Assembly: GCA_030836185.1 (NCBI GenBank)
Contig: JAURQH010000102.1
Coordinates: 62,001-126,000 of the forward strand
DNA length: 64,000 bases
Origin: Planctomycetota bacterium
GTDB taxonomy: Bacteria; Planctomycetota; Planctomycetia; Planctomycetales; Planctomycetaceae
Direction of reading: 5' to 3'
The translations under genes were made by a program, and so were the position numbers. Within the stretch, counting starts at the first letter, position 1; every line of letters begins with the position of its first letter. The notes beneath the pieces were generated by a model. It ran no database searches, was not told where the DNA came from, and was given only the letters and a program-made list of their open reading frames with translations. This document shows positions 1-64,000 of this stretch, piece after piece.

Positions 1-43
1 TTGGCAATTTGAACGTCATTACATCTCGATAGCGTGTTGATGA

Positions 44-290
44 ATGACGACCGCTGCAACGTGAGAAAGGAGGCGATCTCGCGTGGCGTAGAAGATACGC
101 ACCCATAAAAAGTGACACACCCTCACAAAATGAAGATCGCCATAAACCGAACGATGCCAAAAACTTGCTCAAGAGTATGGAAGATTCGGAATCAAGATTC
201 GGCAACATTTGATTCAAGATTTGATCAACATTCGGTCAAGGTGTGTCCCCGAATTTCCGAATCTTGACATCTTGAATCGGGTGTTCAATG
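44..290 (-). repeat. Dispersed intergenic repeat, copy 1 (inverted relative to copy 2)
   Basis: Read on the minus strand, this stretch aligns almost end to end with 55071-55320 on the plus strand, with only scattered substitutions and very short indels (more than four fifths identical by eye). It begins at the stop codon of the acyltransferase gene and may continue off the left edge, because both copies end near a shared ATTGCCAA. It contains short AATCTT/AATGTT motifs spaced about one helical turn apart. The open frame crossing copy 2 is broken by a stop here, so it is unlikely to be coding. The function is unknown; a non-autonomous mobile element or a structured RNA is possible. Confidence 0.8.
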
Positions 291-1490
291 TTTGGAAGAG
301 ACATTCTTGGCCGTGACACGATCCAACAGATTTTGCACGCTTTGTTCGAGTTGCTGAGCCAGGTCGGCGGTGGCTGTTTTGCTTTTGGGGATCGCCGTCA
401 CGTCAATTGGTTCGCCGAAGGAAACAACCGTCCGTCGGCGACCACGAATCGTGGCTGTTTTGTTGGACAGGATATCTTCCTCAAATTTGTCGAGGGTCTC
501 GGCCATTCGTTCGATGCTGGGATTTTCGGCAACATAGTCTCCCGGATAGCTAAACATCTGGGTAACAAGGTAGAGGTCGTCCAAGTCGCGATAGCAGGTG
601 TCGCGGGTGGGAGTCGGTTCGGTGAGAGTTTCCAGTTGTTCGATGGCTTTCTGTCGAACGGCTTTGACTCGTTCGGGAATGCGGTCGCTCGGATTCTCGA
701 CACCGTATTTCGACTCCAGAGGTTTCACAATGGCATCCGAAAGATGTTGCACTCGCTCGGGAATACGGCCCGTCCGTGCAGCCCCCAGATATTCGAGTTC
801 TTTCAGCGAGAGGATTCCTTCGGCGAGGCGATAAATTCGTTCGTGCAACGGGACATCGGGACGAGGTCGCCAATGCATGGAGACTTCAAGTTGGCTCATC
901 AACTCTAATAGTTCTTCCGTGGGGTCTTCGGTGTAGAGATATCTCAATCCACACGGGATTGCGTAAATCGGTCGATCTGATCGTCTTGCCGCAGAGAGCG
1001 CAATGGCCGCCGCTCCTTCGCGAAACGGCGTCACCCGTTCGTTGATGTGATAAACTTCACCTTCGGGAAAGATGACCAAAGGATGTTTGCCGGTTTGCAA
1101 GATTTCGACGGCTTGCTTAAAGGCTCGCAAGTCGGTCCCCTCACGATCAACGCTGAAGCAGCCATGACTCCGCAGGAACCAGCTTCGCAGTTTGCTGCAG
1201 AGACCCAACACCTGCCAGGCAGTCATAAAGTAGAAACAGGTTTTTGCTTCGTGAGCCGTGTGATACATGATCACGGCATCGGCGTGAGCCGAGTGATTGG
1301 GAGTGATCAGGATGCCAGCGTTTTCATCGAGTATTTTTTGCAGATGTTCGAGACCGCGGATCTCGACCTCGTCCAGCTTCTGCGTTTTGACACGATAGTT
1401 GGTATGAGTGAATCGGCAGCAACGGACCAGCCACGGTTTGAGCAACGGAGACCACCAGCGGTCCGGTTTACGAAACTGTGTCGGGTCCAT
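285..1490 (-). CDS. PlsC-like 1-acylglycerol-3-phosphate acyltransferase family protein
   Basis: This 401-residue protein belongs to the lysophosphatidic-acid acyltransferase (PlsC) superfamily, which transfers acyl groups to glycerolipids at the inner membrane. The sequence shows the catalytic HX4D box at His66-Asp71 (in NHSAHAD) and the FPEG substrate-binding box at 141-144. The family core is usually about 240 residues; here roughly 200 extra C-terminal residues follow, rich in charged helices and with no recognised domain. It lies last in the minus-strand run after the microcompartment genes, 78 bp below the beta-propeller gene, but has no obvious link to sugar breakdown. The exact acyl acceptor cannot be told. 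Confidence 0.8.
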   Translation of the reverse strand: MDPTQFRKPDRWWSPLLKPWLVRCCRFTHTNYRVKTQKLDEVEIRGLEHLQKILDENAGILITPNHSAHADAVIMYHTAHEAKTCFYFMTAWQVLGLCSKLRSWFLRSHGCFSVDREGTDLRAFKQAVEILQTGKHPLVIFPEGEVYHINERVTPFREGAAAIALSAARRSDRPIYAIPCGLRYLYTEDPTEELLELMSQLEVSMHWRPRPDVPLHERIYRLAEGILSLKELEYLGAARTGRIPERVQHLSDAIVKPLESKYGVENPSDRIPERVKAVRQKAIEQLETLTEPTPTRDTCYRDLDDLYLVTQMFSYPGDYVAENPSIERMAETLDKFEEDILSNKTATIRGRRRTVVSFGEPIDVTAIPKSKTATADLAQQLEQSVQNLLDRVTAKNVSSKH

Positions 1491-1568
1491 AAGGCACGCT
1501 TTAAGGAATCAGTTTGTCATTGAAACAACAGGCGAAGTGGAAGCAATAACCTCACTTGGAATCTGAAA

Positions 1569-2480
1569 CTATTTCAGCGGCGTGCCGGACAACGGTTTGC
1601 CGTTGGTCGTCAGGACTTGAAAGTGGTGGACGCGATGTGGGCCAGAGTAATCCCAGACCATTTTCTTGTCGCGAGTCACTTCAAACAGTTTGATTCCTTT
1701 TTTCGCTGCATAACTGGCGATGACTGTGTTGCCGTTGGGTAGGCGTTGAGCACCGCACGGATCGGCAAACGGCTTGCCTTCAAAATCGTCGTTCGAGACT
1801 TTCCAGATTACTTTTCCAGTTGCGTCCATTTCGACCGTTTTGTTGCCGTGCGTTAAGTTGACGAGCGTGTTTCCATTTGCAAGACGAATTGCCGTGAAGG
1901 GCCAGTTTTCAGCCGGGCGTCCACCGAGTTCCGGTAGATCGGTCGGGAACTCATTCAGCACTCGACCATCGGGAGCGTACTCTTTGACTTTGAATGCCAA
2001 GAGATGAGGGACGAGATAATTGCCACTTTTCAATTTACGCGCCATGCGGGTTTGCATGTGGGCGTTTTTGGTTTCTGGTTGAAGCGGACACTCGATAACG
2101 ATTTTGCCTTCTGTTGTGACTTCCAGTAATCGCGGTTTGCCACCGAGTTCTGTGATGAGTGTGTTGCCATTGGCGAGACGCTGAACTGTGCCAATCTCCT
2201 TATTGTCAGCCGATTTGACGTAATGGAAAACGACTTCGTGATCTTGAGTAAATTCTTTGACTTCGTTTCCCCAAGCGATCAGGACGTTACCATTTTCGAG
2301 GACATAGCCGTCTCTCGCACCGCCGCGTCCTGAGTTCCAGGATTCTTTTCCGGCTTCATCAATGATACCGGTGAAGGAGGGGCCAGCGACAAAAAAGGAA
2401 TGTGCAATCGGTTCGTCGGCAGAGGAGAGGCTGGCGAGTAAGATTGAACAGATCAGGGAAAGAAACAGTGTGCGAATCAT
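1569..2480 (-). CDS. Secreted beta-propeller protein (PQQ-like NGNTLI repeats)
   Basis: This 303-residue protein starts with a clear signal peptide (hydrophobic residues about 4-17, Ser-Ala region near 20), so it is probably periplasmic. The mature part repeats a blade motif of the form LxNGNTLI (NGNVLIAWG, NGNTLITEL, NGNTLVNLT, NGNTVIASY), each followed by a basic or acidic turn and a W or V strand. That is typical of arylsulfotransferase/PQQ-like propellers common in planctomycetes. No catalytic residues are identifiable. It sits 106 bp downstream of the last microcompartment-associated gene and may or may not be in that operon. A role in binding extracellular substrates is only a guess. 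Confidence 0.7.
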   Translation of the reverse strand: MIRTLFLSLICSILLASLSSADEPIAHSFFVAGPSFTGIIDEAGKESWNSGRGGARDGYVLENGNVLIAWGNEVKEFTQDHEVVFHYVKSADNKEIGTVQRLANGNTLITELGGKPRLLEVTTEGKIVIECPLQPETKNAHMQTRMARKLKSGNYLVPHLLAFKVKEYAPDGRVLNEFPTDLPELGGRPAENWPFTAIRLANGNTLVNLTHGNKTVEMDATGKVIWKVSNDDFEGKPFADPCGAQRLPNGNTVIASYAAKKGIKLFEVTRDKKMVWDYSGPHRVHHFQVLTTNGKPLSGTPLK

Positions 2481-2586
2481 GGGTGCGAGCTTTCTGGCAA
2501 TAATGACGAATGATCAGATGACTCGATGCTATCGAGTCGGAGATCGCAAAGCACGCAAATTCAGCCCGGAAAGAGCAGGGCGAGGA

Positions 2587-3780
2587 TTAACCTAATGAGC
2601 GTTTGAGCCGTTCGTGATGATAGGCGAGGCGTTCGTCGGACGACATTTTTGAGAAATCAGGAGTCGAATTGGAGGAGGGAGGCTGATTCGCAGTTTTGAC
2701 GGTTGAATCTTGTGGCTTGTTGGGAGTCGGGATGCTGATCGTTTTTCCGCGACTCGCGTAGCTCATCACATTGGTTTGCAGTGTCATATCTTCTTCGAGA
2801 GAACGATGTGGTTTGACGTTGAGTTTCGCGAGCACTGCATGATACGCGCGGACTGCTTCTTCGGGAGAAATCGTGCCATCAACGATATGACGCAGGAATT
2901 CAATGAACGCCAACTGGTTTTCAGCGTTGTTGATTTTGCGCCCATACAGGGCGACCTTTGCACCATGTTTTTGGGCTTCAGCCAGCATTTTAAAGGCATC
3001 GTATGTCGTGCCTGCGGAACCTCCCAGAATACCAACCACCAGATGTGGATCGAAGCGGACGAGTTCTTCCATCGCCTGCGGTCCCTGATAGACAATCTTC
3101 AGGAAGGTTGGGCGACCGGCAGAGGCGACTCCTGCAAGAGTACGAGCGATGACATCATTGATGAATTGCGGCGTTTGATCAGGGGAAACCGCGTTGGGAA
3201 GATTGGGATTAAAGACTTCGAGGAAATGTCGAAAGCCTTTTCGTTCGGCTTCTGCTCGAAACTCGTTGTAGGTGTTGAGCGTTTCGAGATCGGTTTCTAA
3301 TTGATTGTTGAACGTAACTGAGTAGAGACCCAAAGACGAGCCGATACTTCGTTCGTCATCGTCGCAATCGAGATGCCCGCATTGCATGTGATCGATGCTG
3401 GCCGTGCGAAACGGGCGGGCTGCTTCCAAATGCACTTTTCCACCGCGCGGGATATGAACGTCGGTTGCATCATTGGCTCGGGTCGCCGGGGTGACGTGCG
3501 AATTCTCGAACATTTTTTCACGGATGGTGAGTTGTTCGCTGGTGCTGGTCGACATCAGCACGATATCGACCGCTCCCTGTCTAATGATTTGCCGAATTTG
3601 ATCACGGTATTCAGCAAGAGTTTTGTACTTCAGTTCGCCGTCATGTCTCTCTGGAGAGAGACCCGGCGCGCCGATACCAAATGCCATGTCGGCGTCTTTG
3701 GCGTCTGCCAGAATGAATTCGCGGCAACCGTTTGGGTCGGCGTGAATGGCGGCGAGTTTTTGATCCAGAGATTTTTGCAT
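2587..3780 (-). CDS. Conserved TIM-barrel-like protein at the end of the BMC operon
   Basis: This 397-residue protein is not recognised with certainty. The middle (about 30-310) has the alternating strand/helix pattern of an aldolase-type TIM barrel: FILADAKDADMAFG near residue 23, VDIVLMSTST near 71, FLEVFNPN near 185, TFLKIVYQ near 223, LVVGILGGSAGT near 247 and VALYGRKIN near 274. A DeoC/LacD-like class I aldolase fold is the most likely relative, and Lys225 in the FLKI strand would suit a Schiff base. The last 60 residues are a Ser/Pro-rich linker plus a short charged helix. It starts 12 bp after the methyltransferase-like gene, so it is probably co-transcribed with the microcompartment genes. 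The role is unproven; a sugar-phosphate lyase or isomerase would fit. Confidence 0.55.
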   Translation of the reverse strand: MQKSLDQKLAAIHADPNGCREFILADAKDADMAFGIGAPGLSPERHDGELKYKTLAEYRDQIRQIIRQGAVDIVLMSTSTSEQLTIREKMFENSHVTPATRANDATDVHIPRGGKVHLEAARPFRTASIDHMQCGHLDCDDDERSIGSSLGLYSVTFNNQLETDLETLNTYNEFRAEAERKGFRHFLEVFNPNLPNAVSPDQTPQFINDVIARTLAGVASAGRPTFLKIVYQGPQAMEELVRFDPHLVVGILGGSAGTTYDAFKMLAEAQKHGAKVALYGRKINNAENQLAFIEFLRHIVDGTISPEEAVRAYHAVLAKLNVKPHRSLEEDMTLQTNVMSYASRGKTISIPTPNKPQDSTVKTANQPPSSNSTPDFSKMSSDERLAYHHERLKRSLG

Positions 3781-3792
3781 AGTTAATCAATG

Positions 3793-4548
3793 TTAGAAGT
3801 TACTAAACGAGGAATCCCAGGATCGAAGCTCTCCCGATTCGAGCGAGCGGGTTTTTCGATAGGCGGTCATTTGATATCGACCGGTGACTTTTCGTCCGAT
3901 GGTTTTGACCAGCGATTCATTGGCTTGATGACGCCAAGGATTTAGATCGATGGGCTCGAGTAGATGCCCCAGATTGACGTTGATGAAGCGAAGCACTTTT
4001 TTGACTTCGGGAGTGGTGCTGTCATCGAACAACAGCAATCCGCCGGGAGCACTCAGCAGAGTCAAATAATAGAAGTCAATAAAGACATCCTCGAAGAGAT
4101 GGGAGCCATCAATATATGCCATTTCGATGGATTCTGGTTCCTGAGCGAGTAACACAGGTAGTGAAAATGCCGAGCGTTGTTCCAGATGTTGGACGAAGTT
4201 CGAGAGCCCGGCTTCTTGCAGTTTCTCAAGTGCAACACTGTCCCAAAACGTGGTTTGGAATGGGTCAACTGCGATGTGTTGCTGAGAAGGTTCGTGTTCG
4301 AGTTCCTGATGAGCGTTGGCGAAGATCAGGCAACTTCCCCCGAAGGCCATACCAATTTCGATGGTTTTTCGAGGTTTCTTATCGAGCATGAGTGCTCGGA
4401 TGAGTCGCAGGTTTCCCAACGTGGAGAATGCCCCCAGTGAGTCGAAGACTTTCCCCGTCTTCCCTTCAGCGCGATCTGTTGCGATCATCTGTTTGAGGGG
4501 GGGACAGAAATCCCACTCTGATTGATTACGGAGGACCGGTTGGTTCAT
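3793..4548 (-). CDS. Class I SAM-dependent methyltransferase-like protein (Methyltransf_24 type)
   Basis: This 251-residue protein has a Rossmann methyltransferase core. The SAM-binding glycine loop is in IEIGMAFGGS (about 62-71), an acidic strand follows, then AYIDGSHLFEDV (about 144-155) and LLLFDDST (about 171-178), the pattern of class 24 and cephalosporin-hydroxylase-like methyltransferases. The substrate is unknown. It lies between the lactate/malate dehydrogenase and the TIM-barrel gene with gaps of 54 and 12 bp, inside the apparent BMC operon. A methyltransferase is not needed for the lactaldehyde pathway, so either it modifies a shell or core component or it is a passenger. No encapsulation helix is evident at either end. 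Confidence 0.65.
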   Translation of the reverse strand: MNQPVLRNQSEWDFCPPLKQMIATDRAEGKTGKVFDSLGAFSTLGNLRLIRALMLDKKPRKTIEIGMAFGGSCLIFANAHQELEHEPSQQHIAVDPFQTTFWDSVALEKLQEAGLSNFVQHLEQRSAFSLPVLLAQEPESIEMAYIDGSHLFEDVFIDFYYLTLLSAPGGLLLFDDSTTPEVKKVLRFINVNLGHLLEPIDLNPWRHQANESLVKTIGRKVTGRYQMTAYRKTRSLESGELRSWDSSFSNF

Positions 4549-4602
4549 GACATGATCTCTGAATGATCTCGATAAAACTTCTACAATTCGTGATTTGTCA
4601 TT

Positions 4603-5532
4603 TCACCCCTTCAGCACCTTATCAATCGTTTCACGCAACACAGTTCCCGAGCGTTGCAATGCCATCTTTTCTTTTGGCCACAGATCAACTTCGACACATC
4701 CAAGAACACCGGTTCGACCGACGACGGTCGGTACGCTGATGGAAACATCCCGCAGGCCATAAAGCCCGTTTTGTAATGATGAAACCGGCATGATACGATT
4801 GGAGTCCAAGGCGATTGAGTGGACCACATCGGCGATGGAAACGCCCACTGCGAAACCGGCTCCTCCCTTTTTCTTGATCACTTCGGCACCACTGCCACGC
4901 GTTTTCTTTTCGATTTCGGCAATCAAACTTTGAGTCACTCCGGGAAACTTCTCCAGCGGAATACCGGCGATTTGAGCAGCCGACCAGATTGGTACCATGC
5001 TGTCGCCATGTTCTCCGTAGATCGTGACTTCGACCTGTGTTGGCTGAACTTGCAAACGGGCTGCCAACATAGATCGTAGTCGCGTTGTATCAAGGACCGT
5101 TCCCAGGCCAATCACTTGTGAAGCGGGAAGACCCAGTTCTTGAATGGCGAGGTATGTGAGAACATCGACGGGGTTCGAGACGACAAAGACGATGGCGTCT
5201 TTCTTCAAACCGTGCGATTTGATATCGGTCAAGATGCCTTTGAACAAAGCCACGTTGCGGTTGATCAAGTCGAGGCGACTTTCATCGGGCTTACGCCGCA
5301 AACCAGCCGTGATCACCACGACATCACTGTCGGTGAGGAGTTCTGTGCCACCGGCGTAGATATTCTGGTCATACAATAGCGAACTACCATGAAGGAGGTC
5401 GAGTGCCTGACCTTCTACGAGATCCTGGTTGATATCGACGAGTGCAATATCGCGAACGATACCACCTGCCTGCAAAGCGAATCCGGCACACGAACCAACG
5501 AGTCCGCCTCCACCAATAATACTGACTTTCAT
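4603..5532 (-). CDS. L-lactate/malate dehydrogenase family protein of the BMC locus
   Basis: This 309-residue NAD-dependent 2-hydroxyacid dehydrogenase shows the dinucleotide loop GGGGLVGS near residue 7, Asp33 at the end of strand 2 (NAD rather than NADP), SNPVDVLTYLA at 119-129, and the catalytic His175 in GEHGDSM. The start is set at the ATG at 5532, which begins the Rossmann strand and has a GGAG ribosome site in GGAGACAGGAAA; an upstream in-frame TTG would add 17 residues from a repeat element. In PVM loci this enzyme is thought to recycle NAD+. The substrate-loop sequence AGLRRKP has Arg80 where malate enzymes have Arg and lactate enzymes Gln, so its true substrate is open. Confidence 0.85.
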   Translation of the reverse strand: MKVSIIGGGGLVGSCAGFALQAGGIVRDIALVDINQDLVEGQALDLLHGSSLLYDQNIYAGGTELLTDSDVVVITAGLRRKPDESRLDLINRNVALFKGILTDIKSHGLKKDAIVFVVSNPVDVLTYLAIQELGLPASQVIGLGTVLDTTRLRSMLAARLQVQPTQVEVTIYGEHGDSMVPIWSAAQIAGIPLEKFPGVTQSLIAEIEKKTRGSGAEVIKKKGGAGFAVGVSIADVVHSIALDSNRIMPVSSLQNGLYGLRDVSISVPTVVGRTGVLGCVEVDLWPKEKMALQRSGTVLRETIDKVLKG

Positions 5533-5554
5533 TTTCCTGTCTCCACTGTGATTA

Positions 5555-5583
5555 TGCCCTGTGAGCCTGCGCTGGCGGCTCAA
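5555..5583 (-). repeat. Intercistronic stem-loop repeat, copy A
   Basis: A 29-bp element between the aldolase and dehydrogenase genes. Its outer 7 and 13 bases are identical to those of 7656-7684, with a variable 9-base centre. On the transcribed strand TGAGCC pairs perfectly with GGCTCA around a 9-base loop. It lies immediately upstream of the dehydrogenase ribosome binding site. Confidence 0.7.
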
Positions 5584-5603
5584 ATTGATTAACGACTCGG
5601 TTC

Positions 5604-6533
5604 CTATTTCATTGCCGCCATCACTTGATCGGTGATTGCGGAAACCAGACTGTCGATGTCTGCTCCGTTGTTATTGGCAGGAGGCGCGAAAGCCGAAGCC
5701 GGTGCGAAAGCCGACTCTTTGGCTGCACCATTGGTGGCTGGTTTTGACAAGTAGCCGGGGTATTGTGGGCCAGGTCCAAATGCAGCAGTGCGAGGCACAT
5801 CTTCCTGATAGCCTTCGCGGAATGCCGAGTTACCGCACAAGTCGCAATCTTCATTCTGGAAGCGAGGGTCATCGAAGCCGAGTCGTTTTTTCAGGTCGAG
5901 CAATTCGCGAGTCTTTTGTTCGCTGAAGAAATCGACGTTACCCAGTTGTCGTGACAACAGCAGAATTCGACAGTAGGCATCGAGAATTTCAGTCTTCCAG
6001 TAAGCGTCTTCCAGGTCTTTCCCGAAGGTGACGGTTCCGTGCGATTTTAAGATAACGGTGTTGGTCCCTTTGAGGAACGGTTTCACAGTGTCCGCGAATT
6101 CTTGACCGCCGGGGGTTTCGTAAGGAGCAATCGGCACTTCGCCCATGAAGACTTCGACTTCTGGCAGAATACATTGTGGGATCGCTTCACCGGCAACGGC
6201 AAACGCCGTGGCGTGAGGAGGGTGACAGTGAACGACCGCTTTGACATCCGGGCGTTCTTTCATGATCGTCAGGTGCAACAACACTTCGCTGGTCCGTTTG
6301 CGTTTTCCAGCCAGTTGATTTCCCTCGAGATCGACGGCACAAATATCATCCGGCTCCATAAAACCTTTACAGATCAGAGTGGGAGAACAAAGCACTTCAT
6401 TCTCACCAACGCGGATGGAGATGTTTCCATCATTGGCGGCAGCGAACCCTTTGTTGTAGACACGCCGTCCGATATCGCAGATTTGTTCCTTGAGTCTGCG
6501 ATCGTTGATGCCGCTATTCCATGAGTTGGCCAT
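5604..6533 (-). CDS. Class II aldolase (L-fuculose/rhamnulose-1-phosphate aldolase type) with C-terminal encapsulation peptide
   Basis: This 309-residue zinc aldolase would split fuculose-1-phosphate or rhamnulose-1-phosphate into dihydroxyacetone phosphate and L-lactaldehyde. The metal site is visible as His102 and His104 in VHCHPPH and a later His in LKSHGTVTFG; the acidic residue is in PEVEVF. The catalytic domain ends near residue 215 (about the usual family length). It is followed by a small Cys pair (CDLCGN), a Pro/Ala-rich linker and a final 18-residue amphipathic helix, DIDSLVSAITDQVMAAMK. This tail is the encapsulation-peptide type known from PVM microcompartments. The gene follows a BMC-P gene by 43 bp. 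It supplies the toxic aldehyde that the shell would retain. Confidence 0.88.
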   Translation of the reverse strand: MANSWNSGINDRRLKEQICDIGRRVYNKGFAAANDGNISIRVGENEVLCSPTLICKGFMEPDDICAVDLEGNQLAGKRKRTSEVLLHLTIMKERPDVKAVVHCHPPHATAFAVAGEAIPQCILPEVEVFMGEVPIAPYETPGGQEFADTVKPFLKGTNTVILKSHGTVTFGKDLEDAYWKTEILDAYCRILLLSRQLGNVDFFSEQKTRELLDLKKRLGFDDPRFQNEDCDLCGNSAFREGYQEDVPRTAAFGPGPQYPGYLSKPATNGAAKESAFAPASAFAPPANNNGADIDSLVSAITDQVMAAMK

Positions 6534-6576
6534 AAGTCAGTTCCTTCGTTCTTGAAATGTCGTATGAGTGTAGTGA

Positions 6577-6927
6577 TTATTTTTTACGAGCCGGATCGAA
6601 CAGAGTTTTCTGTTCCCCCGCTGTTTTCTTGGGGGTTGTTTTAGTTGGTTCGACATCCAAGTTGTCCAGGATGGCGGAACAATAGGCGTCGATAGGTTTC
6701 TCGTTGGGATGAAAGGGAGCAGCCGCTTCTCCCCCTTCCGAAAACGCGACCATTGAACCCTGACCGGCTCCTCGTTCATCGAGCATGACCAGTGGTTCGC
6801 CGCGTCCCGCGGGATCTCCATTCAGACCGGCGTGATTGAGAGGAACGCCGATCAACCATGTCGCACCGGCGACACTTGGATCGACCTTGGAGAGCACGAC
6901 TTTGCCCACGATTTCGGCAATTCTCAT
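6577..6927 (-). CDS. BMC-P shell vertex protein (EutN/CcmL family), third copy
   Basis: This 116-residue protein has the EutN/CcmL pentamer fold: MRIAEIVGKVVLS at the start, WLIGVPLN, then the conserved turn LVMLDERGAGQGSMVAFSEG around residues 47-66, and an acidic DAYCSAILD near 81. Pentamers of this family cap the vertices of icosahedral shells. The start is at 6927, which opens directly on the family's first strand and has a GAGG ribosome site; an earlier ATG would overlap the upstream gene. A charged tail of about 25 residues (KTTPKKTAGEQKTLF) exceeds the usual 85-100 residue length. It is one of three BMC-P genes, as is normal for PVM-type loci. Confidence 0.9.
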   Translation of the reverse strand: MRIAEIVGKVVLSKVDPSVAGATWLIGVPLNHAGLNGDPAGRGEPLVMLDERGAGQGSMVAFSEGGEAAAPFHPNEKPIDAYCSAILDNLDVEPTKTTPKKTAGEQKTLFDPARKK

Positions 6928-6943
6928 AGTCTCATCCTCTCGG

Positions 6944-7639
6944 TTACCAGTTCTTTGGAGCTTGCGGCGGACCACCCGCTGCAAGTGTTTTCATCATGTT
7001 TTGCAATTCGAAGAATCTGCGGTCGCCCGGGCAGAGTGCCACAAAGTTGGCACCCAACTGTTGTTGAACTCGGGTGACATCGGGAGCTTGCGAAACTGTC
7101 GCGGCCCGAACATGAGAGTGTCGATTTGCTCGACACACGACACGTTCTGGCTCGGACGTCAGTACCACAATTCCTGAGGTTTCTTCGTTGAGGTTCGTGA
7201 CTCCGCAGACAGCGGCTTCTTCCGCACCGCCGACGCAATCAACTGTCCAACCCCAGCGAGTCACTTCTTCATTCAGTTTTTGGATGGCATCGGAAGAGGT
7301 TGCGATGATCAAACGCCATGCAGATTTCTCCGCTTGGTTTGAATTCTCACTCACTCGCTTCCAGGTGACATCATGCTTACGGAGCCAATCTCGACCGCTG
7401 GGAGTGATGATCGCTTCGCGTTTGATGCGGAGCGAATCAACTCCCACAGCATTTTCTGATAACAAATCTTCGGTGATGACGATTTGAGATAGTTCGAGTG
7501 TGTTATTATCTGGCTGTTGGGCTGCGTGTACTCTGCTGGTCTCGCCTTCTTTTGTCGCGCGGACGACAGGCGTCGTCATTCCAAGTTGCCTCAGAACGCC
7601 GGCAACGATGTCGTTGATGGCTTGCGCGTCGATGTTCAT
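6944..7639 (-). CDS. BMC-associated protein with N-terminal encapsulation helix and degenerate RpiB-like domain
   Basis: This 231-residue protein begins with an amphipathic helix, NIDAQAINDIVAGVLRQLG, similar to the N-termini of the aldehyde dehydrogenase and PduL genes here. A Gln/Pro-rich linker to about residue 48 follows. Residues 68-95 (IKREAIITPSGRDWLRKHDV) resemble a segment seen in other BMC core proteins. The C-terminal part (about 108-215) has the pattern of the RpiB/LacAB sugar-phosphate isomerase fold: GIVVLTSEPERVVCRANRHSHVRAATV then LGANFVALCPGD. The usual RpiB catalytic Cys loop is not kept, so it may be non-catalytic or altered. The start at 7639 lacks a strong ribosome site and is preceded by a stem-loop repeat. 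Its role is unknown. Confidence 0.6.
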   Translation of the reverse strand: MNIDAQAINDIVAGVLRQLGMTTPVVRATKEGETSRVHAAQQPDNNTLELSQIVITEDLLSENAVGVDSLRIKREAIITPSGRDWLRKHDVTWKRVSENSNQAEKSAWRLIIATSSDAIQKLNEEVTRWGWTVDCVGGAEEAAVCGVTNLNEETSGIVVLTSEPERVVCRANRHSHVRAATVSQAPDVTRVQQQLGANFVALCPGDRRFFELQNMMKTLAAGGPPQAPKNW

Positions 7640-7655
7640 GTTCTTGTTTTCAAAG

Positions 7656-7684
7656 TGCCCTGCCAGCTCGTGCTGGCGGCTCAA
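7656..7684 (-). repeat. Intercistronic stem-loop repeat, copy B
   Basis: Second copy of the 29-bp element, overlapping the stop codon of the BMC-P gene (TTGAGCC, with TGA the stop) and lying just upstream of the RpiB-like gene. Here GCCAGC pairs perfectly with GCTGGC around ACGA, a different pairing from copy A. The matching flanks and different centre suggest a conserved hairpin element. Confidence 0.7.
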
Positions 7685-7935
7685 TCTGCTAATCCGATGA
7701 CGGCCCAGCGGACCGGAGTGTTGTTCGACTTCATCATTTCTCGGACCGCTTTTCCGTCCGAAGAAATTAAAACCATGTCGCCTCGTCCGGCTCCCAAATC
7801 GTCAATCGACATGACCGGGTCACCATCATCATCCCCAGCGTTGTTCACCGGTTGAACCACAAGCAATCGCCAACCATCCATCGTGGGATGTTTGACAGTC
7901 GAAGTGGCTTGTCCGATGACGCGTCCGAGGTTCAT
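7681..7935 (-). CDS. BMC-P shell vertex protein (EutN/CcmL family), second copy
   Basis: This compact 84-residue protein is a minimal EutN/CcmL pentamer subunit: MNLGRVIGQATSTVKHP, WRLLVVQPVN, then SIDDLGAGRGDMVLISSDG around residues 43-61 and WAVIGLAD at the end. The DxxGAGxGD turn is diagnostic. It would form shell vertices. It has no tail, unlike the 116-residue paralogue. It lies between the aldehyde dehydrogenase and the RpiB-like gene, and its stop codon is inside the stem-loop repeat. The upstream gap of 103 bp contains two 18-bp direct repeats. Confidence 0.9.
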   Translation of the reverse strand: MNLGRVIGQATSTVKHPTMDGWRLLVVQPVNNAGDDDGDPVMSIDDLGAGRGDMVLISSDGKAVREMMKSNNTPVRWAVIGLAD

Positions 7936-7943
7936 GAATGAAA

Positions 7944-7988
7944 GTCCGAAAAGTAGGAAATGTGTGAAAGGTCAGAAAAGTAGAAAAT
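7944..7988. repeat. Pair of 18-bp direct repeats between aldehyde dehydrogenase and BMC-P genes
   Basis: GTCCGAAAAGTAGGAAAT (7944-7961) recurs as GTCAGAAAAGTAGAAAAT (7971-7988) at a 27-bp period, with two differences. The repeats lie in the non-coding gap just upstream of a shell gene. No function is evident. Confidence 0.6.
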
Positions 7989-8038
7989 CGGGGAGTCAGA
8001 GACTTTTTCACTCTTCAAACGTTTTGTACTTCTTGAGA

Positions 8039-9468
<1,430 letters not shown>

Positions 9469-9472
<4 letters not shown>

Positions 9473-9963
9473 TCATCTCCTGCGTATGCGGATTGACCGG
9501 AGCCGGTTCGTACCCACTCACGAAATTTATTTTCTGTAGGAAAGCTGGTTCCCATAATGATTAACAAGAAAGCCGCGATGGCTAAACCGCCCCAATGACC
9601 TTCAATCATGTAGACGATCAGGCCAAAAAATGCGGCTCCTTCACACAATGCCATCGAAATAATCAAACGCGTTTGGTAGAGGCCAAGAAACTCTTGAGCC
9701 GAACTCTCGCCTTCTTTGTAATCTTGAATTTCCGTTTTCAGTTTTTGATTGAAAACTATCAGGACGACCTGCCGCGTACCCAACTCGATGACCGTAAACA
9801 CGAACGCCACGATTAAGAGAATAGGTAGTTCGTTATTTTCGACGACTTGATCGTTTCCAGACTGAATTACAACGGCCACACCACCAAACATCACGACCCC
9901 CATCATCAACGCGGCGGTGATGATCTGCATAGTCTGGATGGAAGTGGTTTGTTGTTGACTCAT
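9469..9963 (-). CDS. Four-helix membrane protein within the BMC operon
   Basis: This 164-residue protein has four strongly hydrophobic segments: about 12-33, 47-72, 98-120 and 123-140. Between helices 2 and 3 is a polar loop with [13 protein letters not shown], and a conserved-looking [23 protein letters not shown] spans helix 3. I recall similar small membrane proteins in planctomycete genomes but know no assigned function. The start at 9963 is chosen because the longer frame would run into the upstream BMC-P gene. It lies between BMC-P and the aldehyde dehydrogenase, overlapping the latter by four bases, so translation is probably coupled. An integral membrane protein is unexpected among shell and lumen genes. 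Confidence 0.65.
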
Positions 9964-9979
9964 GACTGTGCTGAATTTC

Positions 9980-10291
9980 TTATTCGTCGGACTTGAAAAT
10001 GGCCTTAGATCCCAGGGAGACCTCATCGACGATCCCGATGATGGCGGCATCGATTGGTAACTTTTTGGTGTCGGGCGTGTTGCGAGCCGACGATCCCTGC
10101 ACACAGAGAACGACTTCTCCCTCTCCCGCACCGACCGTATCGACCACTACGAAAGTGCGACCGGTGGGTAATAAATTGCTTTGGTCCTTCTCGTTCACAC
10201 GTAACGGTTCGACAATGAGCAGTTTTTGCCCCACCATTGTCTCAACCTTCTGCGTGGCAATCAGGCTGCCGGTGATACGTCCAATAAACAT
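9980..10291 (-). CDS. BMC-P shell vertex protein (EutN/CcmL family), first copy
   Basis: This 103-residue EutN/CcmL-family protein starts MFIGRITGSLIATQK, has LLIVEPLRVN, then VVVDTVGAGEGEVVLCVQGSSA around residues 47-68, and ends DAAIIGIVDEVSL plus a short charged tail. The GAGxGE turn and IxGxVD end are standard for the family, and the length is normal. Its ribosome site AAAGGA lies six bases before the ATG. It follows acetate kinase by 10 bp and precedes the membrane protein by 16 bp, so the three are surely co-transcribed. Having three different pentamers in one shell is characteristic of the PVM group. Confidence 0.92.
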   Translation of the reverse strand: MFIGRITGSLIATQKVETMVGQKLLIVEPLRVNEKDQSNLLPTGRTFVVVDTVGAGEGEVVLCVQGSSARNTPDTKKLPIDAAIIGIVDEVSLGSKAIFKSDE

Positions 10292-10301
10292 AAGACGTCC
10301 T

Positions 10302-11495
10302 TTACGATTTCAAATGACTGACGGCTTCCACGGTTTGTCGGGCGACCACGATCTCTTCATTCGTGGGAACGACCCAAACTTGAACCGGGCTGTCGTCGGT
10401 CGTAATACGAGCCTCGCCATTGACTTCCTGGTTGCGAGATTCGTCGAGATGAACGCCGGCCCATTCCATGTTTCGGCACACATCGGTTCGTACTCGTTGG
10501 CTATTTTCGCCAATACCGCCTGTGAAGACGATGGCGTCAACTCCTCCGAGAACGGTCATGTATCCACCGAGGTAATGACGAATCGAAGTCACAAACGCAT
10601 TGAGTGCGAGGTCGGCTCGTTCATTGCCGGCGGCAGCAGCTTCTTCCAGATCGCGAACATCGCTACTCAGACCACTCATCCCCAGCAAACCACTTTTGTT
10701 CGAGAGGTCTTCGAGTAACTCGGCAAGATTTTTGCCGGTCGCTTTCATTAACACAGGTAACGCAAACGGGTCGAAATCACCCACACGATTGTTGTGTGGC
10801 AGACCTGTCTGAGGACTCATACCCAAGCTGTTAGCTTGAGACACGCCGCCTTTCATGGCACAGAGAGAATTACTTCCTCCCAAATGACAAGAGACAACAC
10901 GAAGATCGTCCCGGTCGAGAATCTGACCGATACGTCCTCCGATGTAACGATGGCTGGCTCCGTGGAACCCCCATCGTTGTACTTCGTATTCATCACGCCA
11001 CTCTAACGGCACAGCGTAAATGCGATTTTCCGGCGGAATCGTTTCGTGAAAACCCGTTTCCAATGCCGCTACTAACGGGATATCGGGAAAGGCTCCCGAG
11101 AGTTCTCGCATCGCACGTGCATAGGGTGGGTTGTGCGCGGGAGCGATATCGCTTAGCGATTCCATCTTGCTGAGCAACTCTTCGTTCACAATTCGCACAC
11201 CACTCATGTTGCCGGCAAAAACGGCCTTAAAGCCGATTGCCGAAACTTCGCTCACATCCTTCAAACAACCGGTCTCCGGGTGCGTTAACTGTTCGAGACA
11301 GATACGCACGGCGGCGGCATGGTCGGGGATGTTTCGCGTGAGTTCTTCGCTGAAGTCACCGATTTCGACAAAACAGTGGCTTTCTTCTTCCCCGATGCGG
11401 TCGATGCCGCCGCGCGCCAATTGCGTTTCGGCGGGGAGGTCGAACACTCGGTACTTGAAGCTCGTAGAGCCGAGATTGGCAACGAGAACGATCAT
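10302..11495 (-). CDS. ackA: Acetate kinase family protein (probable lactyl-phosphate kinase of the BMC pathway)
   Basis: This 397-residue ASKHA-fold kinase would convert an acyl-phosphate plus ADP to acid plus ATP, the energy-yielding last step after PduL. The phosphate loop appears as [13 protein letters not shown] (acetate kinases: NAGSSSLKF), the catalytic/Arg region as [15 protein letters not shown], and the family signatures as [13 protein letters not shown] and [28 protein letters not shown] near the C-terminus is the third motif. The length is standard. In a fucose/rhamnose compartment the substrate would be lactyl-phosphate rather than acetyl-phosphate; this is inferred from context. 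The start has AGGAAG nine bases upstream. Confidence 0.9.
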
Positions 11496-11560
11496 GGTGG
11501 TTTGCTTCCTGCGAACAGACTCCGAATAACGATTCCGTCAAACTTCCTGCGTCCGTCGTC

Positions 11561-11836
11561 TTACTTAACGAAATGATCAAGCAGGCTTTGCTCGGGACGC
11601 GGGATCAGGTGAGCCGAAACAAGCTCGCCCAACTGTGACGCAGCGGCAGCACCAGCATCAACGGCTGCACGGACTGAACCAACATCGCCTCTCACGATTG
11701 TCGTGATATAGGCTCCACCAATTTGCACTTGTTTTACCAAAGTGACATTGGCGGCTTTCAGCATGGCATCCGAGGCTTCGATCTGTGCGACCAAACCTTT
11801 AGTTTCAATTAATCCGATAGCTTCACCCGTACTCAT
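11561..11836 (-). CDS. BMC-H shell hexamer protein, second copy
   Basis: This 91-residue protein has the Pf00936 BMC fold: [28 protein letters not shown] at 4-31, [30 protein letters not shown] through the middle, and the HLIPRPEQ end. The GGAY segment forms the pore loop of the hexamer. The start ATG at 11836 has AAGGAA seven bases upstream; a longer frame starting in the intergenic region is rejected because it adds no conserved sequence. It sits 65 bp upstream of ackA and 66 bp after its paralogue, from which it clearly arose by duplication. Hexamers of this type tile the shell facets. Confidence 0.95.
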
Positions 11837-11902
11837 TTGGGTATTCCTTAACTGGGTGTTAAATGTCTTTTCGAACGAAGTCAATTCTTCGTTCGACATC
11901 CT

Positions 11903-12199
11903 CTATTTGCTGCTAGAAGCCTTCGACGGTAACACAGAAGCAAGTTCTTCGTGAGGACGAGGAATCACTTGCACGCTGACAACTTCACCGATTTTGCTGG
12001 CGGCTGAAGCACCGGCATCAATGGCGGCTTTGACGGCAGCGACATCGCCGACGACAAAGGCCGTCACCATTCCGCTACCTACTTTTTCCCATCCGACCAT
12101 TTGCACATTTGCGGCTTTCAACATTGCATCAACCGCTTCAATCAGACAAACAAGCCCTTTGGTCTCAATCATTCCCAAGGCTTCCATCGATTTCGCCAT
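11903..12199 (-). CDS. BMC-H shell hexamer protein, first copy
   Basis: This 98-residue BMC-H protein has [27 protein letters not shown] at 5-31, [29 protein letters not shown], and the [10 protein letters not shown] end. The pore loop reads VGSGM, differing from IGGAY in the paralogue, so the two hexamers may gate different small molecules. A Ser/Lys-rich tail of about 12 residues follows the domain. The ribosome site GGGAG lies eight bases before the ATG. It is the first shell gene after pduL, with a 124-bp gap that might carry an internal promoter or processing site. No BMC-T gene is seen, which agrees with PVM-type loci. Confidence 0.95.
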
Positions 12200-12323
12200 G
12201 ACTTAAACTCCCAAATTCATATTTAACTCGTGGACCGGTCCGACATTCGGCCAGTCTCCATGAACACTCCGTTGCGATTCCTGCGAGTCGCCTCCAGGCG
12301 ATCGCAACTTATTCTTTTGATGA

Positions 12324-13034
12324 TCAGTTGACCCGACATCCACACGCTTCAGGCTTGACCAGCTCAACTTTCGTCGCCCGATCAAGGCTGACCGCGTTTC
12401 CTTCATCTGTGTCGAGATGGACTTCCAATTTGATGTTATCTCCCGCACGAACGGCCAAGTCTTCCAAGACGGTGGTGCAACCTTCTGATTCGATTCGCAG
12501 ATGAACTTTGTCTTTATCTTTGACGTCGTAATAGGCGAGATCAGCCGGACCCATGTGAACGTGTCTCATCGCACGAATCACTCCTTGTTCTAATGTGACG
12601 GCACCATTGGGGCCGACCAAAACGCAGCCCGGTGTCCCTTCGACGTTACCACTAATCCGAACTGGTAAATCGATGCCGAGTGAGATGCCATCAGTAAACG
12701 CAAGCTCAACTTGTGAGTCGGGTCGGCAGGGACCGAGAACGCGTACGTTGGGGATAATCTTACGGCGTGGCCCAACGACGGCGAGAGTCTCTTCGGCGGC
12801 ATAATAGCCGTCTTGATAGAGATCCTTCATCGGCGTGAGTGAATGCCCTTTCCCGTAGAGGATTTCGACATGCTCTTGGGTGAGGTGAACGTGCCGCGCA
12901 GAAATATTGACAACGAGCGGGTTTGGCTTGCCATCGTTACGAGATGGTGTGGCTGCCCCCATTTTTTCGAGCAGCAGTTGACGAACGAGTTGTTCGACAG
13001 CAGTGCGGTTGATGTTTTGTGTGGTGGTACTCAT
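12324..13034 (-). CDS. pduL: PduL-type phosphotransacylase
   Basis: This 236-residue enzyme would exchange CoA for phosphate, turning lactyl-CoA into lactyl-phosphate and recycling CoA inside the shell. It has the two beta-barrel repeats of the PduL family: the zinc site SARHVHLT near residue 45 and RHVHMGP near residue 161, with [11 protein letters not shown] between. An N-terminal amphipathic helix (about 9-25, [18 protein letters not shown]) followed by a Pro/Asn linker is an encapsulation peptide. The C-terminus ends in EACGCRVN with two Cys. AGGGA lies upstream of the start. It is the first structural gene after the regulator (30-bp gap). Confidence 0.93.
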
Positions 13035-13064
13035 GGCAATCCCTGATGTGTGTGTGATTCGTCG

Positions 13065-13817
13065 TTATTCTTCTTCAAGTACCGCGACGCCTTGTTCCCT
13101 GACGAGAGACTTCCAGCTCTCGGGAACGTCGCGATCGACGATCATTAGGTCCATCCGATCTAAAGGACAAAGATGAGCGAGTGCCGAGTGACCGAATTTA
13201 CCGTGATCGGCAACGACAATGATTTCGTCGGCAGAGTTCATCATTTGTTTTTCTGTTTCCACCAGCAGTGTGTTGCTGTTAAACAAACCCTTTTCGGTGA
13301 TTCCTCCAACGCTCATCACAAGTCGTCGTACGTTGATGCTTCTCAGGGCATCGACGGCGACCGGGCCGAGCGAAACTCCCGTCTTCGGGTAGACGTATCC
13401 TCCGATGAGGATAAGTTCGATGTTGCTATGGCTGGCTAATAAGTTGGCGATTGGAAGTGAGTTGGTCACCACCATCAGCGACTTGTTGACCAGGTGACGA
13501 GCAACTTCGAGCGTCGTCGTCCCTCCGTCCAAAATGACTCCCTCCCCAGGTTCAATCAGGTCGGCTGTCATTTTCGCGATCCGTCGCTTTGCCTCCATAT
13601 TTTGGGTACTTCGATCCTCGAAGCCCATGAGCGATTCGCCGATATACGAAGCACCGCCTCGTGTTCGCCGAATCTGTCCCGATCCGTCAAGTTGTTCCAA
13701 ATCCCGCCTTATCGTGGATTCGGACGCGTCAATTTCTGTCACCAGCTCTTGCAAGCTAACATATCCACGGTTTTCCGTGATATTCAGAATTTTCTGACGT
13801 CTTTCATCCACCAACAT
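13065..13817 (-). CDS. DeoR-family transcriptional regulator of the BMC operon
   Basis: This 250-residue protein has an N-terminal winged helix: [13 protein letters not shown], then [24 protein letters not shown] (about 20-43) and the wing [10 protein letters not shown]. The C-terminal half is the sugar-phosphate-sensing DeoR domain, with [14 protein letters not shown] near 98 and the late [12 protein letters not shown] and VVADHGKFG motifs. The effector is probably a sugar phosphate of the pathway. The start is placed at 13817, where the standard DeoR N-terminus begins; the longer frame has 22 atypical residues. Being first in the operon, it is likely self-regulated from the AT-rich region upstream. 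Repression released by fuculose- or rhamnulose-phosphate is inferred. Confidence 0.9.
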
Positions 13818-14258
13818 AGACCGGTTCCGCAATGATCGGTAAATCATATTGGCAACAATACGATCAGAAATGATAGATATCAATCAAAATATACCAAATA
13901 AATGGCGTATTATAGGCGATATATTTCTAAAACTTCCAAAAGTTGTTGCGGTGAAACATTTTGCGTAAACTGCCTATTCTTCCATGGACTGGCAGAACTC
14001 TATCATTTAGTCGGCAGTTTGGCGGTCTGGCGTTTCCTGTCTAGGGCCAGAATGCTTGGAGGGGCCATTCGTGTTTCCGATTCTGACGATCATGAGTCAC
14101 GCGTTGAGTTGGCGAGCCGCTTATAATCGGTCCATTCGGTCATATAGTCAGGTTTGAAACAATACTTGCGACTGTTGTGACTGTCTCGTTAAGGTAGCCT
14201 TTCCAGTAGTCAGGCTGTCAAGGGTTTGGCTTTCCTCTCTCCTTTCAAGGGGTATTTA
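13818..14258. other. Divergent intergenic region between the BMC operon and the sialidase
   Basis: This 441-bp gap holds the AT-rich BMC promoter candidates at its left side. On the plus strand there is a perfect TATAAT at 14122-14127 without a convincing -35, and an AAGGGG ribosome site at 14247-14252 for the sialidase. The open frame at 13902-14126 has no conserved features and is not called. No other gene is seen. Confidence 0.5.
13866..13940 (-). promoter_or_regulatory. Candidate promoter/operator of the deoR-BMC operon
   Basis: This AT-rich stretch precedes the DeoR start. Two minus-strand promoter candidates can be read: TTGGTA (13892-13897) with TATCAT (13870-13875), 16 bp apart, and a consensus TATAAT (13909-13914) with a poor TTGGAA (13934-13939), 19 bp apart. 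Two CGCC-A/T-rich half sites flank the TATAAT and could serve as DeoR operators. All of this is inference from sequence. Confidence 0.35.
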
Positions 14259-15365
14259 ATGCGATTGCGTCTCTTGATGTCGATTTTCGTTTTAGGGGTG
14301 TGTGGTTTCTCTTTGGGGCTGGGCGCAAGTTTGTGCGCGGAGTCGCCTCACAAGGAGGTCGACGTTTTTGTCTCGGGCGAAGAGGGGTATCACACCTATC
14401 GGATTCCGGCCATCATTCGTACGCAGAAGGGGAGTCTGGTTGCGTTTGCTGAAGCGCGTAAGTCAGGGCGCGGTGATTCAGGCAATATTGATCTCGTTTA
14501 CAGGCGATCGTTTGATAACGGCAATACATGGTCAGCGATGCAAGTGCTTTGGGATGATGGGGCCAACACCTGTGGGAATCCTTGTCCGGTCGTGGATCAG
14601 CGTTCGGGGAGAATACTTTTGCCTCTGACCTGGAATGATGGCGACGATCATGAGGGAGAGATCAAATCCAACAAAGGGAAAGATACGCGCAGAGTGTTTC
14701 TCACTTGGTCCGACAATGATGGTGAGTCTTGGGTCGAGCCGCAGGAAATTACATCGTCTGCGAAGCGCGGCGATTGGACATGGTATGCGACAGGGCCGGG
14801 TAACGGGATTCAATTGAAACAGGGGAAACACAAGGGGCGTCTTGTGATTCCTTGTGATCACAATGTGCTTGTTGGTAAAGAGTCGGTTCGTCGCTCGCAT
14901 TGCATTCTCTCGGACGATGGTGGGAAGACCTGGAGTATGAGTGAGCCGTTGGAACGCGATACCAATGAGTGTGCGGTGGTAGAGCTGGCCGATGGTCGAT
15001 TGCTGCTCAATATGCGTAGTTATCACGGAAAGAATTTGCGTGCGGTCTCTTATTCTGATGATGGCGGCTTAACTTGGTCGCCAGTCACGCTTGATCCAGA
15101 GTTGGTCGAGCCTGTCTGTCAGGCTGCTTTGATTGCCTATGGTGATGGGCAGTTAGCGTTCTCGAATCCCGCTTCAACAAAACGCGATCACATGACTTTG
15201 AAGCTCAGTTCTGATCAGGGAAGAAGCTGGTCGAAGAGGACTAGGATCTATGACGGTTCGTCAGCTTATTCGTCTTTAGTGGACTTGATGGAATCACGTC
15301 TTGGGCTGCTTTACGAGATAGATGGATACTCAAAGATTGTTTTCGTGTCTCTGGATTACCGATAG
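14259..15365 (+). CDS. Secreted exo-alpha-sialidase (neuraminidase, BNR/Asp-box family)
   Basis: This 368-residue protein has a signal peptide (hydrophobic about 4-24, cleavage near ASLCA) and is exported. It is a six-bladed sialidase propeller: the YRIP motif (YHTYRIPAII) near residue 45, and five Asp boxes, SFDNGNTWS, SDNDGESWV, SDDGGKTWS, SDDGGLTWS and SSDQGRSWS. NECAVVEL supplies the likely catalytic Glu and NMRSYHGKNLR an active-site Arg. Length is typical of bacterial sialidases. The start at 14259 has AAGGGG six bases upstream. It is transcribed away from the fucose/rhamnose compartment operon; both would suit use of sialylated or fucosylated glycans, but linkage and substrate are unproven. 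Confidence 0.85.
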   Translation: MRLRLLMSIFVLGVCGFSLGLGASLCAESPHKEVDVFVSGEEGYHTYRIPAIIRTQKGSLVAFAEARKSGRGDSGNIDLVYRRSFDNGNTWSAMQVLWDDGANTCGNPCPVVDQRSGRILLPLTWNDGDDHEGEIKSNKGKDTRRVFLTWSDNDGESWVEPQEITSSAKRGDWTWYATGPGNGIQLKQGKHKGRLVIPCDHNVLVGKESVRRSHCILSDDGGKTWSMSEPLERDTNECAVVELADGRLLLNMRSYHGKNLRAVSYSDDGGLTWSPVTLDPELVEPVCQAALIAYGDGQLAFSNPASTKRDHMTLKLSSDQGRSWSKRTRIYDGSSAYSSLVDLMESRLGLLYEIDGYSKIVFVSLDYR

Positions 15366-15503
15366 GGCTCAAAATTCCCCAAAATGCTTGATGACTTTGG
15401 TCGAGGCCACAAAAACTTCAGAATGCTCGAAGAATTTGTTGTAGAGGCTCATTTGTTGACACATAATAGGTTAACAATCGCTTGCCCACAGACTTGAGGA
15501 ATC

Positions 15504-17060
15504 ATGACCACACCGGATCAGGAGCGTACGAAAGCGACGAATGTTCCCGGCATGAGTAATGCTGAGGTAGATGAGACGTCTGCTGCGCAGCGTGGTGGGC
15601 AATCTACTCCCGCGTCGACAGGTGGCAGTGATAAGCCTCGCAAGGTAAAACAGCTTGGTGATTTCAAGATTATCAAGAAGCTTGGGCAAGGCGGGATGGG
15701 GGAGGTTTATCTTGCTCACCAAGTGAGTCTCGATCGTCAGGTCGCCTTGAAAACACTCTCCAAAGAGCTGGCCAAGAAAGAAGATTTCGTGAAGCGCTTT
15801 CAGCGTGAAGCGAAGTCGATGGCAAAGCTTGATCACCCCAATGCCGTCAAGGTGTTTGCGGTCGATTCGATCTCCGGGATCCATTTTGCAGCCATCGAGT
15901 TTATCGATGGGCAGAGCATGCAGGACTGGATGGATGATCTCGGGCAGCTAGAGGTTGGAGATGCTCTCAATGTGATTCTGGCGAGTGCGGATGCACTCAA
16001 AGTTGCCCATGATCTGAATCTCATTCATCGAGATATTAAGCCTGATAATATTCTGGTGACCAAAAATGGCATCGTGAAGGTGGCCGACTTTGGTCTCGCC
16101 AAGGCGCTCGATGAAGAAGATGTCTCGATGACCCAGAGCGGTACGGGTTTGGGGACGCCACTTTATATGGCTCCTGAGCAGGCCCGGAACGCCAAGCATG
16201 TCGACCATCGAACTGATATTTATGCGCTGGGTTCGACGTTGTATTACTTTCTGACGGGTGAGCTCCCGTTCAAGGGGGAAAGCACCCTTGAATTGATCAT
16301 GGCCAAAGAAAAAGGGATTTTTAAGAATGCTCGCAAGCTTAACCCTAAAGTGACAGAACGTCTCGATCTAATGATTGACAAGATGATCTCGAAAGATCCC
16401 AATCATCGATACGGTGATTGCGGAGAGATTATCCGCGATTTAGAGGGGCTTGGTTTACATCATCAGTCTCTGGCGTTCATCGATCATCCCAACAAAGCCA
16501 TTCGTAGCGGGGGAGGCAGTCCATCGCAGGTTTCAGTAGCTCCCAAACCAAAGTCGTCTCCCGCCAAATCGCCAGCACCCGCTCCTCGAACTCAGGCCAC
16601 GAGTGGTGGTGAGCAGGTTTGGCAGATTCAATACCCGGATGCGACAGGAAGGCTGAAAAATGCCAAGCTTTCCACCGGAAAGGTGAAGCAAGCCATCAAG
16701 GCGGGCATGATCGATAATCGAGCAAAAACGCAGGAGCGACCGGGGGGGCCTTTGGTGCCTTTGGCTCAAATCCCCGAGTTCGAGACATTGATGCAAGGAT
16801 TGATGACGCGTAGGTCTGCTGACAAGCGGTCTCAGAATATGGCAGAGATCTACGACAAGATTGATCGTCAGGACAAATTTCGTCGACGCTTCGGTTTTTT
16901 GAAGAACTGGTTCGATGGCCTCAAAGGAGGTGTTGGGCTGATCATTTACCTAGCGGTCATTGCCGGGATTGGCTTCGCCGCTTGGAAATTTGGTTGGCCG
17001 ATGGTCCAGGAAATGATGAGTGGTGGTGCTGAGTCCTCGGTTACTGCTCCTTCAGAGTAG
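15504..17060 (+). CDS. Membrane-anchored Ser/Thr protein kinase (Hanks type)
   Basis: This 518-residue protein has a complete kinase domain at about 54-320: glycine loop GQGGMGEVY (61-69), catalytic Lys83, HRDIKPDN (175-182), DFG (195-197), activation loop with GTPLYMAPE (217-225). All catalytic residues are present. A Pro/Ser/Ala linker (about 345-375) leads to a small domain, WQIQYPDATGRLKNAKLSTG to LVPLAQIPEFETL, which resembles GYF_2-like modules. The only membrane helix is near the end (about 480-505), so the kinase is cytoplasmic with a tail anchor. GAGG precedes the ATG by four bases. It lies upstream of the Rieske gene on the same strand with a 342-bp gap. Confidence 0.9.
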   Translation: MTTPDQERTKATNVPGMSNAEVDETSAAQRGGQSTPASTGGSDKPRKVKQLGDFKIIKKLGQGGMGEVYLAHQVSLDRQVALKTLSKELAKKEDFVKRFQREAKSMAKLDHPNAVKVFAVDSISGIHFAAIEFIDGQSMQDWMDDLGQLEVGDALNVILASADALKVAHDLNLIHRDIKPDNILVTKNGIVKVADFGLAKALDEEDVSMTQSGTGLGTPLYMAPEQARNAKHVDHRTDIYALGSTLYYFLTGELPFKGESTLELIMAKEKGIFKNARKLNPKVTERLDLMIDKMISKDPNHRYGDCGEIIRDLEGLGLHHQSLAFIDHPNKAIRSGGGSPSQVSVAPKPKSSPAKSPAPAPRTQATSGGEQVWQIQYPDATGRLKNAKLSTGKVKQAIKAGMIDNRAKTQERPGGPLVPLAQIPEFETLMQGLMTRRSADKRSQNMAEIYDKIDRQDKFRRRFGFLKNWFDGLKGGVGLIIYLAVIAGIGFAAWKFGWPMVQEMMSGGAESSVTAPSE

Positions 17061-17402
17061 CTATCCCGGTGTCTGGTGTTAGTTTTTTCTTTGCTTGAGT
17101 TTCATGTTGTTGCTTCATAATCCAGCAAAAATTCGCATTCTCAGCCGTTTTCTTCTCAGCTCCGGGAATTGCTTTCTTGGGCGGTTCCAGCTTTCGGGAA
17201 AACCGAAATCCTGCCTCTGTGCAGAGTTGCCGTATTTCTGCGATCCTGACACAATCACATAGCAGTTGCGCCCGATGCCGCGCGGAATGTGGTGATTGGG
17301 TTCTCATTCAAGTGGATGAGTCAATTCCTTGTACGGTCGTACGGGCTGTCCATTCGGGCGGCGTTGTACTTCTTCAAAGAATACGAGTATTTGGATAGTC
17401 GC
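17061..17402. other. Intergenic region between the kinase and the Rieske gene
   Basis: This 342-bp stretch separates the kinase from the respiratory cluster. It shows no convincing gene, terminator or RNA. It must hold the promoter of the bc-complex genes; a TTGTAC (near 17368) with TATTTG 18 bp later is only a weak candidate. Open frames crossing it on both strands lack conserved features. Confidence 0.4.
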
Positions 17403-18497
17403 ATGGCTGACGATAAGAAAAAACTCTCGACAGCAGACATTTTAGCTCAGGCACGTGCGCAGGCGATTGGTGCAGAAGACAGTGCGGAAACTCCGTCTGC
17501 TCCTGAAGCTCCCGCGTCGCCTGAAACACCTGACGCGCCGGTTGCTCCCTCAGCGGCCACTCCTCAGTCAACGTCCGATATTCTTGCCGCAGCGAGAGCG
17601 CAGTCCGGTGGTGGAGATGCGAAGTCGGAAAAACCAAGTGGTTCGGCTCCGAAAGGAACTTCCGACATTCTGGCGGCTGCACGAGCGCAGGCGACAGCAG
17701 GTGGTGCCCCCGCAGGTGGCGGTGCGGCACCAAAAAGTACATCAGATATTCTTGCTGCTGCTCGGGCCCAATCAGGTCAGGGTGGGGGTGGAGAAGCAGC
17801 GGCTCCTGCCGCGAAGAAACCGGCTGCTAAAGCGGCGGTTCCTGTTAGTGATTTGCCTCCCGTGAAAGAGATGGTTGAGGCGATGAAGTCGGGCAAGACG
17901 ACCGAAGAGGTTAAGTCTGGTCCTGTGAAACCCAAGATTCCGACGAAGCCTCCCAAGTCTCCCAAGCCAGCTCCAAAAGCAAAAGAAGAAACACGACGTA
18001 ACTTCTTGGTGGCGTTGTTGGTCTCGCCGTTTGCTTTGGCGTGGATGTTGTTGACTTTGACGGGTGGTGGTTTCGTTCTGTATGTGGCTCGATTTATGAT
18101 GCCGAATGTGTTGGTCGAGCCTCCGAGTAAATTTAAAATTGGTCCTCCGACCGACTATGGTTTTGGGACAGTGGCCACTAAATGGAAGTCTCAGTTTGGT
18201 GTTTGGATTGTGAATACCGACTACAACGGTCGCAAAATGATTTATGCCCTCGCCTCGGTGTGTACCCACCTCGGGTGTACTCCGAACTGGTTGGGTGGCG
18301 AGCAGAAATTCAAGTGCCCTTGTCATGGGTCCGGTTTTTACATTACCGGGATTAACTTTGAAGGTCCGGCACCTCGTCCTTTAGAGCGGGTTGGTATTGC
18401 TCTGGGGTCAGACGGAATGTTGGAAGTGGATAAGAGTGTGAAGTTTCAGGAAGAGTTGGGGCAATGGAACGACTCTGCCTCATTCGTGGAAGTGTGA
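17403..18497 (+). CDS. Rieske iron-sulfur protein of a cytochrome bc complex, with repeated N-terminal motif
   Basis: This 364-residue protein carries electrons from the quinol site to cytochrome c. The 2Fe-2S domain has ligands Cys287/His289 (CTHLGC) and Cys305/His308 (CPCHGS), with Cys292 and Cys307 as the disulfide pair. One membrane helix follows a TRRNFL twin-arginine motif (198-203), so it is probably Tat-exported. The unusual part is the 195-residue cytoplasmic N-terminus: four near-identical copies of TSDILAAARAQ (10-20, 57-67, 86-96, 113-123) in Ala/Pro/Gly-rich linker, then a Lys/Pro-rich stretch. Normal Rieske proteins are 150-200 residues. The start at 17403 opens directly before the first repeat. 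Cytochrome b follows 58 bp downstream. Confidence 0.9.
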   Translation: MADDKKKLSTADILAQARAQAIGAEDSAETPSAPEAPASPETPDAPVAPSAATPQSTSDILAAARAQSGGGDAKSEKPSGSAPKGTSDILAAARAQATAGGAPAGGGAAPKSTSDILAAARAQSGQGGGGEAAAPAAKKPAAKAAVPVSDLPPVKEMVEAMKSGKTTEEVKSGPVKPKIPTKPPKSPKPAPKAKEETRRNFLVALLVSPFALAWMLLTLTGGGFVLYVARFMMPNVLVEPPSKFKIGPPTDYGFGTVATKWKSQFGVWIVNTDYNGRKMIYALASVCTHLGCTPNWLGGEQKFKCPCHGSGFYITGINFEGPAPRPLERVGIALGSDGMLEVDKSVKFQEELGQWNDSASFVEV

Positions 18498-18555
18498 GGA
18501 TGGTTGGTTTCTCAACTGAGTTGTCTCACTTATAAGATCAGACAGAGAATTTATT

Positions 18556-19329
18556 ATGTCCATCGGCGAATACATTCGCGAATCACAAGTTTGGAAGAGT
18601 ATCTTCCGTCACCCCGCTCCGTACGATCGACGGAATCGGATCGTGGTGATGCTGACGAACTTCTTCCTTCACTTGCATCCGGTATCGATCAAGCAACAGG
18701 GGATCGCGCTGTCTTACACATGGTGTATGGGCGGGATTACATTTTTTCTGTTTCTGGTGGAAACAATCACCGGCGTGTTGTTGATGTTCTACTATCGTCC
18801 CACTCTTGAGTGGGCGTTTCGCGACATCCTTTCGCTTCGAGACGTACAGACATTAGGGATCATGCGTGAAATTCATCGTTGGGGCGCCCATGCGATGGTG
18901 ATTACCGTTTGGCTGCATATGTACCGCGTCTTTTTGACGGGGAGTTATAAGCCTCCGAGAGAGTTTAACTGGGTGGTCGGCGTGATTCTGCTCGTCTTGA
19001 CGTTGTTGCTCTCGTTTACCGGATATTTGCTTCCTTGGGACCAGTTGGCGATCTGGGCGATTACTGTGGGTTCCAATATGGCGAAAGCGACTCCGTTTCT
19101 GGGTTCAGAAGGCCCCGGGTATCAGCTTTTGAATGTGGGTAACTATCCATTGATTACACCGATTTCCGATGCTCGCTTCCTGTTGTTGGGGGCTCGTAAT
19201 GTGGGTGAAGAAACATTAAATCGATTTTATATTTTGCACTGTGTGGCCATTCCGTTAGTGGTGGCTACCTTAATAGCGATTCACTTCTGGCGTGTCCGAA
19301 AGGATGGGGGAATCAGCCAGCCTTTGTAG
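18556..19329 (+). CDS. Cytochrome b, N-terminal (b6-like) subunit
   Basis: This 257-residue membrane protein binds the two b haems of the quinol:cytochrome c complex. Haem ligands are His107/His121 in the second helix and His228/His243 in the fourth. The latter spacing of 15 is the b6 type rather than the 14 of mitochondrial cytochrome b. The Qo-side helix contains GYLLPWDQ. Cys57 in WCMGGIT matches the cytochrome b6 cysteine in YCLGGIT that holds haem ci covalently, so this complex may carry a third haem on the n-side. The gene lies between Rieske and the second cytochrome b piece, which together form a split cytochrome b as in b6f complexes. Confidence 0.92.
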   Translation: MSIGEYIRESQVWKSIFRHPAPYDRRNRIVVMLTNFFLHLHPVSIKQQGIALSYTWCMGGITFFLFLVETITGVLLMFYYRPTLEWAFRDILSLRDVQTLGIMREIHRWGAHAMVITVWLHMYRVFLTGSYKPPREFNWVVGVILLVLTLLLSFTGYLLPWDQLAIWAITVGSNMAKATPFLGSEGPGYQLLNVGNYPLITPISDARFLLLGARNVGEETLNRFYILHCVAIPLVVATLIAIHFWRVRKDGGISQPL

Positions 19330-19422
19330 CGTGGTTCGATTTCTGAGGCTTCTCAAACACAGGATTTCTCAGCGACAGAATTTTGCAGCGACAGAAAGTG
19401 TCTCCAACGGATTTAAACAGTC

Positions 19423-20805
19423 ATGCTTGATACGCATCCCGATCTCACCTCCGACGTGATCTTTGGACTCGGCTGGCTTTATACCATCTTGTTCTTGATG
19501 AACATTGGGTGGACTCTTCGTGCTTACAATTTGAAGCTGGAGAATAAGTTTTTGAGTGGCCTGGCGGGTTCTCATATCCCCTCGGCCTCCGTCTGGGCAA
19601 TCTACAGTGGTGTATTGATGATGACCGCTTTGGCTCATTTTACCGGTTCTTCAAGTCCCGAATCTTTCGTCGTTCGAATGCCGGGATTTTTGAAGGCGGG
19701 AGTCGATTGGTTTGCCGATCCGGTTCGCTACTTTTGTCTATCGATTGGTTTGTTTGTCGGTGTGGTGATGTTACGGAAGCAGTTGGTGAAACCGACCGTC
19801 GCGTGGTCGTTGTTGAATCTTTCGATTCTCTTCCTTGGTCTGTCGATGACGGACTACGACTTCCGCTTGATTGTTGGGAAGCCCGATAATGTGCCGATTG
19901 TCGGCATGTTATTCATTCTGGCTTTCTTCACTTGGCTCTACTTCAAACGAGCGGTTGATAACGACCAGAGAATCAAAGACGGGCGTCCTCTCTTTGAGCA
20001 GGAAAAGAACGACAAAATTCTGGTTTGGCCCGATTTGGTCTATTCCGAGTTGATCTGCATGATCGCTTTGACGGCGTTTTTGGTGCTGTGGGGAATTGCC
20101 TTGCAGGCTCCTCTCGAAGAGGCTGCCAACGCGGCGGCAACTCCCAATCCATCAAAAGCTCCCTGGTACTTCTTGGGATTGCAGGAAATGTTGGTTTATT
20201 TCGATCCTTGGCTCGCCGGGGTGGTTTTGCCTAGCTTGATTCTGGTCGGGTTGGCGGTGATACCTTACATCGATTTCAACAAACGCGGGAATGGATATTA
20301 CAGCTACGAAGAACGTAAGTTTGCCGTGCTGACATTCCTGTTTGGCTTCTTGCCGTTGTGGGTGGCGATGATTGTTCTGGGGACATTTTTGCGTGGTCCA
20401 AACTGGAACGTCTTCGGTATTTACGAGTATTGGGACGTTCATAAGCTCGAAGCGGCTAACAATAAAAACCTGTCCGACTTCTTCTGGTTGTATTGGCCCA
20501 CCGGCGAGATGCTGGGAGGGATGCCTAAGTACAATCCGCAAGGAAGCGCCGCGGAGATGGTGATTGCGATCCTCGTGAGAGAGTGGTTGGGGATCGTTTT
20601 GGTGCTTGGTTATTTTATGGTCTCGCCGATCATTATGGCGTTGACCGTGTTTCGGAAGTTCTATGTGAAAATGGGTTTTATTCGATACATGATAATGGCG
20701 AACCTTCTGTTATGGATGGCCGCCTTGCCGATCAAAATGGTTTTACGTTGGACGGTCTCATTGAAGTACATTGTCGCGATTCCCGAGTACTTCTTTAATA
20801 TTTGA
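19423..20805 (+). CDS. Cytochrome b C-terminal (subunit IV-like) protein, enlarged
   Basis: This 460-residue protein has a middle part (about 200-325) matching the C-terminal third of cytochrome b: WPDLVYSE, PNPSKAPWYFLGLQEML (241-257) and the following two helices. The Qo motif, usually PEWY, reads APWY here. Subunit IV of b6f is only about 160 residues. Here an N-terminal extension of about 195 residues with five hydrophobic segments, and a C-terminal extension with two or three more, are present, so it may merge other membrane subunits. No haem-binding CxxCH is seen. It starts 93 bp after cytochrome b and runs into the multihaem gene, clearly one transcription unit. Confidence 0.85.
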   Translation: MLDTHPDLTSDVIFGLGWLYTILFLMNIGWTLRAYNLKLENKFLSGLAGSHIPSASVWAIYSGVLMMTALAHFTGSSSPESFVVRMPGFLKAGVDWFADPVRYFCLSIGLFVGVVMLRKQLVKPTVAWSLLNLSILFLGLSMTDYDFRLIVGKPDNVPIVGMLFILAFFTWLYFKRAVDNDQRIKDGRPLFEQEKNDKILVWPDLVYSELICMIALTAFLVLWGIALQAPLEEAANAAATPNPSKAPWYFLGLQEMLVYFDPWLAGVVLPSLILVGLAVIPYIDFNKRGNGYYSYEERKFAVLTFLFGFLPLWVAMIVLGTFLRGPNWNVFGIYEYWDVHKLEAANNKNLSDFFWLYWPTGEMLGGMPKYNPQGSAAEMVIAILVREWLGIVLVLGYFMVSPIIMALTVFRKFYVKMGFIRYMIMANLLLWMAALPIKMVLRWTVSLKYIVAIPEYFFNI

Positions 20806-20897
20806 GTTCGTCATCCCGAGTTTTCGGAATATCGTTTTATAGAGATTACAATACTGTCGATCATTGATCGGCAATCAGACAAAGAGGTCGACCGCCC

Positions 20898-23800
20898 ATG
20901 CCGGCAACTGACGATTATCTGAGACAGCCTCAAAAAATGCACCGATGGTTCCTTGGAACTACCGTGGTGATGTTTATTGCCTTCATTTGGATGACGGCAG
21001 CCGATCACTCGCGCGAGTGGAAGGATTACCAATCGGTCTTTTTTAATATTCAGATAGAGACTCTCGAAAAAGATCGTGCTGAGTTCAGTGTGAGCGAAGC
21101 CAATCGCGTGATTGGACGACTCGAAGAAGATCTGGAACAGGCGCAAGAGGGGATTGATGCGAGCAACGATAAAATCGATGCTCTCAAAGAAAAATACGAA
21201 ACCGCAGAAGCCGCATTTGATTTGATGGGTCGGCAGGTGAAGTCGACGCGCGCTCAACGAGACGTTGCTCGAGCAAATTACGACTTGGGTGTTCGTGATG
21301 CGGTCTCTGAACCTGATCTGGCAAAGCTCAAAGCGATCTTTGACGAATGGCAAGCAAAAGTGGATTCCGAAGAGCTCACTCTTCAGGGGTTAAGTTCTGA
21401 GGTTGATTCGCTTTCTGTGATGCTCAAGGTGGAGACGGCAAGTCGAGATAAAGCAGCCGAACGATTAGCGGCTGTTTCAAAAGAAAAAACACAACAGGAA
21501 AAACGTCTTGATGAATTAAGCCCTTCTGCGGATGGGGTCATGGGGCTCATTAACGTCTTCAAACGCAAAATCATGACGGCCCCGATTGTTGACGGTTTCA
21601 ATGGCCAATTGCGAATTCAGCAAGATTGGCTGCCCGATCTCGAAGAGCATTTGGGCATGACCAGTTCGGCGCGGTTTGATCGCTGTCGAACCTGTCACTT
21701 GGGGATAGATAAAGTGGCGGCTGGGAATATCCCTCTTTATCCTCATGGTGGTGACATTGAGGAACTTGGTCACGATCACAAGAAGTGGGTCGAAGAGGGT
21801 AAGTTCCCTCATCCGTATTCAACTCATCCGAATCCCGATTTGTATTTGACGGCAACCAGTCCTCATCCAACCAAAGACTTTGGTTGTACGATTTGTCACC
21901 AAGGTCAAGGATCCGGGACAAGCTTTCAGAATGCGTCGCACGGCCCCAACAATCCCGTGCAGGAGCATGATTGGAAAGAAGAATACAGTTGGTACGACAA
22001 CCATTTCTGGGAGTACCCCATGATGCCGAAGCGATTCGAAGAATCGCAGTGCATTAAGTGTCACCACAATGTGGTTGAACTTGGTGTTCATCCCGAATTT
22101 GGTGCTTCGGCTCCCAAGGTGTACGACGGGTATCAGTTGGTTCGGACTTATGGATGCTTCGGCTGTCATGAGATTCAAGGTTACAAAGGGACGGAGCCAA
22201 TCGGTCCCGACTTGCGACTCGAACCACAAACCGCAGAAGAAGCCGAGCGAATTGCCAGCGATCCCAACCAGATCGCGGGCAAGATGCGGAAAGTCGGTCC
22301 TTCTCTGCGTTATCTTGCCTCTAAGGTGGGGCGTGGTTGGATCGAGCAATGGACCGAGAATCCCAAGAATTTCCGTCCCTCAACCCGCATGCCGCGATTC
22401 TTCCATCTTTCCAATCAGCAAGATGAAGTCGCTGCTGAATATCAACCGGTTGAAATTGCCGCCATTACGCAGTTCCTGTTAAAGAATTCAGAAGAGTTTG
22501 AATATCTGGAGCCGAGTGCAGGCTACAAGCCCGATGCAGAACGTGGCAAAACCTTGTTCTCTCAGAAGGGTTGTCTGGCGTGTCACTCGCACGGGGACTT
22601 CCCCGGATCGGACGCTGATTTTGGTCCAGAGTTGAATAAGGTTCACGCCAAACTTCCTGAAGGGGCGGATGGGTTTAAGTGGTTGTACACATGGGTCAAA
22701 GAACCGACGAAGTATCATCCACGTACAAAGATGCCGAACCTCTATCTCGATGCTTACAAAGAGGGCGAGACAGAGATCGACCCGGCAGCAGATATCGCTG
22801 CTTACTTGCTGAAGGGTGGAGCGGAAGAATGGGCATCAATTGATGTGGACGAATCCGCGTTGGATGACATGGTTGAATTGTTTTTGACGGATGTTCTCAC
22901 TCAAAAGCAGTTTGACGAGTTCATGGAAACTCGCGATTTGTCTCTCGGTGGTAAGCTGCTCGAAAACAACCTTAAGGGTGACGAAGTCGAGCTTTGGAAC
23001 GGTATCAAGCCCGAAGATCTCAGCCCTGAGGAGTGGGTCAATGATGCCAAGTGGAAAGAACTGAAACTGAACTATATTGGTCGTCGAACTGTCACTCGCT
23101 ATGGCTGTTATGGATGTCACGATATGAGTGGCTTCGAGTCCGCACGCCCGATTGGAGTCGCGTTGCAGGATTGGGGTCGCAAAGACCGTACTAAACTGGC
23201 TCCCGAACATATCGAAGAATATCTGCACGTGCATGAATTTGATTTCCTTGCTGTGCCGTTGCAAGAGGGAGAAGACGTTGAAAAGCTTCTGGCAAATATC
23301 GATTCGCCCAAGCAGTTCAAAGACTGGGCCGAGTCGCGTACCGAAGATGATTCCGTCGCTAGTAAGCCATTCGAAGAAATGGTTCGTGCGAACGAGAGAA
23401 GTCAAATCTTGGGTGACATCGTTCATGCCCTCGAAGAACTCGAACCCAACGAGTGGACTGAGGAGACTTACGAGCACGCCGGTAAGAGCTATCTGATCTT
23501 GCTGCTGGATAATGAAAGCATGCACGAGAAGGTCGAGATGTATGTTAAGCGTGGAGCGGCTGATTCATTTTCTGATGAAGAAGACCGTGAGCATGCGATG
23601 TCGGTGTCTTACATGGTTGAGAATCTTCTTCATCATGGACGGGCCGGATTCGCTTGGCAGAAAATTCGTCAGCCACGAAGCTACGACTACGAGAAAGTCG
23701 AAACCAAAGATTATGACGAGCGGTTGCGGATGCCGATGTTCCCCTTTGATCAGGAAGAAATTGAAGCAATCACAACATTTGTGCTGGGATTGGTTGCTGA

Positions 23801-25391
23801 ACCTCCAGTTGAGAAATATCTTTATCGACCTGATGGGCCAGCGGGTGACCGTATCGCTGGTGAGTTTCTGATGCAGCAATATAACTGCACTGGTTGCCAT
23901 GTTTTGGAGATGCCGAAGTTTGAGTATTTAGCGGAACTAGACGGGTTGCCATCCGCGGCCCCGGGAGAGCCGGTGAACAGTGCCGAAGCGATGGCTTTGT
24001 TACACTCTCTGGCTCCTCCGCGAAGAGTGAAGGTTCCCGGACATGTGACTCAACTGCCTCTTGAATTTAGCGGCATGGTCTCGGATGTGATCGATGACTT
24101 GGGGGAAACTCCTGAAGGGTGGCGAAACTTTGTCGAGGCTCCGGGTGAAGATGCCGAAGCCAAGAAAGCCGCCATCAATTGGGATGGTGATTCTGACCCG
24201 GCTGAATGGGAGTTTTATGTCACACTCTGGGAGAATCTGCTTGTCGAACGCGGAGAACTCACTTCACCCGTTTATCCACCTGTTGAGTCGGATGCGGAAC
24301 AAGTAGTCGTCAGCCTCGCCGACGATAACAGCGTCAATGCGACAGTTCGGCCAGATGAGAAAACGGGCGGATTGGTTGTTTCCATCGTCAAGGAGGATCT
24401 GGAATCGACTCTGAAACCGGAGTCTGTGACTTTGACTTTGGATCTTGTCTCCGGGACGCAAGAGTATCCTCTCTCCGCCGAAGGCGAGAGCTTTTTGTTG
24501 AAGAAGGACGACCTACCTGAAGGTTTTGGATCACTGAAAGATTTCTATGGATCGATCAGCGTGAAGTTCCCCGATGTTCATGTGACTCCTTCCTCTCGAA
24601 TGGGATTTGTGGGTGAGCAACTTCGATCGGCCCATGATGGTCGAGGAGGCGACTTTACCTTCTGGTTGGTTGATGAGTTGGCTAAAACTGACAAACGTAT
24701 GGATGGTAAACCCGATAATGCCTGGAACTATGTGGCACCTCCATTGGTCCGGGAAGGTGGCAAGGTTCAGACTCCTTGGTTGTTCCGCTTCCTGCAAAAT
24801 CCAGAAACCTTACGTCATATGACCGTTCTGCGGATGCCTAAGTTTAATATGTCGCCTGCAGAAGCTCAGACATTGGCCAATTATTTTGCCGCCGTCGATG
24901 ATACGGACTACCCTTATCAAGAAGTTCCTCAAAGGGACGCTCCCTACAAGCGAGCCATGAATGAGGTCTTCCACGAGAAGTATGATGAAACACGGACTGA
25001 TGACTATCTATCAGAGTCGTGGCAGATGTTCCAGTTTAAGGGGAACAAGTGCATTGGTTGTCATACGGTTGGTGGTCGAGAGTACTTCTCGTCTGCGAAA
25101 CCGGGAGAGCCGGAAGTTCGCGGTCCGAATCTGCCCCGAGTGGAAGATCGCCTGCAACCAGATTGGACCATGATGTGGATCTATTATCCGAAGTGGGCGA
25201 CTCCCTACACCAAAATGCCTGTGAACTATCCGTTGGATAAGCCGTCGTCGTTACCTTTGTTTGGAGCCGACCCTACAGCTCAATCGCGTGCAGTTCGGGA
25301 TGCCTTGATGAATCATGCCGAGTTGTTGGAAACTCAGGGCGTGAAAATCTGGGACCTTCCCGCAAAACCGGAGGAGAAAACCAATGAATGA
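20898..25391 (+). CDS. Giant octahaem cytochrome c with coiled-coil head and membrane anchor
   Basis: This 1497-residue protein starts with a membrane helix (about 18-36). A long heptad-rich coiled coil follows at about 45-220 (Glu/Lys/Ala/Leu, e.g. VIGRLEEDLEQAQEGIDAS). Eight CxxCH haem sites are seen, with first cysteines at 263, 330, 385, 420, 559, 737, 997 and 1385. Between them lie PSCyt-like c-domains with distal Met motifs such as TRMPRF, TKMPNL, LRMPMF, LRMPKF and TKMPVN. Residues about 1130-1210 look like a beta-rich domain. Its place directly after Rieske and cytochrome b suggests it replaces cytochrome c1 and perhaps wires the complex to the oxidase. The stop overlaps the next gene's start by eight bases. 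Confidence 0.88.
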   Translation: MPATDDYLRQPQKMHRWFLGTTVVMFIAFIWMTAADHSREWKDYQSVFFNIQIETLEKDRAEFSVSEANRVIGRLEEDLEQAQEGIDASNDKIDALKEKYETAEAAFDLMGRQVKSTRAQRDVARANYDLGVRDAVSEPDLAKLKAIFDEWQAKVDSEELTLQGLSSEVDSLSVMLKVETASRDKAAERLAAVSKEKTQQEKRLDELSPSADGVMGLINVFKRKIMTAPIVDGFNGQLRIQQDWLPDLEEHLGMTSSARFDRCRTCHLGIDKVAAGNIPLYPHGGDIEELGHDHKKWVEEGKFPHPYSTHPNPDLYLTATSPHPTKDFGCTICHQGQGSGTSFQNASHGPNNPVQEHDWKEEYSWYDNHFWEYPMMPKRFEESQCIKCHHNVVELGVHPEFGASAPKVYDGYQLVRTYGCFGCHEIQGYKGTEPIGPDLRLEPQTAEEAERIASDPNQIAGKMRKVGPSLRYLASKVGRGWIEQWTENPKNFRPSTRMPRFFHLSNQQDEVAAEYQPVEIAAITQFLLKNSEEFEYLEPSAGYKPDAERGKTLFSQKGCLACHSHGDFPGSDADFGPELNKVHAKLPEGADGFKWLYTWVKEPTKYHPRTKMPNLYLDAYKEGETEIDPAADIAAYLLKGGAEEWASIDVDESALDDMVELFLTDVLTQKQFDEFMETRDLSLGGKLLENNLKGDEVELWNGIKPEDLSPEEWVNDAKWKELKLNYIGRRTVTRYGCYGCHDMSGFESARPIGVALQDWGRKDRTKLAPEHIEEYLHVHEFDFLAVPLQEGEDVEKLLANIDSPKQFKDWAESRTEDDSVASKPFEEMVRANERSQILGDIVHALEELEPNEWTEETYEHAGKSYLILLLDNESMHEKVEMYVKRGAADSFSDEEDREHAMSVSYMVENLLHHGRAGFAWQKIRQPRSYDYEKVETKDYDERLRMPMFPFDQEEIEAITTFVLGLVAEPPVEKYLYRPDGPAGDRIAGEFLMQQYNCTGCHVLEMPKFEYLAELDGLPSAAPGEPVNSAEAMALLHSLAPPRRVKVPGHVTQLPLEFSGMVSDVIDDLGETPEGWRNFVEAPGEDAEAKKAAINWDGDSDPAEWEFYVTLWENLLVERGELTSPVYPPVESDAEQVVVSLADDNSVNATVRPDEKTGGLVVSIVKEDLESTLKPESVTLTLDLVSGTQEYPLSAEGESFLLKKDDLPEGFGSLKDFYGSISVKFPDVHVTPSSRMGFVGEQLRSAHDGRGGDFTFWLVDELAKTDKRMDGKPDNAWNYVAPPLVREGGKVQTPWLFRFLQNPETLRHMTVLRMPKFNMSPAEAQTLANYFAAVDDTDYPYQEVPQRDAPYKRAMNEVFHEKYDETRTDDYLSESWQMFQFKGNKCIGCHTVGGREYFSSAKPGEPEVRGPNLPRVEDRLQPDWTMMWIYYPKWATPYTKMPVNYPLDKPSSLPLFGADPTAQSRAVRDALMNHAELLETQGVKIWDLPAKPEEKTNE

Positions 25392-26271
25392 TTCTTCGAT
25401 AAAAAAAATCGCCTTTTTGGTCTTGTTACCAGTTCTTGTGATTGGCTTATGTCTCACAGGAGCCGGTTGCGGTGGTGGAGCGAATGCTGTGACCACTGTG
25501 ACTTTGAAGCCTGCCACTTTGGACTCAGATAGTGTGGAAGGAACAACGACGGGTGGAGGAGGTACTCCGGGGGGAAACGGAAGTCCTGAAACTTCAGGGC
25601 CCGGCAATCTTGTCGGTCGTTTCATTTTTGACGGAACGGCACCAAACCTGTCACCACTGGTGGCAAAAGGTGCGACTGTTAAAGATGCGGAGTTTTGCTC
25701 GGCTGAAGCCGTTCCTAATCAATCGCTTCTCGTGGGTGAAGGTGGTGGCATTGCCAACATGTTTATCTATCTGGATAAAGCACCAAAAGGATTTAAGCCC
25801 GAAGGCGGTCTTTCTGAATTAGTGTTTGACCAAAAGAATTGCACATTCATCCCTCACGGCTTGGTTGTCCAGGTAGGACAGACTGTGATGGTTAAGAATG
25901 GCGACGGGGCGGCTCACAATACTAACATGAAAGTGATTCGGAATAAGTCATTCAATCAGGTTGTAAACGGAAATGACCGGAATGGTGTTCCTCTGATTTA
26001 TGGGAAACCGGAACCCGCGCCCATTAAGGCGACCTGTGACTTCCATGCCTGGATGGGCGGGTACCATTTAGTCGTCGATCATCCCTTTGCGGCATGCACG
26101 AAAGCTGACGGCACATTTGAAATTAATAATCTTCCAGCGGGTGAATACAAGTTCCGGGTCTGGCATGAAAGTGCCGGTTTGCTCGAACGCAGTTTGAAGG
26201 TGAAGATTGAAGCTGGCAAAGATAACAAACTCGAACAGACTTACAGTGTGGGTAGTTTTTCCAAGCTGTAA
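25384..26271 (+). CDS. Cupredoxin-like/carboxypeptidase-regulatory-like lipoprotein
   Basis: This 295-residue protein has an N-terminal membrane segment ending in LTGAGCGGG, a probable lipobox with the lipid-bearing Cys at about 29. A Gly/Thr/Pro-rich linker follows. The main part shows a blue-copper-like layout: FIPHGLVVQVGQTVMVKNGDGAAHNT (first His ligands) and later CDFHAWMGGYHLVVDH. These are similar to plastocyanin-type ligands (H, C, H, M), though the order is not exact. A final segment, FEINNLPAGEYKFRVWHE, is a carboxypeptidase-regulatory-like beta sandwich. The start overlaps the multihaem gene by eight bases. A periplasmic electron carrier or copper protein between the bc complex and oxidase is a reasonable guess. 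Confidence 0.65.
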   Translation: MNDSSIKKIAFLVLLPVLVIGLCLTGAGCGGGANAVTTVTLKPATLDSDSVEGTTTGGGGTPGGNGSPETSGPGNLVGRFIFDGTAPNLSPLVAKGATVKDAEFCSAEAVPNQSLLVGEGGGIANMFIYLDKAPKGFKPEGGLSELVFDQKNCTFIPHGLVVQVGQTVMVKNGDGAAHNTNMKVIRNKSFNQVVNGNDRNGVPLIYGKPEPAPIKATCDFHAWMGGYHLVVDHPFAACTKADGTFEINNLPAGEYKFRVWHESAGLLERSLKVKIEAGKDNKLEQTYSVGSFSKL

Positions 26272-26301
26272 CAAAGCGATCCAATCAAAGTTCAGTATAT
26301 C

Positions 26302-27861
26302 ATGAGACATTCCCATAACGGAGTTCTCCCTGTGAGTATCCGTCGAAAATCAAACATCCTGTTTGTTCTGGCCTGCGGCTTCCTGTTAGCTGGGTGCGAC
26401 GCATTCTCGCCCCCCGACGCAGAGTTCGTTGTGCGCGAAGAAACCGATCAACTGACCTCCGATGTTTCCAAAGCCGTTGAAGAAGAATTAGAAAGTTCGT
26501 TTGGAAATCCCCACCAACTGGTCGCTTGGCTCAAACTGCCTGTCGATTTTGGTGGAGTCACCGGCGCCACGGAAGAAAGCACACTCGAAGGTCCGCTCAA
26601 CAAGTTTCCTGTCAAATTTGATCCCGAGGCAGATGACAAGTTTGTCGCTCAGTTTCAAGCGGACGATGGTGGTTTCAATTTTGGCGAAAGCGGTGCTCGG
26701 CTTGATTGGATGACGGGTGAATATGCCGGGAAGTCCATGCATGTGATCGGGTACGATTCTGAGAGCCAACAACTGACCACAAAGGAAAAAGTGGAAGTTC
26801 CACCCGCGGCGGGCGATACATTTGTTTTGAGTGCCGGTGAGACTTTGAAGTCTGGCCGTGCTTTGTATATGGAGCATTGTTTGCATTGCCACGGTGTGAG
26901 TGGTGACGGGAATGGTCCGACCGCACAGTATCTTAATCCTCGTCCTCGCGATTACCGCCTTGGACAATTCAAATTCAAAGCCACCAAGCCTGCGGAAAAG
27001 GTTCGACAGGAAGATTTGGGGCGAGTGATCAAGTACGGTATTCCAGGAACTTATATGCCCTCCTTTCTGCTGTTGGCAGATGAGGACTTACACGCCATCG
27101 TGGAATATGTGCGGTGGTTGTCGATGCGAGGAGAATTGGAGTATCGGGTTGATCAGGAACTGGTTTTGGCTAGTGGCTTAACAAATGAAATCATTGCTGA
27201 GCGTAAATCGGACGGCGATGAAGATGCCGAAATCCAAGAAGAAGTTGATGAAGCCGTTGCCTACATGCCCACCATGTTTGACGAGCTTGGGGACCAGTTG
27301 GCGGAAAGCTGGTTATTGGCCGAAGAGGAAGAAAGTTTGATTGTTCCGGCAGTGGCTCGTGTTGAAGATTCCTTTGAATCACGTGCTCGTGGTCGGAAGT
27401 TCTTTCTGGAAAAATGCACGAACTGTCACGGTCATAAAGGGCGTGGTAATGGATCGATGACAGAAGACTTCCAGAAGGATGAAGAGACTGGCGAGCTTTA
27501 TGCAGAACCGGGACTGTTCGATATCTGGGGGAATTCAATCAAGCCGCGTAATCTGACCAAAGGTTTGTATCGTGGTGGTCGTCGTCCGGTGGACCTTTAT
27601 CATCGTTTGTATGGTGGAATTGGACCTTCCAAAATGCCGAACTTTGCGACCACGGATCCCAAAATCTTGTGGGACACCGTGAACTATGTGTTACACATCC
27701 CGTTTGAAAAACCGGGCGAATATACCGAAGTGGATAAAGAGTATTTCGAAAGTAAAAAGAAGTCTGGCGGTGATGAAGATAAAGCTGCAGAGCAGGAAGC
27801 AACACCCACTGAGAGTGAGCAGACTGCGACCGGATCGACTGAGTCATCCGATCAGGGATAA
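26302..27861 (+). CDS. Dihaem cytochrome c lipoprotein
   Basis: This 519-residue protein has a lipobox LLAGC near residue 33, so it is a membrane-bound lipoprotein in the periplasm. Two class I c-domains are visible: CLHCH with first Cys193 in an HGVSGDGNGP context (distal MPSF) and CTNCH with first Cys372 in GHKGRGNGS (distal KMPNF). They are separated by an acidic helical region. The last 40 residues are a charged, disordered tail. It lies just upstream of coxB, so it probably passes electrons to the CuA site of the oxidase, like the fused cytochrome of caa3 oxidases but as a separate protein. A GTG at residue 11 is an alternative start. Confidence 0.88.
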   Translation: MRHSHNGVLPVSIRRKSNILFVLACGFLLAGCDAFSPPDAEFVVREETDQLTSDVSKAVEEELESSFGNPHQLVAWLKLPVDFGGVTGATEESTLEGPLNKFPVKFDPEADDKFVAQFQADDGGFNFGESGARLDWMTGEYAGKSMHVIGYDSESQQLTTKEKVEVPPAAGDTFVLSAGETLKSGRALYMEHCLHCHGVSGDGNGPTAQYLNPRPRDYRLGQFKFKATKPAEKVRQEDLGRVIKYGIPGTYMPSFLLLADEDLHAIVEYVRWLSMRGELEYRVDQELVLASGLTNEIIAERKSDGDEDAEIQEEVDEAVAYMPTMFDELGDQLAESWLLAEEEESLIVPAVARVEDSFESRARGRKFFLEKCTNCHGHKGRGNGSMTEDFQKDEETGELYAEPGLFDIWGNSIKPRNLTKGLYRGGRRPVDLYHRLYGGIGPSKMPNFATTDPKILWDTVNYVLHIPFEKPGEYTEVDKEYFESKKKSGGDEDKAAEQEATPTESEQTATGSTESSDQG

Positions 27862-27900
27862 CAGATTCGTTCGGAGAGCCGAACATAAGGAGTATCTATC

Positions 27901-28704
27901 GTGCGTTGGTTCTGGTTGACATTTTTTATCGTCTGTCCCATTGCGGCAGTCGTGTTTTGTGTGATCGCTCCCGGTATGGACTGGTGGTTTCCCAGCGAAG
28001 CAGGATCTCCATTGGGAGAGCGGATCGACTCACTGTTCAATCTGATTTTGTACATCGTCACGGGAACATTTATCGGAACACAAATCGCCCTGGTTTATGT
28101 GTTGTGGAAGAGTTCCAAAAAGGATGACGAACGAGCCTGGTTTTCGCACGGTTCACACAACCTGGAAGTCATCTGGACGATTGTGCCCGCCGGGATATTG
28201 CTCTTCATCGCGTTGTATCAAATGGATGTCTGGGCCGAATATCGAGTCGTCTCGAAATTTCCGAAAGAAGCTCGTAAAGCTCCCGTCGCTGAAGTCATGG
28301 CTCGTCAATTCGAATGGCGAATTCGGTATCCCGAACCGGGTCGAATTTTGCAGATCCAACAACAACCGACTGATTTATATGCTGTCAACGAACTCATCGT
28401 TCCGGCCGCTAAACCGGTCATGATTTATCTCAAGACACAAGATGTGCAGCATTCTTTCTTTCTGCCAGAGCTGCGTGTCAAGCAAGACGCGGTTCCTGGG
28501 CAGATCATTCCAGTTTGGTTCGAAGCCACCGAGCCGGGTGAATATGTTCTTGTCTGTGCTGAGCTTTGCGGCTGGGGACATTACAAGATGGGTGCCCGAG
28601 TGGTGGCTTTAGCAGAAGAGCAGTTTGAAGCGGCGATGGAAGAACTGGCCGAAGAACAATCTGATGACGGGTTTGCCGACGCTGGCGACTCCGACGACGA
28701 ATAA
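27901..28704 (+). CDS. coxB: Cytochrome c oxidase subunit II
   Basis: This 267-residue subunit has two membrane helices (about 2-22 and 42-64) and a periplasmic cupredoxin domain that binds the CuA centre. The ligands are visible in CAELCGWGHYKM (Cys-x3-Cys-x3-His-x2-Met), with the upstream His in QDVQHSFFLPELR. The start is GTG with an AAGGAG ribosome site eight bases upstream. No fused cytochrome c domain is present, unlike caa3 oxidases; the two-haem lipoprotein before it probably takes that part. A final acidic tail (EEQSDDGFADAGDSDDE) is unusual. It is followed 15 bp later by coxA. Confidence 0.95.
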   Translation: MRWFWLTFFIVCPIAAVVFCVIAPGMDWWFPSEAGSPLGERIDSLFNLILYIVTGTFIGTQIALVYVLWKSSKKDDERAWFSHGSHNLEVIWTIVPAGILLFIALYQMDVWAEYRVVSKFPKEARKAPVAEVMARQFEWRIRYPEPGRILQIQQQPTDLYAVNELIVPAAKPVMIYLKTQDVQHSFFLPELRVKQDAVPGQIIPVWFEATEPGEYVLVCAELCGWGHYKMGARVVALAEEQFEAAMEELAEEQSDDGFADAGDSDDE

Positions 28705-28719
28705 TTAAAGAGGTGAATT

Positions 28720-30534
28720 GTGAGTGTAGCTCATTCTGTATCACACGACGCACATGGTGATGCCCACGGCCACGGCCATGAGCAGTCTTTCATCAGTAAG
28801 TACGTCTTTTCGACCGACCATAAAGTGATTGGAATCCAGTTTTTGGTAACCACATTACTCATGCTGATGGTCGGTGGGGCTTTGGCTTTGGGGGTACGAT
28901 GGCAATTGGCCTTCCCTTGGGAAAGTATGCCTTTGGTTGGTCGTCTGCTTTTTAGCGGCGAAGGTGGTCAGATCTCTCCTGAGTTCTACACCATGCTGTT
29001 CACAATGCACGCGACTGTCATGATCTTTTTGGTCATCATTCCGATTCTCGCGGGAGCGTTTGGAAACTTTCTGATTCCGTTGATGATCGGTGCCGACGAT
29101 ATGGCATTCCCGGTCCTCAACATGCTCAGTTACTGGTTTATGTGGCCCGCAATTTTCTGTTTCTTTGCCAGTTTCTTCTCGGCAGGAAATGGGGCGGCAG
29201 CGGGATGGACATCCTATCCCGTTCTGTCGGCACTGCCACAAGCTGCCCCGGCATCAGGAATGGCTCAGAACTGGTGGTTAGTTGGAGTCACTTTAGTCGG
29301 TGTTTCCTCGATGATGGGTTCGGTCAACTACATGACGACCATTATCAACATGCGAGCACCCGGGATGACCTTGTTCCGTATGCCGCTCACCATTTGGGCG
29401 ATGTTTATTACCGCCATTTTACAGGCGTTTGCTTTGCCCGTCTTGACGGCAGCCGGTTTTATGCTGGTTGCCGACCGCCTGCTTGGTACATGTTTCTTCA
29501 TACCGGCTGGGTTGGTTGTGAACAACGCCGATCCGACTGTCGGTGGTGGACAGCCATTGTTGTGGCAGCACCTCTTCTGGTTCTATTCGCATCCCGCTGT
29601 GTACATCATGTTGCTTCCTGCAATGGGAATGGTATCGGACATGTTGGCGAATGCTGCCAGAAAACCGCTTTTTGGATACAAACCGATGGTTTACTCAATG
29701 GCGGCCATTGCTGGCCTCGGGTTTATCGTGTGGGGACACCACATGTTTACGTCGGGGATGAATCCGGCTCTCGGAATGACCTTCATGACATCCACGATGA
29801 TGATTGCGTTGCCATCTGCGATTAAGACGTTCAACTGGATCGGTACAATCTGGGGTGGAAAGATTGAATTCAATACTGTCACACTCAACAGTGTGGCGTT
29901 TGTCTCGATGTTTGTTGTGGGTGGACTCAGTGGTATCTTCATGGCGGCAGTGCCTGTTGATATCTACATCCACGATACCTACTTCATTGTGGCTCACTTC
30001 CATTACGTTTTGTTTGGGGCCACTCTGTTTGGTCTCTTCGGAGCGATCTTCTTCTGGTATCCGAAAATGTTCGGTCGGAAAATGAACGAAGGATTGGGGA
30101 AAGCACACTTCTTCTTCACATTCCTCGGTGCTAACGGTACCTTCTTCCCGATGCACCTTCTCGGCGTTGCCGGAATGCCTCGGCGGTATGCCGATCCTTA
30201 TCTGCATCCGTATCTCGAACATTTTCTCCCCATGAATCAGTTCATGACCTATTCAGCCATTCTGATGGGGTGTGCCCAATTCCTATTACTCTTCAACTTT
30301 GCTTACAGCATGTTTTACGGTGAAAAGGTGGGACGTAATCCGTGGAAGGCCAACGGCCTCGAATGGACGGCACCTTCACCTCCCGGACACGGAAACTTCG
30401 ATGTCTTGCCAGTCTGTTATCGCGGACCTTACGAATACTCTTCGCCTCTCGTGGAAGAAGACTTCCTATTACAGACTGAATACCTGTCGCCACCTGATAA
30501 GGCGGAACCCGTTAAAGAACCCGAACACGCCTAG
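28720..30534 (+). CDS. coxA: Cytochrome c oxidase subunit I (haem-copper oxidase, A2-like)
   Basis: This 604-residue protein has about twelve helices and the haem a, a3 and CuB ligands: HATVMIFL (low-spin haem His), FYSHPAVYIML (CuB His and cross-linked Tyr region), GHHMFTSG (two CuB His) and VAHFHYVLFG (haem a3 and haem a His). The helix VI motif reads YSHPAV with no Glu, the mark of A2-type haem-copper oxidases, in which Tyr-Ser replaces the proton-channel Glu. It starts with GTG after an AGAGGTGA site. The N-terminus (about 7-25) is His-rich (SHDAHGDAHGHGHE), which may bind metal. It catalyses the reduction of oxygen to water and pumps protons. Confidence 0.95.
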   Translation: MSVAHSVSHDAHGDAHGHGHEQSFISKYVFSTDHKVIGIQFLVTTLLMLMVGGALALGVRWQLAFPWESMPLVGRLLFSGEGGQISPEFYTMLFTMHATVMIFLVIIPILAGAFGNFLIPLMIGADDMAFPVLNMLSYWFMWPAIFCFFASFFSAGNGAAAGWTSYPVLSALPQAAPASGMAQNWWLVGVTLVGVSSMMGSVNYMTTIINMRAPGMTLFRMPLTIWAMFITAILQAFALPVLTAAGFMLVADRLLGTCFFIPAGLVVNNADPTVGGGQPLLWQHLFWFYSHPAVYIMLLPAMGMVSDMLANAARKPLFGYKPMVYSMAAIAGLGFIVWGHHMFTSGMNPALGMTFMTSTMMIALPSAIKTFNWIGTIWGGKIEFNTVTLNSVAFVSMFVVGGLSGIFMAAVPVDIYIHDTYFIVAHFHYVLFGATLFGLFGAIFFWYPKMFGRKMNEGLGKAHFFFTFLGANGTFFPMHLLGVAGMPRRYADPYLHPYLEHFLPMNQFMTYSAILMGCAQFLLLFNFAYSMFYGEKVGRNPWKANGLEWTAPSPPGHGNFDVLPVCYRGPYEYSSPLVEEDFLLQTEYLSPPDKAEPVKEPEHA

Positions 30535-30551
30535 TTTGATATTGACTCACG

Positions 30552-31523
30552 ATGGATTCACTTCCGGCTTACAATCCCTGGTTGCACCGCTTTGCGGTCC
30601 TGACAACGTGCGTTGCACTGTTGCCGGTGACGCTAGGCGCATTGACAACTTCGGAAGGGGCCGGGATGGCGTTTCCCGATTGGCCAACTTCTGATGGCTA
30701 CAACATGCTGTTCTATCCTTGGTTACAATCTTCGGGGGACGAATTTCTCGAACACGGCCATCGTCTCGCCGGAATGCTGATCGGAATTTTCAGCTTGGGG
30801 CTGGTGACATTGGTCTGGAAATACGAACATCGCCTCTGGGTGACCGTGGCGGGCTTTGTTGTCTTATTAAGTGTGATTGCTCAAGGAATTCTTGGCGGAT
30901 TACGAGTCTTAGAAAATGACCCCAGACTCGCAATGGTTCATGGGCTGTTTGCGGCAATGGTTTTCGCCTTAATGGCGGCTGTTTCACTTTTCACAAGTCG
31001 TCGTTGGTTATCGGCCGATAAGGAAGAGATTCAGCGTGACCCTAATTTTGTCAAACCTTGGGCTATCGCGTCTGTTGTGATGATTCTTGGGCAATATATG
31101 TTGGGTGGTTTTCTTCGACATCGTGGGACGGCTCTGTTTGAACATATGGGAATGGCGGTTGTTGTTTTAGCCGTTGTTATCTCTCTGGTTGTTGCGGCTC
31201 GCAAAACAAAACTTAAATGGGTAATACGCCCTTCATGGTTACTGTTGGCACTCACCGTTTCCCAAATTTCGTTAGGTCTCGCCACCTTCATCACAAAGTT
31301 TGGCTTGAAGGCCGCGGGTTGGGTCGCCGTATCGGGAACCACACTACAAACCATGATACGCAGTGGTCATACGATTGTCGGAATGTTACTGCTGATGGTG
31401 TCCGTCATTGTACTCTTGAGAGCCTATCGGCTGTGTCGCGTCTGGAACGAACGACACTTGGAGAAAGCTTCGACCCAAGTACCGGTGTTGCCGGGGATGT
31501 CGATGGAAGGGGGGCTGCAATGA
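30552..31523 (+). CDS. ctaA: Haem A synthase (CtaA/Cox15)
   Basis: This 323-residue, eight-helix membrane protein oxidises the haem O methyl group to make haem A. The four conserved haem-ligand histidines are visible in GHRLAGMLIG, VHGLFAAMVFA, EHMGMAVVVL and SGHTIVGMLLLM. The N-terminal SEGAGMAFPDWP is another family signature. It lies 17 bp after coxA, and its TGA stop overlaps the start of ctaB as ATGA, so translation is coupled. Presence of both ctaA and ctaB shows that the oxidase uses haem A. Confidence 0.93.
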   Translation: MDSLPAYNPWLHRFAVLTTCVALLPVTLGALTTSEGAGMAFPDWPTSDGYNMLFYPWLQSSGDEFLEHGHRLAGMLIGIFSLGLVTLVWKYEHRLWVTVAGFVVLLSVIAQGILGGLRVLENDPRLAMVHGLFAAMVFALMAAVSLFTSRRWLSADKEEIQRDPNFVKPWAIASVVMILGQYMLGGFLRHRGTALFEHMGMAVVVLAVVISLVVAARKTKLKWVIRPSWLLLALTVSQISLGLATFITKFGLKAAGWVAVSGTTLQTMIRSGHTIVGMLLLMVSVIVLLRAYRLCRVWNERHLEKASTQVPVLPGMSMEGGLQ

Positions 31524-32455
31524 GTTCTGCCGGTTCTTCGACAACTCGTACAATGGCATTGGCAGGTCGCAATGTGATCACGGCTCGAATTACAGATTAC
31601 ATTGAGCTGACAAAACCCAAAATTGCCGTGATGGCTTTGGTGACAGTCACTGTGGGATACACACTGGCCGCCCAAGGGACTTGGTTCAGTTGGACTTTGG
31701 TCTCTGCGATGGTGGGGATTGCTTTGATGGCAGTCGCTTCCAGCAGTTTGAATCAGTGGGTGGAACGTGAGACCGATTCCTTGATGAATCGGACCGCAGA
31801 TCGTCCGATTCCTGCCGGGAGATTGCACCCTACGGAAGTCTTTTGGTTCGGATTTGGTTGCGGAGTGCTTGGTACTTTCATTTTAGCAACCTATGTTAAC
31901 GCAACGACCGCATGGTTAGGGCTATTCACTTTTGCTCTCTACACATTCCTGTACACACCTTTGAAGCGATATACCTCACTGTGTACCGCGATTGGCGCTG
32001 TGCCTGGTGCATTGCCGCCTGTTTTAGGTTGGACGGCTGCCGGCGGAGAATTGAACTCGGGTGCATTTGCCCTGTTCGGCATTTTGTTCCTCTGGCAGTT
32101 TCCCCATTTTCTGGCCATTGCCTGGATGTACAAAGAAGATTATTCGCGAGCGGGATTGAAAATGCTGCCTGCCAAAGTTCAAGCGGGTGGTACTCAGAAA
32201 ATTACCGGATATCTGGCAACGGCTTACGCGGCTGCTTTGATTCCCGTCAGCTTGATGCCGAGCGAAGTCGGGCTCGCTGGCTCACGATACATGTGGGCGG
32301 CTTTGTTTCTGGGACTCGGATATCTGGCGGTTAGCATCATGTTTATTCGCGATGAGTCACGCCGGTCGGCTCGACGCATTTTATATTACTCACTGATTTA
32401 TTTGCCGCTGTTATTGATCGCACTGACGTGGGATCATTTGGCATTATTGCAATAA
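31520..32455 (+). CDS. ctaB: Protohaem IX farnesyltransferase (haem O synthase)
   Basis: This 311-residue membrane prenyltransferase adds a farnesyl group to haem B, giving haem O for the oxidase. The UbiA-family motifs are clear: NQWVERETDSLMNRTADRPIP (about 84-104) and WMYKEDYSRAGLKMLP (about 206-221). Nine or so hydrophobic helices follow the family pattern. The start at 31520 forms an ATGA overlap with ctaA and has AAGGGGGG five bases upstream. The longer frame from 31217 would lie within ctaA and is rejected. It begins STTRTMALAGRNVITARITDYIELTKPK, where the last part is the usual family N-terminus. Confidence 0.94.
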   Translation: MSSAGSSTTRTMALAGRNVITARITDYIELTKPKIAVMALVTVTVGYTLAAQGTWFSWTLVSAMVGIALMAVASSSLNQWVERETDSLMNRTADRPIPAGRLHPTEVFWFGFGCGVLGTFILATYVNATTAWLGLFTFALYTFLYTPLKRYTSLCTAIGAVPGALPPVLGWTAAGGELNSGAFALFGILFLWQFPHFLAIAWMYKEDYSRAGLKMLPAKVQAGGTQKITGYLATAYAAALIPVSLMPSEVGLAGSRYMWAALFLGLGYLAVSIMFIRDESRRSARRILYYSLIYLPLLLIALTWDHLALLQ

Positions 32456-32511
32456 CACAACACGGTATTTCACACGACACAATGTTTCCTTTTAACGGTA
32501 AGTGATTCCTG

Positions 32512-33462
32512 ATGTCTGACTCGTCCTCACATTCAGCCGGTTCCAATCTCAAGATGGGGCTGCCGATTCCGAATTCCAAACTCGGGATGTGGTTGTTCCT
32601 TGGAACCGAGATCATGTTTTTCACGGCATTCATCGGCTCATACATTGTTCTCCGTATGGGCTCCCAAGGTTGGCCCAGTGATCCGCACGTCACCCACATC
32701 AGTGTAATCGCAGGTGGGATAAACACTTTTGTCTTGATTGTCTCCAGCTATTGCGTGGTGGTGGCTCACGATGCCATGCTGAAAAAACATTTTAAGACGG
32801 CTCTGAAATACCTCTGGATCACAACCGCGTTGGGATTCTTGTTCATGGGTATTAAATCATACGAGTATTATGGGAAATTCACCCACGGAATTTTGCCCGG
32901 TAAGATTGCCGAAAACGATTGGCAAGCCGCCCAGCAAGCGTTGGCTGGGTTTGACGACGCAGTCGAAGATACCGGCTATAGCGACATGAAACTGGAGTTG
33001 GCTGGCTTGGAAAAAGAGGTCGCCGGTGCTGAAGGTGGTGCGAAAGAAACCATGCAGGCACGCATTGATGAACTCAAAAAGTCGATCGCGGCTATCGACC
33101 CATTTGCGAACGACGTGAAACAATTCAAGACTTATGTGAAGAAGGAAGAATGGGACTTTGCGGAGCTGACTCAAGAAGTGAGTACACTCAAAGAATCCTA
33201 TCCAGAGAAGGCATCCCATATTCATGAACCGCATGTGATTTTGTACGGTAACATTTTCGCATCAACGTATTTTCTGATGACCGGTTTCCATGCGATCCAC
33301 GTCATCGTGGGGCTTATCCTGTTTGGAATGGTGTTGAAACAGGGTAACAAGCTGGATGAAACTTGGACCGATTGGGTAGAGAACAGCGGTCTTTATTGGC
33401 ACTTTGTTGACTTGGTCTGGATCTTTCTGTTCCCGCTGTTGTACATCGTTGATTTTGCATAG
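32512..33462 (+). CDS. coxC: Cytochrome c oxidase subunit III with a long helical insert
   Basis: This 316-residue protein has the CoxC core: [19 protein letters not shown] at 24-42, and [19 protein letters not shown] plus [17 protein letters not shown] near the end. The core is normally about 190-210 residues in bacterial oxidases. Here about 105 residues (130-238) are inserted between helices, rich in Ala, Glu and Lys with heptad character ([29 protein letters not shown]), probably a coiled coil on the outer side of the membrane. The insert is in frame and conserved-looking, not a frameshift. It could contact another subunit, such as the coiled-coil head of the octahaem protein. CoxD follows 65 bp downstream. 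Confidence 0.9.
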
Positions 33463-33527
33463 TTTTTGATTAAGTACATTTGGTTTGAAATCGGAATCAA
33501 TTCCGTTAGGCATACGAGGAATCCAGC

Positions 33528-34070
33528 ATGGCATATCGCGACACTGATCACGACGATCATTCTCACGGACACGTATCGTATCTCGTCATTTTCTTTGCTC
33601 TGGTGATCTTTACGGGAATTTCGGTCATTGCCGATGTCGTTCATATCCCCAGCACGGCTCTCAAAACCGTCATTGTGATGTCGGTGGCCGTCGCCAAAGC
33701 CACTTGTGTATTACTGTTCTTCATGCACATCAAATTCGAAGGCAATTGGAAATATATTCTCTTGGCACCGACAACCATCTTGGCCATTGGTTTACCAATT
33801 GCTTTGATGCCTGATGTTGCGACCAGCTATTACATCAGCGATGTTCCTCAAAAGTACGATTACGACGAGTTCATGGCCGTCCATGGAGATCATGGTGAGG
33901 GGCACGGAGAAGGTGAGCATTCCGAAGCCGGTCATCATGGTGCCGAACATGGTCACGACGAGGGCGATCATCACGAGGGTGATTCTGATAAGCATGATGG
34001 AGACATCGACCATCCCGAGCCGAACGAGGACACATCCGGTGCGGATGCGACGGAATCCAGTGAAGAGTGA
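33528..34070 (+). CDS. Cytochrome c oxidase subunit IV family protein with His/Asp-rich tail
   Basis: This 180-residue protein has three membrane helices (about 17-35, 43-65 and 73-93) with the KATCVLLFFMHIKFEG signature of prokaryotic subunit IV. The usual protein is about 100 residues. About 70 extra C-terminal residues, from HGDHGEGHGEGEHSE to the end, are packed with His, Glu, Gly and Asp and look like a metal-binding tail. The N-terminus also has DTDHDDHSHGH. A copper or zinc buffering role for the oxidase is a guess. A GAGG ribosome site precedes the ATG by eight bases. Confidence 0.85.
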   Translation: MAYRDTDHDDHSHGHVSYLVIFFALVIFTGISVIADVVHIPSTALKTVIVMSVAVAKATCVLLFFMHIKFEGNWKYILLAPTTILAIGLPIALMPDVATSYYISDVPQKYDYDEFMAVHGDHGEGHGEGEHSEAGHHGAEHGHDEGDHHEGDSDKHDGDIDHPEPNEDTSGADATESSEE

Positions 34071-35011
34071 TGTCCAATCCCGCTGCCATCAGCGTTGAGG
34101 CTCTTTCGTATTCTTACGGAGAGAGAGTTGCGCTGTCTGAGGTTTCTTTTGAGGTCAAGCCGCAAGAAATCTTTGGTCTTCTCGGCCCCAACGGTTCCGG
34201 TAAGACGACTCTCTTTCGGCTGCTCTGCACGTTGATGCCGATTCAATCGGGGGCTGCTTCGTTATCAAAGGCCGATGTGAAAACGTCTCCCGCCGAGGTG
34301 CGTCGTAAAATTGGCATCACGTTTCAGTCACCGAGCCTCGATGACCGTTTGACGGTCCGAGAGAATTTGAAGCACCACGGTCATCTGTACGGTTTGCGCG
34401 GCAGTGAACTGACACAACGGATCGAACAGCTTTTAACGCACGTTGGTTTGGTTGATCGAATGGGAGAAACGGTCTCCAAACTTTCGGGGGGCATGAAACG
34501 ACGTGTGGAGATTGCCAAGGGATTACTTCATCGCCCGGAAATTTTGTTGTTAGACGAACCCAGTACGGGACTCGACCCCGGTGCTCGTCACGATTTATGG
34601 CAATACTTGCGAAAACTCAGAGACGAACAGCAGGTGACAATTCTTGTGACCACTCATTTGATGGAAGAGGCTGAACGATGTGATCGTTTGGCAATTCTCA
34701 ATCAGGGTGAACTCGTCGCGATAGACACACCAGAGATGTTACGGAGTTCCATCGGTGGTGACTGCATCACCATCAGCACACCCGATCAAAACAGCTTACA
34801 GAAAAATTTACGAGATCGGTTTCAATTGGACGCGGTGATCATCGGAAATCAGTTAAGGATCGAAAGAGAGAACGGTCACGAACTGATTCGCGATCTTGTT
34901 GATGCGTTTCCCGACGACATCGAATCGATCTCGCTTGGCAAGCCAACTTTAGAAGATGTGTTCATTCAAAAAACCGGACATCGATTTTGGGAAGCCGAGG
35001 CGGTCGAATGA
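34070..35011 (+). CDS. ABC transporter ATP-binding protein
   Basis: This 313-residue ATPase has Walker A GPNGSGKTT near residue 37, signature LSGGMKRRVEIAKGL, Walker B ILLLDEPSTGLD, and the switch His in TTHLMEEAERC. It is of the NatA/DrrA type that drives ABC-2 exporters. The start used is the ATG at 34070, which overlaps the coxD stop by one base as TGATG; a GTG one codon earlier is possible. A C-terminal regulatory domain follows about residue 225. It is coupled to the permease gene by a four-base overlap. In this position it may serve copper or cofactor delivery for oxidase assembly, but the substrate is unknown. Confidence 0.9.
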   Translation: MSNPAAISVEALSYSYGERVALSEVSFEVKPQEIFGLLGPNGSGKTTLFRLLCTLMPIQSGAASLSKADVKTSPAEVRRKIGITFQSPSLDDRLTVRENLKHHGHLYGLRGSELTQRIEQLLTHVGLVDRMGETVSKLSGGMKRRVEIAKGLLHRPEILLLDEPSTGLDPGARHDLWQYLRKLRDEQQVTILVTTHLMEEAERCDRLAILNQGELVAIDTPEMLRSSIGGDCITISTPDQNSLQKNLRDRFQLDAVIIGNQLRIERENGHELIRDLVDAFPDDIESISLGKPTLEDVFIQKTGHRFWEAEAVE

Positions 35012-35862
35012 ATGAGCCTTTGACAACTTCAGCGGAATCCTCGAGTTACTGGCTCGCGGTCTGTTCGCTCTCTCAACGAGAGATTGTTCGATTTTTACGT
35101 CAGCGAACTCGCGTTGTGGGAGCCCTTGGCCAGCCTGTGATTTTTTGGGTTCTGTTCGGAGCGGGGTTGTATGGATCCTTTCAGCCACCGGAATGGGCGT
35201 CAGCCGAGATGACCTATCAGGAATATTTTTTTCCTGGTGTGGCGGTGATGATCCTGTTGTTCACCGCGATCTTTTCGACCATTTCGATCATAGAAGATCG
35301 CCGAGAAGGTTTTTTGCAAGGAGTGTTGGTGTCGCCCGTTCCTCGATCAGTGATCGTGTTTGGTAAACTGATCGGCGGGACGATTTTGGCAGTTGGTCAG
35401 GCTATTCTGTTCCTGATTTTTGGGTTTTGTCTGCATTGGTTCGGCTTGGCACCAGAAATTCAACTTAATCTGACTGTTCTTGATTGGTTGGCCGTTCTAT
35501 CATTTATGTGTCTGTTAGGATTAAGTCTCACCGGTTTGGGTTATGTCATCGCTTGGCCGATGTCGTCCACGCAAGGGTTTCACGCAATAATGAGCGTGTT
35601 TCTGTTGCCGATGTGGCTACTTTCGGGGGCGATCTTTCCTGTCGGATCATCGGGCTGGCTCTCGTGGGTGATGTGGGTTAACCCTTTGACATATGGAGTC
35701 GCCTGTTTGCGTCGTTTGATGTATTCCAATTCAATCAGTCCCGACGCGGTGGGATTACCGGGAGTGGCCCTGAGTTTTACTGTGACTCTTCTATTTTGCC
35801 TTGTGTGTGTGATAATTGCGACACGATTAACCAATCGGCGTTCTGCGTTGAATACTCGTTAA
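35008..35862 (+). CDS. ABC-2 type transporter permease
   Basis: This 284-residue membrane protein has about six helices and the ABC-2 permease signatures: QREIVRFLRQRTRVVGALGQPVIFWVLFG near the N-terminus, EDRREGFLQGVLVSPVPRS near 105 and WLLSGAIFPVGS near 210. It starts at 35008 with an ATGA overlap with the ATPase and GAGG seven bases before it; the longer frame adds only seven unlikely residues. The pair forms a half-transporter exporter embedded in the oxidase cluster. What it exports is not known; similar pairs near cox genes in other phyla have been proposed to act in oxidase or copper assembly. Confidence 0.88.
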   Translation: MNEPLTTSAESSSYWLAVCSLSQREIVRFLRQRTRVVGALGQPVIFWVLFGAGLYGSFQPPEWASAEMTYQEYFFPGVAVMILLFTAIFSTISIIEDRREGFLQGVLVSPVPRSVIVFGKLIGGTILAVGQAILFLIFGFCLHWFGLAPEIQLNLTVLDWLAVLSFMCLLGLSLTGLGYVIAWPMSSTQGFHAIMSVFLLPMWLLSGAIFPVGSSGWLSWVMWVNPLTYGVACLRRLMYSNSISPDAVGLPGVALSFTVTLLFCLVCVIIATRLTNRRSALNTR

Positions 35863-35898
35863 AGTCGAACCAGATGGCGTTTGGGAGAACCGCTCACT

Positions 35899-36768
35899 AT
35901 GAATCAAGAACACGCCGGAAATCAAGAAAACACCGGTACAACCACCACATCACCGGATCAAGCTCCAATGACAACTGGCATGAAGTTCATGTATGGCTTC
36001 ATTGCCCTGTTGTGGGTAGCCGCAGGTGCTGCTGTTTATGTGACGTTCTTCTCAGATGATGCTCAACAACAATTGGCCAATTCTGAGAATGCTTCTTCAG
36101 AGACACCTGAGGGAGAACAGGCTGAGGTGAATGAAGAGCACAAAACGATTGTGTTTAACTCACAAGGGGAAGTGGTCGATCCCGAAGAATCAAACGACCT
36201 TCCCCGAGCTTTGGAACCGTTCAGTCTGGTCAATCAATCCAATGAAGAAATTGGTTTGGAGGAACTGAAAGGGAAGCCTTGGGTGGGAACCTTTGTCTTT
36301 TCCAGTTGCCCCGGACCTTGTTCGATGATCACCGGGCGGATGAAGCAACTGCAATCTGAAATGAAGGGAGTGGATTTCAACCTGGTATCGATTACTGTCG
36401 ATCCTAAAAATGATACTCCCGAAAAACTGACCAAGTATGCCGATGCTTTTACCGCCGACCTTAAGAACTGGCATTTTCTGACCGGCGACATGAATGTGAT
36501 ATACGAATTGATTCGGAGCGGTTTCAAAATGCCTGTCGGCGAGATCAAGCCGGGAGATATTTTGCACACAAACAGATTCGTTGTCGTCGATCCTGAAGGG
36601 AATTACGTCGATTCGTTCATCGCACTACAGGATGAACAGTTTCATGCCTTGAAAAAACGCCTTCGGGATTTGTCGGAAGGATCATCTGAAATCGCAAATC
36701 CCTCCGAAGAGGCTTCCCCCGCTATCGAATCCGATCAAAGTTCTCCCACACCCGAGAAGGAGTCCTGA
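35899..36768 (+). CDS. SCO1/SenC-family copper chaperone
   Basis: This 289-residue protein delivers copper to the CuA site of CoxB. It has an N-terminal cytoplasmic Gln/Thr-rich stretch, one membrane helix (about 30-50), an acidic linker and then the thioredoxin-fold SCO domain. The copper ligands are visible in SSCPGPCSM (Cys-x3-Cys) and ILHTNRFVVVD (His). A charged tail of about 35 residues follows. The start at 35899 is chosen over a TTG six codons upstream. It lies after the ABC pair, inside the oxidase cluster, which agrees with its role. Confidence 0.9.
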   Translation: MNQEHAGNQENTGTTTTSPDQAPMTTGMKFMYGFIALLWVAAGAAVYVTFFSDDAQQQLANSENASSETPEGEQAEVNEEHKTIVFNSQGEVVDPEESNDLPRALEPFSLVNQSNEEIGLEELKGKPWVGTFVFSSCPGPCSMITGRMKQLQSEMKGVDFNLVSITVDPKNDTPEKLTKYADAFTADLKNWHFLTGDMNVIYELIRSGFKMPVGEIKPGDILHTNRFVVVDPEGNYVDSFIALQDEQFHALKKRLRDLSEGSSEIANPSEEASPAIESDQSSPTPEKES

Positions 36769-36774
36769 GTTAAC

Positions 36775-37224
36775 GTGAATGCTCCCAACTGGGTCTATAC
36801 ACTGCCCTCGATCAACGCGGCACTGAACACATTGGCGACAGTGTTGTTGGTCAGCGGTTATTTACTCATCCATCGAGGGCAGAAAGTTGCCCATAAACGC
36901 GTGATGCTCTCGGCATTTGCGACCTCAGTGTTGTTTCTCGTCTTTTATCTCACCTATCATTTTGCGTTGAAACATTATACCGGAGTCTCGTCTAAGCCGT
37001 TTCAGGGGCAGGGACTTATTCGCCCAATCTATTTTACAATTCTTATCACCCACGTCATTTTGGCTGCGGTGGTGCCATTTCTGGCGATGGTGACGATCTA
37101 TCGGGGGCTGAAGGGGCAGTGGGCCAAGCATCGAAGGATCGCCAGAATTACATTTCCTATTTGGCTGTACGTTTCGTTGACGGGTGTTATAATTTATGGG
37201 ATGCTCTATCGCTGGCCCGTTTGA
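36775..37224 (+). CDS. DUF420 family membrane protein
   Basis: This 149-residue protein has four membrane helices and the DUF420 family pattern: LPSINAALNT near the start, HRGQKVAHKRVMLSAF around 33-48, LILITHVILAAVVPF-like third helix, and KHRRIARITFPIWLYVSLTGVIIYGMLY at the end. Conserved His residues lie on helix ends. Members of the family sit near oxidase genes and have been linked to cytochrome oxidase assembly. The start is a GTG shortly after the SCO stop codon. Function in copper or haem handling is inferred from context. Confidence 0.85.
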   Translation: MNAPNWVYTLPSINAALNTLATVLLVSGYLLIHRGQKVAHKRVMLSAFATSVLFLVFYLTYHFALKHYTGVSSKPFQGQGLIRPIYFTILITHVILAAVVPFLAMVTIYRGLKGQWAKHRRIARITFPIWLYVSLTGVIIYGMLYRWPV

Positions 37225-37242
37225 ATCGGGAAGGAATGAATC

Positions 37243-37533
37243 ATGAAAACTGTCAAAAAAATTGTCTCGATTCTTCTGCTGGCGATCGTGATCAGCGCGC
37301 TGCTTCCGACCGTTGCGTCGGCTTGCCCGATGTGTAAAGCGGCGGCAGAGCAGGATGAAAATCAGCCTAAGGCGTACATGTACAGCATTCTTTTCATGCT
37401 GTCGATGCCTGCGGTGATTTTTGGTTCTTTCGGCTACGGGATTTACCGCATGAACCAACGCGAGAATGATTTCAGTTCATTAGATGAAGAGCTGCACGCC
37501 CTTGATAACAGCGCGAGCGACGCCAGTGAATAG
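37243..37533 (+). CDS. Small secreted or membrane protein with a CPMC motif
   Basis: This 96-residue protein has a signal-like N-terminus (about 8-25), then ACPMCKAAAEQDENQ (28-42) and a membrane helix at about 49-70, ending in a charged tail. The CxxC directly after the cleavage site points to a metal or disulfide site. I do not recognise the family. It is 18 bp after the DUF420 gene and the last gene of the plus-strand oxidase run, so a part in oxidase assembly is possible. Confidence 0.65.
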   Translation: MKTVKKIVSILLLAIVISALLPTVASACPMCKAAAEQDENQPKAYMYSILFMLSMPAVIFGSFGYGIYRMNQRENDFSSLDEELHALDNSASDASE

Positions 37534-37542
37534 TCTCTCTCG

Positions 37543-37917
37543 TTAGCTTTCATCGCTCCAGAACTCTTGCGTGTCGAAGAAGGAGTCGAGCGAAATCCAC
37601 AACGCTCTGGCATATCGATAAAACAGAGTCGGGAAGATTACGCAAAACCCGATCAAATACGGCATCAATTCTTTATTGGGAATATTCTTCCCAAAGTGCA
37701 GCATGACATAGGCAATCGTCGTGCTCATCGCAGTGAGCCCGTAGTTGATATAGATCGATCCCAGAAAATAGCCCGGTGCTCGTTCGTATTTCAGATCACA
37801 ACTCTCACAGCGTTCGTGCATCCGAAAGAATGAACGAAAGAGTTTTCCCATTCCGCAACGAGGGCAGCGAAGCCGAAAGGCTCGACCGAGAAGAGTTCCC
37901 AGTGGTGGTTTTTGCAC
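37543..37917 (-). CDS. DUF983 family protein with zinc-ribbon head
   Basis: This 124-residue protein has an N-terminal zinc ribbon of CPRCG (18-22) and CESCD (37-41), followed by two hydrophobic helices (about 52-75 and 84-103). This is the layout of DUF983 proteins. Its gene converges with the oxidase run (9-bp gap) and lies 18 bp after nif3 on the same strand. DUF983 genes are frequent near cytochrome oxidase genes, although the function is not established. Confidence 0.85.
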   Translation of the reverse strand: MQKPPLGTLLGRAFRLRCPRCGMGKLFRSFFRMHERCESCDLKYERAPGYFLGSIYINYGLTAMSTTIAYVMLHFGKNIPNKELMPYLIGFCVIFPTLFYRYARALWISLDSFFDTQEFWSDES

Positions 37918-37935
37918 GGTGTTCTCTGTCGTTTC

Positions 37936-38754
37936 TCAGGAATGTAATTGAAGAGGATCTGATTCGGTCTGGCTACTGGTGACACGTAACCCCGAGCAAT
38001 TCTGTTTAATCAGTCGGGCTAAGTTTTCTATGGCAGGCCGTTCGGTGGCATAATGCCCTGCGATGATCAGGCCAATTCCGGCAGACCGAGCTTCCAGGCA
38101 AGCATGAAATCGGGCTTCTCCCGTGATGAGTGCATCGGCACCCAGGCGTTTGGCGTCTCCCTGGAATTCCGCAGCCGATCCGCAAGCGATACCTACCTTT
38201 GAGACAGAACGATGACTATCACCCACGAATTGAATACCGGCTTTGGTTGGTAACATCTGACCGACCAATGCGGAGAGTTCCGAAAGTGTCATCTCGCGAG
38301 GTAATGTGCCAATTCTGCCGGAGCCGAGACCTTTAAGATGAGTGTTTCCTGCGACTAAGTTGTCTGCCACCGGGCGAATGGGGCTGACATCTTCTAACTC
38401 GAAAAGCTCGGCCAATTGTGAGTTGATCCCAAGTCCCGCGGAATCGTACGCCGTGTGAGGACTGTAAACGGCAATGTTGGCCTGGATCAGACGAATCAGC
38501 AATGCCCCTTCTTCGGAATCGTACGTGATCTCTTGGCATGGGCGGAAGAGGATCGGGTGGTGAGTGACGATCACATCAATGTTTTCATTGACAGCCTCTT
38601 CCACGACATCGGCGGTTAATGTCAGACACGTCATGACGCATTCGATTTCCTCACCCGTTCGTCCAACAATCAGTCCGACATTGTCCCACTCTTCAGCGAG
38701 TTCAAGTGGTGCAAGATTTGAGAGAGTTTCGAGGAAATCGGTTAAATGAGCCAT
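37936..38754 (-). CDS. Nif3-like dinuclear metal centre protein
   Basis: This 272-residue protein belongs to the Nif3/YbgI family, hexameric proteins binding two metal ions (GTP cyclohydrolase 1 type 2 homologues). The ligands are visible: VTHHPILF near 64, YSPHTAYD with His and Asp near 99-103, and GHYATERPAIENL near 232 supplying His and Glu. The length fits the short form without the inserted PII-like domain. The start is ATG after a plain upstream region. It forms a pair with the DUF983 gene on the minus strand. The biochemical role of the family is still unclear. Confidence 0.88.
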   Translation of the reverse strand: MAHLTDFLETLSNLAPLELAEEWDNVGLIVGRTGEEIECVMTCLTLTADVVEEAVNENIDVIVTHHPILFRPCQEITYDSEEGALLIRLIQANIAVYSPHTAYDSAGLGINSQLAELFELEDVSPIRPVADNLVAGNTHLKGLGSGRIGTLPREMTLSELSALVGQMLPTKAGIQFVGDSHRSVSKVGIACGSAAEFQGDAKRLGADALITGEARFHACLEARSAGIGLIIAGHYATERPAIENLARLIKQNCSGLRVTSSQTESDPLQLHS

Positions 38755-38906
38755 AACTGATCAATCAATTTATGAAGGAATTAACTTCAGCTTACACGCC
38801 GGGGACAAACCGTATCAAGCCTCCGAGCGAATCACAGTTGGCGAATCGGAGAGTGCTTGCCTTCGGCTGGCTGTTCACGGTTCGGTTCCCCCGATAAAAT
38901 AGAGCG

Positions 38907-39695
38907 ATGAAATTTCAATATGCTCTTCCCACACGCTGTCTCTCCACAAGCTTGAAACAGGCATTGCTAACAGCCGCGCGGTTCAAGGTTGCCGGTGTTC
39001 AGCTTGATGTCCGGCAAGAAGTCTCCCCAGATCAAATGGGAAGCACTGCCATTCGCGATTTCAAAAATCGCTTGAACGAAATGAATCTCAAAGTTGCATC
39101 GGGAGCCTTTCCTATGCGGCAGGCGATTTATGACCCTCAATGGATCGAACAAAGACTGGAAGCTCTTCGATCTGCGATGACTTTTTGTTTTCAGTTGGGA
39201 ACCGATGTGTTGACTGTTCGCCCCGGCCGTCTTCCCGACCCTGAACAACGTCCTGCTGAGTGGCAAGTCTTATGCGAAGTTCTGAATGACTTGGCTCGAT
39301 TTGGAAATCATGCGGGGGTGACACTTTGCTTGAGTTTATCGATGGAGTTTCCGGCACGAGTAAGGCAACTCTTGCAAGCCGTCATAGAAGGGCCGTTGGG
39401 TATCAATTTCGACCCTTTGAATGTGATGGTCTCGGAGAATGGTTTGAATGAAGTTGTTCGAGAATTTCATGCTGAGATTAAACACGTACGAGCCCGCGAT
39501 GGTATTCGCAATGTCGATGATGAGGTTGAGGAGTGTCCGTTGGGGATGGGGGGCGTCGATTGGCCTCTTTTTTTGGGTTTGCTCCACGAAGCCGACTATC
39601 GAAATTGGATTGTACTCGACCGCACATCGGGAGATGACAGAATACGCGATCTGTCGGTAGGCCTCTCATATCTCAGAGAGTTATCACCATTTTGA
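38907..39695 (+). CDS. Sugar phosphate isomerase/epimerase-like TIM barrel protein
   Basis: This 262-residue protein has the xylose-isomerase-like (AP endonuclease 2) barrel: LLTAARFKVAGVQLDVR near 20-36, LGTDVLTVRPGR near 97, GVTLCLSLSMEF near 137, GINFDPLNVMV near 166, and AEIKHVRARDG near 189, ending with the GMGGVDWPLFLGLL strand. Metal-ligand Glu/Asp/His positions are incompletely kept, so catalytic ability is uncertain. The start is ATG at 38907, 11 bp into a GC-poor leader. It is a single gene between nif3 and the propeller gene. Confidence 0.75.
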   Translation: MKFQYALPTRCLSTSLKQALLTAARFKVAGVQLDVRQEVSPDQMGSTAIRDFKNRLNEMNLKVASGAFPMRQAIYDPQWIEQRLEALRSAMTFCFQLGTDVLTVRPGRLPDPEQRPAEWQVLCEVLNDLARFGNHAGVTLCLSLSMEFPARVRQLLQAVIEGPLGINFDPLNVMVSENGLNEVVREFHAEIKHVRARDGIRNVDDEVEECPLGMGGVDWPLFLGLLHEADYRNWIVLDRTSGDDRIRDLSVGLSYLRELSPF

Positions 39696-39813
39696 CGAAT
39701 CGGACAAAATACTGTTTGACGGATTCGGTCCTCAGCGAGACAATGAACTCGCACGATTCACCAGTCGGTTCTCCGCGCATTCAGAGACGATGACTGGCCG
39801 AAAAGGATTCATC

Positions 39814-40755
39814 ATGACTCGTTATTCAATGATTACCGTTGCCATTTTTGTGTTGGCATTGAGTGTTGCTGTGGAAGCTCAGATTGTTGAGCCACATTTG
39901 CACCAAGTGATTGAAATCGAGTCGGCCCCCATCATCAATCGAATTCCTCTCAAAACGCGACAGATTCGTCGCATCGTTACACAACCTGATGGATCGCTAT
40001 TGATCACTGAATGGGAGACAGGATCATTGATTCACTTGTCACCCGAAGGGCAAGCAGAACGGATTGCGGTGGGATTGAATCAACCTTCTGGAGTGGTCAG
40101 TTCTGGCTCGGGGGAAATCTTCTTGACTCTCTATGGGGCGGGAATTCCAAAGTCGGGCGCATTGGTTCGGCTTGATTCTATGGGGAATCTCGTCTCTTTG
40201 ATTGACGAGTTAAATGGTCCGAGTGATCTCGTGATATCACCTCAAGGGGATCTTGTATTTTGCGAGTATTCGACGGGGAAAGTTTTCCGGCTCAACGCAG
40301 ATGGTGAGCAAGAATTGTTGACGGATCGTGTTGCATCACCAACGGCGCTCGCTTATGACAACAGAGGCGTTCTTTATATCGCGTCCCGAACTGAGGGGAC
40401 CGTCTATCAGCGTTTGTTCGACGGAACCTTAGAGCGTATTCAGGTAGGCTTGCAACATCCTTCGGACCTGTTTGTTCATAGAAGTGGTTTGCTCATTATT
40501 TTGAATTCACAAACCGGACGCATTATGGCGTGGAACCCTGAAACCGGGAAGACTCAAAGTTATGCACGCGTTCCTGCAGAGACGACTTGTCTGGCATTCG
40601 ATGAGAACGATAATTTTGTAATCGGGCATTGGAACTACAATTTCTTGATGCGAATCACTCGCCATCTTTCGGTGCCTTGCCCACATTGCGAAGAGCGTAT
40701 TCCCCTTGATCTGGTTCCGCCCTCGACTTCAGGCTCTCCTGAGGCTTCTCTCTAA
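39814..40755 (+). CDS. Secreted NHL/SMP-30-like beta-propeller protein
   Basis: This 313-residue protein has a signal peptide (about 5-22, AVEA cleavage) and a propeller of NHL/SGL type: repeats such as QPDGSLLITEWETGSLI, GEIFLTLYGAG, PQGDLVFCEYSTGKVF, NRGVLYIASRTEGTVY and ENDNFVIGHWNY. The C-terminus has a CPHCEERIPLD stretch resembling a zinc ribbon. AAGGA lies six bases before the ATG at 39814, preferred over an ATG eight codons upstream. A calcium-dependent lactonase activity would be an over-reading; catalytic metal residues were not identified. Confidence 0.7.
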   Translation: MTRYSMITVAIFVLALSVAVEAQIVEPHLHQVIEIESAPIINRIPLKTRQIRRIVTQPDGSLLITEWETGSLIHLSPEGQAERIAVGLNQPSGVVSSGSGEIFLTLYGAGIPKSGALVRLDSMGNLVSLIDELNGPSDLVISPQGDLVFCEYSTGKVFRLNADGEQELLTDRVASPTALAYDNRGVLYIASRTEGTVYQRLFDGTLERIQVGLQHPSDLFVHRSGLLIILNSQTGRIMAWNPETGKTQSYARVPAETTCLAFDENDNFVIGHWNYNFLMRITRHLSVPCPHCEERIPLDLVPPSTSGSPEASL

Positions 40756-40760
40756 GCACG

Positions 40761-40795
40761 AAAAAACCGAGGCCACCGTTAAGGATGACCTCGGT
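40761..40795 (-). terminator. Rho-independent terminator of the porin gene
   Basis: On the minus strand ACCGAGG pairs with CCTCGGT (40789-40795 with 40766-40772) around a 16-base loop, followed by TTTTTT. It lies between two convergent genes and ends transcription of the porin at 40827. Confidence 0.75.
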
Positions 40796-40826
40796 CAATC
40801 GAGAAATATTAGCGCCTTGTCATTGA

Positions 40827-42422
40827 TCAGAAGTCCAAGGCGTATCGGGTACCGTAAATCGTGTAGTCTCCTCCGGTAAAGCCCATGACATCTTCATGGC
40901 CTCTCACCGATCCACGGATCGCGTTGAATTGGATTCGAGCATAGGGTGAGAACCACCAGTTCAAGCCGTAGGTGACGCTGCGTCCCACTCCACCTTGAAT
41001 ATCGCCATCTGTCAGGTCGAGCATCGAATATCGCACAGCAACTTGCCATGCACCACACGATGGATTGCAGTTTGAGAAGGGATCAAAGTTTTCCATGATG
41101 CTCGGACGATCAAGCGATCCGACCGAACGTTTGTAGTTCATATGGTCACCCGTCAAGAAGTAGGAAGCTTGGACGTAATAGCCGTAAAAGTCGGCTTCGG
41201 GGCCTGCTGACTGACTTCGATTGACGTGTGTAAACATGGCTTCAGAAGTCAGGTTGAGTGGGCCACGGTTATACATTAACTCTGCACCAATGGTATCAGC
41301 GTGTGTTTCTCCCGTAATCCGTCCTGTGTTGAGCCAACGTGAATCTGATCGGGCTTCGGGTCGCGTGCGAAACCGACCTTCATTACTGTTAGTGGCACCA
41401 GGACCAGCATTTCCATCCGGGAAAGCAATCTGCCCGATAAGAGCCCAGTGAAACCAATTTTCGTCGTCGTCATAGATGCTTCCACCAAGACGACCGTTCA
41501 CACTAACCTGCAAGTCATCGCCGATCGCTTGACCATCATCGACGATATTTTCGTTCTGATAGACGCCGTACTGCCAGAATAATGATTGACTGTCGTTTTC
41601 TCCCCAGACTCCGATACCCAAGCGACGGGCATCTTCGTTATGGGCTTCGACGACAAATGGACGTTCTATAAAGACGTTGAATCGTGAACTATTCCAGTGA
41701 TCGAGACCAATCGGACGTTTCTGGTGACCGACGACAATTTTTTGGTTAGCAGGAAAGCCTCCCCAACCGATGTAGACATCTTTGAATTCAGAGTTTTCTG
41801 CTTTGGCAAAATCAATTTGGAAACGCCAGAACATCTCTGCAGGAGCATCGCCTTTCAATTCCAGACGGACACGACGAAAACCAACTCGATCCTCAGGATC
41901 CTGACCATCCATCGGCCCTGCCGGCATTGATGGTGGATTTTCAAGCCAACCGATGCCTTCATCGGATTGACCAAACGACCAGTGGTCGATGTGGATTCGT
42001 CCGCCTAATGAATAGGTTGGTTTTTTGAGTTTCTCTTCGAGGTTGGCGACAATGGATTCGCTTTTCAGAGAATAGAGTTCCGCTTCCACAGTTGCCAACC
42101 GGTTGAGGATGGCCGAGGTGCTGATGTCTTCTGAGTAAGTTTGTGGTGAGGGGACCTCGACGGAAGCGTATGTTGTTTCCGTAATCAAAGCGGAAGAGTT
42201 TTCCGCAGAGGTCGGAAGAATGTCAGGTGTTCGAACAGTCGCGTATCCACCCGTTGAAAAGATATCACTGCCGAGCGAAACGGGAGATTCCGTGCTCTGC
42301 TGCTGTTCATCAGAAAAGGGAGGGCGTTCGATGCTCTCAAAGGGGTTTTGAGCAAAGGCGGAATAGCTGGTGAATCCAACCAGTCCAGCCGCAAACAAAT
42401 ATCGAAGCGAACGAGAGATCAT
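40827..42422 (-). CDS. Phosphate-selective porin O/P family outer membrane protein
   Basis: This 531-residue protein has a signal peptide (hydrophobic about 7-20, AFAQ cleavage), a coiled segment near 90-125 (ILNRLATVEAELYSLKSE) and then a beta-barrel with alternating aromatic strands. It ends in GTRYALDF, a C-terminal aromatic as required for outer membrane insertion. Motifs such as GFRRVRLELKGDAPAEMFWRFQIDFA and KIVVGHQKRPIGLDHWNSS are the OprP/OprO pattern. The length is typical. The start is put at 42422 where the signal begins; the longer frame adds 29 atypical residues. A terminator follows. Confidence 0.85.
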   Translation of the reverse strand: MISRSLRYLFAAGLVGFTSYSAFAQNPFESIERPPFSDEQQQSTESPVSLGSDIFSTGGYATVRTPDILPTSAENSSALITETTYASVEVPSPQTYSEDISTSAILNRLATVEAELYSLKSESIVANLEEKLKKPTYSLGGRIHIDHWSFGQSDEGIGWLENPPSMPAGPMDGQDPEDRVGFRRVRLELKGDAPAEMFWRFQIDFAKAENSEFKDVYIGWGGFPANQKIVVGHQKRPIGLDHWNSSRFNVFIERPFVVEAHNEDARRLGIGVWGENDSQSLFWQYGVYQNENIVDDGQAIGDDLQVSVNGRLGGSIYDDDENWFHWALIGQIAFPDGNAGPGATNSNEGRFRTRPEARSDSRWLNTGRITGETHADTIGAELMYNRGPLNLTSEAMFTHVNRSQSAGPEADFYGYYVQASYFLTGDHMNYKRSVGSLDRPSIMENFDPFSNCNPSCGAWQVAVRYSMLDLTDGDIQGGVGRSVTYGLNWWFSPYARIQFNAIRGSVRGHEDVMGFTGGDYTIYGTRYALDF

Positions 42423-42540
42423 AGCAAATCTTTTTTGGCAGACGTATTCTTTCGTGAATGCAGACCCTCTTCCATGTGGTCTGCTCTGCTCATCGGATTT
42501 TGTACTCAACTCGAACTATGAAGAACTTCATAGTGTGAAC

Positions 42541-42562
42541 GGCCCTTCAAAATATGAAGGCC
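42541..42562. other. Small hairpin in the porin leader region
   Basis: GGCCCTTCA and TGAAGGCC form an eight-pair stem with one bulged C, about 120 bp upstream of the porin start. It may be part of its 5' leader. No known riboswitch is recognised. Confidence 0.35.
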
Positions 42563-42708
42563 AAAAGTTCCATTGTGCACGATCTGACAACTTATCGTTT
42601 TGATGGGAATTTTATGAGTTTACTCAAAAATCGGAAAAATCACCTTGCAACTGTCGGTCGGGTTATGCCAGGCGTGACGAATTTCAGAGTGCGAGATGCC
42701 CGTCTCTT

Positions 42709-43365
42709 TTAGAACTCTTGCCCTTCAAGATGAAAGAAGCTGTTGAGCGTGACCAGCTTGGTGCGATGTCCATCATTTTTGAGAATATTGACGCCCGTAT
42801 TTGCTTGAGCGATCTCTTTGGCGTATTTCATATCGACACCCATGATGGGGGCCAGAAGTGCGCGATTCACGACATTGTGGGCCACGACGGCAAATGCTTT
42901 ACCGCGATGTCTATCCAGCAGCTCGTTGATTTTGGGAGCAGCCCGATTGTGCACATCGTTGTAAGACTCTCCGTCCAGATAAGGATTTTCCGCCGGATTG
43001 GCAAAAAAACGTGCATGCGCTTCCGGGTTCCGCTCCATGATGGTCCCCCAATCGAGTCCTTCCCAGGCACCCACATCGGCTTCCTTTAACTCCGCATGCT
43101 GTTCCACCGTAAGGTCGTGATGCTGGGCAATGGTCTCAGCCGTTTCAATCGAACGTTTCATAGTGCTCGCATACACGGCAGACAATGGATATTGCGAAAG
43201 GAATTGACCAACCGCAGTCGCTTGCCGACGGCCATTCTCTGACAGGTTCATATCGATTCCATCTCCTTGAAGGATGTAAGGCCTTTGTTCGTTGGCTTCA
43301 GTCGCTCCGTGACGGACTAACAGGAGGTAAGTTGTGTTTTCATCAGTGGGACGAAAATTAATCAT
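42709..43365 (-). CDS. Histidine phosphatase family protein (phosphoglycerate mutase-like)
   Basis: This 218-residue protein has the catalytic LLVRHGATEANEQ motif (RHG) near residue 17 and the second His in AVVAHNVVNRALLA near 160, with GDGIDMNLSENGRRQA and the acidic pair ELKEADVGAWEGL. Such enzymes dephosphorylate small molecules; the substrate here is not evident. It shares eight bases with the 3' end of pdxA, so the two are probably translationally coupled. Confidence 0.88.
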   Translation of the reverse strand: MINFRPTDENTTYLLLVRHGATEANEQRPYILQGDGIDMNLSENGRRQATAVGQFLSQYPLSAVYASTMKRSIETAETIAQHHDLTVEQHAELKEADVGAWEGLDWGTIMERNPEAHARFFANPAENPYLDGESYNDVHNRAAPKINELLDRHRGKAFAVVAHNVVNRALLAPIMGVDMKYAKEIAQANTGVNILKNDGHRTKLVTLNSFFHLEGQEF

Positions 43366-44419
43366 CGTTCGTATCGCTTCCTAAGTGTGAACATGACGAA
43401 TGAGAAATAAGACGACACGCCATCTTGAGTGCGCTGCGAATGCCGGAGGCATCGGCACACCCTTGCCAGGCGATATCGTAAGCGGTTCCATGACTGGGAC
43501 TTGTTCGGACAATTGGTAACCCGAGGGTGATATTGACGGCCTGATCATATCCCAAAAGTTTCAAGGCAATGTGTCCTTGATCGTGATACATGGCAACGAC
43601 GCCATCGTATTTTCCTGCCGCTGCGAGACGCATTAGAGCGTCGGCAGGAATCGGTCCGTGAACATCGACTCCCACCTCTTGCGAAGCCAGCACTGCGGGC
43701 GTGATATTTGTTTGTTCTTCATCACCGAATAGCCCGGCTTCACCAGCATGGGGATTGAGTGCAGCGACGCCGATGGCAGGTTCGGGATGCCCAATTCGTT
43801 TGAGAAACTCATCCATCAAACCAATCTTTTCTTCAATTGCTTTACGTGTAATGAGTTCAGGGACACTTTTGATCGAAGTGTGGAGGGTTACATGCGCAAC
43901 TCCCAGCCCATATTGGCCTTTGACCAGATTGCCAGGGGGTAAATAGAGCATCATCGCAAAATCGGCCACGCCACAGTGTTCGGCCAGAATTTCAGTGTGG
44001 CCAGGATAGTCAATTCCTGCGGCGTGCAGTGCGGCTTTATTGAGTGGTGCTGTCACGATTCCATCAATGTGCCCCGCTTGAGCGGCGTCAATCGCAGCCA
44101 CAAGATAGTCGTGTGCCGCTTGACCGGCTCGGGGATCGATTTTTCCCGGTGGGACTTCAACGGCTTCTTCTGGACCACACGGAAAACAGAGAAGGCTTTC
44201 TGTGGTGCCTGAAATCTGATCCAGCGAGTTGATCGTTTTGATGGATCGAGTCTCGCCGTGTTGAGAGAGAGCACGTTCGAGAATTTGGGGATGCCCAAAA
44301 ACTACGGGTCGACATTGCTCGTGAGTCTCGGGGGTGCGGATTAACTCTGCCAGAAGTTCGGGACCGATTCCCGCGACATCCCCCATCGTTAATGCAATAA
44401 TTGGCAGAGTGTCAGACAT
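43358..44419 (-). CDS. pdxA: 4-hydroxythreonine-4-phosphate dehydrogenase
   Basis: This 353-residue enzyme oxidises 4-phosphohydroxy-threonine in the DXP-dependent pyridoxal phosphate pathway. The start ALTMGDVAGIGPELLAE, the metal-binding GHTEILAEHC (His), NPHAGEAGLFGDEE and MYHDQGHIALK (His) motifs are all present. The start at 44419 gives the usual family N-terminus and length and overlaps rfbC by eight bases. A C-terminal stretch of about 30 residues past the domain contains several Ser/Cys residues and may be non-conserved. Confidence 0.92.
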   Translation of the reverse strand: MSDTLPIIALTMGDVAGIGPELLAELIRTPETHEQCRPVVFGHPQILERALSQHGETRSIKTINSLDQISGTTESLLCFPCGPEEAVEVPPGKIDPRAGQAAHDYLVAAIDAAQAGHIDGIVTAPLNKAALHAAGIDYPGHTEILAEHCGVADFAMMLYLPPGNLVKGQYGLGVAHVTLHTSIKSVPELITRKAIEEKIGLMDEFLKRIGHPEPAIGVAALNPHAGEAGLFGDEEQTNITPAVLASQEVGVDVHGPIPADALMRLAAAGKYDGVVAMYHDQGHIALKLLGYDQAVNITLGLPIVRTSPSHGTAYDIAWQGCADASGIRSALKMACRLISHSSCSHLGSDTNDD

Positions 44420-44960
44420 TCTCGAAGACCTCAACCTCAGATAGCGGCAACCCTTTCTGATCTTTTTCTGAGAGAATGAGTTCTGTTTGAAGGGGCCAAT
44501 CAATTTTCAGTTGAGAGTCGCTCCAGAGTAAAGTTCGTTCTGCGGACGGAAGATAAAAATCGGTGCATTTGTAAAGTACGTCGGCAGTCTCGCTGAGAAC
44601 CTGAAATCCATGAGCAAAGCCGGCTGGAATCCACAGTTGATTGCCCGATTCGCCATCGAGATGGACACCCACCGACTTGCCAAAAGAGGGCGATGATCGT
44701 CTTAAATCCACACCAACATCAAAGATTTCTCCTGAGAGTACCTGCACCAGTTTTCCCTGAGGTTGCTCCAGTTGATAATGGAGACCTCGCAAAGTTCCCT
44801 GAATTGATCGAGAGACATTGTCTTGCACAAAATCGGTGTCGATTTCGTGCTCAGAATAGCGACCCTTATTCCAGATTTCCTGAAATCGTCCGCGTTCATC
44901 GCCGTAAACATCCGGTTGGATGAGCAGGACATCGGGAATTGTTGTGGGGCTGACATGCAT
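44412..44960 (-). CDS. rfbC: dTDP-4-dehydrorhamnose 3,5-epimerase
   Basis: This 182-residue cupin enzyme makes dTDP-4-dehydro-L-rhamnose in L-rhamnose synthesis for surface polysaccharide. The start at 44960 gives the usual MxVxPTxIPDVLLIxP N-terminus and the normal length; an upstream in-frame GTG adds 21 residues. The catalytic His is in GTLRGLHYQ, FVQDNVSRS precedes it, and the C-terminal YKCTDFYLPSAERTLLWSD carries the active-site Tyr/Asp. There are no other rhamnose genes next to it, so it is a lone member. It overlaps pdxA by eight bases. Confidence 0.9.
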   Translation of the reverse strand: MHVSPTTIPDVLLIQPDVYGDERGRFQEIWNKGRYSEHEIDTDFVQDNVSRSIQGTLRGLHYQLEQPQGKLVQVLSGEIFDVGVDLRRSSPSFGKSVGVHLDGESGNQLWIPAGFAHGFQVLSETADVLYKCTDFYLPSAERTLLWSDSQLKIDWPLQTELILSEKDQKGLPLSEVEVFENV

Positions 44961-45115
44961 GGGATGATAGGGGGCTAGACTGTTGTTGATAAAGTTTGAT
45001 TGTCTCAGATTAACGATGGTCACCGGGAGACAGCAACCCGACTAGAGAGGTTCACTGTCGCTCAAATTGATGTTTAGACGGAACCGAATTCTTCATGCAA
45101 CTGATGAAATGGGAT

Positions 45116-46006
45116 TTATTCCTGAGCCGCTTTGAGTAATTTGGGGCGATCTGTTGTGATTCCCGAAACTCCCGCGGCTTTCAGACGAGTCGCCTCTTCG
45201 GGGGAATTGACGGTCCAAATATAGACCGGTAATCCGACTTTCTTCATCTCGGCAACGTAATTGGCGTCGATGATGTCAATCGCGCCTCCCAGATCGAGGC
45301 CATCGGCTCCGATGTCATGAGAGGTTTTGATCAAACTTTCGACGGAAGGTTTCACCTTGCGTGTGGCTTGATTACGTTTGAGCGAAACCAGCCAGTATCG
45401 TTCGATCTGGGGAAGTTGCCTGGCCGCGCCTCCGATCACTTCTTTTGAGAAACAGATAATACAGGTCTGGCTATCATCGAGATTAGCCGACTTCAAGACC
45501 GACTCGAGGTGAGGCAGTATTTCCATTCCACATTTGATCTCGATAAATAATCGCTTCTCTTGAGGGACCGTTTTTAGGATCTCTGAAAGCAGTGGAATTG
45601 GTTCGCCAGTAAATTGTTTGTCCTTCCAGCTTCCCACTTCGTGCTTTTGCAGTTCTTGATAGGTCATTTCGGCAATTGGTTTATTGGGACCATCGTACCG
45701 TTTCAATGTTTTATCATGGACGGCCACAATGCGTTCGTCGGCTGATAAGTAGACATCGACTTCCACAGCATCCGCATGTTGTGCCCAGGCAAGATTGACG
45801 GCAGTGAGTGTATTTTCAGGGGCATCGTGAGATGCTCCCCGATGAGCGATGATCTCAACCGTTTGGTTGACTGATGTTGTGGAGACATCCTCCGCTTCCG
45901 AGGATTGAGCCACACTAAAACTATGCTGGCAGCCGATGAGCATTAGACCGATGAGTATCAGAAAACTTTGCTTTAAATCGAGATGTTGGAATGGCTGGCC
46001 GGTCAT
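45116..46006 (-). CDS. Glycerophosphodiester phosphodiesterase lipoprotein
   Basis: This 296-residue protein hydrolyses glycerophosphodiesters to glycerol-3-phosphate and an alcohol. It has a lipobox LIGC (about 22-25), so it is a lipoprotein, and the TIM-barrel GDPD motifs IIAHRGASHDAPENT near 60, DVYLSADERIVAVHDKTLKRY and LFIEIKCGMEIL, with metal and catalytic His/Glu. The start at 46006 is set by the lipoprotein signal and by an ATGA overlap with the upstream DJ-1 gene. The length is usual. The pairing with a DJ-1/PfpI gene has no obvious meaning. Confidence 0.9.
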   Translation of the reverse strand: MTGQPFQHLDLKQSFLILIGLMLIGCQHSFSVAQSSEAEDVSTTSVNQTVEIIAHRGASHDAPENTLTAVNLAWAQHADAVEVDVYLSADERIVAVHDKTLKRYDGPNKPIAEMTYQELQKHEVGSWKDKQFTGEPIPLLSEILKTVPQEKRLFIEIKCGMEILPHLESVLKSANLDDSQTCIICFSKEVIGGAARQLPQIERYWLVSLKRNQATRKVKPSVESLIKTSHDIGADGLDLGGAIDIIDANYVAEMKKVGLPVYIWTVNSPEEATRLKAAGVSGITTDRPKLLKAAQE

Positions 46007-46545
46007 GAGTTCGATCCCGTCAGAACATTCAAGATTTCTCGACAAAATGCGGGAAGATCACTGGGGCGGCGACTGGTCACATGATGGCCGTCACGGACGA
46101 CCTCGGCGTCAATCCATTCGGCACCCGCATTGATCAGATCGTCTTTGATGCCGGGAGAGCCTGTTGTTTTGACACCTCGGTAAATATCTGCAGAAATTGG
46201 CATCCACCCTCCATGACAGATGGCCGCGATCAATTTTTGGTCCGCTTCAAACTCTTTCAGTAATTGAAGCACTTTCGGGTCGCGACGAAGCTTGTCGGGC
46301 ATCCAGCCGCCAGCACAGACAACGCCATCAAAGTCTGTTGATACCATGTCGGCAATCGCCGCATCGGTTTGACAGGGGTAGCCGTGTTTACCGGGGTAAG
46401 TTCTTCCTGCTTCGAGTCCCGCCAAAGTGACATGAACTCCTGCTTCCTCCAGCCGCAATTTGGGGTACCAGAGTTCCAGATCTTCGTACGCTTCACCGGC
46501 AAAAATCAGTATTTTCTGTTCGGTCAGCGGTTTTGTGATCGACAT
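46003..46545 (-). CDS. DJ-1/PfpI family protein
   Basis: This 180-residue protein has a DJ-1/PfpI fold: KILIFAGEAYEDLELWYPKLRLEEAG at the start, VSTDFDGVVCAGGW in the middle and the nucleophile elbow with Cys in LIAAICHGGWM near 108. DGHHVTSRRPSDLPAFCREI is the PfpI-type end. Members act as proteases, deglycases or glyoxalases; which applies is not known. It shares its stop with the downstream phosphodiesterase start, so the two form an operon. Confidence 0.88.
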   Translation of the reverse strand: MSITKPLTEQKILIFAGEAYEDLELWYPKLRLEEAGVHVTLAGLEAGRTYPGKHGYPCQTDAAIADMVSTDFDGVVCAGGWMPDKLRRDPKVLQLLKEFEADQKLIAAICHGGWMPISADIYRGVKTTGSPGIKDDLINAGAEWIDAEVVRDGHHVTSRRPSDLPAFCREILNVLTGSNS

Positions 46546-46745
46546 GGTGATTCCTGTTCAAATCGTGCGCGATGCAAAGGCCGATTCACAGGATATCATG
46601 CTGTTGGTCGATCCGACAGGAAGGAGTTTGGGGCCAGATGATTTTCGGTGAATGGCCATTCGTTGACGGTCGGAATCCGCAGACATACACTGAGGAGAGA
46701 AAAGAACATTCAGAGAGTTTCTCCGATGGAGATGGTTTTTCAATT

Positions 46746-46964
46746 ATGAATTTAGCTTCTCAGATCGAAATTCAGGTAAACGGCGAAGAGCGGCAATGTC
46801 CCGCTTCGTCGACAATCGCCGATTTGTTAAGTTCGTTGGAAATGAAGCCAAAATTTGTGGCTGTTGAACAAAACGAGCAACTGGTCCCACGGGCGAAACA
46901 CGCCGAGAGCCCACTGAACGCTGGTGACCGGATTGAAATTGTGACCCTTGTAGGAGGGGGTTGA
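46746..46964 (+). CDS. thiS: Sulfur carrier protein ThiS
   Basis: This 72-residue ubiquitin-like sulfur carrier has the LVNGEE-like first strand (IQVNGEERQC), VAVEQNEQLVPR in the middle and the C-terminal IEIVTLVGGG, whose last Gly is thiocarboxylated to donate sulfur for thiazole synthesis. The start is at 46746; an upstream frame gives 58 non-conserved residues. A ThiG gene follows with a 3-bp gap. No TPP riboswitch was recognised upstream. Confidence 0.92.
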   Translation: MNLASQIEIQVNGEERQCPASSTIADLLSSLEMKPKFVAVEQNEQLVPRAKHAESPLNAGDRIEIVTLVGGG

Positions 46965-46967
46965 ACT

Positions 46968-47804
46968 ATGACGACTGTAATTGCCGCCGATCAACCACTG
47001 AAACTGGGGACACACGAATTCCCGTCTCGACTGATTGTGGGAACGGGAAAATATTCGACTTACGAGTTGATGAAAGACTGCCTGACAGTGAGTGGGGCAG
47101 ATGTGATTACTGTGGCCGTTCGTCGAGAGCGGCTGATTGATTCAGATGGTCGAAACATTCTCGACTTCATCGATCTCTCTCGATACACGATATTACCAAA
47201 TACTGCAGGGTGTTTTTCGGCAGAGGATGCAGTGCGAGTTGCTCGACTCGGACGCGAGATCCTGGAGGGATTGGAAAATCCTGGAGCAGACTGGGTGAAG
47301 TTGGAGGTTCTGGGTGACACGAAAACATTATTGCCCGATCCGGTAGCAACGCTGGAAGCCACCGAACAATTGGTCAAAGAGGGTTTTCAAGTCCTGTGTT
47401 ACTCGACCGATGATCCCATCACGGCCAAGCGTCTCAAAGAGGCAGGCGCGACATCCGTCATGCCTGCGGGAAGTCCGATTGGAAGTGGACAAGGGATTTT
47501 GAATCCCAATAACATCCGCATCTGCCTGGAGTACCTGAAAGAAAACGATCCAGAGTATCCCGTGATTGTAGACGCGGGTGTGGGGACGGCCTCCGATGTT
47601 TCGATTGCCATGGAACTCGGATGTGATGGCGTATTACTCAATACGGGAATTGCCGGTGCCCAAGACCCACTTCGCATGGCCGAGGCGATGAAATTGGCAA
47701 CGAGATCAGGTCGTCTGGCTTATCAAGCGGGACGGATTCCCAAGAAATTGTATGCGACAGCTTCGAGTCCTGAATCAGGAACAATCAGTCAGCAACCTGA
47801 ATAG
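46968..47804 (+). CDS. thiG: Thiazole synthase ThiG
   Basis: This 278-residue TIM-barrel enzyme condenses deoxyxylulose phosphate, dehydroglycine and ThiS thiocarboxylate to make the thiazole phosphate of thiamine. Family motifs include [16 protein letters not shown] (24-39), [41 protein letters not shown] with the Schiff-base Lys, [14 protein letters not shown] and [29 protein letters not shown]. The GGAGGGGG ribosome site lies inside the end of thiS. The length is typical. Confidence 0.95.
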
Positions 47805-47821
47805 CTTTTAGGCCGACCATG

Positions 47822-47862
47822 AAAAAAAACGTCTGCCCAGGAATGAATTCCCGTGACAGACG
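47822..47862 (-). terminator. Rho-independent terminator of the glutamine synthetase gene
   Basis: On the minus strand CGTCTG (47857-47862 on the map) pairs with CAGACG (47830-47835) around an inner GGAAT/ATTCC stem, followed by eight T residues. It lies just downstream of the glutamine synthetase stop. Confidence 0.8.
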
Positions 47863-47890
47863 CATGTTGAAACCTGACTGGTGTTATCAA

Positions 47891-50143
47891 TTATTTGATA
47901 AACAACATTTCTTGATAGGTCGGGAGTGGCCACATATCGTCGGCCACAATTCCTTCCAATTGATCAACGGCTTCTCGGACAGCCAGCATCGCAGGAAGAA
48001 TGACATCACACTGATGACGGGCTTCTGCTTCAGGGCATTCCGCATTCTCGTCTGCCATGGCATGTTCGAGAGTTCCAATGCTGTCTTGCAACTCTTTGAC
48101 AAGTGCTGTCACAGCATCCAGTGTGTCGGTATCGAATTCGATGCCAACCTGCTTGAGGTTCGTGCAGGTTGTTGCCAACTCATTCTGATATCGAACTGCG
48201 GCTGGGAAGATCATGATTTTGGCAATTTTGACGGCCAAATTGGCTTCTACGTCTACAGTCAGGTTGTACTGTTCGAGATAGGTTTCCAGTCGCGAGTGTA
48301 ATTCAACCTTGGAAAGAACGCCGTATTTTTCAAAGAGTTCTTCGACTTTTACTGCTTTCAAAGATGGTAACGCGTCTGCTGTTGTTTTGAGGTTCAACAA
48401 CCCCCTTTTCTCAGCTTCAGCATGCCATTCCTCGGAATAGCCATCACCATTGAAGATGATCGAAGAACATTCTTCCAGAATTTCTGAAATCAGAGTCTGA
48501 ATGGCTCCGTTGAGTTTTGAAGAATCACCCGCAGTGAGCTCTTCGAGTTTCGTGGCACAGAAATCGACGGACTCGGCAATGATCGTGTTCATGGCGACCA
48601 AGGGGCCAGCAATCGACTGATTAGATCCCACAGCTCGGAATTCGAATCGGTTTCCTGTAAACGCGAAAGGACTTGTTCGGTTTCGGTCCCCGGCATCTTT
48701 TGGGAACGGAGGAAGCACATCCACACCGACGGTCAGAGTTCCTGAATTCAGTGACTCTTTGGCGCCACCTCCTTTAATCTGCTCGAAAATGTCGGTCAAT
48801 TGATCGCCGAGGAAAATCGAGATAATCGCAGGAGGAGCTTCATTGGCCCCCAGACGATGATCGTTCCCCGCACTTGCGACAACTGCTCGCAATAATCCCT
48901 GATGGTGATGAACCGCGCGAATGATGGCGGCACAGAATACCAGAAACTGAGCGTTCTCGTGAGGAGTGTCGCCGGGATCAAGCATGTTGCCTTGAGAGCT
49001 GCTGCCGAGTGACCAGTTCACATGTTTTCCTGAGCCATTCACTCCGGCAAAAGGTTTTTCGTGCATCAGGCACGACATACCGTATTTCTCGGCAACCTTT
49101 TTGAGTGTCTGCATCATTTGTTGTTGGTGATCGGCGGCAACATTTGCTGACTCGAACATCGGAGCAATTTCAAATTGTCCCGGAGCGACTTCGTTGTGAC
49201 GAGTTTTAACTGGGATACCCAGTTTGAACAGTTCCCGTTCGGCTTCGTGCATGAAGGCCAAAACTCGTTCGGGGATGGCTCCGAAGTAATGGTCGTCGAA
49301 TTCTTGGCCCTTGGGAGGTTTGCAGCCAAACAATGTTCGCCCTGCGTTCAATAAATCGGGACGAGCATAATAGAAGTGTCGGTCGATCAGAAAGTATTCT
49401 TGTTCGGGACCAGCAGTAGAACTCACAAACGCACCGTCGGAGTGTCCGAAGAGTTTCAAGACTCTTTGGGCTTGAGTGTTCAGAGCCTGCATTGATCGCA
49501 ACACAGGAGTCTTTTTGTCCAAAGCCTCACCCGTCCACGATACAAACGCTGTCGGAATACAGAGCGTTGTTCCATTTGGATTTTCAAGGATATAAGCGGG
49601 GCTGGTTACGTCCCAGATCGTATATCCGCGAGCTTGAGAGGTGACGCGAATACCACCGGTTGGGAAACTGGAACCATCCGGCTCACCCTGAATGAGTTGC
49701 TTACCACTGAACTCGGACAGTGTCGAGCCATCAGACGTTGGTGAAAGAAAACTGTCGTGCTTCTCTGCTGTGCTACCTGTGAGTGGATAGAAAATGTGAG
49801 CGTAGTGAGTGGCTCCCTTTTCCATGGCCCAGTCTTTCATGGCCATGGCGACAACATCGGCTAATGCCGGGTCCAGTTTCTCACCCGCGTCGATTGTCTT
49901 CAGTATTGTTTTGTATGTTTCTTTGGGGAGGCGATCTTTCATCACCGATTTGGTGAAGACATTCGTGGAGTAATAATCCTGTGCGGGGGTATCCACAAAT
50001 TCGATTGATTGTGGACGCGATGCATAACTCGTGACCGCAGAGATCGCAGATTGCCGGGTCGACTGAGAGGAACCTGAACTTCCGGTTGCTCGTGGAGATC
50101 CTGATGCGGAACTGGATTGGGGGGGTAATGATGCAGTACTCAT
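47891..50143 (-). CDS. glnN: Type III glutamine synthetase
   Basis: This 750-residue enzyme makes glutamine from glutamate, ammonia and ATP. It is clearly of the GSIII (GlnN) family by size and motifs: [21 protein letters not shown] near 100, the glutamate-binding [37 protein letters not shown] and [20 protein letters not shown] Ser/Gln-rich N-terminus of about 45 residues ([15 protein letters not shown]) precedes the conserved domain and is longer than usual. The start at 50143 has GGGGAG five bases upstream. A strong terminator follows. It is a single gene. A role in nitrogen assimilation under low ammonia is family knowledge. Confidence 0.95.
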
Positions 50144-50598
50144 AGCGGCTCCCCAGAAATAGACTCTGTTGTGAATTAGGTAGGGAGACCGGCAAGAGGC
50201 TAAGTGCAAAAATGGCATCTGCGTCGTCCGATGTCCACAATCAATTACCGTCCTTGGCAAGTTCTACGTGATGAGGCAATCCAGCCAGACGCCTGCTATA
50301 AAAGCAAGTTTCGTACCTAATGGGCATTTCTCGGAAATTCGAAGAGAACTGGATGAAAACAGAATTGCTTCCTCACCGGTAGAACAGAGTCACGGAAGAG
50401 GAATTCGCGGTATTGCCTCTATTTTTAGCAACTAATCAGCCTATCTGTGTGTCTGTCACTCAGTCTGTATATCTCGCAAGATACGAGCGACAAGTGTGCT
50501 GGTCAGGCTGTGAGTTTGATCGGGAAATGCCCAGAATTGTGCAAAGTGTCTATAGAACAGGCAGTAGTGGCCGAAAACTAAGGAATTTCCCATAAGTC
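50144..50598. other. Intergenic region upstream of glutamine synthetase
   Basis: This 455-bp gap separates the glutamine synthetase start from the end of the HlyD gene. It must hold the glnN promoter. I see no convincing sigma-54 box, riboswitch or small gene; only short CTCG/CGAG hairpins near 50470-50490. Confidence 0.4.
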
Positions 50599-51855
50599 TC
50601 ACTGTCGCTCTTGGACCAAGACACCGGCCTCAACTTGATCTCCAGGATGGACAATCACTCTTTCACCTTCCACAAGTCCTTCCAGAACCTCAGCTTGCAA
50701 CCCATTACGCTGACCAATGGTGACAGGTTGCAAGACGGCACCTCCATCAACAACTTTGAAGACGGACCACTCTTCCCGATCACGAAAAAGAGCGCTGGTG
50801 GGCACGATCAAAACGTCACTTTCTTCCCAAACAATGATTTGAGCTTCCACGCGAAAGCCGTCTCCCAGTGTCTTTTTCAGTTCGATTGATTCATTGAAAT
50901 CGATCACAACATTGACACGTTGTTCCTCGACTCCCAATGCGGAAACTTTGGTGAATCCTGACGGTTCAACAAGCCGTACGATTCCATGTAAAGGCTGGTC
51001 GCCTCCCCAGTGTTCCAGTGTCACATGCGGAGGAGGAGTTCCCTCTTCCTGAAGGCGAGCGTTAATACGAACGGCATCCGAGGAGAGTACATCGACCACG
51101 ACTTCCAAATCAGTGGGGTCTCCCAACTCGATCAAGTTTTCTCCTGGAGTCACGACCTTCGAGCTTTCCTGAAACACTCGTAGCACTCGACCTGTGATGG
51201 GAGAGATAATGGAAAACTGTGTGTTCTCAGGAGATTCTGGGTCACCACCTTGAGTGCGTGTTGATGCGGCACTTGCCAACTCCAGTTCGAATTCTGCAAC
51301 TTTTTCGGCGAAGTTAGATGACTTTTCGTTCTGTTCGGCTTGTTGGACGGCCAGTTTCGCTTCATCCAATTCTTGACCTGTGACGGCATTTCGTTGATGT
51401 AGTTTCGCAATTCTCTCCAATGTTTTTTGGGCTTGAATCAATTCTGCGTCCGCTTTGACGGCTTCTTCTGTGACCTGGCGCCAGCGAGCATCGGCGGCTT
51501 TCACGCGGGCTTCCGCTTCGGCTGAGGCGCGAGCATCCAGAAGTGTCGGGTCGAGAGGTTCGATGGCCGCAAGTAATGTTTCTCCCGCTGTGAGTGAGTC
51601 ACCGGGATCGAGTTGTATTCGTTGCAGTCTTCCCGACAAGGGGGCGGCAACGACAAAACGTTCCTGAATCCGAGTCATCCCGTCTTCCTGAACGCTGACC
51701 GCCATCGGCCCCCGCTCTATGACACTCATATCAACCTTGATCGGTTGGGGCAGGAAAGCTTTAACGAGACCGGCGATCACCAAGCTGGCAACTGCGATGA
51801 TTGCGAATCGCGATAACCAGCGTTGAAGTGTTTTTTTGGAACGAGGTGCATTCAT
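50599..51855 (-). CDS. HlyD/MacA-type periplasmic adaptor protein
   Basis: This 418-residue protein has an N-terminal membrane helix (about 15-33) and then the membrane-fusion layout: lipoyl half GRLQRIQLDPGDSLTAGETLLAAI near 70-93, a coiled-coil hairpin at about 100-195 (DARASAEAEARVKAADARWRQV, LAVQQAEQNEKSS), the second lipoyl half ITGRVLRVFQESSKVVTPGENL near 215, and the beta-barrel and membrane-proximal end. It forms a bridge from an inner-membrane ABC transporter to an outer-membrane channel. It is the last of three genes (ATPase, permease, adaptor), 13 bp below the permease. Confidence 0.9.
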   Translation of the reverse strand: MNAPRSKKTLQRWLSRFAIIAVASLVIAGLVKAFLPQPIKVDMSVIERGPMAVSVQEDGMTRIQERFVVAAPLSGRLQRIQLDPGDSLTAGETLLAAIEPLDPTLLDARASAEAEARVKAADARWRQVTEEAVKADAELIQAQKTLERIAKLHQRNAVTGQELDEAKLAVQQAEQNEKSSNFAEKVAEFELELASAASTRTQGGDPESPENTQFSIISPITGRVLRVFQESSKVVTPGENLIELGDPTDLEVVVDVLSSDAVRINARLQEEGTPPPHVTLEHWGGDQPLHGIVRLVEPSGFTKVSALGVEEQRVNVVIDFNESIELKKTLGDGFRVEAQIIVWEESDVLIVPTSALFRDREEWSVFKVVDGGAVLQPVTIGQRNGLQAEVLEGLVEGERVIVHPGDQVEAGVLVQERQ

Positions 51856-51868
51856 GATGTATTGAGTT

Positions 51869-54235
51869 CTAGTCTCGCGATTTCAAGACAGAAATTAAAT
51901 CGAAATGATCCACTTTTCGACGCACGATCAATCCAGAAACTAAGGCAGCCACCATAACGACAACGGCTGAAAATCCAAAAGAATAAGGCTTAAATGCCAA
52001 GGGAATGCGGTACATGTCGGTCTCTAAAGCAGACGAGAGAATTGCCGAAAAGCCATATCCAATGATGAGCCCTAGAGGGATGGCCACCAGTGTGACGATT
52101 GCCAATTCCCCCAGCAAAATCGTGGAGACCTCGGCTCGGGTGAACCCAATCACTCGCAGCGTGGCGAGTTCACGAGCTCGTTCGGACAGGGAAATACGAG
52201 CTGTGTTGTAGACGACACCGACCGCGATGATGCAGCCGAACATGATATTGAAGACGTTCATCTTCAGCATGTTTTCTCCGACAGTTTTCTGAAAGCTCTC
52301 GCGAGCCGCTTTCAAAATCGTGACTCCGGCGACTCGGGGAGTTTCTTTCAGTTGTCGATACAAGTTGTCCATCTCGCGCTCATCGACTTGTAGATAAGCG
52401 CCCGAGATCGAAGGACCTTCCTGAAGAAAGCTTCGTGACGCGTCAATGGAGAGATAAGCGTTCGTACCACTGAAATCAGTGACTGTGCCCGTTACTCGTA
52501 GCTTCGTGGTTTGACGACGACCATCGAGGACTTCGACTCGAATTTCTTCTCCCGGCTTGATATGTAAAATTTCAGCAAGTTTTTCTGACAAAAGCACTCC
52601 TTCCGGTGGAAGTGGAACCCGTTTTTCGTCGGCATTCATAATCCGAAACAGTTCAGCATCTGGTTCGAGACCTGTTAGAGAGAGCTCTTTCTCGAGGGTC
52701 CGATAGCGGAGTCGGACGGGAAGTTGTCGAAAAGGCTCAGCGTGCATAACGCCTGGTAGGTTTCGAAGTGCATGGAACGCACTATAATCCGACTCCTCGA
52801 CGAGATTAACTGTGATGTCCTGCCGTTGTGCGATTGAAAATTGATGCTCCATGATGTAGTTGATGGCATCGATGCTAAATCGACCCAAGACCATTACGGC
52901 GACCGCCAAAGCAATTCCAAAAGCCGACAATGCCGTTTTGAAGGGCTTGCGTTCCAGTTGTCTCAAAATCATTCGGACGGATGCCGATAGGAACGCTGCC
53001 AGACCGAGTCGTTCCACGATGGTGGCGCGAAATTGTGCCGGCGGCTCGGGACGCATCGCTTCTGCCGGAGGTAACCGGGCGGCAGAAAGGACCGTGCGAA
53101 AAGTTCCTCCCACCGCAAACAGAAGGGAAATAACAACTCCAATCACGACCACTCTGAAATCGAGTTGAAAGAAGATGAGGGGGAATTTGTAGAATTCTCC
53201 ATACATCTCGGTCACGCTGATTCCCAACGCTCCTCCCCATCCAATTCCAATCAGAATACCCAATCCGGCAATCGAGAGAATCAATTTCAGGTAATGACTG
53301 ACAATGTGAAAGTTGCCATATCCAAACGCTTTCAGCATGGCGATTTGTTCGCGTTGGGTGCTAATAATTCGAGAGACAACAACATTTAACAGGAACGCCG
53401 AGACACCCAAGAAGATCGTAGGGGTGATCTTGCTCATGGCTTTGAGTTGCGACAGCTCATCACTCAAAAACGAATACGACAGTTGATCATCTCGTCCATA
53501 AGATTCAAAGCCACCGTAAGGTTCCAATAACAGATCAAGACGTTGCAATGTCTCCGGCAATGACGCCTCGCGACGCAGTGTCATACAAACATCATTGAAC
53601 GCACCGTCCATATCGTAGACCGTCGAGAGAGACTCGTCGTCCATCCAAAGGACTCCAAATCGTCTGTCATCGGGGATGATGGCTCCTCCTCCCAGAGAGA
53701 TGATGTACTCGGGAGAGAGGACCGTTCCGACAATTTTCAGTTCCTGTTTTTTGCCGTTAATGACGGCACCGATGAAGTCTCCCGGGTTCAGATTGTTGGC
53801 AACCATAAAGGCTTCACTCGCGAGGACTTCATCTCTTCGGTACGGTTCTGGAAATCGACCGTCTCTTAAGAACAAGGCGTTTAATGTCGTTTCATTCGAT
53901 TCGGGAAGCGAAATCAGTCTCCCGGTTGCCGGCTCTGGTAAGCCAGGCACATCCAGCGTGACTTCTTTGACGATCCGGGTTTGCACCTGAGAGACGCCGG
54001 GAATTTCGCGAATCCGGCTGACGAGTGAATCGGGCGCACGTTGAAGTTGAGCAAACACATCTCCGAAACGATAACGATCAAAATAAGTTTGACTGGTGAG
54101 ATCGAGAGAGCTGTAAGTTGATAGCGACATGACGAATATCGCCACTCCACTGGCAATCACCAAAACGATTGCGATTGCTTGGCCTCGAATGTGCCATAAG
54201 TCGCGTAATAATTTTCGGTTGATAGCTCGGATCAC
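51869..54235 (-). CDS. FtsX-like ABC transporter permease, duplicated form
   Basis: This 788-residue protein has an N-terminal helix (about 17-40), a large periplasmic domain, then three helices (about 270-390), a second helix near 430 followed by another periplasmic domain, and three C-terminal helices (about 690-785). That is two FtsX/MacB-core units, as in large permeases of the DevC/LolCE-like exporters. ISTQREQIAMLKAFGYGNFHI and SERARELATLRVIGFTRAEV are the coupling motifs facing the ATPase. Its partners are the ATPase six bases upstream and the HlyD adaptor downstream. The substrate is not evident. Confidence 0.9.
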   Translation of the reverse strand: MIRAINRKLLRDLWHIRGQAIAIVLVIASGVAIFVMSLSTYSSLDLTSQTYFDRYRFGDVFAQLQRAPDSLVSRIREIPGVSQVQTRIVKEVTLDVPGLPEPATGRLISLPESNETTLNALFLRDGRFPEPYRRDEVLASEAFMVANNLNPGDFIGAVINGKKQELKIVGTVLSPEYIISLGGGAIIPDDRRFGVLWMDDESLSTVYDMDGAFNDVCMTLRREASLPETLQRLDLLLEPYGGFESYGRDDQLSYSFLSDELSQLKAMSKITPTIFLGVSAFLLNVVVSRIISTQREQIAMLKAFGYGNFHIVSHYLKLILSIAGLGILIGIGWGGALGISVTEMYGEFYKFPLIFFQLDFRVVVIGVVISLLFAVGGTFRTVLSAARLPPAEAMRPEPPAQFRATIVERLGLAAFLSASVRMILRQLERKPFKTALSAFGIALAVAVMVLGRFSIDAINYIMEHQFSIAQRQDITVNLVEESDYSAFHALRNLPGVMHAEPFRQLPVRLRYRTLEKELSLTGLEPDAELFRIMNADEKRVPLPPEGVLLSEKLAEILHIKPGEEIRVEVLDGRRQTTKLRVTGTVTDFSGTNAYLSIDASRSFLQEGPSISGAYLQVDEREMDNLYRQLKETPRVAGVTILKAARESFQKTVGENMLKMNVFNIMFGCIIAVGVVYNTARISLSERARELATLRVIGFTRAEVSTILLGELAIVTLVAIPLGLIIGYGFSAILSSALETDMYRIPLAFKPYSFGFSAVVVMVAALVSGLIVRRKVDHFDLISVLKSRD

Positions 54236-54241
54236 GGGAGG

Positions 54242-54982
54242 TTACCAATTGAGTTCCGCTGCGGACAGTTTGTGAGTGTTGTGTTCGATGTTGGAGATCT
54301 GCCCATCAGAGAGTGAGATCACACGGTCAGCCATCTGGGAGATGACTTGATTGTGCGTAATGACGGCAGTGGTTGTTCCTAGATCGCGATTCACACGTGC
54401 AATGGCGTCTAACACGACCATACCTGTCTGAACATCGAGAGCACCGGTTGGTTCGTCGCAGAGTAAGACCTCAGGGCGTTTCGCGATGGCACGAGCAATG
54501 GCGACGCGTTGTTGTTCTCCTCCCGAAAGTTGTGACGGGAAGTGGTCCATACGGTCTTTCAGGCCAACAATGTCGAGTGCTTCCTCAGGAGTGAGTGGAT
54601 CGAGAGCGATTTCCGTGACAAGTGAGACATTCTCGCGCGCCGTCAACGAGGGAATCAGATTGTAAAACTGGAAAATAAAGCCCACATGTTCTCGCCGAAA
54701 CCGAGTCAAGGCGGCATCGTTTCCTGCTGTGAGGTTCTGATCGAGATAATGGACGGTACCCGAGGTGGGGACATCGAGTCCCCCCAGGATATTGAGGAGT
54801 GTCGATTTGCCCGAGCCAGAAGGTCCGAGCAACACGACAAATTCTTTCTCGAATAGTTCCAGATCAATTCCGCGCAACGCTTGGACCTGGACCTCACCCA
54901 TGTCATAGGTTTTGGTGAGACCGCGAGCATGAAACACCGATTTTTGAGGGGTTGGTTTTTCAGGATGAGGCAACGGAGACAC
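54242..54982 (-). CDS. ABC transporter ATP-binding protein (LolD/MacB type)
   Basis: This 246-residue ATPase has Walker [10 protein letters not shown] near residue 53, signature [19 protein letters not shown], Walker [13 protein letters not shown] and the switch His in VITHNQVI. The [25 protein letters not shown] region is typical of the LolD/MacB group that energises FtsX-like permeases. It has 17 extra residues at the N-terminus. It heads the three-gene exporter operon. Confidence 0.92.
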
Positions 54983-55070
54983 TTTCGAGTGCGTGGGCGT
55001 TTTTCATTTCGTCATTCAGTGTTCCATGATACTGGATTCTTTTGTGGAAAACTTCTTCGGCTTATTCGAA

Positions 55071-55320
55071 CAATGAACACCGTTTTCAAGATTTGAAGAT
55101 TTGGAGATTCGGGGACACGCCTTGACCGAATCTTGACCAAATGTTGAATCAAATCTTCCCGAATCTTGATTCCGAATCTTGTGTACTCTTGAGCAAGTTG
55201 TTGACACCGTTCGGTTTGCGTTGTTCTTCACTTTATGAAGGCGAGTCGCTTTTTGTGGGTGCGCATTTTCCACGTCACGCGAGATTGCTCTCTTTCTCAC
55301 GTTGCAGTGGTCGTCATTTT
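55071..55320 (+). repeat. Dispersed intergenic repeat, copy 2
   Basis: Plus-strand copy of the element found inverted at 44-290. The strongest blocks include GGGGACAC, CTTGACCGAAT, CCGAATCTTGATTCCGAATCTT, ACTCTTGAGCAAGTT, CGTTCGGTTT, CACGCGAGAT and CTTTCTCACGTTGCAG. Five AATSTT motifs start at 55129, 55140, 55152, 55162 and 55175, and AAGATT-type inverse motifs lie at 55089-55112. A weaker resemblance continues to about 55391. Function is unknown. Confidence 0.8.
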
Positions 55321-55554
55321 TGAACAATGAATGACACTCGAACCTATCCAATGTGCCTGCGCACAATGGCTATGTGTAAGTCGAATTGCCAAAGATCGAT
55401 TCGCCGTCTAGCGAACCACGAACGCTAACTCTGGTAGATCGTGTTTGGCAAGGTGAATTTTGAGAGGTCTATTTTTTGACGTACTGCCGCCAGTACACGA
55501 AGGGTGAGAGTGATTATAGCCGACGACGGAAGTCGGCAGGGGAAGACTATCAAT

Positions 55555-55585
55555 CACGCAGAGGCGCGGCGGCGCAGAGAAAAAA
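55555..55585. repeat. CGCAGAGG-type short repeat element
   Basis: The stretch CACGCAGAGGCGCGGC then GGCGCAGAGAAAAA is an imperfect seven/eight-base GCAGAGG-like tandem. Very similar elements (CACGCAGAGGCGCAGAG) recur in intergenic DNA of many environmental bacteria. Only one copy is in this window, so family membership rests on recollection. Confidence 0.4.
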
Positions 55586-56053
55586 GAAGTCATCTTCGCT
55601 AATAAACTCTGATTCTGATCTGTGTAGATGAGCGATCATTTGTGTTCCAAATTGATGAATCAAAAAGCAGACAGGCATAGGCACACTAAAATCGAGTGGC
55701 ACTGAAAGCTTGTCTTTGATTGAGGCTTATTGGAGCGTCTTTTTAAGCACACCCGTGATTTCAATGAGGCATAGCCCGATCTGCGCCAGCAGTCGGGATG
55801 GGGGCAAGTGTCATTCGATGTGCGATGGAACTCTCGAATCAGACGAATAAAATTAAAACGGAGTAGCGGCGGGCGCTCCGTGAAACGGAAGCCCCCGGAT
55901 ATTGTCTAAAAGAATTTCAAGGCGGAGCACGAAGAGATCACGGATGAAACTCACATGCTCACGCTGGCGAGAGCATGGTAGTTAGTTTGGCGCACGCCGA
56001 GTACTTGATAGGGCTCAGAAACGATGCTTGGGAATTGATGAGGGCGAACCGAG

Positions 56054-56100
56054 GGGTGTTTCTCGTGTCGGATCTTCGATTCAATTCGAGAGAAACGCCC
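56054..56100. other. Strong 11-bp hairpin of unknown role
   Basis: GGGTGTTTCTC (56054-56064) pairs with GAGAAACGCCC (56090-56100), eleven pairs with one G-U, and CTCG/CGAG extends inward. There is no T-run on either side, so it is not a simple terminator. It lies about 180 bp before the first tRNA. Confidence 0.55.
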
Positions 56101-56226
56101 GTTACGCTTGCCGAAAAGCCTTATAAACGATAAGTTTCAGGTTCCGTAATTACGAAAATTGATCATGCGTCCCTTTATTTGGGTTCGCTGTACGTCGTTT
56201 TTCTTAACTTGCGGTATCGGTTTGCC

Positions 56227-56254
56227 TTGCAGGAGGCAGGGTGGTTGATATAGT
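56227..56254 (+). promoter_or_regulatory. Candidate promoter of the tRNA-tuf unit
   Basis: TTGCAG (56227-56232) and TATAGT (56249-56254) are 16 bp apart and end 28 bp before the first tRNA. No better pair is seen nearby. It would drive tRNA-Thr, tRNA-Tyr, tRNA-Gly, tRNA-Thr and tuf. Confidence 0.4.
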
Positions 56255-56282
56255 AAGCCACTTCGCGCCTCATTGTCCGGCT

Positions 56283-56355
56283 GCTAGTGTAGCTCAATTG
56301 GCAGAGCACCGGTTTTGTAAACCGGCGGTTGTGGGTTCAAGTCCCTCCACTAGCT
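56283..56355 (+). tRNA. tRNA-Thr (UGU)
   Basis: A complete cloverleaf: acceptor GCTAGTG with CACTAGC, anticodon stem CCGGT/ACCGG with loop TTTGTAA (anticodon TGT), T-loop GGTTCAAGTCC. CCA is not encoded. It is the first of four tRNAs before tuf. Confidence 0.95.
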
Positions 56356-56466
56356 TCCATGGTTTCGGAGTCATCTGAAGCTGATTAAGACTCTTAGGTA
56401 GCAACGAGTTAGGTTAATATTTGCATTCAGTGAAAGCTGGTTGCAGACGGGTTTCCCGGGAAACTG

Positions 56467-56549
56467 GGGAGGGTTCCAGAGCGGCCAAATGGGCCAGACT
56501 GTAAATCTGGTGGCTTACGCCTTCGCAGGTTCGAATCCTGCTCCTCCCA
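56467..56549 (+). tRNA. tRNA-Tyr (GUA)
   Basis: A class II tRNA with acceptor GGGAGGG/TCCTCCC (one G-U), anticodon stem CCAGA/TCTGG with loop CTGTAAA (anticodon GTA), a long variable arm (TGGCTTACGCCTTC) and T-arm GCAGG/CCTGC. Discriminator A fits Tyr. CCA is not encoded. Confidence 0.95.
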
Positions 56550-56653
56550 CTTAAATTAAGAGAGGTGTGGTTTGTTTTTAAGCGGTAGAGTCTCGGTCAG
56601 TGGAAATTGATCGGTATTTTAGTGACAATTTGGAACATCGTTCCAGCGAAATT

Positions 56654-56724
<71 letters not shown>

Positions 56725-56825
56725 TTTCAGTCTGATAAACATGGATTTCGGCTCAGTCAATGACTTGTTGGCGGAGGTGAGATTTTGGAGAGATGGCTGA
56801 ATCGCGGGGGACGACCCAGTGGTTG

Positions 56826-56897
<72 letters not shown>

Positions 56898-57103
56898 CTG
56901 TCCTTGAAAAAGGATTGAGTTTGTTCGTGTCCGTTAGGCGTTTATCTCTCCTGATTGACTACGAGTGATGTGAAAGTGGGAGTGATGTAAAAGTGGCCGG
57001 GCCTCGCAACTGTGTCGTTGTGAAAGATGGCTGCATAAGTATTGAACACAGTGGTAGCCGTGTTGGCTTACCCCAGATAAACGGAATCGTTCGAGGAGAA
57101 GTA

Positions 57104-58300
57104 ATGGCGAAGGAAACATTTGAAAGGACAAAGCCTCACGTGAACGTGGGGACTATTGGCCACATCGACCACGGTAAAACAACTCTGACAGCAGCTTTGG
57201 TTGCCGTGCAGGCCGCTAAAGGTCTTGCATCAGCAAAAAGTTATGCCGATATCGCCAAGGGCGGTACCGTGCGTGACGAGACCAAGACCGTGACGATTGC
57301 TGCTTCACACGTTGAGTACGAGAGTGAAGCTCGTCACTATGCCCACATTGACTGTCCCGGACACGCGGACTATGTCAAGAACATGATTACGGGTGCGGCT
57401 CAGATGGACGGGGCGATCCTTGTTGTGTCTGCAGCAGATGGCCCGATGCCTCAGACTCGCGAGCACATTCTGCTTGCTCGTCAGGTGAACGTGCCGGCTC
57501 TGGTTGTCTTCCTTAATAAGTGTGACCTCGTCGATGACGAAGAGTTGCTCGAATTGGTGGAGATGGAAGTTCGCGATCTTCTTTCGAAGTACGACTTCCC
57601 AGGAGACGACATTCCGATCATTCGCGGAAACGCGAAGGGTGCTTTGGATACTCCAGCAGATGACTCTGCCAATAAATGTATTGGCGAGTTGATGGATGCT
57701 CTTGATGCTCATATTCCAGAGCCTCAGCGGGATTCTGATAAGCACTTCCTGATGGCCGTCGAAGACGTGTTCTCGATTGAAGGTCGTGGAACAGTGGCGA
57801 CTGGTCGTATCGAGTCAGGTACGATTAACGTTGGTGATAAAATCGAAATTGTCGGTTTGGCGGACACGACGGAAACTACAGTCACTGGTGTTGAGATGTT
57901 CCAGAAAACTCTGGATCAGGGGATCGCTGGCGACAATGTTGGTATTCTTCTGCGTGGTGTGAAGAAAGAGGATATCGGTCGCGGTCAGGTTTTGGCGGCA
58001 CCGGGTACAATTTTGCCTCATACCAAGTTTGAAGGCGAAGTTTACGTTCTGAGTAAAGATGAAGGTGGTCGTCACACGCCATTCTTCAGTGGATATCGCC
58101 CTCAGTTCTACTTCCGCACAACCGATGTGACTGGATCAACGTCATTGCTGGGTGGTGCTGAGATGTGCATGCCAGGCGATAACGTGAAGGTCGAAGTCGA
58201 GTTACAGAAGCCGATCGCCCTTGAAGAGGGAAGCCGTTTCGCGATTCGCGAAGGTGGTCGTACGGTCGGTTCCGGTGTTGTTACGAAAATCGTCGAGTAA
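57104..58300 (+). CDS. tuf: Elongation factor Tu
   Basis: This 398-residue GTPase carries aminoacyl-tRNA to the ribosome. The start at 57104 gives the standard [28 protein letters not shown] opening, with G1 GHIDHGKT, G3 DCPGHADY and G4 NKCDLVDD. The effector region and the C-terminal domains 2 and 3 ([34 protein letters not shown]) are complete. The ribosome site GAGGAGAA precedes it. A longer frame upstream of 57104 is not conserved. A hairpin terminator separates it from rpmG. It lies downstream of four tRNAs, the E. coli tufB arrangement. Confidence 0.98.
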
Positions 58301-58347
58301 TCACGAGTTTCAAGACGGTACCTTGAGTTTAATAATGTACGAGATCG

Positions 58348-58388
58348 CCTGTCCCGCACGATTGTTGCGGGGCAGGTTTCCGTTTTTT
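58348..58388 (+). terminator. Terminator/attenuator between tuf and rpmG
   Basis: CCTGTCCCGCA (58348-58358) pairs with TGCGGGGCAGG (58366-58376), eleven pairs with one G-U, around a 7-base loop, followed by TTTCCGTTTTTT. It begins 47 bp after the tuf stop. It probably ends much of the tuf transcript and lets some read-through into rpmG-secE. Confidence 0.75.
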
Positions 58389-58425
58389 CGCGGTGTTCCG
58401 TTATATCGGGGTGAAGGTTCGTTCG

Positions 58426-58578
58426 ATGAGAGAATATGTCTGGTTAGAGTGTACAGACTGCGGTCAGCGCAATTACCGGGTCCAAAAAGAGACTCGCGGG
58501 ACCGATCGTCTGGAGTTAAATAAGTACTGTCCGAAAAATCGGAAGCACACAAAACATAAAGAGTCACGTAAGAAGTAG
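58426..58578 (+). CDS. rpmG: Ribosomal protein L33
   Basis: This 50-residue 50S subunit protein has MREYVWLECTDCGQRNYRV then RLELNKYCPKNRKHTKHKE. The L33 zinc form has two CxxC pairs; here the first (CTDC) is intact while the second is CPKN, with only one Cys. So zinc binding is likely reduced or uses a nearby His. AAGG lies eight bases before the ATG. It precedes tRNA-Trp and secE, the order found in many bacteria. Confidence 0.93.
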   Translation: MREYVWLECTDCGQRNYRVQKETRGTDRLELNKYCPKNRKHTKHKESRKK

Positions 58579-58599
58579 TCCCTGGGTTTTCCAGGTGGA

Positions 58600-58673
<74 letters not shown>

Positions 58674-58756
58674 CTTGCAGGATGCGGCGGTCGGAAGAGT
58701 TGAGTGCTTTTCGGCCTGAATTGGAATTCATGCGGTTTTAGAGAGGCTGTCACAGG

Positions 58757-59212
58757 ATGGCGACAACAAAATCGAAAGGTAGTCAGACTCTGCTGAGCGA
58801 GATGTTCAGTGCGAGTTTGTATAAACGCAACCAAGGTCGGCGCGTTCGTCAATGGACGGGTGTGGCCGTGGCTGCGGTTTTTGTGTTGGGGGCGATGTCG
58901 CTTTACAACTCTGTATTGGCGGACATGGTTTCTGCTGAGACTCTGGCTGAAGGGGCTCAAGCTGGAGTAGCCTTCGGTTTGGCGTTAGCAGGAGTTTGGT
59001 TTGCCTATCGGCTGGTTAACTATCCTCGGTTCGCTGATTTTCTCATTTCAGTTCAGGCTGAGATGGATAAAGTGACTTGGGTGAGTTGGAAAGAATTGAT
59101 TCGATCCACAATCGTTGTGATCGTCTGTATGAGTTTTATTGGCATTTTGCTCTATCTTTACGACTACCTCTGGGCGTTTTTGTTCCGACTGGTAGACGTT
59201 TTGAAGGTCTGA
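58757..59212 (+). CDS. secE: Preprotein translocase subunit SecE
   Basis: This 151-residue protein is an essential part of the SecYEG channel. It has three hydrophobic segments (about 36-55, 68-87 and 118-140), as in the enterobacterial form, and the conserved amphipathic signature [18 protein letters not shown] (about 100-117). Most bacterial SecE proteins have only one helix and about 65 residues. The extra N-terminal segments are of the type found in E. coli and planctomycetes. nusG follows 133 bp later. Confidence 0.93.
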
Positions 59213-59345
59213 AACAGAAAAATTCGTCCTCAGTTGGTCGAATTTGCTTCTGATCATTGAAAATATTCGCCTCAACGGGCATGATAAGCGGTCCATTACT
59301 TTTTGCCGCGGTTCGTTTGGGCACTTGGGAAGACGGTCTGGAATC

Positions 59346-59912
59346 ATGGTAGTCCCGCAAGACTCACTGGAATCCTCTGGGAAACAGTGGTATGTGCTGA
59401 AAGTTCAAAGCAATCGCGAGAGAACCATTCGCGAGGCTTTGTTGAAGCGCATTCGCGTGGAGGGGTTATCCAACTTTTTTGGTGAGATCATTATTCCCAC
59501 TGAAAAAGTCGCCGAAAAAACCAAGGGCGGTAAAAAGCGTGTCGTTGAGAGGAAGTTGTATCCGGGTTACATCATGGTCAACATGGAGTTGAACGATGAG
59601 ACTTGGTACCTGATTCGAGATACGAGCGGTGTGGGTGATTTTACAGGAACGGCCGGACGTCCTGTTCCCATGCAGGAAGAAGAAATCAATCGCATGTTGG
59701 GCTTGGAAGCCGCTAACGAGGTGGAGCCTGAAAAGGTCAAGATTGATTTTGATACCGGAGATATGGTGAAAATTAAAGAGGGTGCCTTTGAAGGATTTGA
59801 GGGCACGATTGATATCATAGATGAGTCAAGCGGAAAAGTGACCGTGCTGATTGAGATTTTCGGTCGTTCGACTCAGGTCGAACTCGACTACTGGCAGGCT
59901 GAGCGAGTTTGA
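59346..59912 (+). CDS. nusG: Transcription termination/antitermination factor NusG
   Basis: This 188-residue protein binds RNA polymerase and Rho or the ribosome. It has the NGN domain ([24 protein letters not shown] near 13-36, then [28 protein letters not shown]) and the C-terminal KOW domain ([20 protein letters not shown] near 138-157). The start at 59346 is preferred over longer frames because it gives the usual N-terminus. It follows secE and precedes the L11 operon. Confidence 0.95.
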
Positions 59913-60002
59913 TTAGATTGATTCGAACTCAGAATACATGTGATTCGCTGGTGGAGCGTACCGGCGCGTTTAAGAAGATTTTCAAAGAAAAGACATTCCA
60001 AC

Positions 60003-60428
60003 ATGGCCAAGCAGGTTGTTACACAAATCAAAGTGCAAGTTTCTGGTGGGCAGGCAACGCCTGCTCCTCCCGTTGGTACGGCACTCGGTCCTCATGGGGT
60101 GAATATTGGGCAGTTTGTTTCGGCCTTTAATGATCAGACTCGCGACAAAATGGGCGTGACTCTGCCGGTTGTGATTACTGTCTATAATGATCGCTCGTTC
60201 GATTTCATTATCAAAAGTCCTCCGGCGGCTGTGTTGTTGAAGCAGGCCGCGAAAGTGGCAAAAGGAGCAGGGAATCCTCGGACTGACAAAGTGGGGACTG
60301 TGACGCAGGCTCAATTGGTCGAAATTGCCCAGATGAAATACGAAGACATGAACGCCTCATCGGTTGAGCAGGCCGCGAAAACAATCGCCGGTACGGCTCG
60401 CAGTATGGGGATTGCGGTCGAAGGTTGA
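60003..60428 (+). CDS. rplK: Ribosomal protein L11
   Basis: This 141-residue protein binds 23S rRNA at the GTPase centre. It has [41 protein letters not shown] in the N-terminal domain and the RNA-binding [21 protein letters not shown] in the C-terminal domain. The length matches the family. The start at 60003 gives the typical MAK. It heads rplKAJL-rpoB. Confidence 0.97.
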
Positions 60429-60491
60429 TTTTGTCGGGCGGTTAGAGCTTTAAAATACAATTATTGTGGACGCATTAAAGAAGATCGTGTC

Positions 60492-61196
60492 ATGCCTAAA
60501 AAATCAAAGCGAATTGAGCATCTTACGAAAAAGGCGATTGAAGCCGGGTCAGTTTCTCTTGAGGAGGCTGTGAAGGTGTTGAAGTCTTTTAACGAGAATT
60601 TGCCCAAGGGGATTAAGCCGGTGAAGTTCGATCAGTCGGTCGAAATCGCGATGCGTTTAGGCGTTGATCCGAAGCAGGCCGACCAACTGGTTCGCGGCTC
60701 CATTGTTTTACCTCACGGGATTGGGAAAAGTCAGCGAGTGATTGTGTTTGCCCAAGGCGAAAATGTTCAGGTTGCTGAAGCTGCCGGAGCAGATGCCGTT
60801 GGTGGTAAAGAGCTTGCTGACAAGGTTTCTGGTGGGTGGCTTGACTTTGATGTTGCCATTGCGACTCCCGATATGATGGGGGTCGTTGGACCATTGGGAA
60901 AAGTGCTTGGTCCACGTGGGTTGATGCCTTCGCCTCGTGCGGGAACCGTGACGCAAGATGTTGCTACCGCAGTAGCCGATTACAAAGCTGGTAAAGTTGA
61001 GTTCCGGGTTGATGCGGGTGGGAATGTTCATTCCGTGGTAGGGCGATTGTCCTTCACTCCCGAGCAGCTCGTTGAAAATATTGAGGCTTTGTTGAGTTTA
61101 GTTCAATCGATGAAGCCAGCTTCTTCTAAGGGTGTCTTCATGCGAGGAGTGACAATTTCAGCAACGATGACTCCCGGTGTTTCAGTTGCCGTTTAG
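60492..61196 (+). CDS. rplA: Ribosomal protein L1
   Basis: This 234-residue protein forms the L1 stalk and usually represses its own operon. Motifs include [58 protein letters not shown] and [17 protein letters not shown]. Its ATG lies 63 bp after rplK. The length is normal. A leader site for L1 was not identified with certainty. Confidence 0.97.
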
Positions 61197-61291
61197 TCTG
61201 GGCTGTTGAAGCTGAGTTGAGGAAGTGTCAGCGAAATTCTGGTTTTGTATCGTGTTTTTAGGGCGTCAAAGCCAATCGGTGGAAAAGAGTT

Positions 61292-61807
61292 ATGAGTAAA
61301 AAAGTCAAACAAATGCTGATGGCAGAGATTGGTGAGCACTTGGGGGAATCCAAGAATCTTCTGCTAGTGGATGTGTCGAAGCTTGAAGCAAACGATGCAA
61401 ATACATGGCGAATTGCTCTTCGTGGTAGCAACATATCTGCACTGACTGTAAAAAATACCTTGGCACGTCGCGTTCTTGCTGATCGTGGTGTTGAGGGGTT
61501 GGACTCGGTGCTTTCCGGTCCGACCACGTTGGTGTGGGGTGGCGAGGATGTTGTTGAGTTGTCTAAGTCGATTGCCAAGTGGGCAAAAGAGTTGGAAGCA
61601 CTCGAAATCAAAGGTGCCACGATCGAGGGGAATATTCTCGATCATGATGCTGTGATGCAATTAAGTAAGTCTCCGGGTCGGGCAGAATTGTTGTCCGAGA
61701 TTGCCGGTTTAATGTTGGCTCCCGCTCGCCAGATTGCTGGTGCTTTGTTGGGGCCAGGTGGAAGAGTTTCCGGTGCTGTTAAAGCGGCTTCGGAAAAAGA
61801 AGAGTAA
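61292..61807 (+). CDS. rplJ: Ribosomal protein L10
   Basis: This 171-residue protein is the base of the L12 stalk. It has the L10 pattern with EIGEHLGESKNLLLVDVSKLEANDANTWRIALRGSNISALTVKNTLARRVL and the C-terminal helix PARQIAGALLGPGGRVSGAVKAASE that binds L12 dimers. The 95-bp gap before it may contain an L10 leader. The next gene is rplL. Confidence 0.95.
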   Translation: MSKKVKQMLMAEIGEHLGESKNLLLVDVSKLEANDANTWRIALRGSNISALTVKNTLARRVLADRGVEGLDSVLSGPTTLVWGGEDVVELSKSIAKWAKELEALEIKGATIEGNILDHDAVMQLSKSPGRAELLSEIAGLMLAPARQIAGALLGPGGRVSGAVKAASEKEE

Positions 61808-61933
61808 CCATTTTGGAATCAAGCCGGTCAGTCAGACCGTATGCTGACGACCGATGGCGTTTGAGTGTCCGTATTAGAATCAATTTTCGGTCGTGTTAAA
61901 GCGGCCTCCTGGGTGAAGAAAGGTTGAGAGACA

Positions 61934-62338
61934 ATGGCGACTGCAGAAGTCCAAGAGTTTGATGCGACAACTAAAGATTTGGGCGACAAAATTGTCGGCC
62001 TGTCACTTCTTGAAGCCAAAGCATTGGCTGACTACCTGAAAGACGTTCATGGCATTGAGCCCGCTGGTGGCGGTGTCGTCATGGCCGGTGGCGGTGGCGG
62101 TGGCGGTGAAGAAGCGGCTGCTGAGAAGGATTCCTTCGATGTTGTCCTGACTGGTTTCGGCGATGCCAAGATCAATGTGATTAAGGTTGTTCGTACGGTG
62201 ACTGGTCTTGGCCTCAAAGAAGCCAAAGAGCTCGTCGAAGGTGCTCCCAAGCCTCTGAAAGAGGGTTGCGAGAAAGACGAAGCCGAGAAAATCAAAGCCG
62301 ACATCGAAGAAGCTGGCGGTACTGCGGAACTGAAATAG
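61934..62338 (+). CDS. rplL: Ribosomal protein L7/L12
   Basis: This 134-residue stalk protein has an N-terminal dimerisation helix, then a Gly-rich hinge ([17 protein letters not shown] near 52-68) and the factor-binding C-terminal domain [41 protein letters not shown]. The N-terminus has about 10 extra residues. An alternative start was not needed. It lies 126 bp after rplJ. Confidence 0.96.
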
Positions 62339-62701
62339 TCCGGCACTCTGCAAATTTCGTTGAGAATCGGTTGCGATTGTTCGTAGCCGATTCTTTGGGC
62401 TTGAGTTTTTGCAAATTGCAGGTGTTTGAGCCTTGTACAAGTGTACGATGTTGTGGTTGATGCTTGACAGTGGTCCGTTTGTGGTCCGTTTTACGATGGT
62501 CTAAAGAGGCTTTTGTTCTCATTGGGTTGTCGGCGAAATGCCTACCATCTGTTCACTGATTGTCAGTTTTTGCAGAACTGATTTGAAATTCTGCGCAAAG
62601 AGCGATACTTTATTGAGTACCAGACCTCTGCGCGCAGCCTGCTGTTTACACCAACCACCCTCGCCGTCCGATCTGAAGAATTCCACATCGGGAAGGAATG
62701 C
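62339..62701 (+). other. rplL-rpoB intergenic region
   Basis: This 363-bp gap has a stem-loop AGAATCGG/CCGATTCT at 62363-62394 shortly after rplL, then a consensus-like TTGACA (62464-62469) followed by a perfect 11-bp tandem repeat, GTGGTCCGTTT twice (62470-62491). The rpoB ribosome site GGAAGGAATGC lies at the end. No protein-coding gene is seen. An internal promoter and processing site for rpoB are likely, as in E. coli. Confidence 0.55.
62363..62394 (+). terminator. Attenuator-like hairpin between rplL and rpoB
   Basis: AGAATCGG (62363-62370) pairs with CCGATTCT (62387-62394), with further partial pairing inside. It is followed by a mixed TTTGGGCTTGAGTTTTT stretch, so it is probably a partial terminator or RNase site that lowers rpoB expression relative to the ribosomal genes. 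Confidence 0.5.
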
Positions 62702-64000
62702 ATGCCGATTTCATCGACCCGCGTCATTGAAACGACTGAAGACAGAAATTTTGGAGAGCTTGAAAATACGGCCGAACTCCCGGATCTTTGCTCAATTCAA
62801 ACGGACTCTTATTCTCATTTTTTGCAACTTGGAATTGAAACCAAGGGTCGCAAAAATCAGGGGATCGAGTCCATTTTGCGCGAAATATTTCCGATTGAGA
62901 GCTACGACGGCCAGTACAAGCTCGAGTACGTCAAGTATGAGTTGGGCAAGCCTCGTTACACTCCCATGGAGTGTCGTCAGCTTCGTTTGACTTACGGGCG
63001 TCCTTTTCGTGTTTGGATGCGATTGAACAAAGAGCAACCCATCGAAGAGGAAGTCTATCTTGGTGACATGCCAATTATGCTTGGTGGTGGTGAATTCATC
63101 ATTAATGGTTCCGAGCGTGTTGTGGTCAGTCAGTTGCACCGTTCGCCGGGTGTTGACTTTATGCGAGTTGACGAAATTGGTGAGCGCCGCTCTTACTCAT
63201 GTCGTATCATTCCAGAGCGTGGAAGCTGGATTGAATTGGCGATGGGTAAGAAAGAGACGCTTTCTGTTCGTATCGATCAAAGTGGTAAGTTTCCGGCTGT
63301 CACTTTGTTGCGCGCAATGGATGAGAAGTTCTCCTCCGATGCTGAGCTTCTCAAGCTGTTCTATGATGTCGAAAAAACAAAAGTTCCCAAGCCAGCCCAT
63401 GCGGCGAAGATTGTCGGCAAGTATGCTGCCGATCATGTGATTTTCCCCACCGGGCATGACCGTGTGGGTGAATTTATTCTCGAAGCTGGCCAAGCTGTGA
63501 CCGAGTTGGCCGTCGAGGAGATGAACGACGCCAAGGTGAAGTCGTTCGAGAGTATTCCGGCTGAAGAGGATGTGCTGATCCTCAATACGTTGTTGGAAGA
63601 CGGTACGAACTCTCATGAAGAGGCTCTGCTTCGTATCTATCAGCGTTTGCGTCCTGGTAATCCTCCGCAGCTCGAAAAAGCAAAAGACCTGTTCTTTGAA
63701 AAATTCTTCGATGTGAATCGTTACCGTCTCGGGCGTGTGGGTCGTTTCCGAATCAATCGGAAATTTGATCAGGATATTCCCGACAACGAAATGATTCTTC
63801 GTCCGGAAGATTTCATTAACTCCATTCGTTATCTCGTACTGCTTCGCAAAGGAAGCGACGAGGCTTATGTTGACGATATCGATAACCTTGGTAATCGTCG
63901 CCTACGAACGATTGATGAACTCGGTTGTGACGAAATTCGCAAAGGCTTCCTCAAGCTTCGCCGCACCGTGCAGGAACGCATGGCCATGAAGGATGTCGAG
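62702..64000 (+). CDS. rpoB: RNA polymerase beta subunit, 5' part
   Basis: The frame from the ATG at 62702 runs open to the window edge (433 codons). It starts [21 protein letters not shown] and shows the beta-subunit N-terminal motifs: [70 protein letters not shown], and [23 protein letters not shown] near residue 320. The AAGGA site lies upstream. The rest of the gene and rpoC lie beyond the window. Confidence 0.97.

What the first reader, a model, noticed from the sequence alone, without database searches (positions are those of the whole stretch)
44..55320. Diverged 250-bp intergenic repeat present twice in opposite orientation, bracketing the window
Seen: 44-290 (minus) and 55071-55320 (plus) align along their full length with scattered substitutions, and both sit at gene ends. 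Copy 1 begins exactly at the stop codon of the acyltransferase gene. Neither copy keeps an open frame across the shared part, so the constraint is at DNA or RNA level, or the copies are old members of a mobile family. No transposase gene is linked. I know no named family that matches.
Basis: seen in the sequence. Interest (0 to 1): 0.72.

Follow-up and report, generated by a model that had tools for sequence, protein, structure and literature searches.

The report
Modular intergenic repeat evolving in concert
The two repeats belong to a large family of non-coding DNA blocks, found so far in only one genus of planctomycete bacteria, that mostly stay at the same places in a sister species while their sequences are copied over one another within each genome.

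Summary
The two copies are 260 nt (35-294 minus, 55067-55326 plus), 83% identical, gap-free. They are the left module (A) of a longer composite. In 50 of 62 right flanks a second module (B, ~110 nt) follows on the same strand, directly or after spacer cassettes. B's tip is an exchangeable hairpin. Module A or its left end is at 57 places in the own genome (5.16 Mb); a sister species has at least 52 A modules. The third genus member has 38 B motifs and other A sequences. Outside the genus the B motif is at chance level (1 of 394 genomes).

Sites are inherited but sequences are not. In 22 sister-species pairs with homologous left flanks, flanks are 87% identical and A modules 77%, like random re-pairing (76.8%). 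Best paralogs are 89-92%. Linkage between columns falls within tens of bp. This is concerted evolution, most simply by gene conversion. Some right flanks are swapped, as recombination between copies would do.

In 71 of 95 cases the element lies downstream of its left-hand gene. It is non-coding and has no convincing Rfam match. I found no partner enzyme, clean empty site or target duplication. Origin is probably a non-autonomous, BOX/MITE-like element; function is unproven.

The parts
35..294 (-). Copy 1, module A (260 nt); contains the stop codon of the acyltransferase gene
1..25 (-). Copy 1, first part of module B1 (GTTCAAATTGCCAA...); the rest of B lies outside the window (B2 near contig C87:61804-61869)
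   Evidence: L114: B1 at 10-72 and B2 at 170-236 after the A module
55067..55326 (+). Copy 2, module A (260 nt)
55067..55206 (+). Copy 2, domain I of module A: imperfect hairpin made of CAAGATTC/GAATCTTG-like words
   Evidence: z only -1.6 for this copy, -4.5 for copy 1
55207..55326 (+). Copy 2, domain II of module A: variable middle, conserved end ...CACGTTGCAG-GGTCGTCATT
   Evidence: column conservation; no significant fold
55327..55380 (+). Copy 2, spacer cassette with hairpin around CCAATGTGC-CTGC-GCACAATGG, shared with other copies
55381..55491 (+). Copy 2, module B: B1 (AATTGCCAAAGATCGA), short apical hairpin (TCGCCGTCTAGCGA), B2 (ACGAACGCTAACTCTGGTA), then TTTGGCAAG and a T-run
55543..55978 (+). 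Copy 2, right tail: further repeat modules also found in right tails of other copies
   Evidence: (L041 and L255 tails, 77-78%)

Best explanation
A genus-restricted family of composite non-coding elements. Each has a fixed left end, module A (hairpin domain I plus domain II), an optional spacer made of exchangeable cassettes, and module B (two conserved sequence blocks around an exchangeable hairpin). Origin (inferred): a non-autonomous insertion element of BOX/MITE kind that settled mainly downstream of genes. Present behaviour: most insertions are shared at the same sites with a sister species (shown), while copies in one genome overwrite each other in short tracts, most simply by RecA-type gene conversion (homogenisation and mosaicism shown; enzyme inferred). 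Crossovers between copies exchange their right flanks and so rearrange the chromosome (seen in the assemblies; misassembly not excluded). The two window copies lie in opposite orientation 55 kb apart, so recombination between them would invert that segment (inferred).
For: Copy number: 48 distinct A modules in G000 and 52 in G002 (6 and 3 of them partial); nine further left ends in G000. Composite: B follows A on the same strand in 50 of 62 flanks, and 47 of the 50 start at 10-11, 28-30, 53-60, 76-89, 111, 190-193, 222, 251-268 or 323-325 nt. Site inheritance: 28 of 47 G000 left flanks match the flank of a held G002 element locus, not counting L038. Of 17 further flanks sought, 11 were located in G002; 5 have an element at the junction and one about 0.2 kb on. 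One site has the element in all three species with both neighbours syntenic. Copy 1's site in G002 and copy 2's site in G001 carry elements with different domain I words. Homogenisation: 22 pairs, flank 0.869, paired A 0.767, best paralog 0.921/0.895, 22 of 22 below the best paralog, 0 of 22 ranking first among 49 G002 copies. Random re-pairing gives 0.7676 against 0.7668 observed, 2897 of 5000 as high. In the first 60 columns, next to the unique flank, 22 of 22 are again below the best paralog. Mosaicism: r2 falls from 0.14 to 0.03 by 15-40 bp in G2 (0 of 1000 permutations) and from 0.32 to 0.11 in G0 (7 of 1000); four-gamete failures 1942 of 1958 and 2440 of 2643. Placement: left gene points towards the element in 34 of 46 and 37 of 49; of 60 gene pairs 28 are convergent and 5 divergent.
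Against: No significant gradient of remembered orthology next to the unique flank, which gene conversion would often leave; there is at most a hint (0.34 of other G002 copies are closer than the paired one in the first 60 columns, 0.48 in the last 60; paired copies 0.767 against 0.760 for other cross-genome pairs, p = 0.09). B's conserved blocks persist between genus members whose genes are about 74-80% identical, which could mean selection for a function that this reading does not need. No transposase, terminal inverted repeat on the composite or target duplication was found, so the mobile origin is inferred. Five of the 11 sites show no element in G002. All three genomes are drafts, and 19 of the 40 places lie within 800 bp of a contig end.
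Confidence: 0.62

Rival explanations
1. Still-mobile element with site-specific or structure-specific targeting: each lineage lost and regained copies at the same junctions, so paired copies look like random paralogs without gene conversion.
For: Paired copies share no more than random pairs; sharing with the more distant G001 is low (0 of 8 sites examined; two shared sites known); one G002 site holds a 132-bp palindromic short form where G000 has the full module.
Against: No target motif beyond about 7 nt at the element's own end: at most 0.31 bits at any position from -8 to -40, against 0.8-1.2 bits at -4 to -1 (41 and 33 sites). In 15 of 22 pairs the flank homology runs to within 34 nt of the junction on both sides, so independent reinsertion would have to be very precise. 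Linkage decay over tens of bp inside the module points to copying between copies, not whole-unit replacement.
Confidence: 0.15
2. A family of functional elements kept by selection, e.g. 3'-end RNA structures, insulators between convergent genes, or nucleoid-organising protein sites bound at B2; homogenised because all must fit one partner.
For: B2 (AACGCTAACTCTGGTA) is nearly invariant across three species while neighbouring sequence is replaced; minus-strand domain I has 47 double-change cells against 15.7 in shuffles (0 of 200 as high) and at most 24 when slid; element present at one site in all three species; preference for gene 3' ends.
Against: The number of pairs with a double change in minus-strand domain I (10) only equals the best slid version (10); plus-strand domain I does not beat the slid control. 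Domain II folds no better than shuffles on the plus strand (z -0.4) and little better on the minus strand (-1.7); G001 forms of domain I fold weakly (z -2.3 to +1.1). Few sites shared with G001. No terminator or promoter pattern at copy 2. Preference for convergent gaps is also reported for pneumococcal BOX and RUP (PMC3049150, passages read).
Confidence: 0.2
3. Assembly artefact: short-read assemblers joined flanks to the wrong copy, which would by itself randomise pairing.
For: 19 of the 40 places lie within 800 bp of a contig end; the genomes are drafts, and the G002 contig names look like MEGAHIT k141 output (recalled).
Against: The result holds for the first 60 and 110 columns, directly beside unique flank, and mosaicism acts over tens of bp, inside one read. 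Copies average only 80% identity within a genome, so most differ within one k-mer.
Confidence: 0.05

Closest known systems
BOX elements of Streptococcus (boxA-boxBn-boxC)
   Same: Composite, ordered modules with a variable middle; interspersed; predicted to fold; over-represented between convergent genes (PMC3049150, passages read)
   Different: No sequence relation tested beyond Rfam; larger (roughly 0.4-1 kb against 67-637 bp in that paper); middle cassettes of several unrelated kinds; no terminal inverted repeats on the composite; near-complete concerted evolution at shared sites
[quoted passage not shown]
   Same: Non-coding interspersed copies; left domain is an imperfect hairpin; one short form (L275) has matching inverted ends
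   Different: Composite has no convincing right-end inverted repeat; no target duplication or parent transposase found
REP/BIME mosaic elements of enterobacteria
   Same: Mosaic intergenic elements, mostly at 3' ends or between convergent genes (general knowledge, not tested here)
   Different: Units here are 100-260 nt; REP unit features were not tested
Multigene families under concerted evolution (e.g. rRNA operons; recalled)
   Same: Fixed loci, paralogs more alike than orthologs
   Different: About 50-60 dispersed non-coding loci of unproven function, mosaic and with exchangeable hairpins

Membership tests
MITE | Terminal inverted repeats on both ends | tested here: not met
   (module A plus up to 1500 nt to its right, many flanks shorter): no convincing inverted end in 100 composites, two weak matches at about 1.65-1.7 kb (L168, L260). 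One stand-alone short form, L275, has it.
MITE | Target site duplication / empty site | tested here: inconclusive
   sites without element found, but none clean at both junctions
MITE | Parent transposase with the same ends | tested here: inconclusive
   50 left ends in the own genome; in the loci read no intact transposon with those ends was noticed; 3 of the 9 new ends were not read and no transposase family was searched
BOX element | Ordered 5' module - variable middle modules - 3' module | tested here: met
   (50 of 62 flanks)
BOX element | Sequence homology to boxA/boxB/boxC | not tested
   Only Rfam was searched
Group II intron fragment | Domain V-VI (RF00029) | tested here: not met
   none inside the element in the window or in five loci; one intron end lies directly beside the element of L152
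Integron attC array | attC sites with an integrase and gene cassettes | not tested
   Copies are dispersed; mechanical ORFs overlap some tails and were not studied; no attC model run
Concerted multigene family | Paralogs closer than orthologs at shared loci | tested here: met
   22 of 22 pairs

The most novel reading that the evidence does not exclude
A dispersed non-coding gene family with about 50-60 inherited chromosomal stations per genome, overwritten from an RNA or cDNA template: the minus-strand transcript ends in the domain-I hairpin and is reverse-transcribed and copied back into the existing copies. That would explain the minus-strand covariation, the fixed left end, the word-like slippage in the hairpins and the complete loss of orthologous memory.
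Probability: 0.1. Interest if true: 0.85.

Novelty: new variant of a known kind. Interest (0 to 1): 0.55.

Why it matters
Bacterial intergenic repeats are usually described as mobile elements that differ in position between strains (recalled). Here most positions persist between two species while sequence memory is erased, in dispersed non-coding DNA and down to tens of base pairs. That makes the family a natural assay for gene conversion in a planctomycete, a likely driver of chromosome rearrangement, and a warning that such elements break draft assemblies. If module B binds a protein or acts as RNA, it would define a new chromosome- or transcript-end system.

Tried and rejected
Protein coding: rejected for module A. 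Known RNA family: only tRNAs at gathering threshold in the window; at relaxed threshold in five loci only matches below gathering score touch the element or its tail (microRNA models on L192, Acido-Lenti-1 in the tail of L165), taken as chance. Plasmid-borne: module A has no match in the plasmid collection; the phage collection was not searched. Virus-borne: two exact B2-motif hits in viral contigs, which look by eye like coding sequence and carry no A module. Family-wide or class-wide element: not supported; the G057 hit looks like coding sequence. Intrinsic terminator or sigma-70 promoter at copy 2: 0 found. Insertion next to terminators as a rule: 9 of 45 against 4 of 26 control gene ends, not enough to claim. 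Orientation by replication strand: mean GC skew 0.009, p = 0.046, too weak to use. RNA structure of B: 11 predicted pairs, one with a double change. Conserved hairpin in the G001 forms: weak. Gradient of orthology towards the unique flank: not significant. Clean empty site with target duplication: not found; the gene at the G002 site that lacks the L021 element has no match in G000. Literature: the searches listed no report of this family; only passages of PMC3049150 and PMC10969869 were read. That says nothing about papers outside that library.

Full report
What was checked. The inverted pair is real: 35-292 and 55069-55326, 258 nt, 83%, no gaps. A profile extends it to 260 positions, 35-294 minus and 55067-55326 plus. 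The window is contig C87:62001-126000 of a draft genome, G000, of 5.16 Mb in 107 contigs.

Copy number and distribution. A search of the own genome gave 42 matches at 40 places; only 40 of 82 candidates were scored. After fetching loci, 48 distinct A modules with profile score above 60 were held from G000 and 52 from the sister species G002, none from the held loci of G001; 6 and 3 of these are partial, and a duplicate check found none at the same place (L009 and L011 share a repeat to their left but lie on different contigs). A left-end pattern found 50 left ends in G000, nine of them at new places; six of those nine were read, some truncated. An exact pattern scan of a collection of 84,980 species genomes hit only one MAG, JAQWSQ01, Planctomycetaceae (32 stretches), which matches G002; the own genome may have been left out there. 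A 286-nt query containing A matched 1 of the 58 genomes other than G000. The B2 motif with at most one mismatch occurs 45, 38 and 60 times in G000, G001 and G002, and once in 1 of the other 394 genomes searched; the reversed control gave single hits in 4 genomes.

In nearly all mapped loci the left flank carries no repeated sequence up to the junction, while the right flank does; exceptions include L009, L011 and L037, which share a hairpin repeat on the left. Module B follows on the same strand in 50 of 62 right flanks; 7 of the 12 misses have 210 nt of flank or less. Of the 50 B starts, 47 fall at 10-11, 28-30, 53-60, 76-89, 111, 190-193, 222, 251-268 or 323-325 nt after A, which matches no spacer or particular cassettes. 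In other copies the short hairpin inside B is replaced by longer inserts. B also occurs behind an A module of another type, with CAAGAGT/ACTCTTG words instead of CAAGATTC (L165, L176; L249), and in G001 behind a third set.

Sites are inherited. Of 47 G000 A modules with a left flank, 28 match the flank of a held G002 element locus; L038, whose match is to repeat sequence, is not counted. Among the 22 pairs with full A modules, flank homology runs to within 34 nt of the junction on both sides in 15 and to within 254 nt in all. Seventeen further flanks were searched as one concatenated query. Eleven were located in G002: five carry an element at the junction (L035, L036, L015, L037 truncated, L131 as a 132-bp palindromic short form), one about 0.2 kb further (L170, type 2), and five show none (L005, L021, L013, L017, L128; for the last three the alignment stops more than 130 bp short). 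Eight were examined in G001, none with a recognisable element. Copy 1's site in G002 carries an element at the same junction with a different domain I; copy 2's site in G001 carries, by eye, the left domain of the G001 form, after which the contig ends. At the L172/L140/L207 site all three species have an element and both neighbours are syntenic: flanks 86-89% between G000 and G002, 74-78% with G001.

Sequences are not inherited by site. For the 22 G000-G002 pairs: flank identity 0.869, paired A identity 0.767, best paralog 0.921 in G000 and 0.895 in G002. All 22 fall below the best paralog on both sides, none ranks first among 49 G002 copies, and the mean rank is 22. Shuffling the pairing gives 0.7676 against 0.7668, with 2897 of 5000 shuffles as high. 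In the first 60 columns, where a short read would also cover unique flank, paired identity is 0.819 against 0.96 for the best paralog. No stretch of the module keeps significant memory of the site (12 column ranges, smallest p 0.147). A hint remains: paired copies are 0.767 against 0.760 for other cross-genome pairs (p = 0.09), and in the first 60 columns 0.34 rather than 0.48 of the other copies are closer than the paired one. Linkage between variable columns decays from r2 0.14 to 0.03 by 15-40 bp in G2 and from 0.32 to 0.11 in G0. G0 is not monotonic: r2 is 0.16 at 120-180 bp, which fits a few large subtypes.

Recombination of flanks. Nine left-paired loci were long enough on the right to test: one search found two with a syntenic right flank, and a third (L163/L264) is syntenic, so three of nine. 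Three loci have the right flank of a different G002 copy (L029 and L168; L032/L118). This fits crossovers between copies, but draft assemblies could mimic it, and 19 of the 40 places lie within 800 bp of a contig end.

Placement. With ORFs called mechanically (150 aa or more), the left-hand gene points towards the element in 34 of 46 (G000) and 37 of 49 (G002) cases, with a median of 55 and 65 bp from stop codon to element (many sites are shared, so the two counts are not independent). Of 60 loci with both neighbours called, 28 are convergent, 18 and 9 tandem, and 5 divergent; no genome-wide background was computed. Copy 2 has an ABC-ATPase gene on its left and the tRNA-Thr-Tyr-Gly-Thr, EF-Tu, tRNA-Trp cluster on its right.

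Structure. Domain I folds better than shuffles in copy 1 (z -4.5), the L173 subtype (-3.1), both type-2 copies (-3.5, -6.3) and the short form L275 (-6.3), but weakly in copy 2 (-1.6) and in the G001 forms (-2.3, -1.1, 0.0, +1.1); domain II gives -0.4 and -1.7 on the two strands. Counted over 91 copies, double-change cells in minus-strand domain I are 47 against 15.7 in shuffles (0 of 200) and 24 at most when slid, but the number of pairs with a double change (10) only equals the best slid version (10). On the plus strand domain I does not beat the slid control; domain II slightly does (16 cells against 11.1 in shuffles, 12 slid). B is conserved as sequence, with 11 predicted pairs and one double change.

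Reading. The simplest account is an old insertion family, BOX/MITE-like in style, now inherited in place and homogenised by frequent short-tract gene conversion. The conversion machinery, the mobile origin and any function are inferred. The near absence of positional memory is stronger than I expected and leaves room for re-insertion or template-driven overwriting. The conservation of B2 across the genus leaves room for a selected function.

Noticed in passing
L152:1631-1703: A group II intron 3' end (RF00029, E 3e-7) lies directly beside the right end of an element, on the opposite strand.
   Followed up: partly
L311:1500 onward: Module A cut short next to sequence that looks like an IS3-type transposase remnant (by eye, not tested).
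   Followed up: no
L203-L232 (G001): Spacers and apical inserts built of short slipped words (TTTTGGATTTTCGATT-, CAGTTTCTAGTTTCT-, GACCACTGACC-like), resembling the short tandemly repeated sequences known from cyanobacteria (recalled).
   Followed up: no
window 56283-58674: Cluster tRNA-Thr, -Tyr, -Gly, -Thr, EF-Tu, tRNA-Trp just right of copy 2.
   Followed up: no
L038 left flank: A type-2 domain I sits left of a type-1 module: an apparent tandem or nested pair.
   Followed up: no
L275:1785-1916: 132-bp palindromic short form with matching inverted ends at a site where G000 has the full module A; the only one found in the loci held.
   Followed up: partly
C11:193, C99:363, C104:150334 of G000: Three further left ends not read.
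   Followed up: no
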